Assembly: GCA_022606425.2 (NCBI GenBank)
Contig: JAHDVF020000106.1
Coordinates: 1,674,001 to 1,738,000 of the forward strand
Length of the DNA: 64,000 bases
Source of the DNA: Lepidostoma basale
Taxonomy: Eukaryota; Arthropoda; Insecta; Trichoptera; Lepidostomatidae
Direction of reading: 5' to 3'
The notes beneath the pieces are model-generated. The model saw only the letters and a list, made by a program, of their open reading frames with translations, was not told the DNA's origin and ran no database searches. The position numbers were made by a program, and so were the translations under genes. Below are positions 1 to 64,000 of this stretch, piece after piece. How positions within the stretch are numbered: the first letter of the stretch is position 1; every line of letters begins with the position of its first letter.

Positions 1-428
1 CTCTCTTTAGAATGAGGGCTTATGGTAGCTATCCGTGGCTCTATCCCATCGGAATGTTAGGGACCAATTCTCTGCAGCTTTGAAGAGACAGGTTTCTCCC
101 TATTTTTTTTAGATTAATCAGGAGATATTTTGAGAATTTGTGTTGGAGGGTGTGGGTTTTTTCGTTCCCGACAGATATCTACCACAGTGTTGGAATAGAG
201 TGTTCTTTCTGCCAACCGCAAAAACCAACCTGCCTCTAGTGATGCCGGTGGGAAAGCAAGTCTATTGAATATGATCACCTCGGAGAATCTTTCATATTAG
301 TGAAAGTATTTTCAGAAGACAAATACTCTCTTCTGACTTTAGAGAGTATCCTGTCTTCCTAAAAGTAGAACCATCACTCATGGTATTTTACCAATTAGAC
401 TTAACAAATAAATGTTTCATTTTCGCAG
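1..428 (+). other. Intron upstream of the fzr exon at 429
   Basis: AT-rich non-coding sequence that ends in a pyrimidine-rich tract and a CGCAG acceptor at 424-428, directly before the first fzr exon in the window. The rest of the fzr gene (N-terminal C-box region and first WD40 repeats) lies outside the window to the left. An imperfect inverted repeat around 290-360 (AAGTATTTTCAGAAGACA and its near-complement) is visible. I see no coding sequence here. Confidence 0.7.
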
Positions 429-1984
429 CATTCATTGTCTCCGGTGCAGACGTATTCGGCTCACTTGGCGGCCGTGAAGGCCATCGCGTGGTCCCCGCAC
501 CAGCACGGGCTCCTGGCCTCGGGCGGGGGGACGGCGGACCGCTGCATCCGCTTCTGGAACACCCTCACAGGCCAGCCCATGCAGTGCGTGGACACGGGCT
601 CTCAGGTGTGCAACCTGGCCTGGTCCAAGCACTCCAGCGAGCTGGTCTCCACGCACGGCTACTCCCAGAACCAGATCCTGGTCTGGAAGTACCCCTCTCT
701 GACGCAGGTGGGTTATTTATATCACTCCTATATTTACCAATGTAATACTTGGCCCTTACCCGAGTTATAGTGTAAACCTTTATTTATTGTTACTTGAGCA
801 TCTGTTCTATAGAAGTTTTGTTATATTTTATTGTAAGACATGTTTCACCTTGCTATGGCATTATCAAATGGCTTAGCAAGGTGTCGTTCCCAAGACCCAT
901 TTTCTATAAAATATAATAAAACAGATGTTTTGATGAATTGAAGGCTGGACATTACAAAGGTGTCAAGTGTACAAAAAGTCAAAAATGAGTTTTTAATGCC
1001 TATTGGTCTCAAAAATAAAAGCCAATAACTGTACAAAAGTGCGTAATGATTGAATAATATAGTGTAGTTCAAACGTCACCCTAAAGTTGCCACCTGTGGT
1101 ACATGACACATGGAACAAAAACCGTTTTTGCTTATTTTCTCTGCTTTATGTTTAAACCACATGACAATGATAAATGTAATGTCCAATGTTCAATTGATAT
1201 CGAACATAAACAGAATTCGGAAAAATCAACAAGTTACAATGTATGAATGTAGAGGAAGGTCAAGAGGTGTGTCAGGACAGAGCAATATGGCGGTCCATCC
1301 TCTCTGGCTATCTTTCCGGTAAAATGGCATGATGGTTAGTTAGATAGTTAGTTACAAAGTCTGTTTCCTAGAAGTTTTATCATATTTTATGAGAACGACA
1401 TGTTTCATCTTGATAAGCCAATCAAATGATAATACGTTTGCCAAGTGAGGAGTCGCGCGCGTGCATGATACGATGTATGAATGTTGAGGACGTGAGAGAA
1501 ATATATCAGGATAGAATAGTGTGGCGGTCCATTCTTTCTGCCTAACCCTTTGGGGAGGCGGTGTGATGGTTAGTTAGTTATGTTTATTAAATTATTATAA
1601 TTTTTATTAAATTATTATTTCAAAAAGTTTTGTTTTACTATTTATGTACCGATCACTGCGATGAATGAACAGATTTAACTTTTTTTGTAGATTATCCAGT
1701 TTTTTTTTTCTGACTACCCCGCATATAATCAAGTGTCTAATATATGCTTCGTAAATATTCTTAATGAACGTTTATTACATGAAATATTAAATTATTTTGA
1801 TTTCCAGGTAGCGAAGCTGACGGGTCACTCGTACCGCGTACTGTACTTGGCGCTGTCTCCGGACGGCGAGGCGATTGTCACCGGGGCCGGAGACGAAACT
1901 CTGAGATTCTGGAACGTGTTCTCCAAGACCACCTCCCACCGGGAGAACAAGAGCGTACTCAGCCTCTACACGGCCGTGAGATGA
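429..1984 (+). CDS. fzr: Fizzy-related / Cdh1, APC/C activator, C-terminal part (two exons)
   Basis: Exons 429-707 (93 codons, phase 0 at both ends) and 1808-1984 (58 codons plus TGA stop). Fzr/Cdh1 is the WD40 co-activator that brings D-box and KEN-box substrates to the anaphase-promoting complex and drives mitotic exit, G1 maintenance and endocycling. The translation carries the last WD40 repeats almost unchanged from known insect and vertebrate Cdh1. Examples are [20 protein letters not shown], the CIRFWNTL strand, and [14 protein letters not shown] in the last exon. The intervening intron starts GTGGGT and ends TTTCCAG. The chain ends ...SLYTAVR, so the C-terminal dipeptide is Val-Arg where Cdh1/Cdc20 proteins normally have the Ile-Arg tail that docks on the APC3 subunit. 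Only the last two exons are in the window. Exon GC is much higher than in flanking DNA, as in the other host genes here. Family identity is very secure. Confidence 0.97.
798..931. repeat. Fold-back element, ACATGT family, in the last fzr intron
   Basis: Inverted repeat with outer arms TGTTCTATAGAAGTTTT... and ...AAAACAGATGTTTT. The - strand of the left arm reads TTGATAA, T, a GCC...GG(U/C) hairpin, GAA, ACATGT, C. This is the degenerate hammerhead-like layout also found at 4978, 7822, 23380, 26970, 36285 and 58735. In this family the first and sixth core bases are changed relative to CTGANGA, so activity is not expected. Confidence 0.6.
1236..1578 (+). repeat. Two 3'-end fragments of the RTE-like LINE-A family
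   Basis: 1236-1350 and 1463-1578 each match the 3' terminal coding end of the LINE at 40758-42180 (tract encoding [20 protein letters not shown]). Each ends in a GTTA-repeat tail (GGTTAGTTAG). An ACATGT-family fold-back fragment sits between them at about 1362-1440. All three lie in the last intron of fzr. Confidence 0.75.
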
Positions 1985-2744
1985 AATGTCATCCATCAGG
2001 ATAAGGACAGCGTAATTACCCGACGCTTATAGCATTCAACTAATTAAGAACTCTGACACGCCAACCGTCTATGACACTTCATTCTTGTAGACGAAAACAA
2101 TTGTTAACAAAAGAATATTTTTGAATTAATATTCCAGATACAAAAATTTAAAAGTAGTGTACCATAACTGTACATATAGTTTCTTTAAACTAACGGCTTT
2201 TTTTGTATTCTAGGTCAAATGATATAGTTTTTTTTATAATTTATTATAATCTATAATATACTTACAAAGATTTTTTATTGTAGAATATTGTAGCGTATTT
2301 TTGATTTCTTTATTTATTTTTTGTGAATATGTTGTTGTTAGTGAAAGAATATATTTTCTATAAAAATGTATACCCTTAAATATGTATTTCTTAGACTCTC
2401 GTCATTTGCGGATATATTTATGAACTTTTCTCTAATAGATACTAGCTTTTAAGATTTTTTATTAGATATATCGATAATGCCAATGGTATGTTTGGATTCA
2501 ATTTAATATAAATTTTCTTTTTCGATTTATAAGTTGTGGCCATTGTAAATTGTAAATATTATTAAATGATATCGTAAAGTAACATTTGAGATCGGAGGAT
2601 CGCGGAATCAAGTCCTGTTGTGTTTTGACCATTATTGACACGTTTAAAAACAATTCTAAAACAGATCATATTATTTTTGAAGCATTCACTTTGTGGTTAG
2701 ACATTTAAAACTTATAGATATAAAATATTTAAAAAATTGTATTA
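1985..2744 (+). other. fzr 3' flank / likely 3' UTR
   Basis: AT-rich sequence after the fzr stop codon. No ORF, RNA gene or transposon end is recognised. The 3' UTR presumably lies here, but I could not place a convincing canonical AATAAA signal. Confidence 0.4.
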
Positions 2745-2885
2745 AACCACGATGGTTCTTATAATTGATGCCAACAGGGCAATATAATAACTGGGTTAAC
2801 GGAGATTCTCTTCTAATTTCTTTGAGAGTTATTATTGCCCGGATAAAGCTTGGGTCCGAGCGAAACTAGTTGACATTAATTATAA
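2745..2885. repeat. Fold-back element, ACTAGT family, with hammerhead relic
   Basis: Diverged copy of the palindrome around 14357-14468. The right arm (+) shows CGGATAA, A, a GCTTG-loop hairpin, GAA at 2862-2864, ACTAGT at 2865-2870 and then TGAC. The core has two changes from CTGATGA, so it is a relic. The left end TAATTGATGCCAAC matches the right end of the 14.4 kb copy in reverse complement. Confidence 0.65.
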
Positions 2886-3345
2886 TAATCTTCTTCTTCT
2901 TCAAGTGCCCTGTTGGGTCCCCTCAACTTTGGCGATCACCTCGGTGAACCTGTCCCTGTCTTGCGCCGCTCGGAACAGCTCCTCCGCACTTCGGATGCTG
3001 GTTCACTCCCTCACGTTTCGTAGCCAGGACATTTGTCTCCTATCCGGCCCTCGGCATCCTTCAATTTTCCCCTCCAATATCAGTTGAAGAAGGTGCTACT
3101 TTTCCCCACGCAGTATATGACCCAGATATGAGATCTTTCGAACCTTGATAGTTGATAACAGTTCCCTGTCAACTCTAGCTCGCCTCAGGACTTCAGTATT
3201 GGTAACCATGTCTGTCCAGGGGAACTCTGAACATTCGGTGATGGAGCCACATTTCAAATGCTTCCAGTCTGTTCATTGAGTTAACTTTCAAGGTCCACGT
3301 TTCACATCTTTACAATAAAACAGACCACACATAGCATGGTAAATA
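2886..3345 (-). mobile_element. LINE-B (RTE-like) 3' coding fragment
   Basis: The - strand conceptually encodes the degraded C-terminal region of an RTE-like retrotransposon polyprotein (HIWVIYCVGK, RSCSERRKTG, broken by stops and frameshifts). The same domain is on the + strand at 18530-18860. It is a truncated, dead copy. Confidence 0.6.
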
Positions 3346-3359
3346 CAAAGATCATATTA

Positions 3360-3715
3360 TTTTCTTCTTCCTAGCCTATGTGTATGGCTTCTCCAGGACT
3401 ATCCGTCCTTGGTGGCGTCTGGTAGGACCCAGTCTCTTTTGAAACTATGTTGATAAGTCTCATCCACATCAACTTGGGCCTACCACGTCCTCTAGGTTGC
3501 GGGTTCATCTATTTAGCTGTACATTCTCAGATGATTTTCTTCCAACTTCTTTGAGATTGGCCTCACTTTGAAACTGACACAAATGTAGATATTCCTGATG
3601 TGTTTGAGCAGCGTTAGTGTGCCGGCCCGTGTAAGCATCCTCACTTCAGCGCTGTGCATTCTGTCATCATGTTGTTTTTTTTACCGGCCAGCACTGCGAA
3701 ACGTAGGTACATGAT
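3360..3715 (-). mobile_element. LINE fragment, probably RTE-like
   Basis: The - strand contains an arginine- and proline-rich GRGRPKLMWMRL-type motif seen near the 3' end of RTE-like LINE proteins. Frames are broken. AT-rich DNA with nothing recognisable follows to about 4110. Confidence 0.5.
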
Positions 3716-4114
3716 TTTAAAAATACAAAATATTATTGTTCATATTTTTTAAATGTCTTATTCCAACGTGTATTGAATGAAGCAATATTTCAATAATAAG
3801 TATTCCATTTAGAATAGCAATCAACATTGTGCCTCCTATATTAGCCATATACCGCGGACCTGCCAAATATGTCTTGTTTCATTCTTAGTAAATGTAATTA
3901 TAAAATTTAAAAAAAACCAATCCTATTGTAGAAAGCAATAAGTTTGTGGTATGACATAGGATTAGATTTATTCAATTATCAAATGATTTTCATAACTTGT
4001 ATTATGGTGAAAACACTAAAACTCTGGACGCTACAAAAATCGTAGATTTTATTATGATGTAAAAACAGATCGAAATTAACATTTTTATATTTTAGTATTT
4101 ATGATCCTAATTTG

Positions 4115-4375
4115 CACAGAGGCGCTTCGAAGTTCTCCTGTATTGAAGGCGATTCATCTTCTAAACGAGGCGACAACGGAGATAGCCTCTTTAACCTCTT
4201 TAGATGAAATTATAGCAAATTTGTGAATACCCTTACGATAAAAGCGATTACTGTCATATTTCTATTCACATAGTTCTATACATTTTTCCTTTAATGTCCT
4301 TTTGTTCCCACCCTTTACATAAATTTGGCTCGCGCTGTGATGTAAAGAGCTATTCAACAATATAATAATAACCTG
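4115..4375 (+). mobile_element. SINE with non-tRNA-like head and the shared SINE tail
   Basis: The head (GCACAGAGGCGCTTCGAAG...) is repeated at 22340 but lacks the tRNA A/B boxes of the SINE at 61530. The 3' part (CCCTTTACATAAATTTGGCT, then GATGTAAAGAGC, an ATTCAACAA box and an AAT-rich tail) is the same tail as in the tRNA-headed SINEs at 8703, 17640 and 61530. Confidence 0.7.
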
Positions 4376-4578
4376 TTCTCTAATGAGGAAATAAAGTGTA
4401 TTAACTGCAAAAGCAATATTGAAACTCTTTGAAAATATTGATATGTAAATTTTGTTTTGATGTTTTTTTATGTGGTTTTAATAATGCAGTCTATAGATGT
4501 CAGATGACATAACATGTTATGATCTATTCACACAATTTAATGTGTACAAAACTGTTTAGCTTAAGGTAATAATTGACT

Positions 4579-4764
4579 TTAACACGTTGACTGCAGAGCA
4601 CTGACCGAGAACCCAAACGGCGGAGCCCTGTCAGTTTAGTCGCCAGGGAATGGTTCATCAGTTTCTAATAAAACCAAACGGTATAGGGCCTGACCTGGAC
4701 GGGGGTCCGCCGTTTGGTCTCCACTTACCCCTGTCCTGGTCAGTGCTTGCAGTCAACATGTTAA
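4579..4764. mobile_element. TTAA-flanked MITE (piggyBac-type), CACGTTGACTGC family
   Basis: TTAA at 4579-4582, then terminal repeat CACGTTGACTGCA. The right end is TGCAGTCAACATG followed by TTAA at 4761-4764. Total 186 bp and non-coding. TTAA target duplication and short TIRs are the signature of piggyBac-mobilised MITEs. Another copy lies at 16616-16817, and a one-ended copy starts at 5885. Confidence 0.85.
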
Positions 4765-4977
4765 ATTCATAGTAAAATTGATTTATGATTTTTCCCTCCA
4801 TCATTCGCATCTACCTCGCTAAATAAATGTGTTATGCAGTTACAAGTCACTTGTTTGTCCCGAGTGAGATGAGATTAGTTGATTTCTGTTGTTTATCCTT
4901 ATCAGTAGACTCATTTTCTTACTCTGCACGAATGTGTTAAAACACTTTTTTACGCTTTTGAGTTTATTTTTTTTGAC

Positions 4978-5165
4978 ATGGAAGTTTTATTATATTTTAT
5001 AGGAATGACATGTTTCACTTTGCTAAAGTAATATCAAATGTTATTAGTTTTACTCGCCTTAGTGAAAGATTGTCATTCCCATAAAATATAATAAAACTTC
5101 TAGAAAACAAATGTTTTCATTCATATTTAATATGGTGTTTTACATCATTGTTCAAGAAACAATTT
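4978..5165. repeat. Fold-back element, ACATGT family
   Basis: Arms are GAAGTTTTATTATATTTTAT and its complement ending near 5095, then a trailing CATTGTTCAAGAAACAATTT segment found after most copies of this family. The left arm read on the - strand has the hammerhead-like order (ATTTGATATTACTTTAGC..., GAA, ACATGT, C) with a damaged core. Confidence 0.65.
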
Positions 5166-5181
5166 ATTTATTTTTTCTCGA

Positions 5182-5285
5182 CATGTTTCGAAGGTCGTTC
5201 ACTCGATGAAAAAGGTGTAAAACCTTATATCGGTCTTCAAATCTTTGGAACATGTCGAGAAAATATACTCAAAAGTGGAAAAACC
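5182..5285. repeat. Fold-back element, CTCGACATGT family
   Basis: Inverted arms TTTCTCGACATGTTTCGAAG at the left and GAACATGTCGAGAAAATA at the right. It is a diverged copy of the element at 48440-48545, whose left arm is a near-complete hammerhead motif. Here the core regions are disrupted on both strands. Confidence 0.65.
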
Positions 5286-5299
5286 ACGGTTTTAAATCT

Positions 5300-5660
5300 A
5301 ACTAACTAACTAACTATCACGCCGTTTCTCCGGAGGAGTCGGTAGAGAGGATGGAACGCCACCCTGTTCTATTCTGACAACTCTTGCTCCTTTTCTACGT
5401 TCACACATTGTGACAAGCACGCTCATTGATTGTTCCTGTTTCGAACATGACCGTATTTCAGTAATTGATTAGTCGAGGTAGACCGAGGAAAACATGGCAT
5501 GACCAGATTAATCAAATTTTAAAGGTTGGTCATGTCAGAAGCCGGAAGAATCGATGTGCGTGTATGACTCGATGTATGAATGCGGAGGAAGCTAGAGAGG
5601 TTTGATTAGTTTGGTTTTGCCATGTTTTCCTTGGCCTTCTGAGACTTTTTTCCATAAGTT
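5300..5660. repeat. Composite of inverted LINE-A 3' fragments
   Basis: 5300-5475 is a - strand LINE-A 3' end that starts at a TAAC-repeat tail. 5475-5605 is a + strand piece (GTAGACCGAGGAAAACATGG...). 5603-5660 is again - strand. The junctions give an inverted arrangement of one family. Apparent ORFs here are LINE shadows. Confidence 0.7.
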
Positions 5661-5884
5661 TCCATAGGTCATAGAAGTCATAGAAAATATTCTTCATTAT
5701 GGAATTCCACACTGTTAACGCTGTAAATTTATCTCCAGTAGACTGTTTATGAGTAAAAAATTTCATATGTCTCAAGCCGTTATTCTTTTCACTAATATAT
5801 TTCACGCTATAAATGTGTTTGAACGTTAAATTAATAAGTTATTTTTAACATCAATCAACAGAGGTTTGCTTATAGCCTGTATAG

Positions 5885-6060
5885 TTAACACACGTTGACT
5901 GCTAATGACGCATATCTGCGTCAAAGTATGCTTTGTAGCCACACTGAGAACGCATATATGGGTCATGCTTCCTGTAGAGTGTGTATCAACTGATTTTTTG
6001 TATAGTTTGGTACAATGTCCTACAATAATTACACAGTACACCGCAAGACGTTTAATTGGA
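5885..6060 (+). mobile_element. One-ended TTAA element, CACGTTGACTGC family
   Basis: TTAACA then CACGTTGACTGC at the left, followed by an internal near-palindrome (GACGCATATCTGCGTC). No matching right terminal repeat is found nearby, so the copy is truncated or diverged. Confidence 0.45.
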
Positions 6061-6157
6061 AGCGGAATTCCCGTTGCGTAGCATTCAGTGTGAGTAGTTA
6101 TTAGGTATTATATACAGCAGTGAACAATAATAAAAACATATATTTAGATTTTTTTTT

Positions 6158-6273
6158 TACAAAATTTTGAATGTATACAAATACTTGTAGACGAATACTG
6201 GATTTTACTGGTTATCAATGGGTAAAATCCAGTATTCGTCTATAAGTATTTGTATACATTCAAAATGTTGTAA
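6158..6273. repeat. Long near-perfect hairpin
   Basis: Arms of about 48 bp (AATGTATACAAATACTTGTA and the complement) separated by a short loop around TGGTTATCAATGG. A few mismatches only, so recent or maintained. Not related in sequence to the hammerhead fold-backs. Confidence 0.8.
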
Positions 6274-6479
6274 AAAAAAACAAAAACTGGTCCAAATTAT
6301 AGCATGATTGGAGTGACATCTCCAGGCGTTTTCTAGCAATGCGCTAATGGCGGTATCCTTTCACATTGTGTTAAAAAGATCTTCTGCTCAATGCTTAAAA
6401 TACAATCTTCATAGATGGCGTTAGTATGTAAATTGAAAAACTACCATGTAAAAAGTGGTGTTACAGATTAACATATATA

Positions 6480-6660
6480 CAACTTCCAAAAAAATTTGCC
6501 AGACATGGTGGTCATAAGAAAAAAAGGTGGAATAGGGAATGTTGTATTACATAAAGCGTGCGCTTAACCCAACCAATGACAGGTCATAAGTCCTGTAAAC
6601 ACCTCGATCAACCATATTCTATTTCCAATTTGCATCTTCGTCTCTATTGAGATACAATTA
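6480..6660. repeat. Interspersed repeat, second copy inverted at 30290-30420
   Basis: Contains CAATGACAGGTCATAAGTCC and TCTCTATTGAGATACAATTA. The reverse complement of the same block is at 30290-30420. Unclassified. The DNA from here to 7100 is otherwise featureless and AT-rich. Confidence 0.55.
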
Positions 6661-7140
6661 ATTCATATATTTAGATTGTCTATTTCACTTGGGACACGTA
6701 ACAGACTTATTTCCATTTTGGTTTGAATATTATTAGATATGAAATTTTGTTAAGATCTAGTTTTAATCGCCGATTTCATACAGCTTTCGGCTATCCAGTG
6801 GATACTGCCATACGAATCTAAGCGTTTGTATTTCTTGTTATTTGGGGACACCAAAGTTTACGTACTATATTTATGTTTTAAATATCCCCAGATACATGTC
6901 TGATTTAGAACAACATTTCTAAATTTGTTTGTTATTTCACGTGAGATTAGATTATTAAGAAATATTTAAAAGTTTTTACTGAAAAATGTTTTAGCTGTCA
7001 AGTAAACAAGGTTTTGACTAATCAAAATTCATTATTAAAACTTTGGAAAGAAGCTATTACTTGGCGGTTTGAAATATTTAAAATTAGAATTAAACACTTT
7101 TAAAACGTTGTATAAAACCACTTTATTTTGAGTCAGGAGC

Positions 7141-7178
7141 GCCAACTGGTTTCACTCTGTAATGAGCTTCGTCAGGGC
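7141..7178 (-). ncRNA. Hammerhead ribozyme-like motif, ACCGGT family, unit 1
   Basis: Read on the - strand: GCC stem I, CTGACGA core, extra A, GCTC-ATTACA-GAGT stem II hairpin (one G-U pair), GAA, ACCAGT stem III, T at the cleavage position, GGC stem I partner. All conserved core positions are present. Stem III has one mismatch. Type I layout is inferred. Confidence 0.6.
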
Positions 7179-7269
7179 TATACACAAACAGTTTTTTAAT
7201 GAAACTGAGAATGAAACTGGTTGGCGCTCCTGACTCAAAATAATATTATTATTATTTTGAGTCAGGAGC

Positions 7270-7307
7270 GCCAACCGGTTTCACTCTGTAACGAGCTTCG
7301 TCAGGGC
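7270..7307 (-). ncRNA. Hammerhead ribozyme-like motif, ACCGGT family, unit 3
   Basis: The most regular copy of its family: GCC, CTGACGA, A, GCTC-GTTACA-GAGT, GAA, ACCGGT (perfect palindrome), T, GGC. Stem I inner helix is 3 bp. Stem III has no loop, so cleavage would need two copies pairing through ACCGGT, as in known minimal type I double hammerheads. Predicted cleavage is after the T before GGC. Confidence 0.65.
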
Positions 7308-7330
7308 TATACATAAACTGTTTGTGTATA

Positions 7331-7368
7331 GCCCTGACGAAGCTCGTTACAGAATGAAACCGGTTGGC
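7331..7368 (+). ncRNA. Hammerhead ribozyme-like motif, ACCGGT family, unit 4
   Basis: GCC 7331-7333, CTGACGA 7334-7340, extra A, stem II GCTC...GAAT (one mismatch against the other units), GAA 7356-7358, ACCGGT 7359-7364, T 7365, GGC 7366-7368. The core is complete. Confidence 0.6.
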
Positions 7369-7394
7369 GCTCCTGACTCAAAATAAAGTGCATG

Positions 7395-7625
7395 CAAGTA
7401 AAATCATGTTTACCACCCCTGATCTGTATGTATATAAAGGGCCAAGTTTACAATAGTGTTACCAGTCTGTCGATGCCAGCGAGCCTGGCGAAACCGGTCG
7501 CTGTCTAAATAAAGACAAAAGTGGAAGTAGTTAAAAAACATTGTTTTATTTAATTATTATTTAAAATGAACTTCCATCAAGACATTTCAGTAAAATCATT
7601 TGATTATCCCAAAATAAAGTGGTTG
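7395..7625 (+). repeat. CAGCGAG/ACCGGTC fold-back family copy with collapsed hammerhead
   Basis: 7477-7505 holds CAGCGAG-CCTGGC-GAA-ACCGGT-C-GCTG. The 3' half of a hammerhead (GAA, palindromic stem III, C, stem I) is kept, but stem II and half of the core are replaced by GGC. The downstream body (AATAAAGACAAAAGTGGAAG, then AACATTGTTTTATTTAATTA) recurs at 19545, 34195, 42299 and 48175. Confidence 0.7.
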
Positions 7626-7821
7626 TTTTATAAAACGTTTTAAAAGTGTTTAATTCTAATTTTAAATATTATTTATCAAAATTCTACAGTGTAAATATCC
7701 TTTAGAATTTATGTTTTTTAAATGGATAATGTATAATTTTTTTCAGTACTAATGTTTTTTTTTCCTATTTATTGTTTCTTGAACAATGATCTTAAAATCT
7801 ATGTTAATCATTAATAGGAAT

Positions 7822-8005
7822 TAAAACATCTGTTTTATACATAAGTATAACATAAGTTTTATGATATTTAATAGGAATAACATGTCTCACCTTGCTAAGG
7901 TATTATAAAAAAAACATTTGATAATGTCCTAACATAGGTGAAACATGGCATTTCCATAAAATATATGAAAACTTCTAAAAAAAACAGATACATATTTTCA
8001 TTTGA
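7822..8005. repeat. Fold-back element, ACATGT family
   Basis: Inverted arms with AACATCTGTTTTAT at the left and its complement near the right end. Internal motifs TGCTAAGGTATTAT and GGTGAAACATGG mark the two degenerate hammerhead arms. Confidence 0.6.
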
Positions 8006-8702
8006 ATTAATTATATAATTTACTCGTATTTAAGGTATGTGGGAATTTTTTGTGCAATTTAGTTTTTAATTTAATTTTAAATTATTTCCTCTATTTAAAA
8101 AAAATTATCGTAATGTCATCTTGATAAATTATTTTTGGCTTTGTATGAAAATACTTTTAACATTTTTAATGTAAGTTTTTTTTACGTTTCTGCTTTTGAA
8201 TTTGGAACGAAGATAAATGATTCCTAAATTGATTTGATTTGTTTGAAATCATCTTTGGTACCTCTTAGAAAGGGTTGTAAAATTTGTTTTGTAATGCGGT
8301 GTAATACTGTCCCTTTTTAGGAAGTACCAGTAATTTTGTTATTCACGTGAATGAACTGTTTAATTTAATTATTAATTAAGTTCCGTGGCATTGTGGAATG
8401 AAGGAGTTAAACGTGAACCGACAGCCATTTTGTTGAAACTATTTTAAACATAATGGCGCCATTTCGTTCACATTTATCTCTAACAGTTCTCTTAAATTAT
8501 CAGTTTATGGTTTATCCGATGTGTGTATATTGAAAATGAATATATATTTTTTTGCTGTGATATATTTTATCATAAACTTGAAAAGGCTATGCCAAAAATG
8601 TAACAGGATAACTTGTAATAATTTATATTACATCTAACTTTATTTATTATGTTGAAGACGGTGGTATTATTCTTTTCAAATTCAGCTTTATTCTCATTGT
8701 CA

Positions 8703-8910
8703 ATTGGACGACCTTCGTGATCGAGTGGAAAGTGTTCGATTCCCAGCGATAGTGTAATTGTCACTCTGTCTTTGGTCTGGTGTAGAATTCACGTGATAAT
8801 AAAATGGCGATCATGAGAATCAATATGATAACTATACCCTTTACATCATTTGGCTCGTGATGTAATGATGTAAAGAGTGATTCATTAAAATTATAATAAT
8901 AATAAATGGA
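8703..8910 (+). mobile_element. tRNA-derived SINE, internally deleted head
   Basis: The head starts ACGACCTTCGTG like the full copy at 61530 but lacks the stretch between the A and B boxes. The body (CTGTCTTTGGTCTGGTGTAG...) and tail (GATGTAAAGAGTGATTCA, AAT repeats) are intact. Confidence 0.8.
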
Positions 8911-10240
8911 ATACTGCTGAATTTGGATGTAATGTGACCATGGACAAAATCTAATGTATAAATTTTAGTTGTAGAAAAATATCTATGGTCCAGTGTGAAA
9001 ATAATATGTATTTTCATTTCACAATTATGCTAAATGATAATTACTATGTACTATTATTAAGGTCAGTTTTAATATGAATTTTACTATACTAGTTGCAATC
9101 CGTGAAATATTCACAGAAGTAAACCAAATTCCACATTCAGTTTCATGGTTTGTTTGTTTGTTTAATGTCATACAGCAATAAATATAACAAAATTCATAAT
9201 AATTCAGATACGTTCACAGGCATGCGCATCGTGTGCCTTTTCAATTACTTTCGCAAAGAATCAAAGTATTTAAATCTCGCTCTGTTCTATTTAAAATACT
9301 CTCGTACTCTTTCTTTGACGACATGGGTATTTTTGCCTTTTTGTATTATGATTTTATGGGAGTGACTCCCGCGAGATATTAAATACTTACTACAGAGTTT
9401 TGAGTTTTACATCGTTGTTCAAGAAACAATATATGAAATGGATAATGTTTGCTAGAATTATTTGGTTTTGGTTTGGATCACGATTTGGGTCTTTTTGAGT
9501 TGCATCAACAACACTGTTATTTTCTTTTGTCTTAAACTACACACTGGACGGTTGATATATTTTTGTTTTGAGGCAAAGTGTTTGTGGGAAATATTTGCAA
9601 TATTTTGTAGCACAAATCGACAGTTTCAGCAGAAGTTAATGAAATAAATATGCTATTTAATCTAAGTATTTGTAAATTTTTGAAGTCTTAGTTTCTAAAA
9701 TGAATTTGGTATGCCTAAACCTTAGGGATTGTGTTCATAATAGATTAATTACACAAGCTATGAAATGTGGATTGGTCGTGTCTGAGCCAGTTTGGCTATT
9801 TATCAACTAAATAGTAGATATTGTTTTTCTTTATAAAAGTACATATTTTATTTTATATGTGTTTGGAGTGTATTTGTTGCGAAATAAAATTTTGCCGCTT
9901 AAATGTATTTTTATTTGATTTCTTCACCTGTCACTTATGTGCTCCTTGTAAAAAAAATCAAGAAATGTTCTCGGCTACTGTTCATCATAAGCCCCCTGGA
10001 AGAATGAATTTCAATGTTTCATTAGTTAATTAAATACGAAATTAATCCAATACCTTTTATATTTAAAAAAAAAAATACACTTGAGATTACTACTATATTA
10101 CTTATAAGATTGCTAAAATCATATTTTCAACCTCAACCATTCTGGACTCCTGGTTATGGCATATTCAAAAATATGTATATTTTAAAACTCTGAAGTATAT
10201 AATGAAATGAAATAATTCCAACATTACTTAGCTAAATAAA
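8911..10240. other. AT-rich intergenic stretch, no gene recognised
   Basis: Contains short AT-rich ORFs with no family resemblance and a CATTGTTCAAGAAACAAT segment near 9410 that belongs to the ACATGT fold-back family. I see nothing else supportable. Confidence 0.6.
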
Positions 10241-10363
10241 TACCAGGAGCACATAAAGAAAAAGAGGTTAATAATTGACAATAAATTTATTTGATTAAAT
10301 TTGTGTTTATTTATTCTACCTACTAGGGAAAATTCCCCTCTTTCGCTTTATGTGCTCCTGGTA
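10241..10363. mobile_element. MITE with TACCAGGAGCACATAAAG terminal repeats
   Basis: Left end TACCAGGAGCACATAAAG at 10241, right end CTTTATGTGCTCCTGGTA at 10363. 123 bp, TA-type ends, non-coding. Two more copies lie at about 10700-10802 and 11336-11440. Confidence 0.8.
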
Positions 10364-10384
10364 TTTTACTCTAATATAAAGTTG

Positions 10385-10645
10385 GATATCATCATCATCT
10401 CAGCCCTCTGTCATCCACTGCTGAATGAGGGCTCGCCCAAAGCACGCCACCGTCCCCTATCCATTGCCGCTCCCATCCATCCAGGTCCAGCAATCCTCTT
10501 CAGATCGTCGGTCCAGCGGACAGGGCGACATCCAACTCTCCGGAATCCACTCCAGAACCCGTCTCCCCCATCAGCTGTCGGTTCTCCGACAGATATGGCC
10601 AGCCCATCGCCACTTCAGCCCGCCCATCCTCAGTCACCTTTGATT
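10385..10645 (-). mobile_element. LINE 3' fragment between two inverted MITEs
   Basis: Starts with an ATC repeat and a CCACTGCTGAATGAGGGCTC block, a form typical of the reversed 3' end of RTE-like LINEs. No open frame of credible length on the - strand. It is bracketed by opposite-oriented copies of the same MITE. Confidence 0.55.
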
Positions 10646-10699
10646 TGATTCAAAGTTGAATATAATGATATCAAAATAACCTCTGCATTTTCAACATTA

Positions 10700-10802
10700 C
10701 ATGATATGTTTCCCTAGTAGGTAGAATAAATAAACACAAATTTAATCAAATAAATTTATTGTCAATCATTAACCTCTTTTTCTTTATGTGCTCCTGGTAT
10801 TT
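10700..10802. mobile_element. MITE copy, inverted relative to 10241-10363
   Basis: Interior (CCCTAGTAGGTAGAATAAAT) is the reverse complement of the first copy. The right end ATGTGCTCCTGGTAT is intact and the left end is eroded. Confidence 0.7.
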
Positions 10803-10849
10803 ATTTATATTTTACTCTAAATAACCTCTGCATAATTTCAATGTTACTT

Positions 10850-11330
10850 GTTCTCTTCTTCTCTGGTTTCAATCCTGGGATTGGTTTGCAGCAATTTCCT
10901 CCATTATTCTCTTCCATTTTTCCCTGTCTTGTGCGGCTCTTTTGAGATCTGCATATGATGAGCAGCGTACGTCCACCAACAGGTCCTCCAGGTACTCTCG
11001 GCGTGGGCGTCCCCTAGAGTTTGTCCCCTCGATCATACCCTCCATTATGGCATGCAAGAGACCTTCTTGACGTATTACATGGCCGATCCATCTTGCACAC
11101 AAGGTCCTGAGCAGGTGCCTTCCTCCTTCGATTCCTTGAAGAACTTCCTCATTCGTGATGTGGTCTCTCCAGGAAATTCCAAAGAGTCTTCTATAGGACC
11201 ACATCTCAAAAGCCTCTAGTCTCCGCTTATCCCTTTCGGATAGGCACCATGTCTCGCAGCCGTACATCAAGACACTCCATACATAGGTCTTGATGAGGAG
11301 TATTCTTAGTTTTAGGTCTATATTATTTGA
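10850..11330 (-). pseudogene. LINE (RTE-like) polyprotein C-terminal fragment
   Basis: A 133-codon open segment (10869-11270) encodes the region downstream of the reverse transcriptase: YGCETWCLSERDKRRLEAFE, then WIGHVIRQEG, then the RGRPRREYLEDL motif before a short helical tail. The RT itself is missing, so this is a 5'-truncated copy. Confidence 0.85.
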
Positions 11331-11335
11331 CTCTA

Positions 11336-11440
11336 TTATGTTATTCTCCCCTAATAGGCAGAAGAAAAAATTAAATCAAATAAATTTATTGTCAATAATT
11401 ACCTCGTTCACTTTATGTGCTCCTGGTATTTTATTCATAT
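11336..11440. mobile_element. Third copy of the CAGGAGCACATAAAG MITE
   Basis: Interior CAAATAAATTTATTGTCAAT and right end CTTTATGTGCTCCTGGTAT match the copies at 10241 and 10700. The left end is degraded. Confidence 0.7.
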
Positions 11441-11474
11441 TATTTTTGTTTTAGACCTGCTCTATGGGATAACT

Positions 11475-11640
11475 AACAATCACACCGTTTCTCTGAAGGG
11501 GCAGGCACAGAGAATGGACTGCCATAATGCTCTGTCCTGACATACCTCTCTAACTTCCTCTGCATTCATACATCATAATATGCACACTTGTTGATTTTTC
11601 TGACGTCAATTGCGGCCGCCTTATACTTTATCTATAAGTT
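11475..11640 (-). repeat. LINE-A 3' fragment
   Basis: The - strand encodes pieces of the LINE-A C terminus. It begins at the ATCACACCGTTTCTC block that ends every copy. Diverged, with no open frame. Confidence 0.7.
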
Positions 11641-12059
11641 ATTTATTCCATTCCATTATATGTGATCCTTTGATTTTGAAATTTAACCTTCGTCTTTCTT
11701 TGCTCCTGGTAGCAGTATGAACTAAAGATTACCTTTTTATAAAAATGTTGCACTCTGTACTTACAATGTATTGATAACCTTAATTTTTCTGCACTCCTGG
11801 TAAACACAGTTGATTAGAAGTTTGAAAAAATATGTTATAACATATTTTATATATATCGTAAAACTTTGAGTTTGTAATTCATTGGTGTTATTCAGTAGTC
11901 CTCTAGTACAGTGGTCGTCAAATAACCACAAGAGCAAAGAATTGGCAATATATATATATGAGCAGATTTAGATTTCTTTTGAGACCTAAATTCGTTTCAA
12001 TAAATCTTGTTTTTCGATATCATGTTTTATAACAATCTTATTAATTTATATAAATTATA

Positions 12060-12295
12060 TTTTTAATGGCAATGGGCTGGATATGTCTGCCAACAGGATA
12101 ATGAGAGCCAGAAGGTTACTAAACGGTGGCTAAGATTGGGTCGAAGTGTCGGGAGACAGCCTACCAGGAAGAGCGATGATATTGTGCGGACGGCCAGAAG
12201 GGCCTGGAGAACACACAGAGGGTTACGTCCAGCAGTGGATGGAGACAGGCCTACGTCAATTATAATAATTAATACAAATGAAAATATAAAATAAA
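12060..12295 (+). mobile_element. LINE-D 3' coding fragment
   Basis: The + strand reads WQWAGYVCQQ, RWLRLGRSVGRQPTRKSDDI, and ends in a GTCCAGCAGTGGATGGAGAC block common to 3' ends of RTE-like elements. The same family is at 30840-31110. Confidence 0.65.
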
Positions 12296-12344
12296 TAAAT
12301 AAAACTTTATATGTAAACATTATGGTTTTTAATAATTGATGCTA

Positions 12345-14356
12345 TAGTGAAATCGGAATGAACTGAGTCTTGGGGCCATAAATCATTTCCCTATGTCTAT
12401 CTCGCTTGCACTTACGGGCCTTATGGAGCGGTTTAGGGATGGGCGTAACAATAAAATAAATATATCGATAAGTAACGTTTACTATCGTATCTTGTTCATA
12501 AACTTTAACGAGTTAACAAAGTTTTGATATTAAACTTTATTTATGGGTTTTATGTGCGTTTAAATTAGTATGAAATTAGTGACTACCAGATACTAAATTA
12601 AATACCAGTAAAAACAGAAAAATTGTTTAATTTTAAAATTTGTATACCGTATGTCTATAAACACAGAAAGAAAGTTAAGTATAAAAAACAAAGTAGATCA
12701 TATTGTGGCCCTTAAAAGAGCCGTTTATATTACAAAAAAATGTATCAATCTTCATCGGAGTCCTCTTCATCAGTGTCTTCTGCCAAATTTATTATAAGTG
12801 GCGCCTGATCTCTAATAAGAGCTTTCTGTAGGTCACTGTTTTGAAGTTCCTCGGCATGTCTCACACATTTGGCCCAGTTTTCTTTTGTGACATTATCGAT
12901 GGCTCGGTGGAGGTGATTTTCAACATCTGCTATCTTGAATGTATTATTATTATTTGCAACTTCTCCCTTTACTTGTGCCCAAATTAATTCTATTGGGTTA
13001 TATTGACAGTGATATGGAGGCAGCCGTATTACTTCGTGGCCTCGTTCATTTGCCAGACTGTCTAAAGCGTAGACCTTCTGCGGGTTACTGGCTTTTACTT
13101 TTTTTATTAACTCTTCTATAATTTCTCTGCTGGAATATTGAATGTTTTTTTTTGATAACCATTCTTGAATCTCGGCTTTCCTTGTGTTTCTTGTGGGTAT
13201 TTTTTCCAACTGCATCGAATGATAGCTTGCGTTATCGACGATTATAACTGAGGGCTCTTCAAGTATATTTAGGAATGCGGAAAACCATGCCATATATGTA
13301 TCGCCATCCATTTCTGTGTGATAATCAGCATCCTTCGATTTTACCGCTTTAAATATTAGCTTCGCTTCTGGAACAAAGCCAGTCCTTGCGGAACCAGCAT
13401 GGCAAACTATCAATCTTTGACCTTTTCCTACAGGCTGATTCTTGAAACCTCCTTCATCGTTGCTTCCAAGCCACATACGCTTTCTTGAATGGTTTTGATT
13501 AATCCATGTTTCATCCAGATAGAAACGCGGCCGCTGATCGTTAGTTCTTCTAAGTAAATCCAATTTCCTTAAAAAGTCCATTCTGGCACAAACAATATCT
13601 GTTCTTTCCATTAAATATTTACGTCCTTCGGCATTTTTCTTATACTTGAACCCAATCTCCTTCATGAGTGTTCTCATCGAAGTTTTTCCGCATTTAAAAT
13701 CAGGTAATTGCTCTCGGTATTTTTCTAATATTTTCGCCACGGACGGATACTCTCCACTATCATAAAATGAACCTACAGTCCGCTTCAATACACTTTTATC
13801 AAAATCGTCAATATTGGTGACAGTTTCTTGTTTCTTAAAATTTGCTCTTGGTGTACAGGGGCTGCTTGATTGCAATAATTCAGTCTTTATTCGGTCCACT
13901 GTCACTCTACTCACACCACAAATAAACGCGGCCATTTCACGTGGTTTGTTGAAATTAAGAGAAGCTATTTTATTCGGATCACTTTTCAATTCATTGACAA
14001 ACAAGAATACGTTGTGAATCACTGTTCGAGTTTGAGGGCTAATATCGCCATGTAATTTCTTCAAATCAATGTTGGAAAATAAAGTATCCATAGTGCGTAA
14101 CGAGTGGTGACACACGAATGAATTCATTTAATTGCAGTAAACACATTTATAACAAAAAAGCACTGCATTCGGTAAAAACCAATCATTAGTGACTCATCGT
14201 ACATATCATAACGTACATATCATTACAAAATCATTATAGTGACTCATCGACACCACGAGAGCAGGTAGCCGTATACCGATAACAGTCCTGGGGCTTCCCA
14301 TCCCTATTTCTATTGACATTTATGGCCCCACGACTCCGTTTGAAACGGCTGTAGTA
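12345..14356 (-). mobile_element. IS630/Tc1/mariner-type DNA transposon, apparently full length
   Basis: About 2.0 kb with one intact transposase gene. The inner TIR is perfect: TGGGGCCATAAAT at 12371-12383 and its complement at 14318-14330. Outward the repeat continues with mismatches (GAGTCT / GAGTCG) to TA dinucleotides near 12343-12346 and 14355-14358. TA target use and the DDE gene fit this superfamily. It lies inside the left arm of a hammerhead fold-back element. Confidence 0.85.
12745..14127 (-). CDS. DDE transposase, Tc1/mariner superfamily (Sailor/DD82E-like)
   Basis: 460 codons without interruption. The N terminus (about residues 30-85) is helical with a helix-turn-helix-like segment (EMAAFICGVSRVTVDRIK). 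The catalytic triad is visible as D205 in FYLDETWIN, D298 in VIIVDNASYH and E380 in QYNPIELIW. The last two are 81 residues apart, far more than the 34 of classic mariner or Tc1. This spacing resembles the DD82E/Sailor group, an assignment made from family knowledge rather than a search. The C terminus is very acidic (AEDTDEEDSDED). The enzyme would cut and rejoin its own TIRs at TA sites in the nucleus. The start was taken as the first Met. A second Met at residue 13 is possible. An intact frame and perfect inner TIRs suggest recent activity, or at least youth. Confidence 0.93.
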   Translation of the reverse strand: MNSFVCHHSLRTMDTLFSNIDLKKLHGDISPQTRTVIHNVFLFVNELKSDPNKIASLNFNKPREMAAFICGVSRVTVDRIKTELLQSSSPCTPRANFKKQETVTNIDDFDKSVLKRTVGSFYDSGEYPSVAKILEKYREQLPDFKCGKTSMRTLMKEIGFKYKKNAEGRKYLMERTDIVCARMDFLRKLDLLRRTNDQRPRFYLDETWINQNHSRKRMWLGSNDEGGFKNQPVGKGQRLIVCHAGSARTGFVPEAKLIFKAVKSKDADYHTEMDGDTYMAWFSAFLNILEEPSVIIVDNASYHSMQLEKIPTRNTRKAEIQEWLSKKNIQYSSREIIEELIKKVKASNPQKVYALDSLANERGHEVIRLPPYHCQYNPIELIWAQVKGEVANNNNTFKIADVENHLHRAIDNVTKENWAKCVRHAEELQNSDLQKALIRDQAPLIINLAEDTDEEDSDED

Positions 14357-14413
14357 TAGTTTGTTTAACTTGGACTCAAGCTTTATCAGGGCGGTATAAG
14401 AACTAGTTATACT

Positions 14414-14451
14414 GCCCTGATGAAGCTTGGGTCCAAGCGAAACTAGTTGGC
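14414..14451 (+). ncRNA. Hammerhead ribozyme-like motif, ACTAGT family, complete core
   Basis: GCC 14414-14416, CTGATGA 14417-14423, extra A, stem II GCTTG-GGTC-CAAGC 14425-14438, GAA 14439-14441, ACTAGT 14442-14447, T 14448, GGC 14449-14451. Beyond a small internal loop TTATA (before the core) can pair with TATAA (after), extending stem I. All invariant core bases are present. The cleavage base is U, and the extra A before stem II departs from the textbook motif. Confidence 0.7.
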
Positions 14452-14839
14452 ATCAATTATAATAACCATACCGTAGTTAAATACTAAGTTTTTATTTATT
14501 TTATTTTATATTTTTAAAACGTCTTAACCACAAAGTTAGTGCTTGTGAAAAGAAAGAAAAATGAAAATGTCTGTTTTCTAAAAGTTTTATTATAATTTTT
14601 CTGAATGTTTAGCCTGTCTAACTCCCTCTGTCATCCGCTGCAACTCTCCAGTTATACACTTCAAGTACCTAGTTGGGATGCATCTTTTTTTATAGTTCAT
14701 CCCATTGCAACTTTAGTCTACCAACCTTTCACTAAGAAAGTAATATTTGTAAAGATGAAAATCATTGAAGAGTCACATTCAAGTACCCAAAGAGCCGCAT
14801 TTGGCTCGCGAGCTGCAGTTTGCCGACCACTGTCCCTAG

Positions 14840-16600
14840 TAGAATGAACGAAGAATCAAATTTTACTTACCTTTTTTTCAGTGAAAATGGAATGAAATTG
14901 TGAGAAAGAGGGGGAAAATAACAAATTAGATTGTAATATTCTTTATTCGAAGCAATTCTAACTATTACAAGGATTAAAATTAATTTAAAAAGTAGGTTTT
15001 TATATGTATAATTGAAGCACTGAAGCTTTTCCTAGTGAGAAATTTCTTTTAAAATTTGGAATACGTTTTCTTTTGCATATTATACCTACACACATTAGTT
15101 AAGCCACTGGTCGTTACATGGAATATATTAAACCTACTTATCCCTAACAGTTAGTACCAAACTGTCTTTTAGGCTAGCCAGAATAAAAAATCCACAAATT
15201 AAATAAACATTACTATGGGCATACCTCGGGGAGTGCTATGGACACCACCCAACATGCCACAGGTCCAGTCTTTCAAGTTTTATTGTATAAAAAGCAGCCA
15301 AATTTACAGTTAACATAGAGATATTCTTACGTAATAAAATACTATATCAATTTGATGTAACGCCTTGTAAAGTCTTCACATAAATATTTTAAGTGAGGAT
15401 TGGTAGGATTAGGAAGGAGCCAGAGGAGAAATGGACAGATGAGTCATCGATGTGAGATGGAAGGGTGTGGGAAGGATTGTACGGCGATATTAAAAATAAA
15501 CTATCCGATAAGCGACGAAGAGTGGATTCATTACAATAGCTAGGCGGCAGAAAATATATCTATCTAGTAAGTGAGTTTCCAATATGATAATTAAACTATA
15601 TAAATATAATCTATTGTGTTATGTGGGAAATTAATATCATTAAAATTAATATGTACAGCTTCTGGCAATTATTCAACAAAATAATATTGTTTCCAGTACT
15701 AGGCTATGTCTTGAGGGTCCCAATTTATTGCTTTGTATATAATACATATTACCTAAATATTGCTTACCGACCACTTGTTATTATGTATAGCAGTGTATGG
15801 AAAAAAAAATTAAGAAATATTTTACGTTTCCGTAAATTTCATTTGAAGATTTGTTAGGAACATCATAACCACAAAAATAATTATTATGGTCGTAATTAAC
15901 TAAATAAATGAGACAATTAATATCAAAAACTCCATGTATATTATGGCATGCGTTCTACTATGACATTCCATCGGTTAGTAATTGTGGTAAGAACCCAGAT
16001 GTAAATATTGATTTGTTGAAAACACAAAAGAATATAAAATTTAAGATTTAATAAGCTTGTTACCATTCATTTTTATTAATGGAATGTAATTAAATAGATG
16101 AATAGGGGATAAAATATCAGCCATGTATATATTTAGTTTTCTATTTACAACAATAGATGGCATTTTACATAGAAAATCCCTTCTCCGATTGATGGGCTAT
16201 ATGCTTTCTATAGCATTATCAAAAAATACATCTGTGCTTTTGGCTCCAATGAGAAAATACATTTGAATTGATTTTTTTTGTAGTTTAATGATAAATTAAG
16301 AAGCAATGACATACAATTTCGTCAGTTCATATAACAATACCAAAACTTACAGAAAATATTAAATTTAACCCATGCTGAAAAATCTTTTCGTGTAGCTTCT
16401 TTCAATATTGGAAAATATATCCCTACCCTAGCCTAGAGGATAAACCACGGGAGTTACATAACAATAAATATGTAAGAAACAAGTTTTAGTGATTTTATAT
16501 TGTTTTTGTCTTCAGTGCAGCCTTGCTTTGCTTTGCTTAGATGAAAATAATGTCTGGGACTTGAGATTTACGTGAATTGAACTTCATAATTTTATTACAG
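14840..16600. other. AT-rich intergenic stretch, no gene recognised
   Basis: Only short AT-driven ORFs without family features. A weak ACATGT-family echo (ATAGCATTATCAAAAAATAC) is near 16220. I see no RNA gene or clear transposon end. Confidence 0.55.
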
Positions 16601-16615
16601 ATGGAATTAGTTTAT

Positions 16616-16817
16616 TTTACACGTTGACTGCCAACTATGAGGTGACTGGCAGTTTGCGTTATTGCCTAGGACGCCAACGAGTTATCTCGTACTATATAAC
16701 TTGCCATATCTGTGCAGCTACGAGGAAATTCATAAAGTATCAGTGTCTTGATTGATTTAATTAAATTGTCTTTTTACACCGAAATTCTGAAACATACCAC
16801 GGCAGTCAACGTGTTAA
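16616..16817. mobile_element. TTAA MITE, CACGTTGACTGC family
   Basis: Left TTTA then CACGTTGACTGCC. Right GGCAGTCAACGTG then TTAA at 16814-16817. About 200 bp and non-coding. Same family as 4579-4764. The left target copy has one base changed. Confidence 0.8.
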
Positions 16818-17473
16818 TGAATTTAGACTTCAGTGTTTTATCCACATATAAAACTGTATTGCAAACTCTAAAACAGCAAATAGTAAAGATCGGAGCTTTG
16901 ACCACTAAGGGTACAGATATATAATTCATCCATATATTTGCATATTTAATATGACGAATCATTCATATTGCAAAGCTAAGATGAAATTTGACAAGCTATA
17001 TATTTTTCACGCAGACTTAAATGAAAAATATAATGTCTGCATTTGATTTTGTATTTCATAAATGCAAAATGTATAAAATGATTATTTTGAATGTCATTTG
17101 TACTATTTACTGATTAACACCGCATGTCTGGATATTTCAGTTTTGATTTTAAAAATTCATTTGACTTTGAAAATCAAAGCAACGTGACAATACAATTTTC
17201 ATGTTAGCATTAAACTGTTGGGTAATTTATTTGTTTTTTTACGTAACTAAAAAAATAACTGTTTAAATTTAGAAGGAATAGCGTGAATCCAATAAACGGA
17301 GTAAAACTAATATTAACATTGCTCGCTGGACGGGAATATTCTACAACAAAATGTAGTAATTATTACCATTATAGTTAGTGAAATACATTCTATATCTCAA
17401 CAACTTTTCATAAAGGGTAGAATAAAGATTTAAAATTATAAAACATTACTCAAGAACCAAGCTCTTACTCAAA

Positions 17474-17590
17474 CCCCTATAGTGCGGCTGGTTATTATAT
17501 TTGCAGTTTAAAAGAAAAATTGTTTGTTCACTATGGCAGACTACATTTGGAGCTTATATTTGAATGTATCTTATAAACCTTATTACTTTA
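17474..17590. mobile_element. Fragment of the GTGCGGCTGG TTAA-type MITE family
   Basis: CCCCTATAGTGCGGCTGG followed by a TTTGCAGTTT block and ACATTTGGAGCTTATATTTG. Related to the complete element at 45812-46064 and to pieces at 24380, 43190 and 51310. Confidence 0.55.
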
Positions 17591-17639
17591 GTTTCTTACT
17601 ACTAAAGTGTATGTAATATTATAATTATAATAATAATAA

Positions 17640-17940
17640 TTATTATTATTTTGTTGAATCGCTCTTTACATGATTACAGAGCGAGCCAAATCCATGTAAA
17701 GTGTATAGCTATCATATTGATTCTCGTGATATGCGATAGGTAGCCAGTGTATCGCCATTTTATTGTCATGTGAATTCTTCACCAGACCAGATGGTTTTGA
17801 GCACATTGTCAGCCAACTACTCATACACATAATTATTGATACTGTTGCGATAATTTGAATTGGAAAAACTTTTGGAATCGAACCCGAGACCTTCGGTGTG
17901 GCAGCCAAACCACTTACCACTCGGCCACGAAGGTCGTAAT
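17640..17940 (-). mobile_element. tRNA-derived SINE (- strand)
   Basis: Read on the - strand: head GACCTTCGTGGCCGAGTGG (A box) and GGGTTCGATTCC (B box), then the common body and tail ending in AAT repeats at 17640. The body carries an extra segment around 17780-17870 compared with 61530. Confidence 0.85.
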
Positions 17941-18394
17941 GAACTGGGGCTATTTGTCTGAGCTGCAAATTAAGCCAGTCGCATATAAGGGTTAAGTAGA
18001 ATAAATTGACATAAGCAACGCTTCATAATTCCTCAAAAAAAAAATACAAAAAGAAAATTCCTAGAAATTAATATAAATAATGTTGAGATTTCATTTACAT
18101 ACAAAATTTAGAAGTACCAACATAGATTTCTTCTTAAATAATCACATTTTAATTATCAAACTTTATACAGATATCTAGGTCAAGTCAGGGCTTCTGTTCT
18201 TATTGTGAAAAACAAAAACGGATATATCTTAGTTTATTGCTTTCTGTAAGAATCATCAGGTATCCTGATGAAAGAGACAAACATCTCATGATATTGTATA
18301 AACAACCAAGAACATAATTTCGTCACATCCAAGAACAACATTTTTAAAACATGGACTTTTTTTGATATAATTTGGTTTATTGAAGTTGAAGGCG

Positions 18395-18985
18395 TTAACA
18401 CTGTGGAATTCCATTGTAATTGAATTAACAAGGGTGTTTTTACTCCACTTTTATTTATTAAATATGTTTATACAACTAACATGTTTCAGAGGTGACCTTC
18501 ATCCTCAGGTGTAAATATACAAGTTATATGATGTGGATACACCGAAGGATGTTACGCATCTCCTGGACTGACATGGTCAGCAACACAAACATTCTCCATA
18601 GAGCCAGAGTTGCTGAGCAACATCAAAGTCCGTAAGGTGTCCTACTTGGGCCATGTTCTGAGAGGCGAAAAATACGCACGGTTACATCTGATCTTAAAGG
18701 GTAAGATTGAGGGTCGACGAGGTGTTGGGAGAAGGCAGGTTTCCTGACTGAGGAACATCCGAGAGTGGACAGGGCTGAGGACCGTGGAGGAGCTGTTCCG
18801 AGCTGCCCAGGACGGGGAGGCCTACTCGAGGGTGATAGTCAACGTTGGGGAGACCTGACAGGACACAGAAAGAGGTCACCTCCGAAACATGATGTGTTTG
18901 ATATTTTTATTTTGTAAACATATTTAATAAGTGGAGTAAAAACAGCATTGGTAATTCAATTCCAATGTTATATCATTTGAGGTTT
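18395..18985. repeat. Fold-back element of the ACATGT/GAAGG type with a LINE piece in its loop
   Basis: Left arm 18395-18515 and right arm 18868-18985 are inverted copies (ACTCCACTTTTATTTATTAA against TTTAATAAGTGGAGTAAAAA). The - strand of the left arm reads CTGAGGA, T, GAAGG-TCA-CCTCT, GAA, ACATGT, T: a hammerhead layout with CUGANGA core. The right arm keeps only AGAGGTCACCTC-CGAAACATG. The loop holds a LINE-B fragment. Confidence 0.7.
18530..18860 (+). pseudogene. LINE-B polyprotein C-terminal fragment
   Basis: The broken + strand frame reads RRMLRISWTDMVSN, then VRKVSYLGHVLRGEKYA, KGKIEGRRGVGRRQVS and LRNIREWTGLRTVEELFRAA. This is the region after the reverse transcriptase in RTE-like LINEs. 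Stops and frameshifts show it is dead. Confidence 0.8.
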
Positions 18986-19544
18986 GGAATAGATGAATAG
19001 AATAATAATAAATAGGCGATTTAAAAATCTATTGCTATTGTCAATAGATGGTATCGTGTTATTGTTTGATTTTGTTTTTAAAGGTTAGTATGTTTACAAT
19101 TAATACATTTTCAATGTAAAATCAGCACTAAAAGTGTTGCATTCTGAATTGTCTACAATCAGGTAGAATGTTTCATTATTTTTACTCTTCGTGGAAATAT
19201 AAAAATATTTAGAATGGCGAGTATTACACATTATAATGGAGCGACTAAGAAAAAAATATATCAAGAATTAAATCTTAATTATCAATGACAATTTGGTGGT
19301 GAAAATGGTAGCCACGTGTGATCATAAAGCAACATTATAACGAATAATGGAATCAACTAAATACATTAAAATTCACACTTACAGGGGTTATATACCTTTT
19401 ATTGCAGTTTGACATGTTTTGGCATTAACAAATTATGACGCAATCACCAATTTTTGTTGTCAGTTTTATTCAAATATGGAATTTTTTATGCCTCGTAGAA
19501 GTTACATTTTAGTGTGTAGTACATCTGTGACAATTAATAATTAA

Positions 19545-19765
19545 ATAAAACTATGTTTATTAAGAACTATTTCCACTTTTGTTTTTATTTCGCAAGCAAA
19601 CGGTTTCGCCAGGTTCACTAGCATTGACAGACTGGTATGATCGGTCTGTCAATGCCAGCGAGCCTGATGAAGCCGGTCTCTGTCATTGACAGACAGAATA
19701 ATGGAAGTAGTTAAAAAAAAAACATTGATTTATTATATTAACTGTTTAAATAAAACTCTGTTACA
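19545..19765. repeat. CAGCGAG/ACCGGTC fold-back copy
   Basis: Two arms in inverted orientation. The + arm has CTGATGA at 19664-19670 followed directly by AG and CCGGTC, so stem II is missing. The - arm keeps CCTGGCGAAACCG. The flanking body matches 42299-42434. Confidence 0.65.
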
Positions 19766-19793
19766 AACATCACAATTGATTAAATTTTGTCGC

Positions 19794-19829
19794 GACAGTT
19801 GTTTTGTTAACCGAATTTAGCACCGTCAG
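19794..19829 (-). ncRNA. Hammerhead ribozyme-like motif, degenerate arm
   Basis: Read on the - strand: CTGACGG core (last base changed), T, GCTAAA...GTTAAC hairpin with mismatch, AAA instead of GAA, ACAACTGT, C, GCG. Probably inactive, but it confirms the arrangement of the partner arm. Confidence 0.5.
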
Positions 19830-19866
19830 ATCTTACAATCAACTGTTGTTCTGTTGATTGTAAGAC

Positions 19867-19902
19867 CTGATGATGCTAACATCGGTTAGCGGAACAGCTG
19901 TC
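19867..19902 (+). ncRNA. Hammerhead ribozyme-like motif, ACAGCTGT family
   Basis: CTGATGA 19867-19873, extra T, stem II GCTAAC-ATCG-GTTAGC 19875-19890 (six perfect pairs, tetraloop), GGA 19891-19893, palindromic stem III ACAGCTGT 19894-19901, C 19902. Only one conserved base differs (GGA for GAA). The cleavage triplet is GUC. The inner stem I is weak, but TTGATT upstream can pair with AATCAA downstream. Confidence 0.6.
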
Positions 19903-20559
19903 ACGACAAAATATAATCAATTGTGATATTTATAACAAAGTTTCTTATTTAAACAATTAATAATGTTGAAATATCAAAGTGTTTCCGCCAAAACAATAGA
20001 TTATCTATTTAATCATTATTTAAAATGAACTTCAAGTAAACAATAAAATCATTTGATGATATTTATAATACCTTTAAGCGCATATGCCCTATTTTAATTT
20101 TATTTTTGATAATGCCAAACAAGTATAATAAAAGTGATTATCAAAAGATTTGTTATTTTATTATGATATAATATATTTTTTACGATTGCAATAAAAGTAC
20201 GGACCATGTTGGGATCAATGATCTGCAGCCGTATTGTGGAGTGCTTCAACCATTACACCAAGTGGTCTTCCATGATTGCCATTAAATTCTAAGCGATACA
20301 ATAATAATAATAAGCTAGGAATAAAATACCTTACCGTAAGATCCAGAGTAAAATGAACACAGACTAAACCACACCAAGGGAAGAGTGCATAAAACTATAG
20401 AAAATCCTAATTTCTTACTTTGCGTAATTACTTGTACACTCAAGGAAATTAGACCCGGACTTCGCAAGATTTCCGCGCAACTACAGATAATGTGATGTTT
20501 GCCAACTTTTACCCTACGAGATCTAACAATATTAAAAAAATAACTTATTAACTAACCGA

Positions 20560-21565
20560 CCACCATGCTGCCTTCCGAAAGGACAGGCAAAGAGAATGGA
20601 CCGCCACACGACATACTTTTCTCGCTTCCTCAACATGTATACATCATGTCATGCACAAACAAGGGTGTGTTTTTTTTTACAAGAGTTTGAAAGTATTTAA
20701 CAGCTAGCCGCAAGTCATGAATGAATCAGATAATTTTCTGCAACCAATGCATAGTGTACGTCCGATCTCATTTTAAAGTTATTAATCTTTTTCTTGTTGT
20801 TAAATTTCTTTTTTGTATGTTTTGTGCCTATTTGCTTTTTTCTTTAATAATTTGTTTTCATTATACATTAAATTATTATGTATTTAAAATGTCATATACT
20901 AGTTGTAAGAAACATGTAATTTTTTATAACTAAATAAGGAAGTGTAAACAAAATTTATTTCTCTTACTCCTATTAAGTATTTGATTGATTTGATCATGCC
21001 ACATTTTTCTAGATCATCCTCTATTTATCCATCATTAACTTATAATTTCTACGTTTGCAAACCGTCTTAATGAACCTTTCATTATTTAATCCATAATGCT
21101 TTTATTCACATCTTATATTGCATTTGGCACTCTATCATACTCGTATATACGTTTTACACACATTATTCTAAGAGATCTCATCTCTAATGCATTCATTCTA
21201 TTCTCATTCATATTTTGCAATGTAATTGACAATTGAAATGAAATATGACAACGTATTGAAGATTTAGGGCCGATATACTGGTTCAGTAGTTAAGATAAGA
21301 GTTAATTATGCTAAATGCATAATTAACCACAATTAAAATACAAATGAATTTCGGCCACGTGAGGAGTCGGAGAAATCGACGTGCGTGCATGACACAATAT
21401 ATGAATGTTGAGGAAGCGATAGAAGTATGTCAGGAAAGAACAGTGTAGCAGTCTATTCTTTCTGTTTACCCTTTCGGGAAGACGTGATGGTTAGCTAGTT
21501 AGTAAACTAACTAACCATTCTGCCTACCCCTCCGGGAGACGGCACGATGGTAAGTTAGTTAGTTT
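20560..21565. repeat. LINE-A 3' fragments in both orientations
   Basis: 20560-20650 (- strand), 21350-21500 and 21500-21565 (+ strand) match the LINE-A terminal coding block and GTTA tail. The AT-rich DNA between them holds no recognised gene. LINE-A echoes with a different 3' block are at 20980-21250. Confidence 0.65.
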
Positions 21566-22339
21566 AGATCTGAAGGCGTTATCGCAACAAAACCAAAAGT
21601 ACCTCTCTTGGCAAAATACATATTAAAAAAAAAAACATTTTTATAAAAATCGATTATTAAATTTTAAGAAATAAAAATATAATTATTATGTACAAAAACG
21701 TTGGGTCGTCTCTAGTTAAAAATATATGTACTTTATAAATATTCTATCTCCTCGCGAACATCCACAAAATTAACTCGAGGCAGTCTCATTTGCATCAGAT
21801 CAGGGACCGGCTACTCCGCAATATATTCCTCTTCCCGATATACTCTCTTCAACACATTTACACTTAATAAGGATCTGTAAAGTTAACATATATTTAACAC
21901 TTGGAATAATCCAATCAAACTTCGTTTCAAATGCAATCCCGAGCGGATTTTATATACATATAGTATTTCAATAAAACAAGTCACTTCTTTATAGCTGCCC
22001 AAGTAATGGCGTGAAACTCCATATTAAATCAGATATGTTGAATTGTGTTATCAAGAACCTTTTAAATTTAAATTCAAAGTGTTTGATAATGTCCTATAGA
22101 AAACATGTACAGTCAAACTTGGTTATTACGAGGAAGATGGGGCCCATTGAATTTGTTTGTTATAAGCATTACTCGTTATACCAGAGAATAAGTATTTTTA
22201 AATGCTTACAAACTACCATCACACGAAGACATGAAGTATTTGGAGCAGTGTCATATAACTAGATACTTTTTTTTAAATTCCCCATAGTTATAGTATAGTT
22301 CCCCGTAGCCATAGCAGAGCAAGGGGGCATATATTATTT

Positions 22340-22622
22340 TATGCCCCAAAATCGCCGCACAGAGGCCCTTCGAAGTTATCCTGTATTGAAAGCGATTCGT
22401 CTTTTAAATGAGGTTGCAAAAGAGATAGACCTCTTTGGATGCAATTACGGCAAATTCATGAATACCCTTACAATAAAGGCAGCAAGGAAATAACTGGCAT
22501 ATTCCTATTCGTAAGGTTATATGTATATATCCTTTGATATTCTTTTTTGTCACCCTTTACTTAGATTTGGCTCGCGCTGTAATGATGTAAGTTTTTTAAC
22601 AAAATAATAATAATAATAATAA
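22340..22622 (+). mobile_element. SINE with non-tRNA head, second copy
   Basis: Matches 4115-4375 in the head (GCACAGAGGCCCTTCGAAG) and tail (CGCGCTGTAATGATGTAA, AAT repeats). Inserted inside the pogo-like element. Confidence 0.7.
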
Positions 22623-22624
22623 CA

Positions 22625-22842
22625 CGAGCTCTGGAGATCATTGTTACTGGTTTGGATTTCTCAATTTGACATTCACTGGCCACATTATCATCATCTTTGT
22701 TGAGCGGAGTTTCCACAATATCACTTTCTGTAGGAGAAATTAACAAATCCTCGTCAAAGCGCACAAAATCATCCATTTTATCATTGAAAATAACAATTTT
22801 TTTACATTTTATGAAACAATTGGATATTGTAGGCATTACCAT
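22625..22842 (-). pseudogene. Tigger-like transposase C-terminal remnant
   Basis: The - strand frame reads SNCFIKCKKIVIFNDK, then DDFVRFDEDL and an acidic, serine/threonine-rich end. This is the form of the C-terminal tail of pogo/Tigger transposases. The catalytic domain is absent. It sits inside the TIRs at 22108-23087, which supports the call. Confidence 0.55.
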
Positions 22843-23105
22843 GCATCATTAAGCAAAATTAATAAACTAATAAACTGATCGGTAGTGGTAGTTTTTAAAT
22901 GATCGAATCGCTAACAATTTACAGAAAAAATTTGACGATATTTTAGCTCGGTATGCCCGAAAAGTAGCTCGTTATAAAAGCGAATAAATTAATGGAGAAA
23001 ATCATAAACTAAAATGCAAATTAATGTTTCCTCGTTACATCCAAGATCTTACTATTTCCATTATCGTAATAACCGAGTTCGACTGCATTTAAAAAATAAG
23101 TATCT

Positions 23106-23375
23106 ATATAAATATAAGGCAATGTTTGTGGCTATGGGACCGATAGACTTACAAATACTGAACGGATTGCGATGAAATTGTCACTGTTTATTAATAGTAC
23201 TTCGGCGAAGGTTTAAAAAAATTATTTGATATGAATCGAGTTAACGCCTGGACATTACAGACTATATTGGGTTGAACTAATTTTGTTAGATGTCAGTATT
23301 TAATTATGTATGATGTGATTCACCGAGAGATGGCGATCGAGTCGGTTTAAATGACAGCTGCCAATTACACAATCA
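23106..23375. repeat. Interspersed repeat, possibly Helitron-derived (copy 1)
   Basis: Contains ACAAATACTGAACGGATTGC and CACCGAGAGATGGCG. A second copy lies at 26430-26740 and a third, partial one at about 26750-26830. The leading block (short AT run, TGTTTGTGGCTATGGGACCG, then a CTGAACGGAT block) resembles insect Helitron-derived repeats. The class is uncertain. Confidence 0.5.
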
Positions 23376-23379
23376 GACA

Positions 23380-23690
23380 TCAAGCTGACATGTTTCGTCT
23401 TGTTAGGGCATTATCACAAAATATACATGAATATTTTTAATTATATTCATCATCTCCGTTATAATAAGTAGTTTAACATCTAATATTAATATTGATGAAA
23501 ACATTTGTTTTCTAGAAAAAATATTATTTTTTATGTTTTGCCGTACTAGGCTATACTCATTAGTAAACAATATTTGATAAAGCCAATGCAAGGTGAAACA
23601 TGTCACTTACATTATATGTAATAAAACTTGTATCAAACTATCTATATTTAATATGGAGTTTTACAGCATTGTTCAAGAAACAATAAATTG
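23380..23690. repeat. Fold-back element, ACATGT family
   Basis: The left arm (- strand) carries GTGATAATGCCCTAACAAG, C/GAA, ACATGT, C. The right arm (+) carries TTTGATAAAGCCAATGCAAG, GTGAA, ACATGT, C. The trailing CATTGTTCAAGAAACAATAA is present. Confidence 0.65.
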
Positions 23691-23798
23691 AAAAAAGTAA
23701 TATACTGACGTTGCCGACTTCATACCAATGTTGATGAGGCTGACAACTACTCTATGGAAAATAGATATCTTCTAGTCAGGAGATTTGAAGTCATATGA

Positions 23799-25911
23799 TT
23801 AACACATTGTCTGCGGGTAGATTTGCACGCTTATTAACCCTTAAAGGCCTGCGAGAATTTGAAACATCAGAACTTTCTTGTAAACAATTAAATTACTCTT
23901 CACACAAAATACATAAAAATATCAAATAAATTGTATTTTGTAGTCAAATGCTTTACATTTCTTATCTTATAAAAATAATCATACTTTTTTGTTTCATTTT
24001 GAGTTTAAGAAAACAAATAAAAATATATTACATTAAAAATGTTCTTTATAAATGAAACCAAAACATCGCGCTGTTGATAACTGATATGATATAAAAGTCA
24101 CCCTAAGTAAACACACACTCAAATCAAAGATTCCGACACAGTACGAGAAACCATCACTTCGTAGCTCAGCGGTTACGCAATTGTGTGTGTGTGATGATTG
24201 GCCGCGAGCCGTGATCTGTATGGGACATGCATTACAAGAAAATAAAATTAAATTAAATCTTCGTACAAAAAGGATGAAAGTTTAACTCTAAATCGGAGAG
24301 AATACGTAATAGTATATAATACACATTTTTACTTTTGATATGGATATTACACCTTAAACACGGAGAATGTATGCGGACTGCTATTGTAGCCAGCCGGACT
24401 ATAAGGGTTAACACGCGTAGTTAGAAATTGAAATACAATTATGTCATTTCATCACTGAAATTATTTAAATACACTTCCAATAGTTTGCCCTGAGTTTGCG
24501 AAAAGGGTATTTATACCCTTCCCGCCTTTGGTTGTCAAACCCTTTGGTTGCCAAAACCGAATATATCAACTTTCGCTACACCAGCGAGAAGCGCCGAATC
24601 CGACGGATCGAAGCCATGATATATAAAAGAATCATATATGTTTTAGACAGAGTGTGAGGGAGTGAATCAATGCTACATTTTTAATTTAAAAAAAACGTAT
24701 ATTAAAAGATTTCATTCTCGTCAACCATCCAGAGGAAGACCTAGGATCATGTGGATAATTCAGTGCAATAGCGTCTTACAGAGAAATGGCTTGAGTGAAG
24801 GCGATACTCAGAACCGTAAGAAGTACAGCCTCAGATCGACCCCAACAGTCAACACAGACAATGAGTTGGGATGGCGCCAGGAAGAAAAAGAAGATAAAAT
24901 TTAAAAGAAAAGGGATGTTCTTTTGTAGTTAATAGGCACAGCGTAAAAAAGAATAGTGGGCAGATTACATTAATTGACATAACTCGTAGTGTCTGAACAC
25001 GGCCAGGAATATTTCTTGCATGGTGAGGTAAAGCTAAATTAATGGCACGGCGGTCTTAAGAATGGTGCCTGCTGGCTGTGCACTTTTTTTACATTGTGCA
25101 TACAAGACTACAGTAGTAAGTTTTTGTGTCGCTCTCGACCCAGAAATATATGCCACTGCATCTATGAACACCTGCACATCAAAGCACCTGACAAAATATA
25201 AAATAGATTAAACTGGAAACAAGAATTTATCAATGAAAGCGAAAATGGCTGTTCACAATGGAGTTCTGGTCCCAACCCTTATGTATGGAAGCGAAGCATG
25301 GAACTGGTAGAAGAAATATGAGAGCAGAATAAATGCAGTAGAGATGAGGTCCCTAAGACGTATGTGTGGTAGAACGATGTACAACAGAATCTGAAATGCT
25401 GATATTAGAAAGGAATGTAGAGCGAAAGAAGGTATTATGAAAGGATTGCTGCGTTGGTTCAGACATATGGAGTGCATGGGTGAAGAAAGAATGGTTAAAA
25501 AAGTATATGTTAACGATGTAAATGGAGTACGGAGTCGAGGTAGAACGAGGAAAACATAGCATGACCAAATTAATCAAATTTTAAAGGTTGATCATGTCAG
25601 AAGCCGGAAGAATCGACGCGCGTGTATGACTCGATGTATGAATGTGAAGGAAGCTAGAGAGGTATGTCAGGAAAGAGTATTGTGGCAGTCCATTCTCTCT
25701 GCCTACCCCTACGGAGAAACGGCGTGATGGTTGTTGTTGTAGATTTGTTTTGATTTCTACAAATTAAAATATTTATTTTACTGACAGTTTATAAATAATG
25801 TAATACATTTTGCTTTTGAATTATTTTCTCTAAAATCGCGGCAATTTTGACATTGTAATCCTAAAACCAGCAACCAAAGGGTTAATACGTTTCCCGCAGA
25901 CAATGAGTTAA
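23799..25911. mobile_element. 2.1 kb TTAA-bounded element
   Basis: TTAA 23799-23802 then CACATTGTCTGCGGG. The right end is CCCGCAGACAATGAG then TTAA 25908-25911. No intact transposase remains. The interior includes a LINE-A insertion (25225-25740), a possible tRNA-like A box (TAGCTCAGCGG at about 24162) and fragments of other repeats. Best read as an old piggyBac-type element enlarged by insertions. Confidence 0.65.
25225..25740 (+). mobile_element. LINE-A 3' portion
   Basis: Matches the 3' third of the LINE at 40758-42180 in + orientation (encoding [15 protein letters not shown] through the RGR.RKTW and MNVEEAREV blocks) with stops. Ends at CGGCGTGATGGTTGTTGTTG. Confidence 0.8.
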
Positions 25912-26429
25912 TTTCGCAAGCAATAACGTATTAAAAGTAGATGGCGAGTATTATTTGAGGTTGTAAAATGTAATGTAATGTCTGAATATGGCTGTAATGA
26001 TTCATAAAACATTCTATCATGGTGTGATGTGAATTCAAAATGTGTGGTGATCACAATGGTTCATTACAGATCAGAGACCATTGCTTTAATTGATATGATG
26101 TAACTACATCTGTATATTAACTATATGAATATAAGAAAAGTAATTCCTGAAACTATAATAAATAGTTTAAAGAATAAATTAGATCTACTACGTATTAGCT
26201 GGGAGACAAAATGTGATTCTGATTGTTATTGTACGCTGCATACCTTATTGATAAAATCTGTATAGTTTGCAAGTGAAGTCATTTTACCAACATTGATTGC
26301 AATCAGTTAATAAATATTAAGTTAACTTCATTAACTTATACGGAAAACATAAGCTAGGCTACTATTATACAGAGTTATAATAGATATGTGATGATCGTTA
26401 AGTGAATAATAAAAGACAAATTTATATAA

Positions 26430-26740
26430 ATAAAAGCAGTGGTCGTGTCTATGACACCGATTGACTCGACAAATACTAAACCGTTTGCGACGAAATTTTC
26501 ACTGTTGATTTCTTTAGCGAAAGTTTACAAAATGAATATGTTATACCTTTAAAATTCGTATAAATGAATTCATAGCGTGACAAGCAAATAACTCTCTTGA
26601 CGCTAGGTGTGTTACAGTTCATATTTGTTTAAACTAATTTTATTTGATGTCAGTGTTTAATTGTGTGTAATGTAAGCCACCGAGAGATGGCGCTCGAATC
26701 GGTTTCAACGACAGCTGTCAATCGTCATGACATAACTGCA
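26430..26740. repeat. Interspersed repeat, copy 2 of the 23106 family
   Basis: Same order of blocks as 23106-23375 (GACTCGACAAATACTAAACC; CACCGAGAGATGGCGCTCG) with an extra internal segment around 26530-26610. Confidence 0.5.
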
Positions 26741-26969
26741 CATTTATTAATATTACTTTGGCAAAGGTTTAAAAAATTTATTTGATACGAACCAAGTTAT
26801 AAATGGATATAAATAAATTCTTAATGATCTGTAGATGTCACCCATCATCTATCACAATCGGCAAGTTGTGTTATGCATAATGGCTGGGACATGGATCCCA
26901 CACAATACAATACAAACAAAAAGTTTGATTGGTTCATTGATCATCAAAAACAACTTAGGACAATGTAAA

Positions 26970-27150
26970 GAAGTGAATTTATTGTTTCTTAAACAGTGAT
27001 GTAAAACTCCATATTAAATAATTAATATGAACAAAATGAAGGAGTTTTATTATATTTTAGATGGAATGACATTTGATAATGCCTTAGAAGGGCGAAACAT
27101 GTCATTCCATCTAAAATATAATAAAACTCCTTTAAGACGGACGCTTTCAT
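26970..27150. repeat. Fold-back element, ACATGT family, tightly paired
   Basis: Arms GGAGTTTTATTATATTTTAG and its complement enclose CATTTGATAATGCCTTAG, AAGGGC, GAA, ACATGT, C, ATTCC. The GGAATGACAT block before the core pairs fully with ATGTCATTCC after it, so the RNA could close as one hairpin. Core bases are TTGATAA instead of CTGANGA. Confidence 0.7.
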
Positions 27151-27984
27151 TAATATTAATTAAATAAGTAATTAATTGACGAAAAAAGGTCTTTAATTCG
27201 TTTGTTTGTAAAGACGCCTTTTCCATTTCCTAACTAATAAATTACATTTCTGAATAATGTAAAAAGTTATTTTTAATGTTGATCAAATAGTTAAAAACAC
27301 AAACTATATGGACACAAAGTTTGATTAGTTTCAGAGATAAATCCATTACAATTTAAACTTTTCGTTATGCTGTATATATTTTACGATATATATATTGATT
27401 GCTTCCTACTAAACCATGTTACAATATGTTCTTACAACACGGCAGTGACAGTAGATACACAACTATAAAATATAAAACAACTACGTAATTGCACTTCCGC
27501 CTATTGAGATAAATTCTTAAAATATTAGTTCTAAAGTAATTTTATATACATTTTCGATTGATTGCGTTAAAAACTTTTAACATAAAACCGGCAAATTCAA
27601 TTATTAAACATCTTTAAAAAAATTGCATAGACAAAAAAAAATACTAAATAATTTGTTAATACTGTTTGACAGCATTTGATTAACTCAATTTGCAAAAACT
27701 AAAATGGAAACGATATAATATACACGTACAAATAGATTGATCTTTTAAGTTGACGATGACTCCGCTAATATTTAAATATTTCCCTAGACTTAGGCTACAA
27801 TATAAAACTGATGTATAGGCATTTTCCCACTGACTCCGAATGTATCGATATTTAATTTCACTCAAACGACGAAAGTCCGTCTCGCCAACTTCACAATTTC
27901 ACAACTATAGTTTCAATTTTAAAAGTCCACATTCGCCGATCAACCGATCGCACGACGTTTCATTAAATCACCGACAAACCGTCA

Positions 27985-30900
27985 TTAAATAGATTTGTAT
28001 TCTTTTTTCTCGCTTTTAATTAGTTTCTTTTCTCTCTTAACGATCTCTTCGAGTTCTTTCGTACTCGTCGCCGCGTTGGCCATTCCGGGGATGGCCATGT
28101 CGCCGTCGGCCACGACCACGTCGGTTCCTCCCATGTTCACGATGCCGATACTATTGACCCCCATGCTGTTCAGAGTTATGTTGTTAACACCCATGTTGGT
28201 GATGGAGGCGTTGAGCGAGCTGGCGTTCACGGCGGCCGTTAAATTGTCCGAAGCCGTTTGCCCCTTGTTGTGTAGACTTTCCACCACATCTTCCAGGATG
28301 AGGCGGGTCTTTCTCACGATTTGGAAGTTCTGCACTTTGTGTTTCTTCATCATGTGTTTCCGGTAGGCGTCGGCCCGCCGGAAGGACTTGTAACACTTCT
28401 CGCAGGCGTGGCGCTTCTCCCCCGTGTGGGAGAGGCAGTGGCGGGTGAGCTCGTTGCCGGCGGCAAAAGACTTGTTGCAGCCCAGGTACGAGCACGTGAA
28501 GGGCTTCTCGCCCGTGTGCTTGCGGATGTGCCGCGTCAGGGTACTGCTCTTGTCCGTGCGGTAGTCGCAGTATGTGCACTGCAAGGGCTTCACCCCGCTG
28601 TGGGTCATCATGTGGTATCTGGAACACGTAAACACATTGTCAGCACTGTGCATCACACCAGGACATCTTCTATAGACTAGTTAAAGTGACACCGAATCTT
28701 TAAATAAACATCAGAATACTAGGTTAAGTTAACAATATGTTTTTTGGGTTCATTTAATTTATTTTTCATTTATTTGAATAAAAATCCCAAACATTACAGA
28801 CATAGAATTCCAGATCGCTTGCAATTACATTATAAGAATTTATAAGAGAAGCATATAAAAAATTAAGTTTCAGAATTAGAAAGAATCATAACATTGATAT
28901 TGCATCCCTGAGGCAACTCACACAATCACCAAATATGTCCACCTCCGAGGCGACCCGATTAAGCAATAAGATTGCCCTACCCACAGGCATAATCATTGGC
29001 AGGTTGGTTCTGCAGCGCGGCAAATAAAACAATCTGTGCTTAGGCAGATCCATCTCCCTATAGTCATCATAAATACTCTGAATATAGAGACTGCAACGAT
29101 CAATGGAACATCGGTCAAGAGAGACAAGTTACACGGATGTATCCAAGATTCCAAAAAACATACCAGATTAAGTGGAACAATAAATATGTATTATTTATAA
29201 AAAAAAAATAATAAAAACCATAACATTTAGAATCATAGAGGCTGGTGAAAGGACATTATATTCAAGAGGCCAATATGGCATTCCAAATAATGTACAACAG
29301 AGGGGCTACCTGAGGGCGCTGGGGGTGACGTAAGCCACGCCGCACATCTCGCAGGAGTACTCGCGCAGGTTGAGATGGCTGCGCACGTGCATCTGCATGT
29401 TGTTCTTGCTGCGGAAGCCCTTGCCGCAGTACTGGCACTCGAAGGGCCGCGCCATGGAGTGCACCTTCATGTGCGCCTTCAGGTGGTCCTGGTGCTTGAA
29501 GGCGCGCCCGCACTCGTGGCACACCTCCGTGTATGAACAGTGCACCTGCAACCAAACACGCACACATCACAATAGTCATAGGCAAATTCATCAGTTAAAA
29601 GATCCAAATGTCAGTAGTACATACAATGATTTAAATTTCTTTAAGAGACCTCACTGAATAACCACACACACACTGCAGCTCAGAACCAAGCTTAATTGGA
29701 CTCTTTAGGCTGGAAAGTTTTGGACTACCCCCTACAGCCTCGACCTTGTGCCGAGCGTTTTTCTTATTTTTCACTATCTCAAACATCGTCTTGGCGGCAA
29801 CCACTACAATGCTACGTTATCGGAGCAGGCGGCTAGTTTCAATGAAAAGGGTATTCAAAATCTAGTTGTAAGGTATGATAAAAAAACTTGGCAGTTATGT
29901 TGAAAAATAAAGAAACGCAACTAGAATCTGAAAATTTGGTTTTTGAACATTTTCTTTCGTTTGGTTTTTATTTTCAAATGACTCTTACTTTAAAAACAAC
30001 CCTCGTATTACTAAAATTTAAAAAATTTCATGTTTAAATTGATCAAAGTCTCTTTATTTCCTTGAAAAGTTTAGGAAAATCGAGTTTTATTTTTACTGCA
30101 GTTTTTAATTTAATCCAAGATACCAGGTTTTCATCAATAAAACCGATGAAAAATTCTCAATTACCTATCTATCTATCTATGATCTTGTCTTTCGGGAGTA
30201 TTAGCCCCACCTGTTGGAAGTGACTTTGTTGGGAATGAGGATATGTTATGTAGGATGGGGTAGTGAGAGAAGGATTAGGAGGACATTAAATAGTTCAGTA
30301 TTAATTGTATCTCAATAGAGACGAAGATGTAAATTATTTGGAAACAGAATATGGTAGTCGAGGCGTTTACAGGACTTATGACCTGTCATTGGTTGGTTAA
30401 GTCTCAATTACCATAAAATTTAAAATATGTTTTATAATATTTTTTGAGTAGCCAAAGAGCCGCATTTGACGTGCGAGCTACAGTTTGTCAACCACCATCC
30501 TAGAGCATTATTTCTCAACATGGGGCTCGAGATGTGTATAAGGAGGGTACCGATCTATACTAAAAAAGAAGCTTTATAACTGAGGTGGGACAACTTGCCC
30601 AAACCTGTCTCAGACTAGGAGTGCACGCCACCACCAGATTCGCCCCGTGATCTCCTCATTACATGTAAGAGGGGTCAGTAGTAACAAATAATAAATGAAC
30701 AAGGGTTATATATATGACTTATACTTGAACCTGTTTGTTTTGTGGCAAGTGTAAATACTTTGGTAAATATTAAATTATTATTGTGTGGGGGTTGGCATTG
30801 ACCAAAAATATTGGGCAACAGAAATTTATCCTGATGTTACAGTGTGCCGTGCGACAAGTCAACATCGAAAATAAGATTGATTTGGCCATATCATCTTTGT

Positions 30901-33467
30901 CGGTGGACAAGACGCACCCTGGAGTGGCGACTGAGAACCGGCCATAGAAATCCTGGCAGACCACAAGCCAGATGGTCTGATGACATCAAGAGAGTGGCAG
31001 GAGGTCAATGGCACAGAGCGGCGAGAGATACAAAGTTGTGGAAGTTGGGACGGGAGGCCTATGTTCAGCACTGGACGACTAAAGGCTGATGATGATGATG
31101 AATCTTTGTCTTCTTCAATTTACTGTTTCATTTACCCCATAAATGCATAATTTGTTCAGTATTGTGGGGTTAACAAACCATGCAGGACTTTGAGACCACA
31201 CGAGTGGAGGCAATGGACTGCTGTACCAGCATATAACAATGGTGAAATACATTTCATGGACAATCAAAACACCTGATACAATAGATTCTCGGCCTAACGA
31301 AGCCGATGAACGATTGCGAAAAATGATGAATCAGGGCCCGGGTTCATACACAAAGGTCACTAGAGGTTATCCAGCAGAGTATCGTGTGCAAAGGAAGCAA
31401 AACATATAAAAGCCGTACAGCCGACCGCTCTACATGTCAGTCAGTATCCGACTTCTAACCGACACGAGTCTAAGTTATCAAGTCTACGTCATGAGGAATC
31501 TCTGACTCTCTCCCGCTGATCTACGAAGCCACTAAACTACGTCACACAGCTTCTGGCGAGTCTTCGCTTCAGCTGACCAACACTACCGCCCAGCGTAACA
31601 TCGTCCTCAATTACTCTGCTGTCCACCCCGAGTACATAATACTATTAACGTATAATTCCTTGCGATCGAATAAACGTTAAAACATCCTACGCCTTTCAAC
31701 CCTCACCACATCACCCCAAAGTACTAACTTAAGGTCTTGCTGTTTCTCCGAAGAGCCAGGCAGAAAGGATGAACGGCCACACTGCTCTATCCTGACATAC
31801 CTCTCGCGCCTCTTCTATATTCACACACCGTGACAAACACGCTCATCGATTGTTCTGACTTTGAACATGACCGTCTTTCAGTAATTGATTAATTTGGTAA
31901 TGCCATGTCTTACTTGACCTTCCTCAACTTCTTTTTCCATCCACACCACTTGTATATATCGTCAATCAATCAAATATCTTATAAATCCTTTCTATTTAAT
32001 ATCTAAAACTATCAACACCTATATAATAAAACTGAGAGCGACCTTGAAGTAAATCCATTGTGAAAATGGCACTATACGAATTATCATAATCAAATAATGC
32101 CGGGTAATAGAAAATATTATGAACAATGGAAAGACACCAAGATTGTACATGGAATAGAAGAAAAGCATGACCAAATCAAATTCTTAATATTGACACAATG
32201 AAAGTTGAGGAAATTTACATGTTTGCTATGATACGGCATATGAATATGGAGGAGAGTGGAGAAAGGGGAGATTAGAGTGTGATAGTCCTCTCTCTCTCTC
32301 ATCATAAGATAATAAAATAGATTTTGGAGACTTATTATCTTCAATCACCGTACACCAGGTCTGCACTTACTGATACATTTAAATAAATAAAAATGTGTTG
32401 TGCAATAAATTGTGTAAAAAATAAAAACATTTTCTAAAGTCATCTTTCTAATGAATAATTACAATGTTTGCTTTTAAAGATTCTGTATGTAGATTTAAAA
32501 TAAAAACATTGTTCTAATGCAATGTATGGAAACAAAACAAAAGAAAGTGTAAATAAGGGTCCACAAATGTGATTTATGATACACAGTTAGACCTGTGCAG
32601 TGTCATTTCCTACACTTTACCCAAGTTCAAGTATACCCACACAGTAATTGTAAACAAAACAAACAGGAGTCACTGCATTGCGCGAGTGAAACTGGTTGCG
32701 GTGAAGTCCTTGTTGCTCACCTTCTTATAGTGCTTGGCCCAGAGCTGCTTGCTGGTGAAGTCCTTGTTGCACTCGGAGCAGGACATGGGCCCCGAGTGGC
32801 TCTTGAAGTGGCTCTTCATGGCCGCACGGCCCGTGATGAGCTTCCCGCACAGCTTGCACTTGTAGCCGTCCTCCACGATGTCGTAGTTGGTCCGCGTGAA
32901 CTCGTCCAGCTTTCTGCGCCGCCCCTTCATCGTGATGTAAGTTCGCTTTTTCACGTCGATTGTGTCTTTTTTATCGTCCATGGACAGGTCTCTCTTCGCG
33001 CGTTCTTTTTTCACTTTCTTTATTTTTTTCGAGCTAGAAGACACTTTGATGTCCTCCTCCTGGTAGCTCCGCACCGACTCCGCGTCCGCATCCTCGTCTT
33101 TGGGCGCCGTGTCTTCCGTTTCAACTTTAACATTGCACTTAAAATTTTTAATCATACACAGTATATTGTTGGACTCTAAACACTTTTTCTTGAAAGTCAT
33201 GGATACGTTTAGCTCGTCCTCGCACAGGTTGCATATTTTTTCTGGGAGACCGTCGTTCTCGTACACTTGTATATCGACACAATAGTTTATTTTTTCACTA
33301 AGAACAACACCGTCTTGCTTGGACGGTCCAAATATCGGCGACAAATCGTCGGAATTCTTCAGGCAAACTCTACATGTCGTGGGGTATATTACTAAAACAT
33401 TGTTGGTTGGATCGGGCTCGATGTTTTCGCGTTCACTCTCGGAGGAAAACATTTTCAAGCCGTCCAT
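27985..33467 (-). CDS. ZAD-C2H2 zinc finger transcription factor, 8 fingers
   Basis: Three exons on the - strand: 33467-32721 (249 codons, phase 0), 29545-29310 (236 nt, ends in phase 2) and 28618-27985 (stop at 27985-27987), giving about 538 residues. The N-terminal ZAD dimerisation domain has C32/C35 and C79/C82. An acidic, then lysine-rich (KKIKKVKKERAKR) linker leads to eight C2H2 fingers. Finger 2 spans the first splice junction (HYKK|VH) and finger 5 the second (SALR|YHMMTH). Finger 7 has a CX4C form (CSYLGC). The tail is rich in Asn/Met/Gly (NMGVNNITLNSMGVNS) and ends in a basic coil. All junctions are GT-AG. It should be a nuclear DNA-binding protein. Targets cannot be read from sequence. 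It is a tandem paralogue of the gene at 34294-37875, with the same intron positions and phases. GC is high in exons 2 and 3 and in the 3' half of exon 1. Confidence 0.94.
28740..29200 (-). repeat. LINE 3'-end repeat in the zinc-finger gene intron
   Basis: Homologous to the sequence flanking the MITE at 49793-50106 (ACCTCCGAGGC, GATTAAGC, GGTTCTGCAG.G.GGCAAATAA). It holds the uninterrupted TTAA at 28959-28962 where the other copy has the MITE. No open frame. Confidence 0.65.
30170..30515. repeat. Cluster of repeat ends: two interspersed repeats and an hAT-like right end
   Basis: 30175-30240 (CTTTCGGGAGTATTAGCCCC) recurs inverted at 33945-34020. 30290-30420 is the inverted copy of 6480-6660. 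30440-30515 (AAAGAGCCGCATTTGACGTG... TTTGTCAACCACCA) matches the hAT-like right end at 14776-14832. Confidence 0.55.
30840..31110 (+). mobile_element. LINE-D 3' fragment
   Basis: The + strand encodes WPYHLCRWTRRTLEWRL, GRPQARWSDDIKRVAG and a WKLGREAYVQHW end, then AAAGGCTGATGATGATGATG. This is the classic 3' end of an RTE-like LINE with a GAT/TGA repeat tail. Only about 80 codons remain. Confidence 0.8.
31270..31705 (+). mobile_element. Candidate solo LTR
   Basis: Has an LTR-like order of signals: CATATAAAAGCC (TATA box), 30-40 bp on a TCAGTCAGT initiator-like block, a GC-rich transcribed segment, then GAATAAACG as poly(A) signal. Exact ends and target duplication could not be fixed, and no internal gag/pol is adjacent. 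Confidence 0.35.
31735..31940 (-). repeat. LINE-A 3' fragment
   Basis: Begins at the GCTGTTTCTCCGAAGAGCC end block and runs through the CTATCCTGACATACCTCTCG stretch, - strand coding. 5'-truncated. Confidence 0.7.
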
Positions 33468-33789
33468 AAATTAAATGTAAACTCGCGATATATTTCGCTT
33501 TTCGCTGCCGATAACGCCGGAAAAGGTACGCGACAATTTCTATGGCGACATGAACTCGACAATTACAGAGTTGCCAGTTCGATACGAATATTCCCAACTT
33601 TTATTTATGTTTGATGCGATGAATATTGTAAAATATTGGTTTTTATGGAATCAACGTCCCAGTAATTAGGCAAAATATGAAATAATAACCTGTTTGGTAA
33701 TATTCCAGTACAGGTAGTGGAATATAATGCATTATTCAATTTCTTCCCGAATACCGAACGATACTGACATCTGTGAACCATTTATGCAG
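33468..33789 (-). promoter_or_regulatory. Upstream region of the 8-finger gene
   Basis: The 120 bp directly 5' of the ATG (33467) is comparatively CpG-rich (TCGCTTTTCGCTGCCGATAA, GGTACGCGACAA), against AT-rich surroundings, so the promoter probably lies here. No TATA box is evident at a usual distance. Confidence 0.4.
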
Positions 33790-33885
33790 CACGTAGATTC
33801 TCCCTCCTCATTCACGGCGGGCTTTCGGCTGGGGTTCTCCGTATTCTTCGTGATGAGGCGGCAGTTACTCGGCGCACCGGCAAAT
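33790..33885 (+). other. Orphan exon-like GC-rich segment
   Basis: A 96-bp open segment bounded by TTTATGCAG and GTAAGT, with GC well above both flanks. One frame (32 codons) is open and reads TAGFRLGFSVFFVMRRQLLG. No neighbouring exon of a + strand gene is seen, so it may be a transposon-derived or relic exon. It lies between the two zinc-finger genes, on the opposite strand. Confidence 0.3.
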
Positions 33886-34194
33886 GTAAGTTTTTCTCAA
33901 TAATAAATACTTTGTACCCAACACTTCTTTGCACTTTTCAGTAACAAAGCCACTTCCAACAGGTGGGGGAGCAATAGTCTTCGGGCTGATACTCCCGAAA
34001 GACAAGTTCCTAAACTTGACATTTTTCACAAACATGTTTCATATCACAGAAGCCTTTCTTCAGAGTAAATTTTTTATTTTTAAATTCCTACAGAGAAAAG
34101 TAGAGATACAGTCTGCTCCCCAAAATATGTTTGAGAATAGTGCAGAGAAGTGTTTAAAAAATACAATATTTTTCAGAAGTTATTCAAATAAACA

Positions 34195-34290
34195 AAGTAG
34201 TTAAAAAACATAGTTTTATTTAATTATTATTTAAAATGAACTTCCATCAAGAGATTTCAGTAAAATCATATGATTATCTTAAAAATTATT
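34195..34290 (+). repeat. CAGCGAG/ACCGGTC family, 3' body only
   Basis: AAGTAGTTAAAAAACATAG, then ATGAACTTCCATCAAGAGAT and the TTTCAGTAAAATCAT end, as at 7500-7610 and 42400-42490. The hammerhead-bearing part is missing. It ends within a few bases of the stop codon of the 7-finger gene. Confidence 0.65.
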
Positions 34291-34293
34291 TTG

Positions 34294-37200
34294 TCATTTT
34301 AAATTATTTTGGGAATGTTCTTTTCTCATGTGTTTTCTGTAGACATCAGTCCTCTTGAAGCCCTTGTGGCAGAGATCGCAGGTGTGCTTGTAAGCCGCAC
34401 TGTGCGTCGCCTCATGCCGTGCCAGTTCACTTTTGGCGGCAAATGAAAGTGAGCACCCGTCTTGTGAACATGGAAATGGACGCACCTTCGAGTGTTTCCT
34501 TATACTATGGAACCTTAAATGGGAAAGTAATAACTATTAATTAACAGATAATCCATGCATTACTTTACCAGCGGAATATATAGGGAGGATAGGCAGGAAG
34601 GAAATTTGGAATTTCCAAATACAAGTGTGTAATGCCGCATGATTTCAAACAAAAAAATGAGTTTAAATTATTTCAGAAATCTTTTTGAAAAATGTTATAT
34701 ATGAGATGGTTAGTTAGTTAGTTAGTTTAATAAATATTTAGTTAAATTCCACGTGATTCTATGCTTTCGACTGGTTTCAGCAGCTCAACTTCTGTTGACT
34801 GCCGAAACCGATTGAAACCATAAAATCAAATGAAATTAAACTAAATATATGCGTATGTTACATGTAATGAGTTATAAATAATAAACTGCGCTGGTTCGGA
34901 CATATGGAGCCCATTGGTAAAGAAAGAATGGTTAACAAAGTATATGTCAACAATGTAAATGGAGTACAGAGTCGAGGTATACCGAGGAAAACATGGCATG
35001 ACCAAATTAATCAAATTTTAAAGGTTGGTCATCTCAGAAGCCGGAAGACGCGTGTGCGTGTATGACTCGCTGTATGAATGTGGAGGAAGCTAGAGAGGTG
35101 TCAGGATAGAGTAGTGTGGCGGTCCATTCTCTCTGCCTACCCCTGCGGAGAAACGGCATGATGGTTTGTTGTTGTTGTTGTATACGTAATAAAAAGGTTT
35201 TTCATTATTTTTCATTGTTCATAAACTAAACTATCCATCACGCCGTTTCTCCGGAGGGGTAGGCAGAGAGGATGGACCATCATACTGCTCTACCTTTAGA
35301 GCTTCCTCTAAATTCATATATCGTAACATGCACGCCTGTCGATTTTTCCGACTTCAAATGTGGCCACCTTTTAGTATTTGATAAATTTGGTCATGCCATG
35401 CTTTCCTTGGTCTTCCACGGCTTCTTTTTCCACTCACACTATTTATATACAACATTTTAACCATTGTTCTCTCATCCCTTTGTTCCAAATGTCTAAACCA
35501 TCATCAAGATGAGAGGTAGAATTTCAAATAGCGGTTCTCTTGGAGCTGATTACCTAAGGGCCCCTGGCGTGACGAAAGCCATCCCACAGAGGTGGCAGCA
35601 GAACTCCCTGAGCTGCAGGTGCCCCCTGACGTGCATGTGCATGTTGTGCTTGCTGCTGAAGCAGCGCCCGCAGTGCGCGCAGCCATACGGTTGCGCCCCC
35701 GAGTGGGTCTTTAGGTGCGTCTGCAGGGTCGCCAGCAGCTTGAAGGAGCGCCCGCAGACGGGGCACGCCTCGCTGTACGACATGTGCACCTAGCAGACAA
35801 TTCTATGTAATTACGCTGATATTCATTAATCCACAATATGCCAAAAATTTCATCATTCGTTCAGACAACCTTCGTGGCCGAGTGGCAAGTACTATGACTG
35901 CCTTACCGAAGGTCCTGGGTTTGATTCCCGGCGATGGCGTATTTTTATATAGAGAGCGATTCAACAAAAAAAATGAATAAGCAATTTAAACATTTATACT
36001 TTGTTCTACTATACTTTTTCACCGATTGCTTTTTAAGCGTTCACATTTAGATTTTTAGATTTAAAACACGTCTTAATGCGCCCTTGAGGTGATTACATCA
36101 CAAAAACGGCGCTTTAAAAGTTAGCATATTATTATTATTATTATTATTAAGCAATATTCCAGAAAAATATTATAATTAAATTTTATCTATACAAAATTTT
36201 GTTAAAAGAAAAAAAAAATGTTTGCTGTAAATTTATATATTGTTTCAAGAAAAATGATTTAATATTAACAAGTTAAAATCAAGGAATACTTCCGTTTTCT
36301 AGAAGTTTTTTTTAAATTTATAACTTATACAAATGAAAAGATCTATTTTCTAGAATTTTTATTATAATTCATAGGAATTACATGTTTTGTCTTGCTAAGG
36401 CTTTATCAAACGACATTTATCAAAACATTTGATAATGCAGCAAGGCGAAACATGTCATTTCCATAAAATATAATAAAACTTCCAGAGAACGGATATTTTC
36501 ATTTGTATTATTTATTACATATTAGTTTTAAATCATTGAATAAGAAATAATTAATAATTGTTATATTTTAGTTAGTTATGGACATTTAGGTTTGTTGTTA
36601 CCCTGATGAAGCTTCACTTAAAGCAAAAACAGTTGGCATTCTTAAAAAACAAATAAAATGGTGTTATAACAAAATAGTAAGTTTTTTAAATATATATCTA
36701 AAAATGTCAGCCCACAAATCATGCTTCTTCATAAGGTAGAAAAATATAGTTTTAATCTATCCAATATACATATATATTGTTAATATAAATGCCTGAGACA
36801 TTGTAGTATTTGTTGATGGTTGAGGTATAAGTTTTGTAAAACTCATTATTAATTTATAATAGTGAACACGACTGTTTATTGGTTTTACTTGGATTTAATT
36901 TATATAAATTTAATATAACCACTAAACAATCGTGTTTGCTATTATAAATTATAGATTGTGTTATTTTTAAACTGTTATTCCTCATTAATAAGGGATAGTT
37001 ACATATCAGTATCGTTGTCCGTCATTTATAATTACGTATGGATTCTAGTAAATATTAAATAAAATAAACATTTTTATACATACATTTTTGTAATGCCTTG
37101 TGCACAACTTTTTGGTGGGAAACCATTTGTTACAAGTGGGACAGTTCATTGGTTCCGTATGGCTTTTAAAATGGTTAATCATAGCAGCTTTAGTAGAAAC

Positions 37201-37875
37201 CGTTTTACCACAAGTTTTACATTGAAAACTTCCATCGTCACGGGGTATGTAGCTCGCGCCCAGTTCACTGTCATTTATTTCCACTTTTTTATTATCTGTA
37301 TTTTCGGACAAATGAACGCCAGTGTTCTTTTTTCGAATTTTCTTAATATTTTCTGTCTTTGATTCCACAGATCCTTTAAATAACTTATTTTTTAATTTGA
37401 CGAATTTACTCAGCGAATCATCATCATCTTCGCTTTGAAAATAATTTAAAGACATTACGGTTTCATCGCACACTACATGTTCACTCTCTGATTTAATGAT
37501 TCCACATTTCATATTACACAATTTCAAGTTTGATTCAATACATTTTTTCTTGAATGACAAAGATGTCTCCAGTTCATCTTCACAGTTCTTGCATATATTT
37601 TGAGGGTATTCGTCATTTTCTTTTAATTTTAAATCGGTGCAATAATTTATTTTATCGACGAGCGATTCAAACTCATCATTGCTCAATGAAAATAATGGTT
37701 TGAGGTCTTGTGCTTCTTTTAAACAAATTCTGCACGTAGACGGATAAATAATTATGAAATCACTTTGCTCACAATCTTTATTTAATAATTCAGTATTATT
37801 TTTCAAGGATATCATCGTTAAATGAAGATTTTTCAGTCTAAGGTATATTTGTTTATGTATTCGTATTTTTGACAT
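34294..37875 (-). CDS. ZAD-C2H2 zinc finger transcription factor, 7 fingers (tandem paralogue)
   Basis: Three exons on the - strand: 37875-37084 (264 codons, phase 0), 35789-35554 (236 nt, same length and phases as its paralogue) and 34513-34294. About 415 residues. The ZAD has CRIC and CKNC cysteine pairs after an IYPSTC block shared with the 8-finger gene. Seven fingers follow. Finger 2 again spans the first junction (HYKN|VH). Finger 5 ends HSIRKH (HX4H) and runs straight into the finger with CSQDGC, so one whole finger present in the paralogue (LQCTYC...HIRKH) is missing without breaking the frame. The long Asn/Met-rich tail is absent too. The protein ends EHSQNNLK. The start may be the internal Met at 37815 (MISLKNN), which fits the paralogue better. 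Exon 1 is AT-rich and exon 2 strongly GC-rich. Nuclear DNA-binding role inferred from family. Confidence 0.92.
34740..34830. repeat. Small fold-back with GAAACC.GT/GAAACCGAT arms
   Basis: Inverted arms around AACTTCTGTTGACTG. The - strand reads GTTGAGCTGCTGAAACCAGTC and the + strand CTGTTGACTGCCGAAACCGA. The order core, GAA, ACC..GT, C echoes the hammerhead layout with stem II lost. It is a relic at best. It lies between fragments in the second intron. Confidence 0.4.
34885..35500. repeat. Inverted pair of LINE-A 3' fragments
   Basis: 34885-35180 is + strand (encoding RWFGHMEPIG to the GTTGTTGTTG tail). 35225-35500 is - strand and starts at the CATCACGCCGTTTCTCCGG end. The two 3' tails face each other across about 45 bp. 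Confidence 0.75.
35862..36150 (+). mobile_element. tRNA-derived SINE, 3' part replaced
   Basis: ACCTTCGTGGCCGAGTGG (A box) and GGGTTTGATTCCCG (B box) form a well-kept head. The common body is missing and AGAGCGATTCAACAAA follows directly. ATT repeats lie near 36128-36150 after a stretch also seen at 44760 and 52300. Confidence 0.7.
36285..36540. repeat. Fold-back element, ACATGT family, two arms
   Basis: The - strand arm (GATAAAGCCTTAGCAAGAC, AAA, ACATGT) and the + strand arm (TTTGATAATGCAGCAAGGC, GAA, ACATGT, C, ATTTCC) are inverted. TTCTAGAAGTTTT borders are present. Confidence 0.65.
36585..36680 (+). repeat. ACTAGT-family hammerhead relic, single arm
   Basis: CTGATGA at 36603-36609 is intact, followed by A and a GCTT...AAGC hairpin. 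The GAA is mutated to AAA and stem III to ACAGTT before GGC. One conserved base change would be expected to block cleavage. Confidence 0.55.
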
Positions 37876-38171
37876 TAAAATGAGATTTCATTGCCACCAG
37901 GATAAATAAAATTTTGTATTATAGTACTTATTAATTGATCAATCATTTTTCCCCATTAGAAAAGATTTTTTATACATGGTAATACCTTTATTTATGGAAT
38001 GGTCCGAAGAAATCCTTGAGGCGTGATAAAGTTTATGTTTTTATTCGACGTGTCAAAATTAGATTAAAATGTGCGATCTACCAGTGCTTTCGAATGTAAA
38101 AAAATATTATCAACCTTAATAATTACAATAAAGACGTTTTTTACGATTTGGTTCTCCAACGCGAAACCGGC
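37876..38171. promoter_or_regulatory. Divergent promoter region of the 7-finger gene and ATF6
   Basis: Only 296 bp separate the outermost ATG of the - strand zinc-finger gene (37875) from the ATF6 ATG (38172). The spacer is AT-rich with a small CpG-containing block (CCAACGCGAAACCGG) just before the ATF6 start. Shared or bidirectional regulation is likely from position alone. Confidence 0.5.
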
Positions 38172-41100
38172 ATGGATATCGAACAGGATACTTTCGTTTA
38201 CGGTTTGTGAAGTTATATTTACAGAAATAATGTAAACACTTTTTAGGCAAGGTTACATTGTGCGCCGGTTTTGTCAAATGCATTTTTATCTCATTAAACT
38301 ACACTATTCTGGATCTTTTAACGATATGAATAATTTTGGTAACCTTAATTTGTAATGTTGATTTTCTTGTTTTTTATCAATATAGATAGTTTTCGAATCC
38401 GTCAATTTGTAATGTTTTGATTGTTTCATCCCAACTTTAAGTGATTACAGTATGTTTAATTTGTCTCACAGGGATTTCTAAGTTATTGCGTTGGTAAATA
38501 TTTGTGCACGTTTTTAGTAAATTTGCACAATGCTTAGATCTGACAGATAAGTCGATGACCCTAGATGACCGCAACTTCTAAAATGAAATAATGACGGTCA
38601 ACAATGCCATGAATCCAAATTCTCATGCAAATAAACGCAATTTCAAAAAGAATCGTATTCCGTAAATAATGGTACTGCCTGAATGAAATCTATATATCCT
38701 GTGAATTGTAATTTTTTTTACTTATTTTTTTCATCAATACGTTTATCATAATTACACTCATCCATTTATAGGTTATCAGCTAAAATAACTTTTTTTTTTC
38801 TTTTTCTTACAATGCGCAAGCTTTTCGTTGTTTTTATAATAAAAACTATGTAGGTACATATATTGTTATAAAAAATGTAAAAATATAAGTAATGTAAATT
38901 TATAAAATTAGCTGAAAACACGAATTAGATACAACTTGTTTCGATTGTCTTGTGCTATAAATTCAAAATTGTTATTTTTTTTAGTTTGATTGTTTTCACT
39001 ACTGATATTTAAAATATTCTAAAAATGATATGGTTCATTATTAATTTGTAGTCATTTCAAATACTTACTAAAAAAAATATTGTGTTTTTTTTATGAAATC
39101 ATAAATTATAAAACAAAATTTGAATGTTTTTGTTTTGTTCTACAAATGTATTCTTAATTCCACTGATAAATGACTTGTAGATGTGGAAGATGACCTGCTG
39201 TCCTGCCTATCCAGGGAGATGTACCTACCCTCAGTGCTAGAGGAAGATGCCACAGCTGAAGAGATCTTGGCTCAGGCCTCTCTACACGCCACTCACTTGT
39301 CGGATAGTTCATCAGCCCATAACAGTGATGATGATTCTAAAAGGTATAAACTTTCAATTTAATTTCCACTGTAATTAATTTTAAACGAAAACATAAAACA
39401 GTTCATATTTTAATGTTTATTATGTATGTGTATTTTAGTTATCGCTATGGAAGCTGTGCCATGTCCAGTTCACCTAGCTCCACCTCCAGCGAAGGGCTCT
39501 CCGACTCAGGAAAAAATTCGTTTGGTGAGATTAAACTATCCGGAAACACTGATTGGGGTATAATCTAATATTATCATTTTTGTCTTTTATTTGATTGTAA
39601 ATTATTGAAATATATATTTTTTTAAACTTCTAAATATATTTAAATTAAAACTTTACAGAGATTTACTAATAAATTTAAAAAAAAATATTATTAATTTTGT
39701 TTTCAGACATGTACTCCGATTTGAGATCAGTTCACAATGGTTATTCTACCATACGGGAGACTCCTACAACCCTCCCTCACCAAATCTTTTCACACCCGTC
39801 CCAAAACATCAAAGTCGAGGTACTTACCTATAACCATGAATACATAATTTAAAGCTGTTTTGTATTTAGAACATCTTATTACCACTTTTTCTATTGTTTT
39901 AATTTTAAATAATTTTTGTTTTTGCTATGCAGGGTTATTTGATAGTATATTGTTATAAGGCGCAATTGGATGTTTCAACATTTATTATTAGTTTCTTGCA
40001 CACTTTTTATTACGTATTTCGTTAAATATTTTTTAATGTATATTGATTTTGTCTGGCAAAAACGTGTAACCAATTGAGTAATTAGTACTGTAAAGATGTT
40101 ATGTGTACATTTAAATATCTGCAATAGCAATATGTGTTTAATGTTTACTCTTTGGATATTTTGATGATGACAGTTTTTTTTTATTGTAGACAATTTGATC
40201 TATACTCAAGTTTAAAAATACTTTTTTTATTATTCACCTGTTGGTTCTAAAGTGTATCGAATGCAATGCCTATAGGCCATATGATTATAAATAAATAATA
40301 AGGCTAAGATGACAGTGCACAATGGTGTTCTTGCACTAACTATTATGTTTGGAAATGAAGGATGGAACTGGCAACAGAAGGATGAAAGTAGATATAAGAT
40401 CTCTTGGACGAATGTGCAGTAAATATGTATACTATAGAGTGTCAAATGCAAATATAAGAAGTGAATGCAGTGTATAAAATATAATAAACTTTCAAGAATT
40501 AATTATAAAGTTAACTATATTAATTATTTAGCTCATTGTCTGTGGGAAAGTATTAATACCCTTTTACCGGACTGGTGGTGGCCGGCGGGAAGTATTAGTA
40601 TGGAGTTTTACATCATGGCAAACTATTCTCTCTGCCTACCCTTTCGGAGAAGCAGCGTGACGGTTTGTTGTTCTCTAAATTTTTAGCCTCGACTGGCGGC
40701 TCACTGCATCTTCTGGTCTATTTGTTATATTAATAATATTAATTTATTATATATATTATAACAACAACAACAAACCATCACGCCGTTTCCCTGCAGGGGT
40801 AGGCAGAGAGAATGGACCGCCACACTACTCTATCCTGGCAAACCTCTCTAGCTTCCTCCACATTCATACAACGAGTCATACACGCACGTCGATTCCTCCG
40901 ACTTCTAACATGACCAACCTTTAAAATTTGATTAATTTGGTCATGCCATGTTTTCCTCGGTCTGCCTCGACTTCGTACCCCATTTACATCATTAACGTAT
41001 ACTTTCTTAACCATTCTTTCTCCATCCATGCGTTCCATATGTCCGAACCAACGCAGCGATCCTTTCATAATTTTGTTCATAATACCTTCTTCCGCTCTAC

Positions 41101-44100
41101 ATTCCTTTCTTATATCAGCATTTGAGATTCTGTCGTATATCGTTCTACCACACATACGTCTTAGGGACCTCATCTCTACCGCATTTATTCTACTCTCATC
41201 CTTCTTTTGCCAGTTCCATGCTTCGCTTCCATACATTAAGGTTGGGACCAGAACTCCATTGTGAACGGCCGTTTTCGCTTTCATTGATAAATTCTTGTTT
41301 CCAATAACTATTTTTAAAGCTCCATTCACTTTGTTACCCGCACCAACCCTTCTTTCGACGTCACTATCCGTTCGGGCATCTGCTGTGAACATGCTACCTA
41401 AATACACAAATTCCCTCACCTGTTCCAAGTTCTCTTCGTTCACACTTATATTACAAACTGTCATTTGCTCTTCCCTTTCGAAAACCATCACCTTTGAATT
41501 TCCGACATTATATCATTAAATCATTTGACTTGCATATCTCATACATTCTCGACACCAAGACTTGTAATTCGTCCGCACTATCCGCAACGAGAACGGCATC
41601 GTCCGCGTAAAGCAGACAGTTTACAGACAGATCACTCATCTTAGCACCAGCATTTATATCTTTAAGTTCTTTCATACACTTGTCCATATACAGATTGAAC
41701 AACCATGGAGACATCACGCAGCCCTGCTTAACACCCTTCGTGATATCAAACCAAGGCGTGATGTCTCCATTTACCCTAACACTGGCAGTGCTCCCTTCGT
41801 AGAGAGAAGCAACCGCCCGTATCAGTTTTGTGCTCACTCCGTATTCGGACAAGATTGACCACAGTTTATCTCTGTTCACTCGATCATAGGCTTTTTGCAA
41901 ATCGACAAACGCACAGAAAAGCTTACGGTTTTTGACCATAAACTTCTCCGCAAGCGTTCGAAGTGCAAAAATCTGATCCATACATCCTCTTCCGGTCATA
42001 AAAGCGCCTTGAACATTCCATACTCTTTCAGTCGTCGTCTTTTTTACTCTTTCTATTAAAATTCGGCCGTAGAGTTTACCAACGGCGCTTAACAGACTTA
42101 TTCCCCGGTGATTTCCGCAGTCCATACGAGACCCCCTTCCCTTATATAGAGGCATGATAACAGCCCTCCTCCAGTCGATATATATTATACTTCATAGTAT
42201 ATATAGTATATAGAAGTCATTAAATACATTGTGCCTGGTGTTCTCTAGCAATATGTTATTCCAACTTATAATCAGGGGTAGGATAGCTTGTAAAGGAATA
42301 ATAATTAAATAAAACAATGTTTTTTAACTACTTACTTTGACTTTATTTCGACAGCGACCGGTTTCGCCAGGCTCGCTGTTGAAATAAAGACAAAAGTAGA
42401 AGTAGTTAAAAAACATTGTTTTATTTAATTATTATATAAAATGAACTTCCATCAAGAGATTTCAATAAAACCATTTGATTATCTTGTAAAGGAATGTTTT
42501 TCCTTATCTTATGAGCCTTAACCGTGTCAAAAGTAGTTCCACAATGGTGGAAGTGGGAATAGAAGCATCAAGTGTAATGTCTCAAGTCTGCTGATGGGGG
42601 ATGGTTTCAGGATGTGCGCTGCGTGATCAAGCAGGAGGAGGTGAAGGTGGAGCCCGGCTCCTCCGGGCGGATGACCCCCTCGCCTCCCAAAGTGCAACCC
42701 AATGGTAATTGTCACACATTTTACAATTATTTTTTGAAAAAAAAATATCTGATTCCTTTTACTTAGTAAACACATTTTTTTAATAAATTTAATAACTTTT
42801 TTTTTTCCACTTTTCACTCTTCTTCTCAGAGTTTATCTTTCTCCTAATGATGAAGGTGAAAAACCTTTAAAACAAGTCAAGAAAAATAAACTGATTGGTG
42901 AAAAACAGTGTTTGAATTCATACAACAAACCATCACGCCGTTTTCTCGCAGGAGTAGGCAGAGAGAATGGACCGCCTCATTACTCTATCCTGACACACCT
43001 CTTTAGCTTCCTCCACATTCATACAATGAATCATACACGCACATTGATTTGTCCGACTTCTAACATGACCAACTTTTAAAATTGGATTAATTATCCTCAT
43101 AATCATTATGGAATTCCATAAAAAATCCATCATTATGGAATTTATCAGAAATAAATGCAATATTTGCTTTCTAAAGATATTTTTTCAGGGCTCTAAAGTG
43201 TAGTTGTCTACATTTGCAGTCCAAAAAAAAAAAGTTTTCTAACTGCGGCAGACTAATTTGCAGTTTATATTTGAATGTATTTTATATATATATTTTTACT
43301 TAAATTCCTTATTACTAAATTATACCTGGTATTATGATGAACTAGAACTATCTGTCTGAACTGTAAATGTAGTCAACCGCATTTCGATACCGATTTTTTT
43401 TTACTACAAAAGAAGCCAGCCACACAATGATGGATAGGTTTTATTTTTGTAGCTATCATTAACTATTTTTTACAATAAATAATGTGTGAAGCAATGTTAG
43501 AAATATATTTTTGGCTAAATAATAGTTGCAATTTCACATTTACAAAAGTAATTCTTCTCTAATTATGAAATTGAAGAGAATGTTTTAAAATATATTTGGA
43601 GCAGAGAAAATAACTTAAAATTAATTTTTTTTAAGAAAGTATTGGATTTTGTAATGTTTTCCAGGTATGCGAATATGTTCAAACTTGCCGCAGTTCAAAA
43701 TGGAGCGTGAAAACAACACGGCGCGCGATTTGAGCGATGCTTTGAAAATCCACGAAGTCCCCTTGACCAACGGCAACTCTGACACCTGCCAGCTGCTCAA
43801 ACTCACCAACGGAACTCTCAAGAATGGCCGCCTCTTTCTGACAAATGTTTCAGGGAAGATACTTCCGGAAACTCCGCCCATCTCCCCGCTCTCCTCTCTG
43901 AGTCCCCCCGCCTCCCCGCCCGCCGCCAGCAACCAGAACTACCTCAAGGTGGAAGGAGATAACCCCGTCTACCTGCAGCAAGGGGTGAGGGGGATGGTGT
44001 CTGTTTTACCGACCATGCGTTTGCAAAATGGCATTGTTAAAAAGTTGAAGATTCAGCCAAAGCCATACGCCAAGTCGACGCCAATTCAAAATGGAGAACA

Positions 44101-47100
44101 AGCAAAGAAGACCATTTTGTTAAGTGCACAAGATTTCGCCGCTCTCTCTAAAAAGGTTTGATTTATTATTATGTTTCATTTTATGTATATATTCTGTGAC
44201 TCATGCACATAGAGAAATATATTATTTACTTTTGTATGACACATTTAATTTGTGATTTAGCATTATTAAAAATAATTTTAAACTCGTGTGTAATTTCTTA
44301 GTTTGTTTTGTTAACGATGATTGAAGGCTTTTCTGTAGGCGGTCTCACAGATTAGTTTTTTTTATTCTCATTGATAAACACCCCACACTTTATTTAATAA
44401 ACTTATAAAAAATTACAGGCACATTTTACAACTTATAAAACAATCTTTTATAAACAATTAATTAATAATATAAAAATCGCAAATGAGAAAAACAACAAAT
44501 ACATTAAATATCGGTACTTAGAACATATTGAAAGCATTTTCGACGAAAGATCGCGAGAGAACCGGCATCTCTTACCTCATTTGACAATTCGTTATATAAT
44601 ATGTCATTGCACGTTTAATATTTTAGTTATTCCAACCCCTTCAACCTTAGCCTGTAAAATGCAAATAAAGTAATCTTCATTCTAAATAAAAAAAATTATT
44701 AATCACTTTGATGGTTTGGACATATGGAACGAATGTATAATAATAATATTTAGGCTAATTTGTATAACGCCGTTTTCGTGAATAGCTCACCTCAAGGGCA
44801 CTTTGACAGTGTTTTTAGTCATGAGAGCTGAATGTGGATAACCGTTGTTTACATTTTATGCAATATTTTGAAAAAGTGGGTTTTTAGGTGAGATTTAAAA
44901 TCTGTCGGATTGTCAATGCATCTGAGGCGTGCAGGAAGCATATTCCAGGCGAACGGACCTGCCACTGCGAAAGCCCGATCTCTGAAATTTGTCTGGAGGT
45001 TGCACTTTGGCTCAACGAATCTGCCTGTTTCCGAGAAGTTTGCTGATCGAAGCGTAGATTGCCGCAAGTTAGGGCTATCAGCAACACAAAGTTCAGATGT
45101 ATAGGCTGGTGCCATTCCGTGAAGCGCTTTAAAAACCGTCCAGCATAGTTATAGCTGCCTTTTAGTAATTGATTAATTTGGTCATGCCGAGGAAAACATG
45201 GCATGACCAAATTAATCAATTACTTAAAGGCAGTTACATTCGAAGTCAGAAAAAGCGACGAGCGTGCGGGTTACGATGTATAAATGTAGTGGAAGCTCGA
45301 GAGGTATGTCAGGATAGAGCAGTGTGGCGGCGTGATGGTTAGTTAGTTTGTTACTTGCCTATGATTTTCAGAATGTTTTTAATAATTTTTGTTTTCTCAG
45401 ATGTCAGCCAATGGCCAGGTTCCCAAGACGACAATTGTGACACAGTCTGCGGCTGGTTCCCAGTCTAAGCTGTCCCCTGGCACCGGCCTCGTGGAGGGCT
45501 CCCTGACCATCCTGCCGCTGGCAGACGTCAGCAAGGACCGACCCATGCTTTTGGTCAACGGGAACACCAATTCACAGGTAGCTTAATTCAACCATGCCTC
45601 AAACCATTCTGTTTTTGAATATGCACAGCAGATTGTATCTATTTGTGCGTATGGAAGTCGGGAGTAAGAGGTGTGGTCTATAAATGACCTTTGTAGCAGA
45701 GTGGCAACAGCTGTGACTGCCATACCTAAGGTCCCGGGTTTTCCCACCCCCAAGATTTAATAATAGAATATTTAAAAGTTTTTGAAAATTGTGTAAAATA
45801 AAATTTCTCAATTAACCCCCATTGTGCAGCTGTCTTCATTTGCAGTAAAAAAAATTGTCTCGAACTGCGGTTTGCTATCTTTACAGATTAAATAAATAGT
45901 CTCATTTCATCATAATATTACATTTTCATATCAATAGTAGTAAGGAATGTAATTAAAAAGGTTTATGAAATACTTTCAAATATAAGCTGCAAATGTAGTC
46001 TTCGTCAGTTCGAAATAACTATTTTTTGGACTGCAAATGTACCCAGCCCCGCTCTAAGGGTTAACAAGTAAATAAAGGATTAAATAGGTTATCATGGATT
46101 TTCAATAACCGAAGGCATTTATGGAATGCTGTTTTTAAGTAAGTAATCAATTTTGACCAAATGAATGGTGTAACCGTGTTGCAATATTCATTTAATTCTG
46201 TCTCCCCAGATGGTGTCACCTCCCATTGTCTTGAAGAAACGCGAGCTGCTGCAGCCCATAGCGGCCGGATCAGGGGCGGTGCCGGGTCGCGAGGACGGTC
46301 GCCTCACCCCCGACATGGCCATACGGGCCCTCAAGAAGCAGCAGAGAATGATCAAGAACAGGTGACCCGCCTTTCTTATTCATTCTCACACGAGTACGGA
46401 TCCAAAAGACATTCTGTCTCTTTGTGTCCTTGTCAGGTCCCTTGGATATTAACTATTACTGGATAAAAAGCCTCTTGCTTCCTCTACATTCATACATCGT
46501 GTCATGCATGCACCTCGATTTCTCCGACTCCTCACGTTACCGACATTTAATATTTAATTGTGCCTTCCTCTATTTCTTCACCATTCGGTCTTCACTCATT
46601 CTTTTCATGTGTCCAAACCATCTTAGAATTTTTTACCCTTTAAAAACGTTATTCTACATAATTCTTTCATCTTGATTTTTTTTTTTCAAAATTCAAATTA
46701 ATTTATTTCTCTCAACAGACATTATGTACAAATATGTTGACAGCTTAAGACATCTATTTGAGAACAGGTTCAATACCAGAAAAGCAAGAGAGATGGTTCC
46801 ATTTTAGGAATACAATATTTTTTAAAAGCACCTCTCTAGAAGTGCTTGCCCCATAATAATGACAGATGGAACAACATTTCCTTAGCAGTGTAAGGGTTAG
46901 ATATTTAAGGAATGGCGCAATAACCCCCAACTGTTAAGAAAGATTGTAAAAATATTAAATGTGTAAATAGCAAGGATAATGATAATCTTTTTTAAAAAAG
47001 GTACCATAATAGTCATTTTGCACAACAGGATTGTAAATATTACTTAATATTATTGTTGCATATTTCTTATGGTAGTTGTGAGTTAGTTTAACAACAAACA

Positions 47101-50100
47101 AGGAAAGAGTCTTCATAAAAACCCCTGCTAGGAAGGTGTAGAGTGTGTTATAATTAATATTAGTATTTCATTTTAAAAATAATGCCCAGTATAATGTGGA
47201 GCCTAGGTCGGCATAAGAGTTGTTGTATGAAATACTATGTGGAGTCACACTGGACATTGGAATGGTAATAGTCAATTGAAGATTATTGGCCATTACAAAG
47301 GTGTTAAGTGAAGTTACATAAAACAAAGAAAAAGAGAAAAACGGATTATTTTTGCATATGGCATCTTTAGGGTGACGTTTGGATTTTACTATATTATTTA
47401 ATCGCTTTGCTTCTTTGCACAGCTATTGGTTTATGTTTAACACCAATTGGGATCAAAAACTCATTTTTGACTTTTTTGATACTGACACCTTTGTAATGTC
47501 CAGCCTTCCAATTATTGTATACCTATACTCACGGGTATAAAAACGCATTCTAAAAACTCAGTGATGTAGGATGCTCTCTATGGGGTAAGCCAGTGTGTAA
47601 CTATAAATAATGTTCCAGAGAATCGGCGTGCCTATCCCGAAAGAAGAAGAAGGAATACGTAACTTCACTAGAGGGGCGTCTGGCCACCGCCGAGGCAGAG
47701 ATATCCCGCCTCCGCAGGGAGAATGCAGCCCTGCGGGCACGCCTGGCCCCCCCCACCTCCATCTCCCAGTCGCTGCAGACCCCGCGCCTGGCCCCGCTGG
47801 CCAAGGCGGCCGTGGGGCTCCTCGGGGGGACGCTGCACAAGAAGAATGTGGCGCTTCTCTTTGGGATGATGTTCATGGTTTCTCTGAACATCGGGGGCTT
47901 TGGGTAAGATACCGTGGCTCTTTTTCGTTGTCTCTCTTTACCGGGGCTGATAAATGAATTCTTTACAAATTTTACAGGATATCTGTCATAATGTGTATCT
48001 TCAACTGCATCAGTATAAATATATTTTATCTTGCAAGTTGCAGGACCAACCTGACTTTGGTGATGTCAGTGGATAGAGTAATTAATCTTTTGAACATAAA
48101 TTTCATCTCAATGGCAATGAATTAATTTTAAAATCATCACTGAAAATGTAAAATAATCATTTTAAACAATAATGAAATAAAACATTGTTCTTTAATACAT
48201 ACTTCCACTTTTGTCTTTATTTGGACAAAGGTAGAAATAGTTCTTCCTTCAAGAGATTTCAAGAAAATCATTTGAAAAGAAAATCATTTTAAAAATAATC
48301 AATACACTGTTTTATTGTTCTATAATCAGATACTCTATCTATTTCTTTAATATGTCTGAAAATTATTTGATCATAACAATTAAATATTTATTTTTGATAA
48401 ACTTAATGAAGAATTTCATAATGATTGTTTTTACATTATTGAGTTTATTTTTCTCGACATGTTTCGAAGGTTTTATACCTTCATCATCGGTAGAACTATA
48501 CAAACTCCCGATGATGAAGGTATAATCAATAATACAATCTCCGATATGATTAGAAAATAGCTCATTATTATAAAGAAGGAATCTGGTCGTGTCCAGGTTT
48601 GAATCCAAGTCTCCTAGATTATGGGCCAATCGTTCTGTCCCCTAGACCGCCACTCGATTTAAGTGCTTCATACAAAAGTACATTAATAAATTATTAAATC
48701 GCATCTTCCTTATATTGAATCCCTTGAGCAAGTAAATCTTCTCCTGGTATTTATCAACTATAATTCTGCTTCTAGAACATACTGGCTTCGGGGGGAGACG
48801 GCAGGATTGTCTGCGCGCCTCGCCCCCGCCCCGCGTCACAACCGCGCCCTGCTCTGGGCGCAGCAGGACACGGACACCGTCTACTTCGATGACACCGGTA
48901 AGTGGACATTAAAATACTACCTATTACCAATCGTGCTTACTAAGACATTGTTTTATTATCAACTAGCGGACCCGGTAACGCTTCGCTATTGCATACAGAA
49001 TATATGGATTAAACAAATACAATTGAAGTTAGATGTCGTCGTGTGATCGTGGCACGTTTTCCTCAGTCTTCCTCTATTTCTAGTTCTATTTACATTGTTA
49101 AAATATACTTTTTTTACCATTCTTTCTTCATTCATTATTTCCATATGTCCAAACTACATATGTTAATGTCACAATAAGAATTAATTTATATGCGTTTTAA
49201 TGATGCATTATAACTAGGAAGTAATATTAACAAACAGTGAAAATTATTATACTTCAACTGAAAAACAAATGGAGTATTGGAACAAAAACCGTGAGAAACA
49301 AATAAGTGATTGACTGTGGTGTTAATTCCAGGTGAAGAGTACACTTCGAGGAATGACATGAATGAGTCTCGGCCGGTGTGCCCGCCCTCGGTGACGGGCG
49401 TGAACAGCAGCGAGAGCGCCCGCCTCGCCGGGGAGCTGCAGCGCTGGCTCAACGGGGACGCGGCCTACACCAACCTCTCCCTGCGCGCCCCCCACATCAA
49501 CGCCCCCCTCCTACCGGACCACAGTCAGTTTGCTTCCTTACTGTGACTACTAATATTCATTTATTAACACTTGTGAACTTGCACTTTCCAAAGGAATGAT
49601 CTGAATTGCTCATTAGTTAAGTGCATTCCACAGTTCCAATACATATTTCATTTAGTTTATTTTAAAAAAAATGTACAAATACAAATCCAGGTAGTTTGCG
49701 AAAACATATTAAAAAATTAACATAAAGAGTAAGAATTAGAAATAATCATAACATTAGTATTACATTCTCGTTGACCTCCGAGGCAACCTGATTAATCACC
49801 CTAGGTATATGAACGTACGTGATACGTTTACTCTGACTGTACCATTTCTAAGCTATCTATTATATTGAGAAAATGTAATGTATCGAAAATGTACAAACTG
49901 TTGGGGATACGCGCGTGTGCCAACAACACTCGAGTACAAGTCTTCACAAATATGATAGTTTTACAAGGGGCAGGCGATGTGTGCGGTCGAGTTTTGACAT
50001 TTCATAATTTAAAAAATAATAATTATATATAATTCAATTTGATAAATAAAAAACCTGCTTTATTTTTGCATGTTTCTGGGAAAATTACCTGAAGGTAAGG

Positions 50101-53100
50101 CGGTTAAGCAAAGAAATGGTTCTGCAGTGTGGCAAATAAGATAATCAGTGTTGTTTTTGACAAAGGTTATTAATCAGGCTGTTAATTTTTGGTGCTTTAT
50201 GGTGTCCCGTAACAGCCATTGTGTCTCTGGCAGCACGTATTGTGCCTCCATCCAGGGGCCGTTAAATCCTTTCGGACGATACACCACACCAAACAGTACA
50301 TTCAAGTGAATGTAATTGTCACTGATGAATTGTTCTTGGATTCTCATGAGCCCCATATTCTGCAGTTTTGCCTGTAAACGAAGCCATCTAATTGTTAATG
50401 AATCTCATCGCTCAGTATTTCATCATTCAAATACCTTCAAATACCATTTGACTTGAGATAGTATCTTGTATTCCTCAAGTCGAACCATCTCCTATGCCTT
50501 CCTGGCATTGTACCTGTTCTTAAATAGATTACTTATATATATAACAATAAATATGTTGGTTATGTCTTTTGAGAAAATAAACTGATTTAATTTTAATCAA
50601 TCAATCAAATCAGTTTATTTACTCAAAAGACATTACAAACAGCATAAATGTTTAAAGCATCTATTGAGTACAGGTAAAATATTATACACATACAACATAA
50701 TACCAGGAACGCATTGGTGATGGTTCGACATTAGGAAGACAAGATACATTCTAAAGTCAAGAGTAAAGTCAAGTCATGATTATCAAATTGTGAATGTAAT
50801 TAGGATTTTGATTTAAATATAAGATTCAATGGTAATTTAAAAAAAAAATATTTTCTATAATTCTATTAGAGTAATATTTAATATTCTAGAAGTACCAGAA
50901 GAAATACCCGAGCCTATTGTGAAGACAGCCCTGGACGCTCTGGATCCCCTGGTGGAAAAGTCTCCAGAGGCCCCCACCACCGAGTCTGCGCCCCCGCGCT
51001 CCCTGGAACAGGCCCGACCTGTCGTGGGACGCCGCCCGGACACTTACTACCTCGTAGCCATGGGCGGGGGCCGCTGGGTGCTGCCTCCGGCCACCAGCAA
51101 CCATACGCATCCCCCCAGGGTGGCTCTGCTGCTGCCGCACCCCAGATACAACGGTGAGACAATTTATTGCTTTCAAGGTTTGAGTCCTGCCGGTAGAGGA
51201 AGTGACTATTGCCTATTTCTTTTTATGTAAATTTGTCAAGGTCAAACATTTATTTTAGTGATCTTCTAATTATATATTCTGCTTTATTTTTACTTGATTA
51301 TAATATATAAAGCTCAAGTGGTGAAATATAAGGCAGATGATTGCATTGGACTGCAGTGCAGCCAGCCGCACTATAGGGGTTAAAACAACAGAGAGAGTAA
51401 TGGCAGAAACATACTATTAACACGCCACGCCACCCGATGAAACGTGATGCGTGTTGAGTCGAATCAAATTGTATTGTTTTCTATGGACAGAATCACACTA
51501 CGAACACCCGACGCAACGCCATGCGCGCACACACCACCCGATCCAGACGAGCTAGATCGACGTGTTGCCGGTGGTGGGAGTAAACACGCCACGTCGCGTG
51601 TTAATAGTATGTTTCTGCCTTTAATGTAATATTGCACGAAATATTCCACATCTAATATATGAAATATTCATATTATTGTCTTGTGGTTATATTAGTTATT
51701 TTGTAAATGTAAACTTCAAGACTGGAGGGAGGATAAACTATAAACTTGTTATAAAAGTCATATTTTACACAGTTTATTTTTGTTTCTTTACAAATGATCT
51801 TTTGTTGTTAATGATAGTGGAGATTGATATAAATAATTATCGACTCTTGCCATTGCAGAATCCACATCGGAGGAGTATGTGACTCTCCTGCAGGTGGATT
51901 GCGCTGTGCTGGACACGGCCTTCTTGCGCCTGCGGGCCGACTCCATCCCCCACTACCTCATGGTGAGCCATTCGTACCCCTTACCTTACCTAACTCAACC
52001 TGACCACCACTCGACAATTTTCATGTTCTTTTAATAAATTTTACCAACTAACCATCGCGGATTTTCACCAGAAAAGTGAGCAGAAGGGATGGACTGTCAG
52101 ATTATTCTTTCTTGACACACCTCTCGTACTTCCTCCATAATTTGGTCTTACCAATCTTGGCTTTCCTCAACATCCATTCATGCTGCTTTTATAAAAAAAT
52201 TTAACCATTCTTTCACTATCTTGTTGTTCCATATGTATAAACCATTTTAGTGACCCCTTTTTTATTTTAATGACTTATAATAATAATAATAATAATAAAT
52301 TGGATAATTTATAAAGTGCCATTTTTATGAATTGCTCATCTCAAGGGCTTATCCCTTCCTTGTTTGTTTTTTGTATTGTATCATACATCATCTCTCTGCA
52401 CATTCTTCTAAGTAATCTCATTTCTACGTCATTTATCTTTGTTTCATCCTTATTTTGCCGGTTCCATTAGGGTTGAAACTTAATACAGTAAAAGTCCGTT
52501 AATTCGAACAAGGATATTTCATAATTCGAATTTTTCATAATTTGCTCGGTCCAAATATTGACTTTTCATAGTAAATTCTACCGTTAAATCGAAATATCGC
52601 GTATTTTGTAATTCGTAATGTTTTTCAACAAAATGTACTTACGATTTCTAATAATTCAAATGAGAAAGGAATATAAAGTGAAATATATCACATGAGAAAG
52701 GATCAGGTTCGGGCGCTTACATGCATTAGTGCAAGCGAGATATCTATATATTACGTATATCTCTTGATTTAATTAATTACACGCAAATGGCGGGAAAATG
52801 TAAAATCCAGGTTTCACTGTAAAAAAATTGATTTTAATTTCATACCATTAGACCCACAAAAATGTCGTTATGTTATCCAAACACTATTGTTATTATTATT
52901 ATTATGAACACTTGACGTTATGATTATTATTTTGACAGACCAAAAAAATTGACGCAATGTTCCAAGCCTTGGAACATTCCTAATTTTTTTTTTTAGTGAT
53001 AGCGTAATTCCTAATTCGAATTTTTTTGGGAAATCTGGTCCCTTGAATTTCGAATTAACGGAATTTTACTGTACTTTTATTTGGTATATTCTGGATATTT

Positions 53101-53817
53101 AAAATGTTATATTCAATTGTTTAATATTAATTTTATTAACATATATGTAACTTGTCAACACATCTGACACGGAGCACAGTAGTAATAGTCCAACATTAAG
53201 GTAACCTAGCACATCAAGAACGTTTGTCTTAACTTCCATGTTCTGTGTACCTAATAATAATTAAAAATTTATGTTTGCAGAATGAAGGATTCCAATTTGA
53301 GTCGGATCCAATCAAAAGCACCAAAACTGACACCAAAGAAATGTTCCCAAACAAATTAAATAATCGAGAAGCAGAGAAAAAATTCAAAAACGGAAGTTTA
53401 CTAGATCCAAACAGCGTGTTCTCAGCTAACCCCCCCTTTTCCGCCACAAAATGGAAACGATTGCAGCGGCTGCAAGACAAACTTCACTCCGGTCTTTTGA
53501 ATAAACAGAACATTACATTGAATGCAAAATTTCAAAATGGAAACTTAACCGAGTCAGTTTCCAAACGTGATGTTGCCAACGGCGAAAATGATTTTTCCTT
53601 TTTCTATAAGATGGTGAAGGGTGGTTCGACACAAACGGCCCAGCTGGGTAAGGATGTTATCAACAACATGTTGGGGTATAAACAATGGAAAGGAAACTCC
53701 TCCGTCTCCGGAAATAAAATTGCTTTCAAAAAGAACGAACCCAATCTCGTGAAAGATGCCAAGGAATTTGACGCCGTTTTTGGTAGAAGGAAACGAATGT
53801 CGCCAGGTCTAAAGTAA
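38172..53817 (+). CDS. ATF6: ATF6, ER-membrane bZIP transcription factor, complete
   Basis: Fourteen coding exons: 38172-38202, 39181-39343, 39439-39524 (or to 39557), 39707-39819, 42611-42704, 43665-44155, 45401-45577, 46210-46361, 47619-47903, 48776-48897, 49332-49523, 50890-51153, 51859-51962, 53281-53817. All introns are GT-AG, all phases agree, and the product is 936 residues (947 with the longer exon 3). ATF6 sits in the ER membrane. On ER stress it moves to the Golgi, is cut by site-1 and site-2 proteases, and its N-terminal bZIP part activates chaperone genes. Order of parts: acidic/serine-rich activation region (1-420), bZIP (about 425-485), one transmembrane segment (about 512-532), lumenal domain with the conserved RRPDTYYLV and QVDCAVLDT motifs, and a long basic tail. 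It is longer than human ATF6-alpha (670). The start exon has only 10 codons plus one base but fits the phase and begins [10 protein letters not shown]. Confidence 0.96.
39439..39557 (+). CDS. ATF6: ATF6 exon 3 with two in-phase donor sites
   Basis: Acceptor TATTTTAG at 39438. Serine-rich ([19 protein letters not shown]), typical of the ATF6 activation region. A donor GTGAGA after 39524 and a second, GTATAA, after 39557 both leave phase 1, so either joins exon 4 as DMYSDLR. The longer form adds 11 residues ([11 protein letters not shown]). The first donor is the better match to consensus. Confidence 0.8.
40210..40670 (+). repeat. LINE-A-related fragments in ATF6 intron 4
   Basis: 40300-40500 resembles LINE-A downstream of the RT (GTGCACAATGGTGTTCTTGC, GAATGAAGGATGGAACTGGC) but is more diverged. 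40618-40668 is a 3' end block with GGTTTGTTG tail. Confidence 0.55.
40778..41491 (-). pseudogene. LINE-A post-RT region
   Basis: 237 open codons: [20 protein letters not shown] (end of the RT thumb), [29 protein letters not shown], the basic [15 protein letters not shown] motif, then a helical end with [18 protein letters not shown]. It is the source of most LINE-A fragments elsewhere. Its frame is offset by one from the RT block. Confidence 0.9.
41508..42155 (-). pseudogene. LINE-A reverse transcriptase palm
   Basis: 215 open codons with the non-LTR RT signature: [48 protein letters not shown] (first catalytic Asp), [18 protein letters not shown] and [13 protein letters not shown] (YADD catalytic box). 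It stops at SNDLMI because of one extra base near 41508, after which the next block continues. Confidence 0.93.
42299..42490. repeat. CAGCGAG/ACCGGTC palindrome in ATF6 intron 4
   Basis: Arms of about 55 bp (AATAATTAAATAAAACAATG and complement) meet at the collapsed hammerhead motif read on the - strand at 42350-42378 (GGC-GAA-ACCGGT-C-GCTG). The right arm continues with the family body to 42490. It ends 120 bp before exon 5. Confidence 0.75.
42924..43400. repeat. LINE-A 3' end and TTAA-type MITE fragment in ATF6 intron 5
   Basis: 42924-43100 is - strand LINE-A starting at CATCACGCCGTTTTCTCGC. 43190-43395 is a GTGCGGCTGG-family MITE relic (CTACATTTGCAGTCC... GTAAATGTAGTCAACCGC) without clean TTAA ends. 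43400-43660 is plain intron. Confidence 0.6.
43665..44155 (+). CDS. ATF6: ATF6 exon 6, central regulatory region
   Basis: The largest internal exon, 491 nt. Proline/serine-rich stretch ([20 protein letters not shown]) followed by a basic segment ([20 protein letters not shown]) and [15 protein letters not shown]. The last segment resembles the KTIIIQ/ILLS motif between the activation and bZIP regions of animal ATF6. No known fold. Likely disordered. Confidence 0.93.
44849..45115 (-). pseudogene. CR1/L2-like LINE ORF C-terminal fragment
   Basis: 88 open codons: [20 protein letters not shown], then [20 protein letters not shown] and [10 protein letters not shown]. The GDRAF-type box with W-N-x-L-P is the C-terminal signature of CR1/L2-clade LINEs. 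Related 3' sequence lies at 44740-44850, 36060-36130 and 52300-52350. Confidence 0.85.
45153..45345. repeat. LINE-A inverted junction forming a 34-bp-arm hairpin
   Basis: CTGCCTTTTAGTAATTGATT to the left and AATCAATTACTTAAAGGCAG to the right of a GAGGAAAACA loop (45153-45232), then + strand LINE-A to the GGTTAGTTAG tail at 45345. Two LINE-A fragments joined head-to-head. Confidence 0.75.
45401..45577 (+). CDS. ATF6: ATF6 exon 7
   Basis: 59 codons, phase 0 at both ends, so it could be skipped without frameshift. Polar sequence [20 protein letters not shown] to [20 protein letters not shown]. Acceptor TTCTCAG, donor CAG|GTAGCT. Confidence 0.92.
45685..45770 (+). mobile_element. tRNA-derived SINE head fragment
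   Basis: ATGACCTTTGTAGCAGAGTG (A box changed) to GGTCCCGGGTTTTCCC (B box changed). The body and tail are missing. Confidence 0.55.
45812..46064. mobile_element. TTAA MITE, GTGCGGCTGG family, complete
   Basis: TTAA 45812-45815, CCCCCATTGTGCAGCTG...TTTGCAGT. Right: ACTGCAAATGTACCCAGCC...AAGGG, TTAA 46061-46064. About 250 bp with inner inverted TTTGCAGT blocks. In ATF6 intron 7. Confidence 0.75.
46210..46361 (+). CDS. ATF6: ATF6 exon 8, start of the basic region
   Basis: Encodes [18 protein letters not shown] to [13 protein letters not shown]. The last residues are the N-terminal half of the bZIP DNA-contact helix. The intron falls inside the basic region at NR|ESAC, in phase 2. Confidence 0.95.
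46465..47580 (-). repeat. LINE-A fragment and LINE 3'-end repeat in ATF6 intron 8
   Basis: 46465-46680 is a diverged - strand LINE-A piece. 46680-47060 begins TTTTTCAAAATTCAAATTAA, the reversed poly-A-like 3' end of a LINE related to those at 28740 and 50590. 47270-47520 contains an inverted repeat (TTGGCCATTACAAAGGTGTT against ACACCTTTGTAATGTCCAGC). The segment GTCAAAAATGAGTTTTTAAT-like also occurs at 940-1060. Confidence 0.5.
47619..47903 (+). CDS. ATF6: ATF6 exon 9, bZIP and transmembrane segment
   Basis: Completes the basic region ([20 protein letters not shown]) and a leucine-zipper heptad run ([17 protein letters not shown]), then a Ser/Pro/Ala linker and a hydrophobic span [20 protein letters not shown]. 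The Asn in the membrane that helps site-2 cleavage is present (N526), but the helix-breaking Pro found three residues later in vertebrate ATF6 is Gly here. Confidence 0.96.
48175..48300. repeat. CAGCGAG/ACCGGTC family, remnant in ATF6 intron 9
   Basis: AACATTGTTCTTTAATACAT and ACTTCCACTTTTGTCTTTAT facing GGACAAAGGTAGAAATAGTT. The central motif is deleted. The TTCAAGAGATTTCA end is kept. Confidence 0.55.
48440..48545. repeat. Fold-back element, CTCGACATGT family, best copy
   Basis: The left arm (- strand hammerhead, 48453-48493) and right arm (+ strand, CTCCCGATGATGAAGGTATA at 48504) are inverted. The right arm stops after the first half of stem II. Located in ATF6 intron 9. Confidence 0.75.
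48453..48490 (-). ncRNA. Hammerhead ribozyme-like motif, CTCGACATGT family
   Basis: Read on the - strand: CCGATGA core (48490-48484; second base C instead of T), extra T, stem II GAAGGT-ATAAA-ACCTTC (six perfect pairs), GAA, palindromic ACATGT, C (cleavage triplet GUC), GAG. The + arm shows CTC before the core, which would pair with GAG as stem I. A single core change separates it from consensus. Confidence 0.65.
48776..49523 (+). CDS. ATF6: ATF6 exons 10-11, start of the lumenal domain
   Basis: Exons 48776-48897 and 49332-49523. After the membrane come [15 protein letters not shown] and [22 protein letters not shown] fits the RxxL-type site-1 protease recognition and is in the expected place about 20 residues past the membrane. 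SARL is an alternative. Exon 11 gives [20 protein letters not shown], the counterpart of the LRGWV helix of vertebrate ATF6. The donor CACA|GTCAGT is weak but keeps phase 1. Confidence 0.9.
48955..49160. repeat. Repeat fragments in ATF6 intron 10
   Basis: 48963-49010 (CTAGCGGACCCGGTAACGC) is a short piece of a widespread insect repeat of uncertain class. 49050-49160 is a - strand LINE-A piece. Confidence 0.45.
49630..50170 (-). repeat. LINE 3'-end repeat carrying a nested MITE
   Basis: 49640-49792 and 50107-50170 match 28740-29050 on either side of an uninterrupted TTAA. The intervening 49793-50106 is a MITE. In ATF6 intron 11. A further reversed LINE 3' end is at 50590-50760 (CAAATCAGTTTATTTACTCA). 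Confidence 0.7.
49793..50106. mobile_element. TTAA MITE, CACCCTA family, with empty-site proof
   Basis: TTAA 49793-49796, TCACCCTAGGTAT at the left, GGTAAGGCGG at the right, TTAA 50103-50106. The paralogous LINE at 28740 has a single TTAA at 28959-28962 in the same context, so the target duplication is directly visible. The second copy of the MITE is 56349-56676. Confidence 0.88.
50890..51153 (+). CDS. ATF6: ATF6 exon 12, lumenal domain
   Basis: Ser/Pro/Glu-rich lead ([19 protein letters not shown]) followed by the conserved lumenal core [33 protein letters not shown]. This matches the RRRGDTFYVV/LLLPAT block used to assign the gene to ATF6. NHT is a possible N-glycosylation site. GC is very high. 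Confidence 0.95.
51402..51619. mobile_element. MITE with GGCAGAAACATACTATTAAC terminal repeats
   Basis: Left end GGCAGAAACATACTATTAAC at 51402 and perfect complement ending at 51619. About 218 bp, with CACGCCACG/CGTGGCGTG subterminal repeats and CpG-rich interior. Target duplication is not clear. In ATF6 intron 12. A GTGCGGCTGG-family end lies just upstream (51340-51384). Confidence 0.75.
51859..51962 (+). CDS. ATF6: ATF6 exon 13, lumenal domain
   Basis: [19 protein letters not shown] then [13 protein letters not shown]. The QVDC Cys is the counterpart of a lumenal Cys involved in the disulfide switch of vertebrate ATF6. PHYLM matches PPYLR. Ends in phase 0. Confidence 0.95.
52045..52480 (-). 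repeat. LINE-A fragments in ATF6 intron 13
   Basis: Diverged - strand LINE-A (CATCGCGGATTTTCACCAG end block; later TACGTCATTTATCTTTGTTT and CCTTATTTTGCCGGTTCCAT, matching 41170-41220) interrupted by an AAT repeat and a CR1/L2-type piece at 52290-52350. Confidence 0.65.
52484..53073. mobile_element. pogo/Tigger-like MITE
   Basis: TA then CAGTAAAAGTCCGTTAATTC at 52486. Right: GAATTAACGGAATTTTACTG, TA, ending 53073. About 590 bp. Subterminal TTCGAATTTTT repeats occur on both sides. No coding remnant recognised. In ATF6 intron 13. Confidence 0.85.
53281..53817 (+). CDS. ATF6: ATF6 exon 14, lumenal C-terminal tail
   Basis: 178 codons and TAA. Lys/Asn/Phe-rich, AT-rich coding ([40 protein letters not shown]; ending KRMSPGLK), in contrast to the GC-rich exons 8-13. 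No resemblance to the short vertebrate C terminus. NIT and NLT are possible glycosylation sites. The frame joins exon 13 in phase 0 at LM|NEGF. Confidence 0.88.
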   Translation, partial: NEGFQFESDPIKSTKTDTKEMFPNKLNNREAEKKFKNGSLLDPNSVFSANPPFSATKWKRLQRLQDKLHSGLLNKQNITLNAKFQNGNLTESVSKRDVANGENDFSFFYKMVKGGSTQTAQLGKDVINNMLGYKQWKGNSSVSGNKIAFKKNEPNLVKDAKEFDAVFGRRKRMSPGLK

Positions 53818-55090
53818 ATCATTTTGATCTGACAGTTATCTACTGAAGTACCTACTTAACTTGTTTGTCATTTTGACGTACTAACATTTTTTTAAACATA
53901 CAAATTAGGCTAATGAATTGAGTATTACTAGTACTTTGTTTAGACTCGACTTTAACTAGATTCTTAGAATCTAAAATGTATTACGAAATAGAGATTTATT
54001 TATTATTCTATCGTTAGGAGATTATTATTTTAAAGTTAACGCATGACCGGTTTTAAATGTTTAGACTTTGTAAAAATATATTTAAAATAGTGTCACTAAA
54101 TAGTTTCTTGTATATTTATAGTGCTCTGCCATCATTAAGAAGTGTGTTAAATATATATTATTGTTCTTTACTATATTTAGAACAGATCTTTCAAGGCAAT
54201 CGTGAATACTAAAAGAGAATATTTCTTGTTGTTCCTCTCCTACCGGAGGTTGGTCAGCATCATGGCTGTTTTATAAACAGAATTTCCCTTTTCTCCCGAC
54301 ACTTGGTTTTCCATTAACTTTACCTTGGGCAATCGTTGCAGCACTTTGTATTTAAGGTTTCTCATAATGTGCCCCAAGTATTCCAGTTTCCTGCACTTTA
54401 TAGTCTTGACAATTTCTTTTTTCTAATATGTTTCAATAACCGGAATTTATTATAGCAGAATTCTAAAATCTTCTTCTTTGCTAGTCTTCTTCCCTCCACT
54501 GCTGGATATAGGCCTCTTCCAATTTCCTCCACTCTATCCTGCCCCCTTTGTATCCAAGATTTTCCTTAAGGTGGCCTTCCGACACTTGGCCTATTTTCCC
54601 GTGGTCTCCAACTGAGTATCCTGGGATCTTTCTAAAATGTTAAATAATAATAAAGGTAAAAGAAAAGTAACAGATATTTGTCACATTTCCTTAAGAGGGG
54701 AGTCCTGTGTGTAGTATTTTGTACATAGATTTTCTTAATAAAGGCAGCATTCTATTAATGTGAACTTCTACGCCTTGATGATAAGACTTGGACCCGTATC
54801 TGTCTCCCTAGAATAGTGTAGAAACTTCGAGTCTTTGTACTAAATTGTACTTCTTACTGTTTTAATATTATTAAATATTGAATAATTGTATGTACATATT
54901 GAGAAAACAATATTATAATTGTTATTGTCCAACCGTACTCATTTTTTTATTAGATTAAAAATTATCTGATGTTAAATTATTTATTCGTTATCAAAAAATA
55001 TTATTTATTTTCAAATGACTTCTAAATTTCATATTTTAACTGTTATTTTTATTTTGTATTATTGTATATAAATTTTATTTATCTTAATAA
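53818..55090 (+). other. ATF6 3' flank with LINE-C fragment
   Basis: Likely 3' UTR begins at 53818. An AATAAA is at 54737-54742. 54210-54420 on the - strand reads a broken RTE-like C-terminal region (KYKVLQRLPKVK), and 54468-54610 is another reversed LINE 3' end (CCACTGCTGGATATAGGCCT). So if transcripts reach 54760, they include LINE sequence. Confidence 0.5.
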
Positions 55091-55094
55091 TATA

Positions 55095-55292
55095 TACAGT
55101 CGAACTGGGTTATTACGATCTTGGAAATAGCGAGATCTCGGATGTAACAAGGAAACAGATATTTCACATCTTTATGTGAAGGGTATTTATGTAAGCATTT
55201 CAAAATATCTATTCTCTGATATAACGAATAATGCTTATAATCATCAAATTAAGTCAGTCCCATCTTACTAGTAATAACCAAGTTTGACTGTA
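55095..55292. mobile_element. pogo-like MITE related to 22108-23087
   Basis: TA, CAGTCGAACTGGGTTATTAC at the left, GTAATAACCAAGTTTGACTG, TA at the right. 198 bp. The interior is just the two subterminal regions of the larger element joined, a typical deletion derivative. Confidence 0.85.
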
Positions 55293-56348
55293 TATACATA
55301 CGCAACACGTTTTTTTATTTAATATGAAGAGGTTGTGGTTAAGAAATATCTGTAAAAATAGTTAGGAATACGAAATATTATAATAGCATAAGAATTTCGC
55401 ACAATCCCGTACACTATGCCCCAGGATTAAAAACATTTCATTGACTAACCATTAGACCGCTAGTCAAACACTACTCTATCTGTTATCACTACGCGGCACA
55501 TTTTGAATAAAATGTCACTTTTAAAACAATATTTTCCTATAAACCAAATGATTGTAGCAATAATTGATTATATCAATATCTTCCTCCGATATCAAAGAAT
55601 CAATAAACACTTGTTAATCTGACTAAAGTCAGCCGCTGTCGGCAAAGAGTTTATTAAAAGCCGTATTTCTTAATAGGTAAATTTGCAATTGACATTGTCT
55701 TGTATTATGTATTGTAGTTTTAACTAATTTGTACAATTTATTGATTGATGAGCGTACATAGCAATATTAATCGTAGTGTTTGTGGCATTGAAGGATATTC
55801 ACTTCAGCCCGCGTGTAATACATAGATGTGTAGTGTAGTCGGCATTGTAAAATTTCTCCTAGTTGCCCTTTGGATTTTAGCCAGTTAAAATGTCTACTGT
55901 CTGTGTTATTCAGAATTTTCTATCGTAACCTTCTTGTGGCAGAATTTTTTTGATAAATAAAATTTTAAAAATGGATTGATTGTCTGTGCTATAAAATGGG
56001 TGAGGTTCTCTCTGTGGCTGTCAAATATGACAAATGATGACCAAATCATAATTGGAGCCAAACAAAATTGGCATAAAATATAAAACACAGTTTTTATGTC
56101 GTATCATTAAATTTTTGTTGACTAACTAATTCAAATATTTAACCTCTCATGTAGTAAGAAATTAATGACATTTACAAAACAGCATTTTTCCAGTTTTTAA
56201 AACGTGTAAATACACCAATAGATGTACTTTAGTGTGTAGGTAGTCCAAATTTTTGCTTAATTTGAAAATATTGGAGAAATTATAAATGAGCCCCAAGCAT
56301 GGGGCCACATCTATCTGACCATTTATTCAATAACGGAAATAAAGCAAT
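55293..56348. other. AT-rich intergenic stretch, no gene recognised
   Basis: No credible ORF, RNA gene or transposon end seen. Confidence 0.5.
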
Positions 56349-56676
56349 TTAACCACCCTACCTATTTGAACGTACGTGATACGTTCACTTTGACTGTACC
56401 ATTCTACGATATCCCGTATCACGTAATGGCGTGAGAAAAAGTAATGTACCTATAATGTACAAAGTTTTAGGGATAAGCGCGTGTGCCATCAAAACTTGAG
56501 CACAAGTCTTCATAAATATGATAGTCCTACAAGGGGCAGGCCAAGTGTGCGGCCGAGTATTTGACCTTTCGTAATTTAAAAAAAATAAAATTAGTGTATA
56601 ATTAAATTTCATTAATAAAAAACCTGCTTATTTTTTGCACGTTTCTCGGAAAATAACCCAAAGGTAGGGCGGTTAA
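56349..56676. mobile_element. TTAA MITE, CACCCTA family, copy 2
   Basis: TTAA 56349-56352, CCACCCTACCT at the left, AGGTAGGGCGG then TTAA 56673-56676 at the right. About 328 bp. The interior matches 49793-50106 throughout (GAACGTACGTGATACG; CAAGGGGCAGGC). Confidence 0.88.
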
Positions 56677-58730
56677 AAATGAAAGATGGCATGTGTGTAA
56701 ATAAATGTATATTTATTTAAAATATTATTTCTTATGAATGTATAATTTACGTACTTTCCAGTAATTGTGTGAACATAGTATATGGGCACGTTTCCAAGAT
56801 AATATTATGTGTGAAGGAATTGAGGGTTGTCGAGTGAGTTTATTTGTTAATATGGTGGTGATGGCCGTGTAGTAAGCTGTAAGATAAGATGTGATACTCT
56901 ACATTATCATTGTTTGTTTATTTATAAGTACCCTGTTTATTATTTTAGTGTGTAAATTAATTATATACATATAATATATAAAAGGCAAAACAATTTTTTT
57001 TCAACAGGGCTAATTTGAAATGGTATATTTAGATTTTGGGATGCATGATCGTTCCATTTCGGTCTAAACAATTCTAATTCGCTCAAACATCAGATGTTGA
57101 GAATTTGAAAAAGCTTTATTAATATCATTATAACTTAAATGTAAAATTTTGTAAATATATATTATATATTTTTTGCGAAGATTACATTGATAAATTATCA
57201 ACCATGAAGCGAAGAAATAGGGCGGGTGCTTAAAGAAATATATAATTGTAATAAAATCAATAAAAATGCATTTAGTTTCTCTATGCTGCTTCAACTTCAA
57301 CCATTCAGAATTAGTGTGTATTAAAAATCACAAAATGAAATGGATGTTTAATTGAAATGTAATGATTTATTGTCGAGTATTGTCTTAGTAGCCCTTAATG
57401 ATAGTTTCTACAATATTTATATTTAAGATAAGACAATACCTGCGTTTTGATCTCGTAACCAGTTTCCTAATGATTCAGTTCCATATTAAATATATTGTAA
57501 CGCTTAAATAAACCTTCAGGAATATTCTACAAGTAAAAACTAATTATTTGACTTGTAGAAATGTTGAAAATTTTACAATTGATTTGTTAACAACAATATT
57601 TTTAATATGTCTCACATTATTTATGGTAATACAACTCTTGCAGAGTTCTGGTGTCACCATCAGCTCTCTCTTGTCTCAGTTAGCCATCATCGGCAGTCCC
57701 TCGTCTCCGAGGAAGACTGTCCTTCACGGTTGTGGGTCCGCATGTGGCTTAAGAGTCCAATCCTGGACCCACACACTCTGGGACATCTAGGACAGCCATC
57801 ACTCTCCCGATGGTCTCTCCTTCCTTCTCCTCTCTGTGGCGTCGTCTCTGTGCTGTGCTTCAAAGTCCTGCGTTGTTATTCTCCATCTAAGTCTGTCTTC
57901 TGCAGTCTTTTCTCAGCATTCACTATCACAATATTAGATGAAGATGCCAATTAGCCATCACAATGTCTATGAAACTCTGTCACGATCTGATGACGTTGAC
58001 CCTTTAATTGATTTAACATCTACCAGGAGGACTATCGCACAAATAAATGAAATATTTCCATATTAAATGGAAGAAACCTCCTAAACTAACATAATTTAAT
58101 GTCTGGTTCACCACAGTACTAAATTAGAAAGGTGTTGACATATCACAAATAGTCGGATAATACATACCCGTGCCAATTTTCGTAAAACTGATCTAAAATA
58201 TAATTAAACATGTAAAATTATGTATCTTATATCTTTATTAGAATCTTGTGGTACAAGTCCGTATTTAGTTATATAGTTTTAATATACAGGTATATCTATA
58301 GTTTCCTCACTTTTTCATTTGTTCCATAGAATGTTGTAGACTTTAATTGTTTTATCTGTGAAAGACATGCAATCCAACTACCACGTAGTGCAATACGTAT
58401 GACCAAAAATTATTGTTTGTAATAAATACGATTTATAATATACGATAAAAATATGTGTCACCGTAAATTTAAGAAAAATGATTTTGTACAAAAATATTTT
58501 TAGTTTGAACTTTTCTGTATATTTTGCTTAACCCAATGAAAAGGAGCATTTATTCAATTTACATATTTGAAAAAAGACATGAATTGTTTAACAATATCAT
58601 ACAAATAAAAATATAAATTTCTTTCTATTATGGTTTCACTTTGACATAATTATTTCTTTTAAAAAAAGTGTTTTTTTTTAATTAATTTCTATTCCCCGGT
58701 TTTAAATGTTCGCTTGTTTAATTTTGATTA
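56677..58730. other. Intergenic, one GC-richer repeat block
   Basis: Mostly AT-rich. 57640-57960 is a GC-richer block (GGCAGTCCCTCGTCTCCGAG; GGTCTCTCCTTCCTTCTCC) resembling the reversed end of an old retroelement, but no frame supports a call. An inverted repeat surrounds 57380-57440 (TATTGTCTTAGTAG / AAGATAAGACAATA). Confidence 0.45.
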
Positions 58731-58734
58731 AAAC

Positions 58735-59400
58735 ATCAGTTTTCAAGAAGTCTTTTTATGTTTTACGGGAGTGACATATTTTGCCTTGCTGAGGCATTAT
58801 CAAATGTTCAAACAGACACTTTTATAAATATTTATTATAGAGTTTTACATCACTCTTCAAGAAACAATAAAGACTTAGTTTATGAATATTATATCACTAT
58901 TATGTATGGAAAATAACAAGACCATTGACTATAGTCAATCAATGAAGTTGTATCTATTATTGAGGAAAACATTCATTTTTGGTAATATTAAAATACAAGG
59001 GAGTGACATTTTCCTCTTGCTAGGGCATTATCAAATGATATTTGATAGTGCTCTAGAAGAAACGTGTTTCTCCCTTCTACAAAACTCTCAATTTCATCTT
59101 TATGAAATAATAAATATAAAGACTAATATCAAGGATTTACATCAATGATATTAGAATTTATTTTACAATCTTCAATGTGAGCAGAACCCATGTCCCCTTG
59201 ATCAGGAGCCAAGCGTTCTATCCCCTAGAATTGTTTCCCAACCCACCATCTTGTTTCTTGAAGAATGATGTAAAACTCCATATTTCATTTAATGAAAACA
59301 TGTGTTTCAGCTTTGCTTTGGCCTCGCTAAGGCACTATCAAATATAGTGAAAATCAAATCCGTAACTGTTTATACCTTAACTAATGACTAATGAATATTT
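58735..59400. repeat. Cluster of ACATGT-family fold-back fragments
   Basis: Three partial copies: 58735-58875, 58880-59160 (its GGGCATTATCAAATGATATT / TTTGATAGTGCTCTAGAAG centre is palindromic) and 59255-59400. All have damaged hammerhead cores and GTTCAAGAAACAAT/TTCTTGAAGAATGATG ends. 59180-59235 and 48595-48655 share a reversed tRNA-like TCCCCTAGA block. Confidence 0.6.
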
Positions 59401-60202
59401 AATATGATGATATCCCTAGAAAGGTGTGATTTTTTCAATATTAAATATTTCTTGACGTCAACGATACATTGTTACATTCCTCTATACTGGTCTATGTTTA
59501 ATTGTTTCTAATTTGAAATAAATATTGTATCTACATTGAAGTGAAGAGATAGGTTGTAATATAATTTAGTTATCAAATAGGACGTACACCGGGGGCTGCT
59601 TCTAAAAATACTTAAAGGAAATGTGTGTTAAAGGAGTGAATTGTGAAGCAGGCTGTGGCCAAACATAACTTGCATTTTACTAAATGGATGAATGAAGATT
59701 GATCCAGTTGGTAGATATTCAAAATAGTTTTATTTTTTGTATATTTGTTTGAAAAGCACAGATTATATATTTTTTACACTGTTTTCTTTTACCTCAAAGA
59801 ATGTTTAATAAAGTTTGATTTTAAACCTACAATTTGTTCATTATTGAATTATTTTAATTGATATCCATTTGATAAAGTTACAGCAGGGATGAAAATGATA
59901 AAGGGTAACTGAAAGCTTATGATTTTTAAGGATCAAAGCAAAAAAAATCTCTTAAAATGCACTATTCAAACAGCAATTTAAATCATAAATGGATTTCAAA
60001 ATTGAATATCATATATGTATTAGAAGAAACATGTTGGATAGATATCGCACTTCAATTGTATTTGTTTAATTAATATATTCTGAGATGGTAGGCAACGTCA
60101 TGTGGCGCCCAGCTGACCATGTTACACGGAGGGTAATAGAAGTGTTCAACCCCCCACCATTTTCATTTCATATATAACCCTAACAAAATTTGATAAAGGT
60201 AC

Positions 60203-60234
60203 CAGAAAATGGCAGCGTGCTGTCGAAACCGGTC
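60203..60234 (+). repeat. Hammerhead-like relic, GAAACCGGTC type
   Basis: CAGAAAA (two changes from CTGANGA), T, GGCAG-CGTG-CTGTC hairpin, GAA, ACCGGT, C. Same spacing as the other families including the extra base before stem II. No inverted partner was found. The two GTTACACGGAGGGTA blocks at 60120 and 60314 are direct repeats around it. Confidence 0.45.
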
Positions 60235-60472
60235 AAGGGCATAAACGTCAGTGGATTTTAACTATGTAAATACGAGTATACATTTTAAAAAGATTTTTTA
60301 CAATTTATTATCTTAATAGAAGTGTTACACGGAGGGTAGGCCCAAATTGACATGGATGGGACTCGTTCAAAGTTTTAAAAGCGATCAGATGCCACCCAGG
60401 ACAGATAGCCCTGGAGATCCTATACAAGAAATACTAGGGACAAGACTAGGAAGAAAATATATATTCTCTATG

Positions 60473-61433
60473 TAGGGGAAAGTCGGGGAATCACGAATGC
60501 GGGGTAATCCCGAATTCAACAGTTCTACTATGTTAGACATAGACGGCAGTATTATGTTCACTGCCATCTTAACAATCACGCCACCTCTAGTGATAGATGG
60601 CAATTTTTGAGAAGTGGACGTGCGCGTGATACAAGGTATGAATATTTCAATATTTTTTGTGTTTTTGATGTAAATTTTTCATGAAAGTAACTTGATGTAG
60701 CTTTATTTTTACGATTAAGTATAAATATAATGTTTAGAAACTTGAATAGTCACTTATCAAAGATTCCAATGAGACTAACGCTAACAACAAATCGTAACAT
60801 TACCTAAAATAATGTTTATGAATTTTGCATTTTGATCCTGCGGGCAATCAAGAACAGTCCATGCGGGGGAATCTCTAACTTATGAAAAGACTGCAACGTG
60901 ATGAAAAATCCAAAAACAAAATAACCAGAAAAGCACTTTAAAAATTCAACAGTATTGATGATTTTTTTATGATTCTAATCAAGAGAAGAAAATAAAGGAC
61001 TAAAATGAAGACTACCGTTGTATTTTTTGCTATGAAAAATATGAAAGCCCCCCTATTGAAGACTGGATTATGTGCAACATATGTTAAAATTGGGCTCATG
61101 AGAAATGTACAGACGGACAATCAACATCGGTGGGCTATAAATGTGATTTCTGTCGTAATTGAAGAGTAGTTACTGATTATTTATGTTAGTTCGTAATTAC
61201 CCCACTTGGTGTTCGGGATTACCCAACTGACGTCGGGTAAACCCGAACGCTAAGGGTTCTGTTTTTTCACCAAAATGTTATTTATTATTTAAAAATTCAA
61301 AATGTTGATTAGTGAGGTACTTAGCCGGATAGTTATACTTGCTCAAGAAACAATAAAAGTAATTCTGTATCATAATTCCGCTGTTTTATTCAAACTTTCC
61401 CTTAGGTGTTCGTGATTCCCCCACTTTCCCCTA
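60473..61433. mobile_element. pogo-like element with GGGGAAAGTCGGGG terminal repeats
   Basis: TIRs TAGGGGAAAGTCGGGGAATC at 60473 and complement ending at 61433. Subterminal GGGTAATCCCGAA repeats occur on both sides. About 960 bp. Holds the C-terminal end of a transposase gene (61019-61162), so it is an internal-deletion derivative. Confidence 0.8.
61019..61162 (+). pseudogene. PHD-like zinc finger, C terminus of a pogo-type transposase
   Basis: Reads CIFCYEKYESPPIEDWIMCN, C, stop, NWAHEKCTDG, then YKCDFCRN and stop. The cysteine/histidine pattern is the Cys4-His-Cys3 PHD-like module found at the end of many insect pogo/Tigger transposases. One in-frame TAA marks it as dead. Confidence 0.75.
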
Positions 61434-61529
61434 CTATATATTATATATATATTTGAATATATCAATAGCAATGTATTGTCCGGTTAGCTAGTGGAGTAAT
61501 AAAATCTAATGATATATAATGTTATTACG

Positions 61530-61790
61530 ACGACCTTCGTGGCCGAGTGGTAAGTGCATTGACTGCCACCCCGAAGGTTCCGGGTTCGATTCCCGATGAG
61601 GGCAGTGTGATTGTCACACTGTCTTTGGTCTGGTGTAGAATTCACGTGACAATAAAATGGCCATAGATTAGCTACCTATCACATGTCACGAGAATCACTA
61701 TGATAGCTATAATACCCTTTACATCGATTTGGCTCATACTGTCATGATGTAAAGAGCTTTCAACAAAATAATAATAATTAGAAGCCACAC
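61530..61790 (+). mobile_element. Full-length tRNA-derived SINE
   Basis: Head with A box TGGCCGAGTGG (about 61540) and B box GGTTCGATTCC (about 61583) spaced as in a class-II tRNA. Then body CTGTCTTTGGTCTGGTGTAG, AATAAAATGGC, the TTACATCGATTTGGCTC/GATGTAAAGAGC inverted tail, and AAT repeats. Best reference copy for the window. Confidence 0.92.
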
Positions 61791-61794
61791 AAAT

Positions 61795-62029
61795 AAGCAA
61801 TACACAATAGTGGTAAGGAAAGGTTAATACTGATTTAAAGTGGTAAACAATACAATTAATTTTAATTAATTAATGTCCTCATTTTTCAAATACCATAACG
61901 AGAAATGGGAACGTTTACATGTTTTTAAAGCTAGTGTAGGGACCGTAGTAAATACATACATAGATAATTAGCAATTCGTAATAAGATTCAGAGCTCATAT
62001 TTAAAACAAATTATCTGTATGATAACGCA
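61795..62029. other. AT-rich spacer, nothing recognised
   Basis: No ORF or repeat signature seen. Confidence 0.4.
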
Positions 62030-62575
62030 TACTATTGCCATCTATTAATGAATAATCAACATTGAACTCTCGAATGGTAACGCAGATTTCTATTTGAATT
62101 GTGACGAGTAACGCCATCTATACTATACTAGTAAAACAATAGTGATAATGAAGTTTCCTGTTTCATGTAACGCCATCTATTATTGAGTAGAACACGGCGC
62201 CACCGGAAATCTTTCGTAATGCCATCTATAAGCGAATAGCATAAGCTTCGCCAATTTTAAACTCTCTTGCGATAACGCAGATTTCTGTTTCAACTAACGT
62301 AACGCCATCTATTGCTGAGTAGAATGATAGAGGTTTTCTCGAATGGTAACGCAAATTTCTATTTAAAATGAAGTTTCCTGTTTCAAGTAACGCCATCTAT
62401 TATTGAGTAGAACACGGCGCCACCGGAAATGTTTCGTAATGCCATCTATAAGCGAGTAGCATACGCTTCGCCAATTTTAAACTCTCTTACGATAACGCAG
62501 ATTTCTGTTTCAACCAACGTGAGTAACGCCATCTATTACTGAGTAGAATGATAGAGGTTTTCTCGTGTGATAATA
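62030..62575. repeat. Tandem array built on TAACGCCATCTAT
   Basis: Two full units of 220 bp (62151-62370 and 62371 to about 62575), plus a partial unit before them. Within each unit the 13-bp block recurs about every 50-80 bp. The units differ at few positions, so the duplication is recent. Similar GCCATCTAT/GATGGCG blocks occur singly elsewhere. Confidence 0.88.
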
Positions 62576-62943
62576 CAGAAATCGGTTTTAAATAATAAGT
62601 ATAAATTGTTGACAAGGAATAAATTTGAAGCGCTCTATGCGAGAATATGTGAAAGAGAAAGAAATTTACAATTCATGTAAACATATTGTGAAAGCGAAAG
62701 TGAAAAAAAATAGCTTAAAAAATGGATGGACAATAATAATACATCAACTCCCAGGAAAATATGAAAATGTTCTGAAAGGGGCTGAAAACACCCAGGAATT
62801 GTTTTGTTTGATCTTAGTTAAGTTTAATTTTAATTAGTGATAAGACAATTAAAAAACAAGAATAGTGTTTAAATAAGTGTGGTGACAATTTTATGAGAGA
62901 AAAAATAGCTTTCTGCCCCGGTATCGCAATTAAGTTAAGTACC

Positions 62944-63340
62944 TCCGGCCGGATATGCCGAGCGGCAACACTTTGGGGGGCGTGATCTCAACCCCCCACC
63001 CTGCGGATTTGCAACTCCGGGCTTGAGAGTTCCGGACAGCGAGGCAGTGCAGATGGTTAGACACCGGCCTTCGGTGGAGAGACATCTCTTCCTGGCGCTC
63101 GGCGGCGGCCGAACGCCGGGGAGATAATCTGAAGAAAAAGGACCGCAATAGACGCGCCGCATGGTGCCGGCTGCGTCAGCTTATCATCATTGGGCCCGAT
63201 GCTGGCCACGGCTGTCTCAGCGAAGGAGACCAGACCGCCTCTCGCTTCCACGCTCTTCCCCATCGTCCGTCTCGAACATCCCTCGTGGTGCGGACGCCAC
63301 GTGCCGGCCAGCTCACCGTCACGCCGACTTCGCAGATCGT
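62944..63340. other. GC-rich island of unknown origin
   Basis: About 400 bp, GC- and CpG-rich in an AT-rich landscape. Contains a strong hairpin (GGGGGGCGTGATCTCAACCCCCC near 62973-62996) and CCGG-rich motifs. Its frames give Arg/Pro-rich peptides without family features. It could be the 5' UTR of a LINE, a CpG promoter of the gene at 63860, or a processed structured RNA. None is proven. Confidence 0.45.
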
Positions 63341-63859
63341 CGGTCCTTCCCGTTAGTGCTGATTCAGTGACTCATTAGTTTTAAGTCGTTGGCCAACGGA
63401 TAGCATGTAAGTCTTCTTTAGTTCATAAGTAATCTTGCTTTTTCTTTTGTGCTATATGTTTATTGAATTAAATGTAATTTTAAATAGTTAATATTGGTTT
63501 CAATCTCATATCACTATACATCCCGGAGCATATCTCAATTAACATTGGCGAATAACATGGGCAACGTTGGGAGGAGTTGTTTTGAGATCGGGAATGAGAT
63601 ACGATTAAATTCATCTTCACCCCGTGACGACAACATTCTTCTAACAAGTTATCTGTAATATATATTTGTCTATGGTTCCTCGGATTTGTTTTGACAGTTG
63701 TCCGCCAGACTGTATTTTATGGTTATATACTCCCATGCGAAGAGGAAATTCAAATATCCGAAACTGTTTTACGCAAATTACTCATGTTCCGGGATTAATT
63801 GATTATATTTGAGTGATTTTATTTATTTTTGAAATTTGTTTAACAGAAATATAATAGAT

Positions 63860-64000
63860 ATGCTCTCCAACAGTAGAACGTTTTTAAGGTTATATTACCA
63901 AAAGCATCAGCGGTGTTATGCCGCGATTGCGAATAGCGTTATATCCAGTGAGGCGAATGCGGAAGACGAAAAGGACAAAAGGAAAAATATATTAGAAAAT
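63860..64000 (+). CDS. N terminus of an unrecognised, probably mitochondrial protein (runs off the window)
   Basis: Open from ATG at 63860 to the window edge (47 codons): MLSNSRTFLRLYYQKHQRCY then AAIANSVISSEANAEDEKDK. The first 25 residues lack acidic residues, are rich in Arg/Ser/Leu/Tyr and could form an amphipathic helix, as in mitochondrial presequences. An acidic/basic segment follows. An in-frame TAG (at 63854) lies just upstream, so the Met is the first possible start. Composition is richer in GC codons than the DNA around it. The family cannot be told from this piece. Confidence 0.6.
   Translation, partial: MLSNSRTFLRLYYQKHQRCYAAIANSVISSEANAEDEKDKRKNILEN

Follow-up and report, generated by a model that had tools for sequence, protein, structure and literature searches.

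Hammerhead-type motifs in fold-back repeats of Lepidostoma basale and their relation to pseudo-LTRs of Penelope-like elements

We find that more than four repeat families in a 64-kb stretch of Lepidostoma basale DNA (the window, taken at its full length) share the order of parts of a hammerhead ribozyme, namely a CUGANGA-like core, one extra base, stem II, GAA, a palindromic stem III and a short stem I. With a probability of about 0.88, the fold-back families are pseudo-LTRs from several lineages of Penelope-like elements (PLEs), occurring solo, truncated or head-to-head, and each carries a minimal type I hammerhead variant in which stem III is palindromic and one extra base separates A9 from stem II. 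They are a rich instance of a kind already known in animals and not a new retroelement group, and most copies in the window are decayed remnants. Minimal type I hammerheads in Penelope-like elements were reportedly described by Cervera & de la Pena in 2014 and by Lunse et al. in 2017. The first-pass annotation of the window had proposed a selected hammerhead-type fold, a link to PLEs and a new non-autonomous fold-back group. The fold and the link are borne out; the new group is not, since families E and K belong to PLEs, although it is still conceivable for A, B, D, F and H because no PLE ORF was found there.

Results and Discussion

The multi-family layout had been proposed for families A, B, C and D, and its parts were indeed found in all four (Table 1). 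The count of at least four families also held, and more exist: we added E, F, K and H with the cores CUGUCGA, UUGAUAA (12 copies), CUGAGGA and CAGAAAA, respectively. Some details had to be adjusted. A, B1 and C1 have the CUGANGA-like core unchanged, but it reads CCGAUGA in D1 and CUAAUGA in D2; the GAA of the other families is replaced by GGA in C1; and the fold-back form does not apply to every copy, as E1, H and some F copies are solitary. The complete CUGANGA...GAA core is unaltered in A, B1 and K and in the genome copies matched by the pattern that requires it, and D, E, F and H show one or two changes.

Table 1. Hammerhead-type motifs and associated features in the window (CM, covariance model).
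Feature	Positions	Strand	Support
A fold-back outer left arm, element interrupted by E1	7073..7121	.	96% complementary to 7622-7670
A fold-back outer right arm	7622..7670	.	complementarity to left arm
A3 hammerhead	7136..7179	-	CM 35.9 bits
A1 hammerhead	7265..7308	-	CM 40.6 bits; shuffle-tested scan
A2 hammerhead, arm opposite A1	7330..7373	+	CM 32.4 bits
B1 hammerhead UGCC CUGAUGA A GCUUG GGUC CAAGC GAA ACUAGU U GGCA	14413..14456	+	CM 46.3 bits, E 2.7e-13; shuffle-tested scan
B1 fold-back, self-complementary stretch around B1	14363..14443	.	self-BLAST, fold
B2 hammerhead, decayed core CGGAUAA	2836..2879	+	CM 30.8 bits
Inverted B 3' flank copy, head-to-head with B2	2680..2775	-	82% to B1 flank
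B 3' flank fragment	12281..12342	-	83%
B-like decayed copy	36597..36640	+	CM 18.2 bits, E 0.0012
C1 hammerhead, GGA replacing GAA, stem III ACAGCUGU	19863..19910	+	CM 17.3 bits
C2 decayed motif, inverted arm	19786..19833	-	fold, sequence
C fold-back, arms 19753-19843 / 19853-19943	19753..19943	.	85% complementary
D1 hammerhead, core CCGAUGA	48448..48494	-	CM 38 bits
D2 hammerhead, core CUAAUGA	42838..42884	+	CM 21.4 bits
E1, solo 5'-truncated pseudo-LTR of autonomous PLE, within A-family element	7391..7609	+	similarity to L188
E1 left target-site duplication CAAAATAAAGTG	7379..7390	.	exact 12-bp repeat
E1 right target-site duplication CAAAATAAAGTG	7610..7621	.	exact 12-bp repeat
TATA box-like TATATAAA upstream of E1 hammerhead	7431..7438	+	sequence; same position in L188
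E1 hammerhead CAGU CUGUCGA U GCCAG CGAGC CUGGC GAA ACCGGU C GCUG	7463..7507	+	CM 38.5 bits, E 1.3e-10; shuffle-tested scan
E2, head-to-head inverted pseudo-LTR ends flanking truncated motif	42298..42435	.	36-nt arms 100% complementary
E3a decayed E motif	19590..19634	-	CM 9.6 bits, E 1
E3b decayed E motif, head-to-head with E3a	19642..19686	+	absent from CM matches
E pseudo-LTR 3' tail fragment	34195..34284	+	94% to E1
F copy, core UUGAUAA, hairpin with 34-bp perfect arms 27039-27072/27099-27132	27069..27108	+	CM 18.3 bits
F copy	36425..36461	+	CM 14.2 bits
F copy, head-to-head with F copy 36425..36461	36374..36413	-	
F copy, stem II ACUUU/AAAGU	5002..5041	-	
F copy	1392..1429	-	
F copy	833..871	-	
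F copy	23570..23609	+	CM 12.2 bits, E 0.13
F copy	23382..23422	-	
F copy	58768..58807	-	
F copy	59000..59038	-	
F copy	7914..7954	+	
F copy, head-to-head with F copy 7914..7954	7874..7912	-	
H hammerhead, TATATAA box upstream	60197..60240	+	CM 21.9 bits; shuffle-tested scan
K-family hammerhead	18472..18514	-	CM 22.5 bits
Uncertain motif outside named families	34025..34069	-	CM 22.3 bits, within viral-control range

A strict scan of the window (exact core, stem II of at least 4 bp, exact palindrome, stem I of at least 3 bp) gave 2 matches, against 0 in 200 Markov shuffles. Allowing one core mismatch gave 3 matches (shuffle mean 0.005), while the loosest scan, with two core mismatches and stem I not required, gave 8 (shuffle mean 0.44, max 4), all eight of which have the extra base. 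In the 769-Mb source genome, the core pattern was matched 9,918 times and its reversed form 5 times; for another pattern the numbers were 5,190 and 13. We rejected a chance origin of the motifs on these shuffle and reversed-pattern controls.

The three helices follow the type I order with an open stem I, and covariation between families is seen in both stem I and stem II. Stem II pairing reached 86.5% compared to a shuffled mean of 61.6% (max 70.9%, 74 strings). Stem I, whose pairing was not a selection criterion, was paired at 70.4% versus 44.1% after shuffling (max 56.6%, 38 motifs). The covariation score was 0.658, against 0.185 for shuffled and at most 0.131 for slid alignments. In alignment A3, 63% of the stem I cells are paired; one of 37 motif rows (L187:1065-1113), likely a chance match, had been left out of it. 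Stem III is supported more by its palindrome than by covariation, because two of its three pairs barely vary. Family F by itself has weak covariation, as its pairing of 78.9% is equalled in 57 of 500 shuffles and its covariation score in 21 of 500. The compensating differences in stems I and II had been taken as the mark of a selected RNA fold, and the covariation across families agrees with that interpretation. Entire fold-backs fold as long duplexes, which, like the weak covariation of F and the Rfam result below, counts against the PLE reading. Their long inverted repeats would suit fold-back DNA transposons (MITEs) that resemble hammerheads by chance, a reading to which we assign next to no probability: it is contradicted by the shuffle and reversed-pattern controls and by the covariation, and we rejected a DNA fold-back origin as the motif sits in PLE pseudo-LTRs.

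A comparison with Rfam, which the first-pass annotation had proposed as a check, gave no match in the whole window at gathering thresholds and no hammerhead there at E values up to 10. The 81 bases around B1 matched Hammerhead_3 with 16.8 bits (cut-off 48.5, E 0.16), the extra base being modelled as an insert, and E1 alone had no hammerhead match. Our covariance model was built from copies beyond the window, partly of the same families as the copies within it, and recovered seven of the latter at E ≤ 5.4e-8. A pattern scan of viral contigs provided 119 loci as a control; among the 14 of these scored with the model the best reached 23.2 bits, and window matches below about 24 bits consequently depend on family likeness. 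Of the top 20 viral rows by stem II length, 4 had a stem II of at least 4 bp, and none of these 4 a palindromic stem III.

Of 39 motifs, 38 have one extra base that separates A9 from stem II. The pattern lacking it matched the source genome 159 times, compared to 9,918, and a fit without the insert was seen in 14 of 100 listed matches. Because stem II does not directly follow A9, we file the motif as a hammerhead variant and not as a canonical hammerhead. The extra base is probably one reason why the Rfam models miss these copies, and its near fixation is one possible novelty. It departs from the hammerhead core in a concrete way that can be tested. Quite tentatively, the at least ten stem II families over several PLE lineages of this insect could form a subclass in which a single nucleotide must separate A9 from stem II and the core has lineage-specific changes (U3-A8, A6U, U4C, U4A). 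Such a subclass would amount to a distinct hammerhead architecture of PLEs, perhaps assisted by protein, with a catalysis that departs from the canonical core rules. Tertiary contacts between loops I and II are described as absent from the minimal hammerheads of the PLE type (PMC7761336).

The same genome contains an autonomous PLE whose pseudo-LTR is family E. Two PLE loci, L188 and L189, contain a 758-aa ORF with RVT_1 and GIY-YIG above the Pfam cut-off, arranged in a single frame as RT followed by a C-terminal GIY-YIG endonuclease. The E motif adjoins RT/GIY-YIG ORFs in 8 of 9 PLE regions and was found by pattern at 16 of 18 close GIY-YIG loci, some of which overlap these regions. Family E thereby displays a PLE trait, hammerhead-bearing pseudo-LTRs that are often inverted head-to-head. 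In the window, positions 7399-7607 of E1 are identical to the L188 pseudo-LTR at 202 of 209 bases without a gap, and this one insertion also furnishes the evidence for target-site duplication by the PLE. The TATA box-like TATATAAA, which has a counterpart at the same position in L188, may be a promoter element. The PLE protein has 1,343 relatives, the named ones among the 120 listed coming from insects, and none in the viral and prokaryote contigs.

Family K is carried by a second PLE lineage and lies near the endonuclease of that lineage. Of 9 divergent GIY-YIG loci, 7 have the K motif, the ORF evidence here consisting of the GIY-YIG part. K-type motifs also lie near E-lineage ORFs (L191, L165), so that nearness of a motif to an ORF alone is no proof. 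The window K motif starts with UUACACCUGA.GAUG, just as K copies beside PLE ORFs do. Treating E and K as a new retroelement group of their own was rejected, E being a PLE pseudo-LTR and K lying near a PLE endonuclease.

For families A, B, D, F and H the link to PLEs is purely anatomical. The 38 pattern-derived 3-kb loci L120-L157 showed no PLE ORF next to their copies, and L152 gave the sole PLE match, a weak one with 32% identity. Where neighbouring motifs within 1 kb lie on opposite strands, they stand head-to-head in 10 of 10 cases, and 3 same-strand neighbours were seen within that distance, both counts being from the first 100 places. Head-to-head inverted pseudo-LTRs are an arrangement described for PLEs (PMC3846280). 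A same-strand triple with 90-bp spacing is present on contig C2. One may ask if A, B, F and others are instead short non-autonomous elements, retrozyme- or SINE-like, that bring their own hammerhead and are mobilised in trans by PLE proteins. The missing ORF near A, B and F copies, the pattern matches in the thousands and the triple on contig C2 would fit, yet A, B and F share the extra base, the kind of palindrome and the head-to-head habit with the ORF-adjacent families E and K, and we consider this explanation unlikely.

If the families are pseudo-LTR remains, the pseudo-LTR would carry the promoter, in line with the TATA box upstream of the motif in E and H. Cleavage by the hammerhead would then take place near the 5' end of the transcript, probably in a dimer joined through the palindromic stem III, and the PLE protein may assist. 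The GIY-YIG enzyme would nick AT-rich DNA, where reverse transcription would begin. Products truncated at the 5' end would leave solo pseudo-LTRs, while self-priming or strand jumps could create the head-to-head inverted copies, which are the fold-backs.

RNA cleavage in vivo might make copies start at the cut, and we saw no clear peak of copy starts there. Copies beginning no more than 3 nt from the predicted cut numbered 2 of 79 in E, 2 of 34 in B and 3 of 51 in D (two of D at the same place), and there were none in A (56), K (31), I (31), J (21) and F (54); these counts come from overlapping loci, with some copies counted more than once. In a genome-wide search with the E pseudo-LTR, the best 40 of 324 candidates are nearly all near full length. 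Together with the core changes in E (A6U), D (U4C) and H (U4A), which are expected to harm catalysis, the lack of a clear peak of starts would suit a fold retained for its structure (protein binding, RT start or promoter) after loss of RNA cleavage. The anole PLE, as reported, points the same way, since its hammerhead is dispensable for insertion in vitro and cleaves only with the protein present (PMC11167929). We hold such a loss to be possible but doubtful, given the exact core in A, B1, C1 and K, the covarying stems and the U3-A8 pair of the F core, which is reported as natural and active (PMC3088659).

The motifs resemble published PLE hammerheads, for which minimal palindromic forms are described (PMC7761336, PMC6466107), in the open stem I, the pseudo-LTR location, the thousands of dispersed copies and a stem III whose short palindrome calls for dimerisation (PMC7761336, PMC7229834, PMC6466107). 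They may differ in the nearly fixed one-base insert between A9 and stem II. Poseidon/PAc of Anolis carolinensis likewise combines an RT and GIY-YIG ORF, a hammerhead pseudo-LTR and AT-rich targets; its ORF begins at stem II with the cut 26 bp further (PMC11167929). Similarly, an AUG overlaps A9 and the insert in C, D, E, F, H and K, and the predicted cut, counted from the motifs, lies 25-30 nt past its A. Unlike in Poseidon/PAc, no same-strand motif precedes the L188 ORF, and in families A and B the inserted base is A and no AUG is present there. The repeat-type hammerheads of Aedes aegypti are also insect repeats with a palindromic stem III and a proposed dimer, although their description mentions neither a PLE link nor an A9 insert (PMC3088659). 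Metazoan non-LTR retrozymes share the type I hammerhead, small size and low GC. They are described as tandem repeats of ~150-450 bp with canonical hammerheads (PMC7229834), an arrangement that our motifs, minimal hammerheads with mostly head-to-head neighbours, do not have.

The assignment to PLEs indicates the source of the fold-backs. The natural variants number in the thousands and cover many stem II sequences, material with which to test why the hammerhead persists in PLEs, a question described as a mystery in a review (PMC7761336). The two open RT and GIY-YIG frames supply the enzyme to test with.

A protein search with a zf-AD ORF returned no scored relative, and the hairpin at 45152-45236, motif-like at first, was read as a piece of an RTE reading frame.

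Results and Discussion

The hammerhead-like strings described in the first-pass annotation are indeed present at their window positions, and the observation that such motifs occur in the repeats of the window is confirmed, with shuffles of the window giving almost none. A strict test, requiring an exact core, a stem II closed over 4 bp or more, an exact palindromic stem III and 3 bp or more in stem I, gave 2 window matches versus 0 in 200 Markov shuffles; with one core mismatch allowed, 3 matches were found versus a shuffle mean of 0.005. In the source genome (769 Mb, 1572 contigs; the window is G000:C117:1674001-1738000), the pattern CTGAYGAWG-N(8-20)-GAAACNNGT has 4,949 + 4,969 matches and GCCCTGANGAAGC has 2,650 + 2,540, versus 4 + 1 and 5 + 8, respectively, when read backwards. 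These reversed-pattern counts exclude a chance origin of the motif genome-wide. Minimal palindromic hammerheads in Penelope-like elements (PLEs), together with thousands of dispersed copies, are already described in published reviews (PMC7761336, PMC7229834, PMC6466107).

The compensatory stem changes, earlier read as the mark of a selected RNA fold, found their counterpart in the genome copies, which covary in stems I and II. Among 74 distinct strings from 100 listed matches of the CTGAYGAWG pattern (a set that lacks one distinct string or more), the outer four stem II positions are paired in 86.5% of cells, compared with a mean of 61.6% and a maximum of 70.9% in 2,000 shuffles in which the 3' halves were re-dealt. 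Because the pattern fixes the first stem II G, only pairs 2-4 are free, and these are of the C-G, G-C, U-A, A-U and G-U types. In 38 motifs selected on core, insert and stem II, stem I not being a criterion, the four stem I positions are paired in 70.4% of cells, versus 44.1% after shuffling and 56.6% at most, and 25 of the 38 have an exactly palindromic stem III. Alignment A3, with 36 copies outside the window and stem II complete by selection, scores 0.658 for covariation (0.185 shuffled, at most 0.131 slid) and has stem I 63% paired; these controls leave relatedness among copies in, and the weight rests on the agreement between different families. Taken by itself, family F, with its 12 window copies, shows weak covariation, its score being reached in 21 of 500 shuffles. 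The fold of a putatively catalytic hammerhead variant is supported.

A covariance model trained solely on copies outside the window, of partly the same families, gave 23 window matches up to E 5, of which 14 have E <=0.0023 and seven (B1, A1, E1, D1, A3, A2, B2) have E <=5.4e-8. The window matches scoring 17-23 bits (K, H, D2, C1, F_27, 34025, 36597) are no proof alone, because 14 viral contigs, chosen beforehand for carrying a similar pattern and run as a control, reach up to 23.2 bits; family likeness backs all of them except 34025. E3b and several F copies are missed entirely by the model on the window. The proposed Rfam search found no hammerhead anywhere in the whole window; run on 81 bases around B1, Rfam matched Hammerhead_3 with a score of 16.8 bits and treated the extra base between A9 and stem II as an insert.

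This single base is present in 8/8 loose window matches, 15/15 strict genome motifs and 38/39 motifs, and counting it as stem lowers stem II pairing to 39.2%. A no-insert pattern (G right after A9) has 159 genome matches versus 9,918 for CTGAYGAWG, which requires A or T at the insert position; the comparison is slightly unequal, as the former also requires a C before GAAAC, present in 60 of the 74 strings. Among 100 of the no-insert matches listed, 36 are compatible with an inserted G and 14 with no insert, whereas 50 agree with neither. The insert forms the U of an AUG in families C, D, E, F, H and K. An anole PLE is described with its ORF starting at stem II and the cut 26 bp further (PMC11167929). 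Here, A9, insert, 14-nt hairpin, GAA, 6-nt stem III and the predicted cut base H17 add up to 27 from the A and 26 from the next base. Since this length resembles the anole distance, PLE hammerheads in general may have the insert. None of the titles and abstract openings listed in the literature searches, a scope outside which the main PLE hammerhead papers lie, mentions it.

The cores also vary. Family F has U3-A8 in place of C3-G8, a natural pair reported active in section 8 of PMC3088659; family E carries A6U, and the same paper describes a natural A6C hammerhead as slow. Families D and H have U4C and U4A. Copies in the loci examined show no clear peak of starts at the predicted cut, so that in vivo cleavage is not evident from them. 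Two window pieces of E (42298-42435, 48157-48227) and two of B (2680-2775, 12281-12342) have their starts no more than 3 nt from the predicted cleavage site.

The link to PLEs is clearest for family E. The genome is rich in GIY-YIG domains, with at least 62 matches at E <=1e-3 among 150 scored of 541 candidates. The loci L188 and L189 hold 758-aa ORFs, each with RVT_1 and GIY-YIG domains, and among 120 relatives listed for the PLE protein the named ones belong to moths, butterflies, locusts and leaf beetles. A PLE is present in 9 of 10 fetched regions, and 8 of these 9 have the E motif, L191 being the exception. Thirty GIY-YIG loci comprise 18 that closely resemble the 758-aa protein, nine divergent ones and three (L158-L160) that do not match it. 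By pattern, the E motif is found in 16 of the 18 close loci, some of which coincide with the fetched regions; in L166, the covariance model gives a further match of 29.5 bits where the E motif usually lies. The window copy E1 aligns gaplessly at 7399-7607 to the L188 end-repeat (pseudo-LTR; 202/209 identical). The alignment does not extend over its first 8 bases, and its start falls inside the longer L188 repeat, as would be expected of a 5' truncation. We show herewith that family E elements are PLE pseudo-LTRs. In the tenth fetched region, L195 (G000:C102:20000-25500), ORF 2507-4375 (+) is a 623-aa bacterial-type UvrC frame with UvrC_RNaseH, UVR and HHH domains, likely from a symbiont or contaminant contig within the insect assembly.

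Features of the E1 insertion (window positions) and of the autonomous PLE at L188 (locus positions)
Feature	Position	Strand	Detail
E1 insertion	7391-7609		12-bp duplication CAAAATAAAGTG at 7379-7390 and 7610-7621
L188 PLE ORF	2007-4280	+	758 aa
L188 upstream E hammerhead	1692	opposite to ORF	upstream of ORF
L188 downstream E hammerhead	4669	ORF strand	motif identical to window E1

The K motif (UUACAC CUGAAGA U GGAG..CUCC GAA ACAUGU C GUGU), to which the window copy 18472-18514 was assigned by sequence, occurs in 7 of the nine divergent loci, in some in decayed form. It lies 3' of the GIY-YIG domain on the same strand in six and overlaps the domain end in L172. In L162 a C-type motif is located some 800 bp 3', and L167 has no motif above 11.1 bits. 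Because motifs are dense in the genome and copies of K type are found close to E-lineage ORFs as well (L165, L191), this link is weaker than that of E; that K elements are PLE pseudo-LTRs is well supported. The remaining families are assigned as such by anatomy only. Overall, we consider it highly probable (about 0.88) that the fold-back families are pseudo-LTRs of several PLE lineages, each with a minimal hammerhead variant.

The arrangement of the copies is that of head-to-head repeats: neighbouring hammerheads point outwards, with 10 minus/plus, 3 minus/minus and 0 plus/minus neighbours within 1 kb among the first 100 listed GCCCTGANGAAGC matches. An inverted B flank lies upstream of B2 at 2680-2775, and the left terminal inverted arm of L188 contains, in complementary form, the sequence that follows the ORF. 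Rotifer PLEs are described with head-to-head pseudo-LTRs and junction palindromes, attributed to self-priming (PMC3846280). E1 is enclosed by an A-family element with outer arms at 7073-7121 and 7622-7670. The A stretch 7100-7400 is predicted to fold into a single long duplex (-207.5 kcal/mol), and its transcript would therefore probably form double-stranded RNA rather than an active ribozyme. Three same-strand cores at G000:C2:986526, 986616 and 986706 (-), spaced by 90 bp, make up a tandem array potentially capable of dimer formation. TATA boxes start 36 nt upstream of the E1 core and, in similar form, 32 nt upstream of the H core.

By its content, the window resembles insect DNA: it includes a LINE reverse transcriptase, a Fizzy-type WD40 exon, two ORFs with zf-AD zinc fingers and a DDE_3 transposase. 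The transposase frame at 12748-14127 (-) is open over 460 aa, has a DDE_3 endonuclease domain and is IS630/Tc1-like, and inverted repeats at 10233-10331 and 10709-10807 (99 nt, 99% complementary, 377 bp apart) form a MITE-like element. A degraded D-family copy lies in pieces on both strands at 5174-5262, and 6150-6280 is a near-perfect hairpin of 59 bp, to which miRNA models give sub-threshold matches on either strand.
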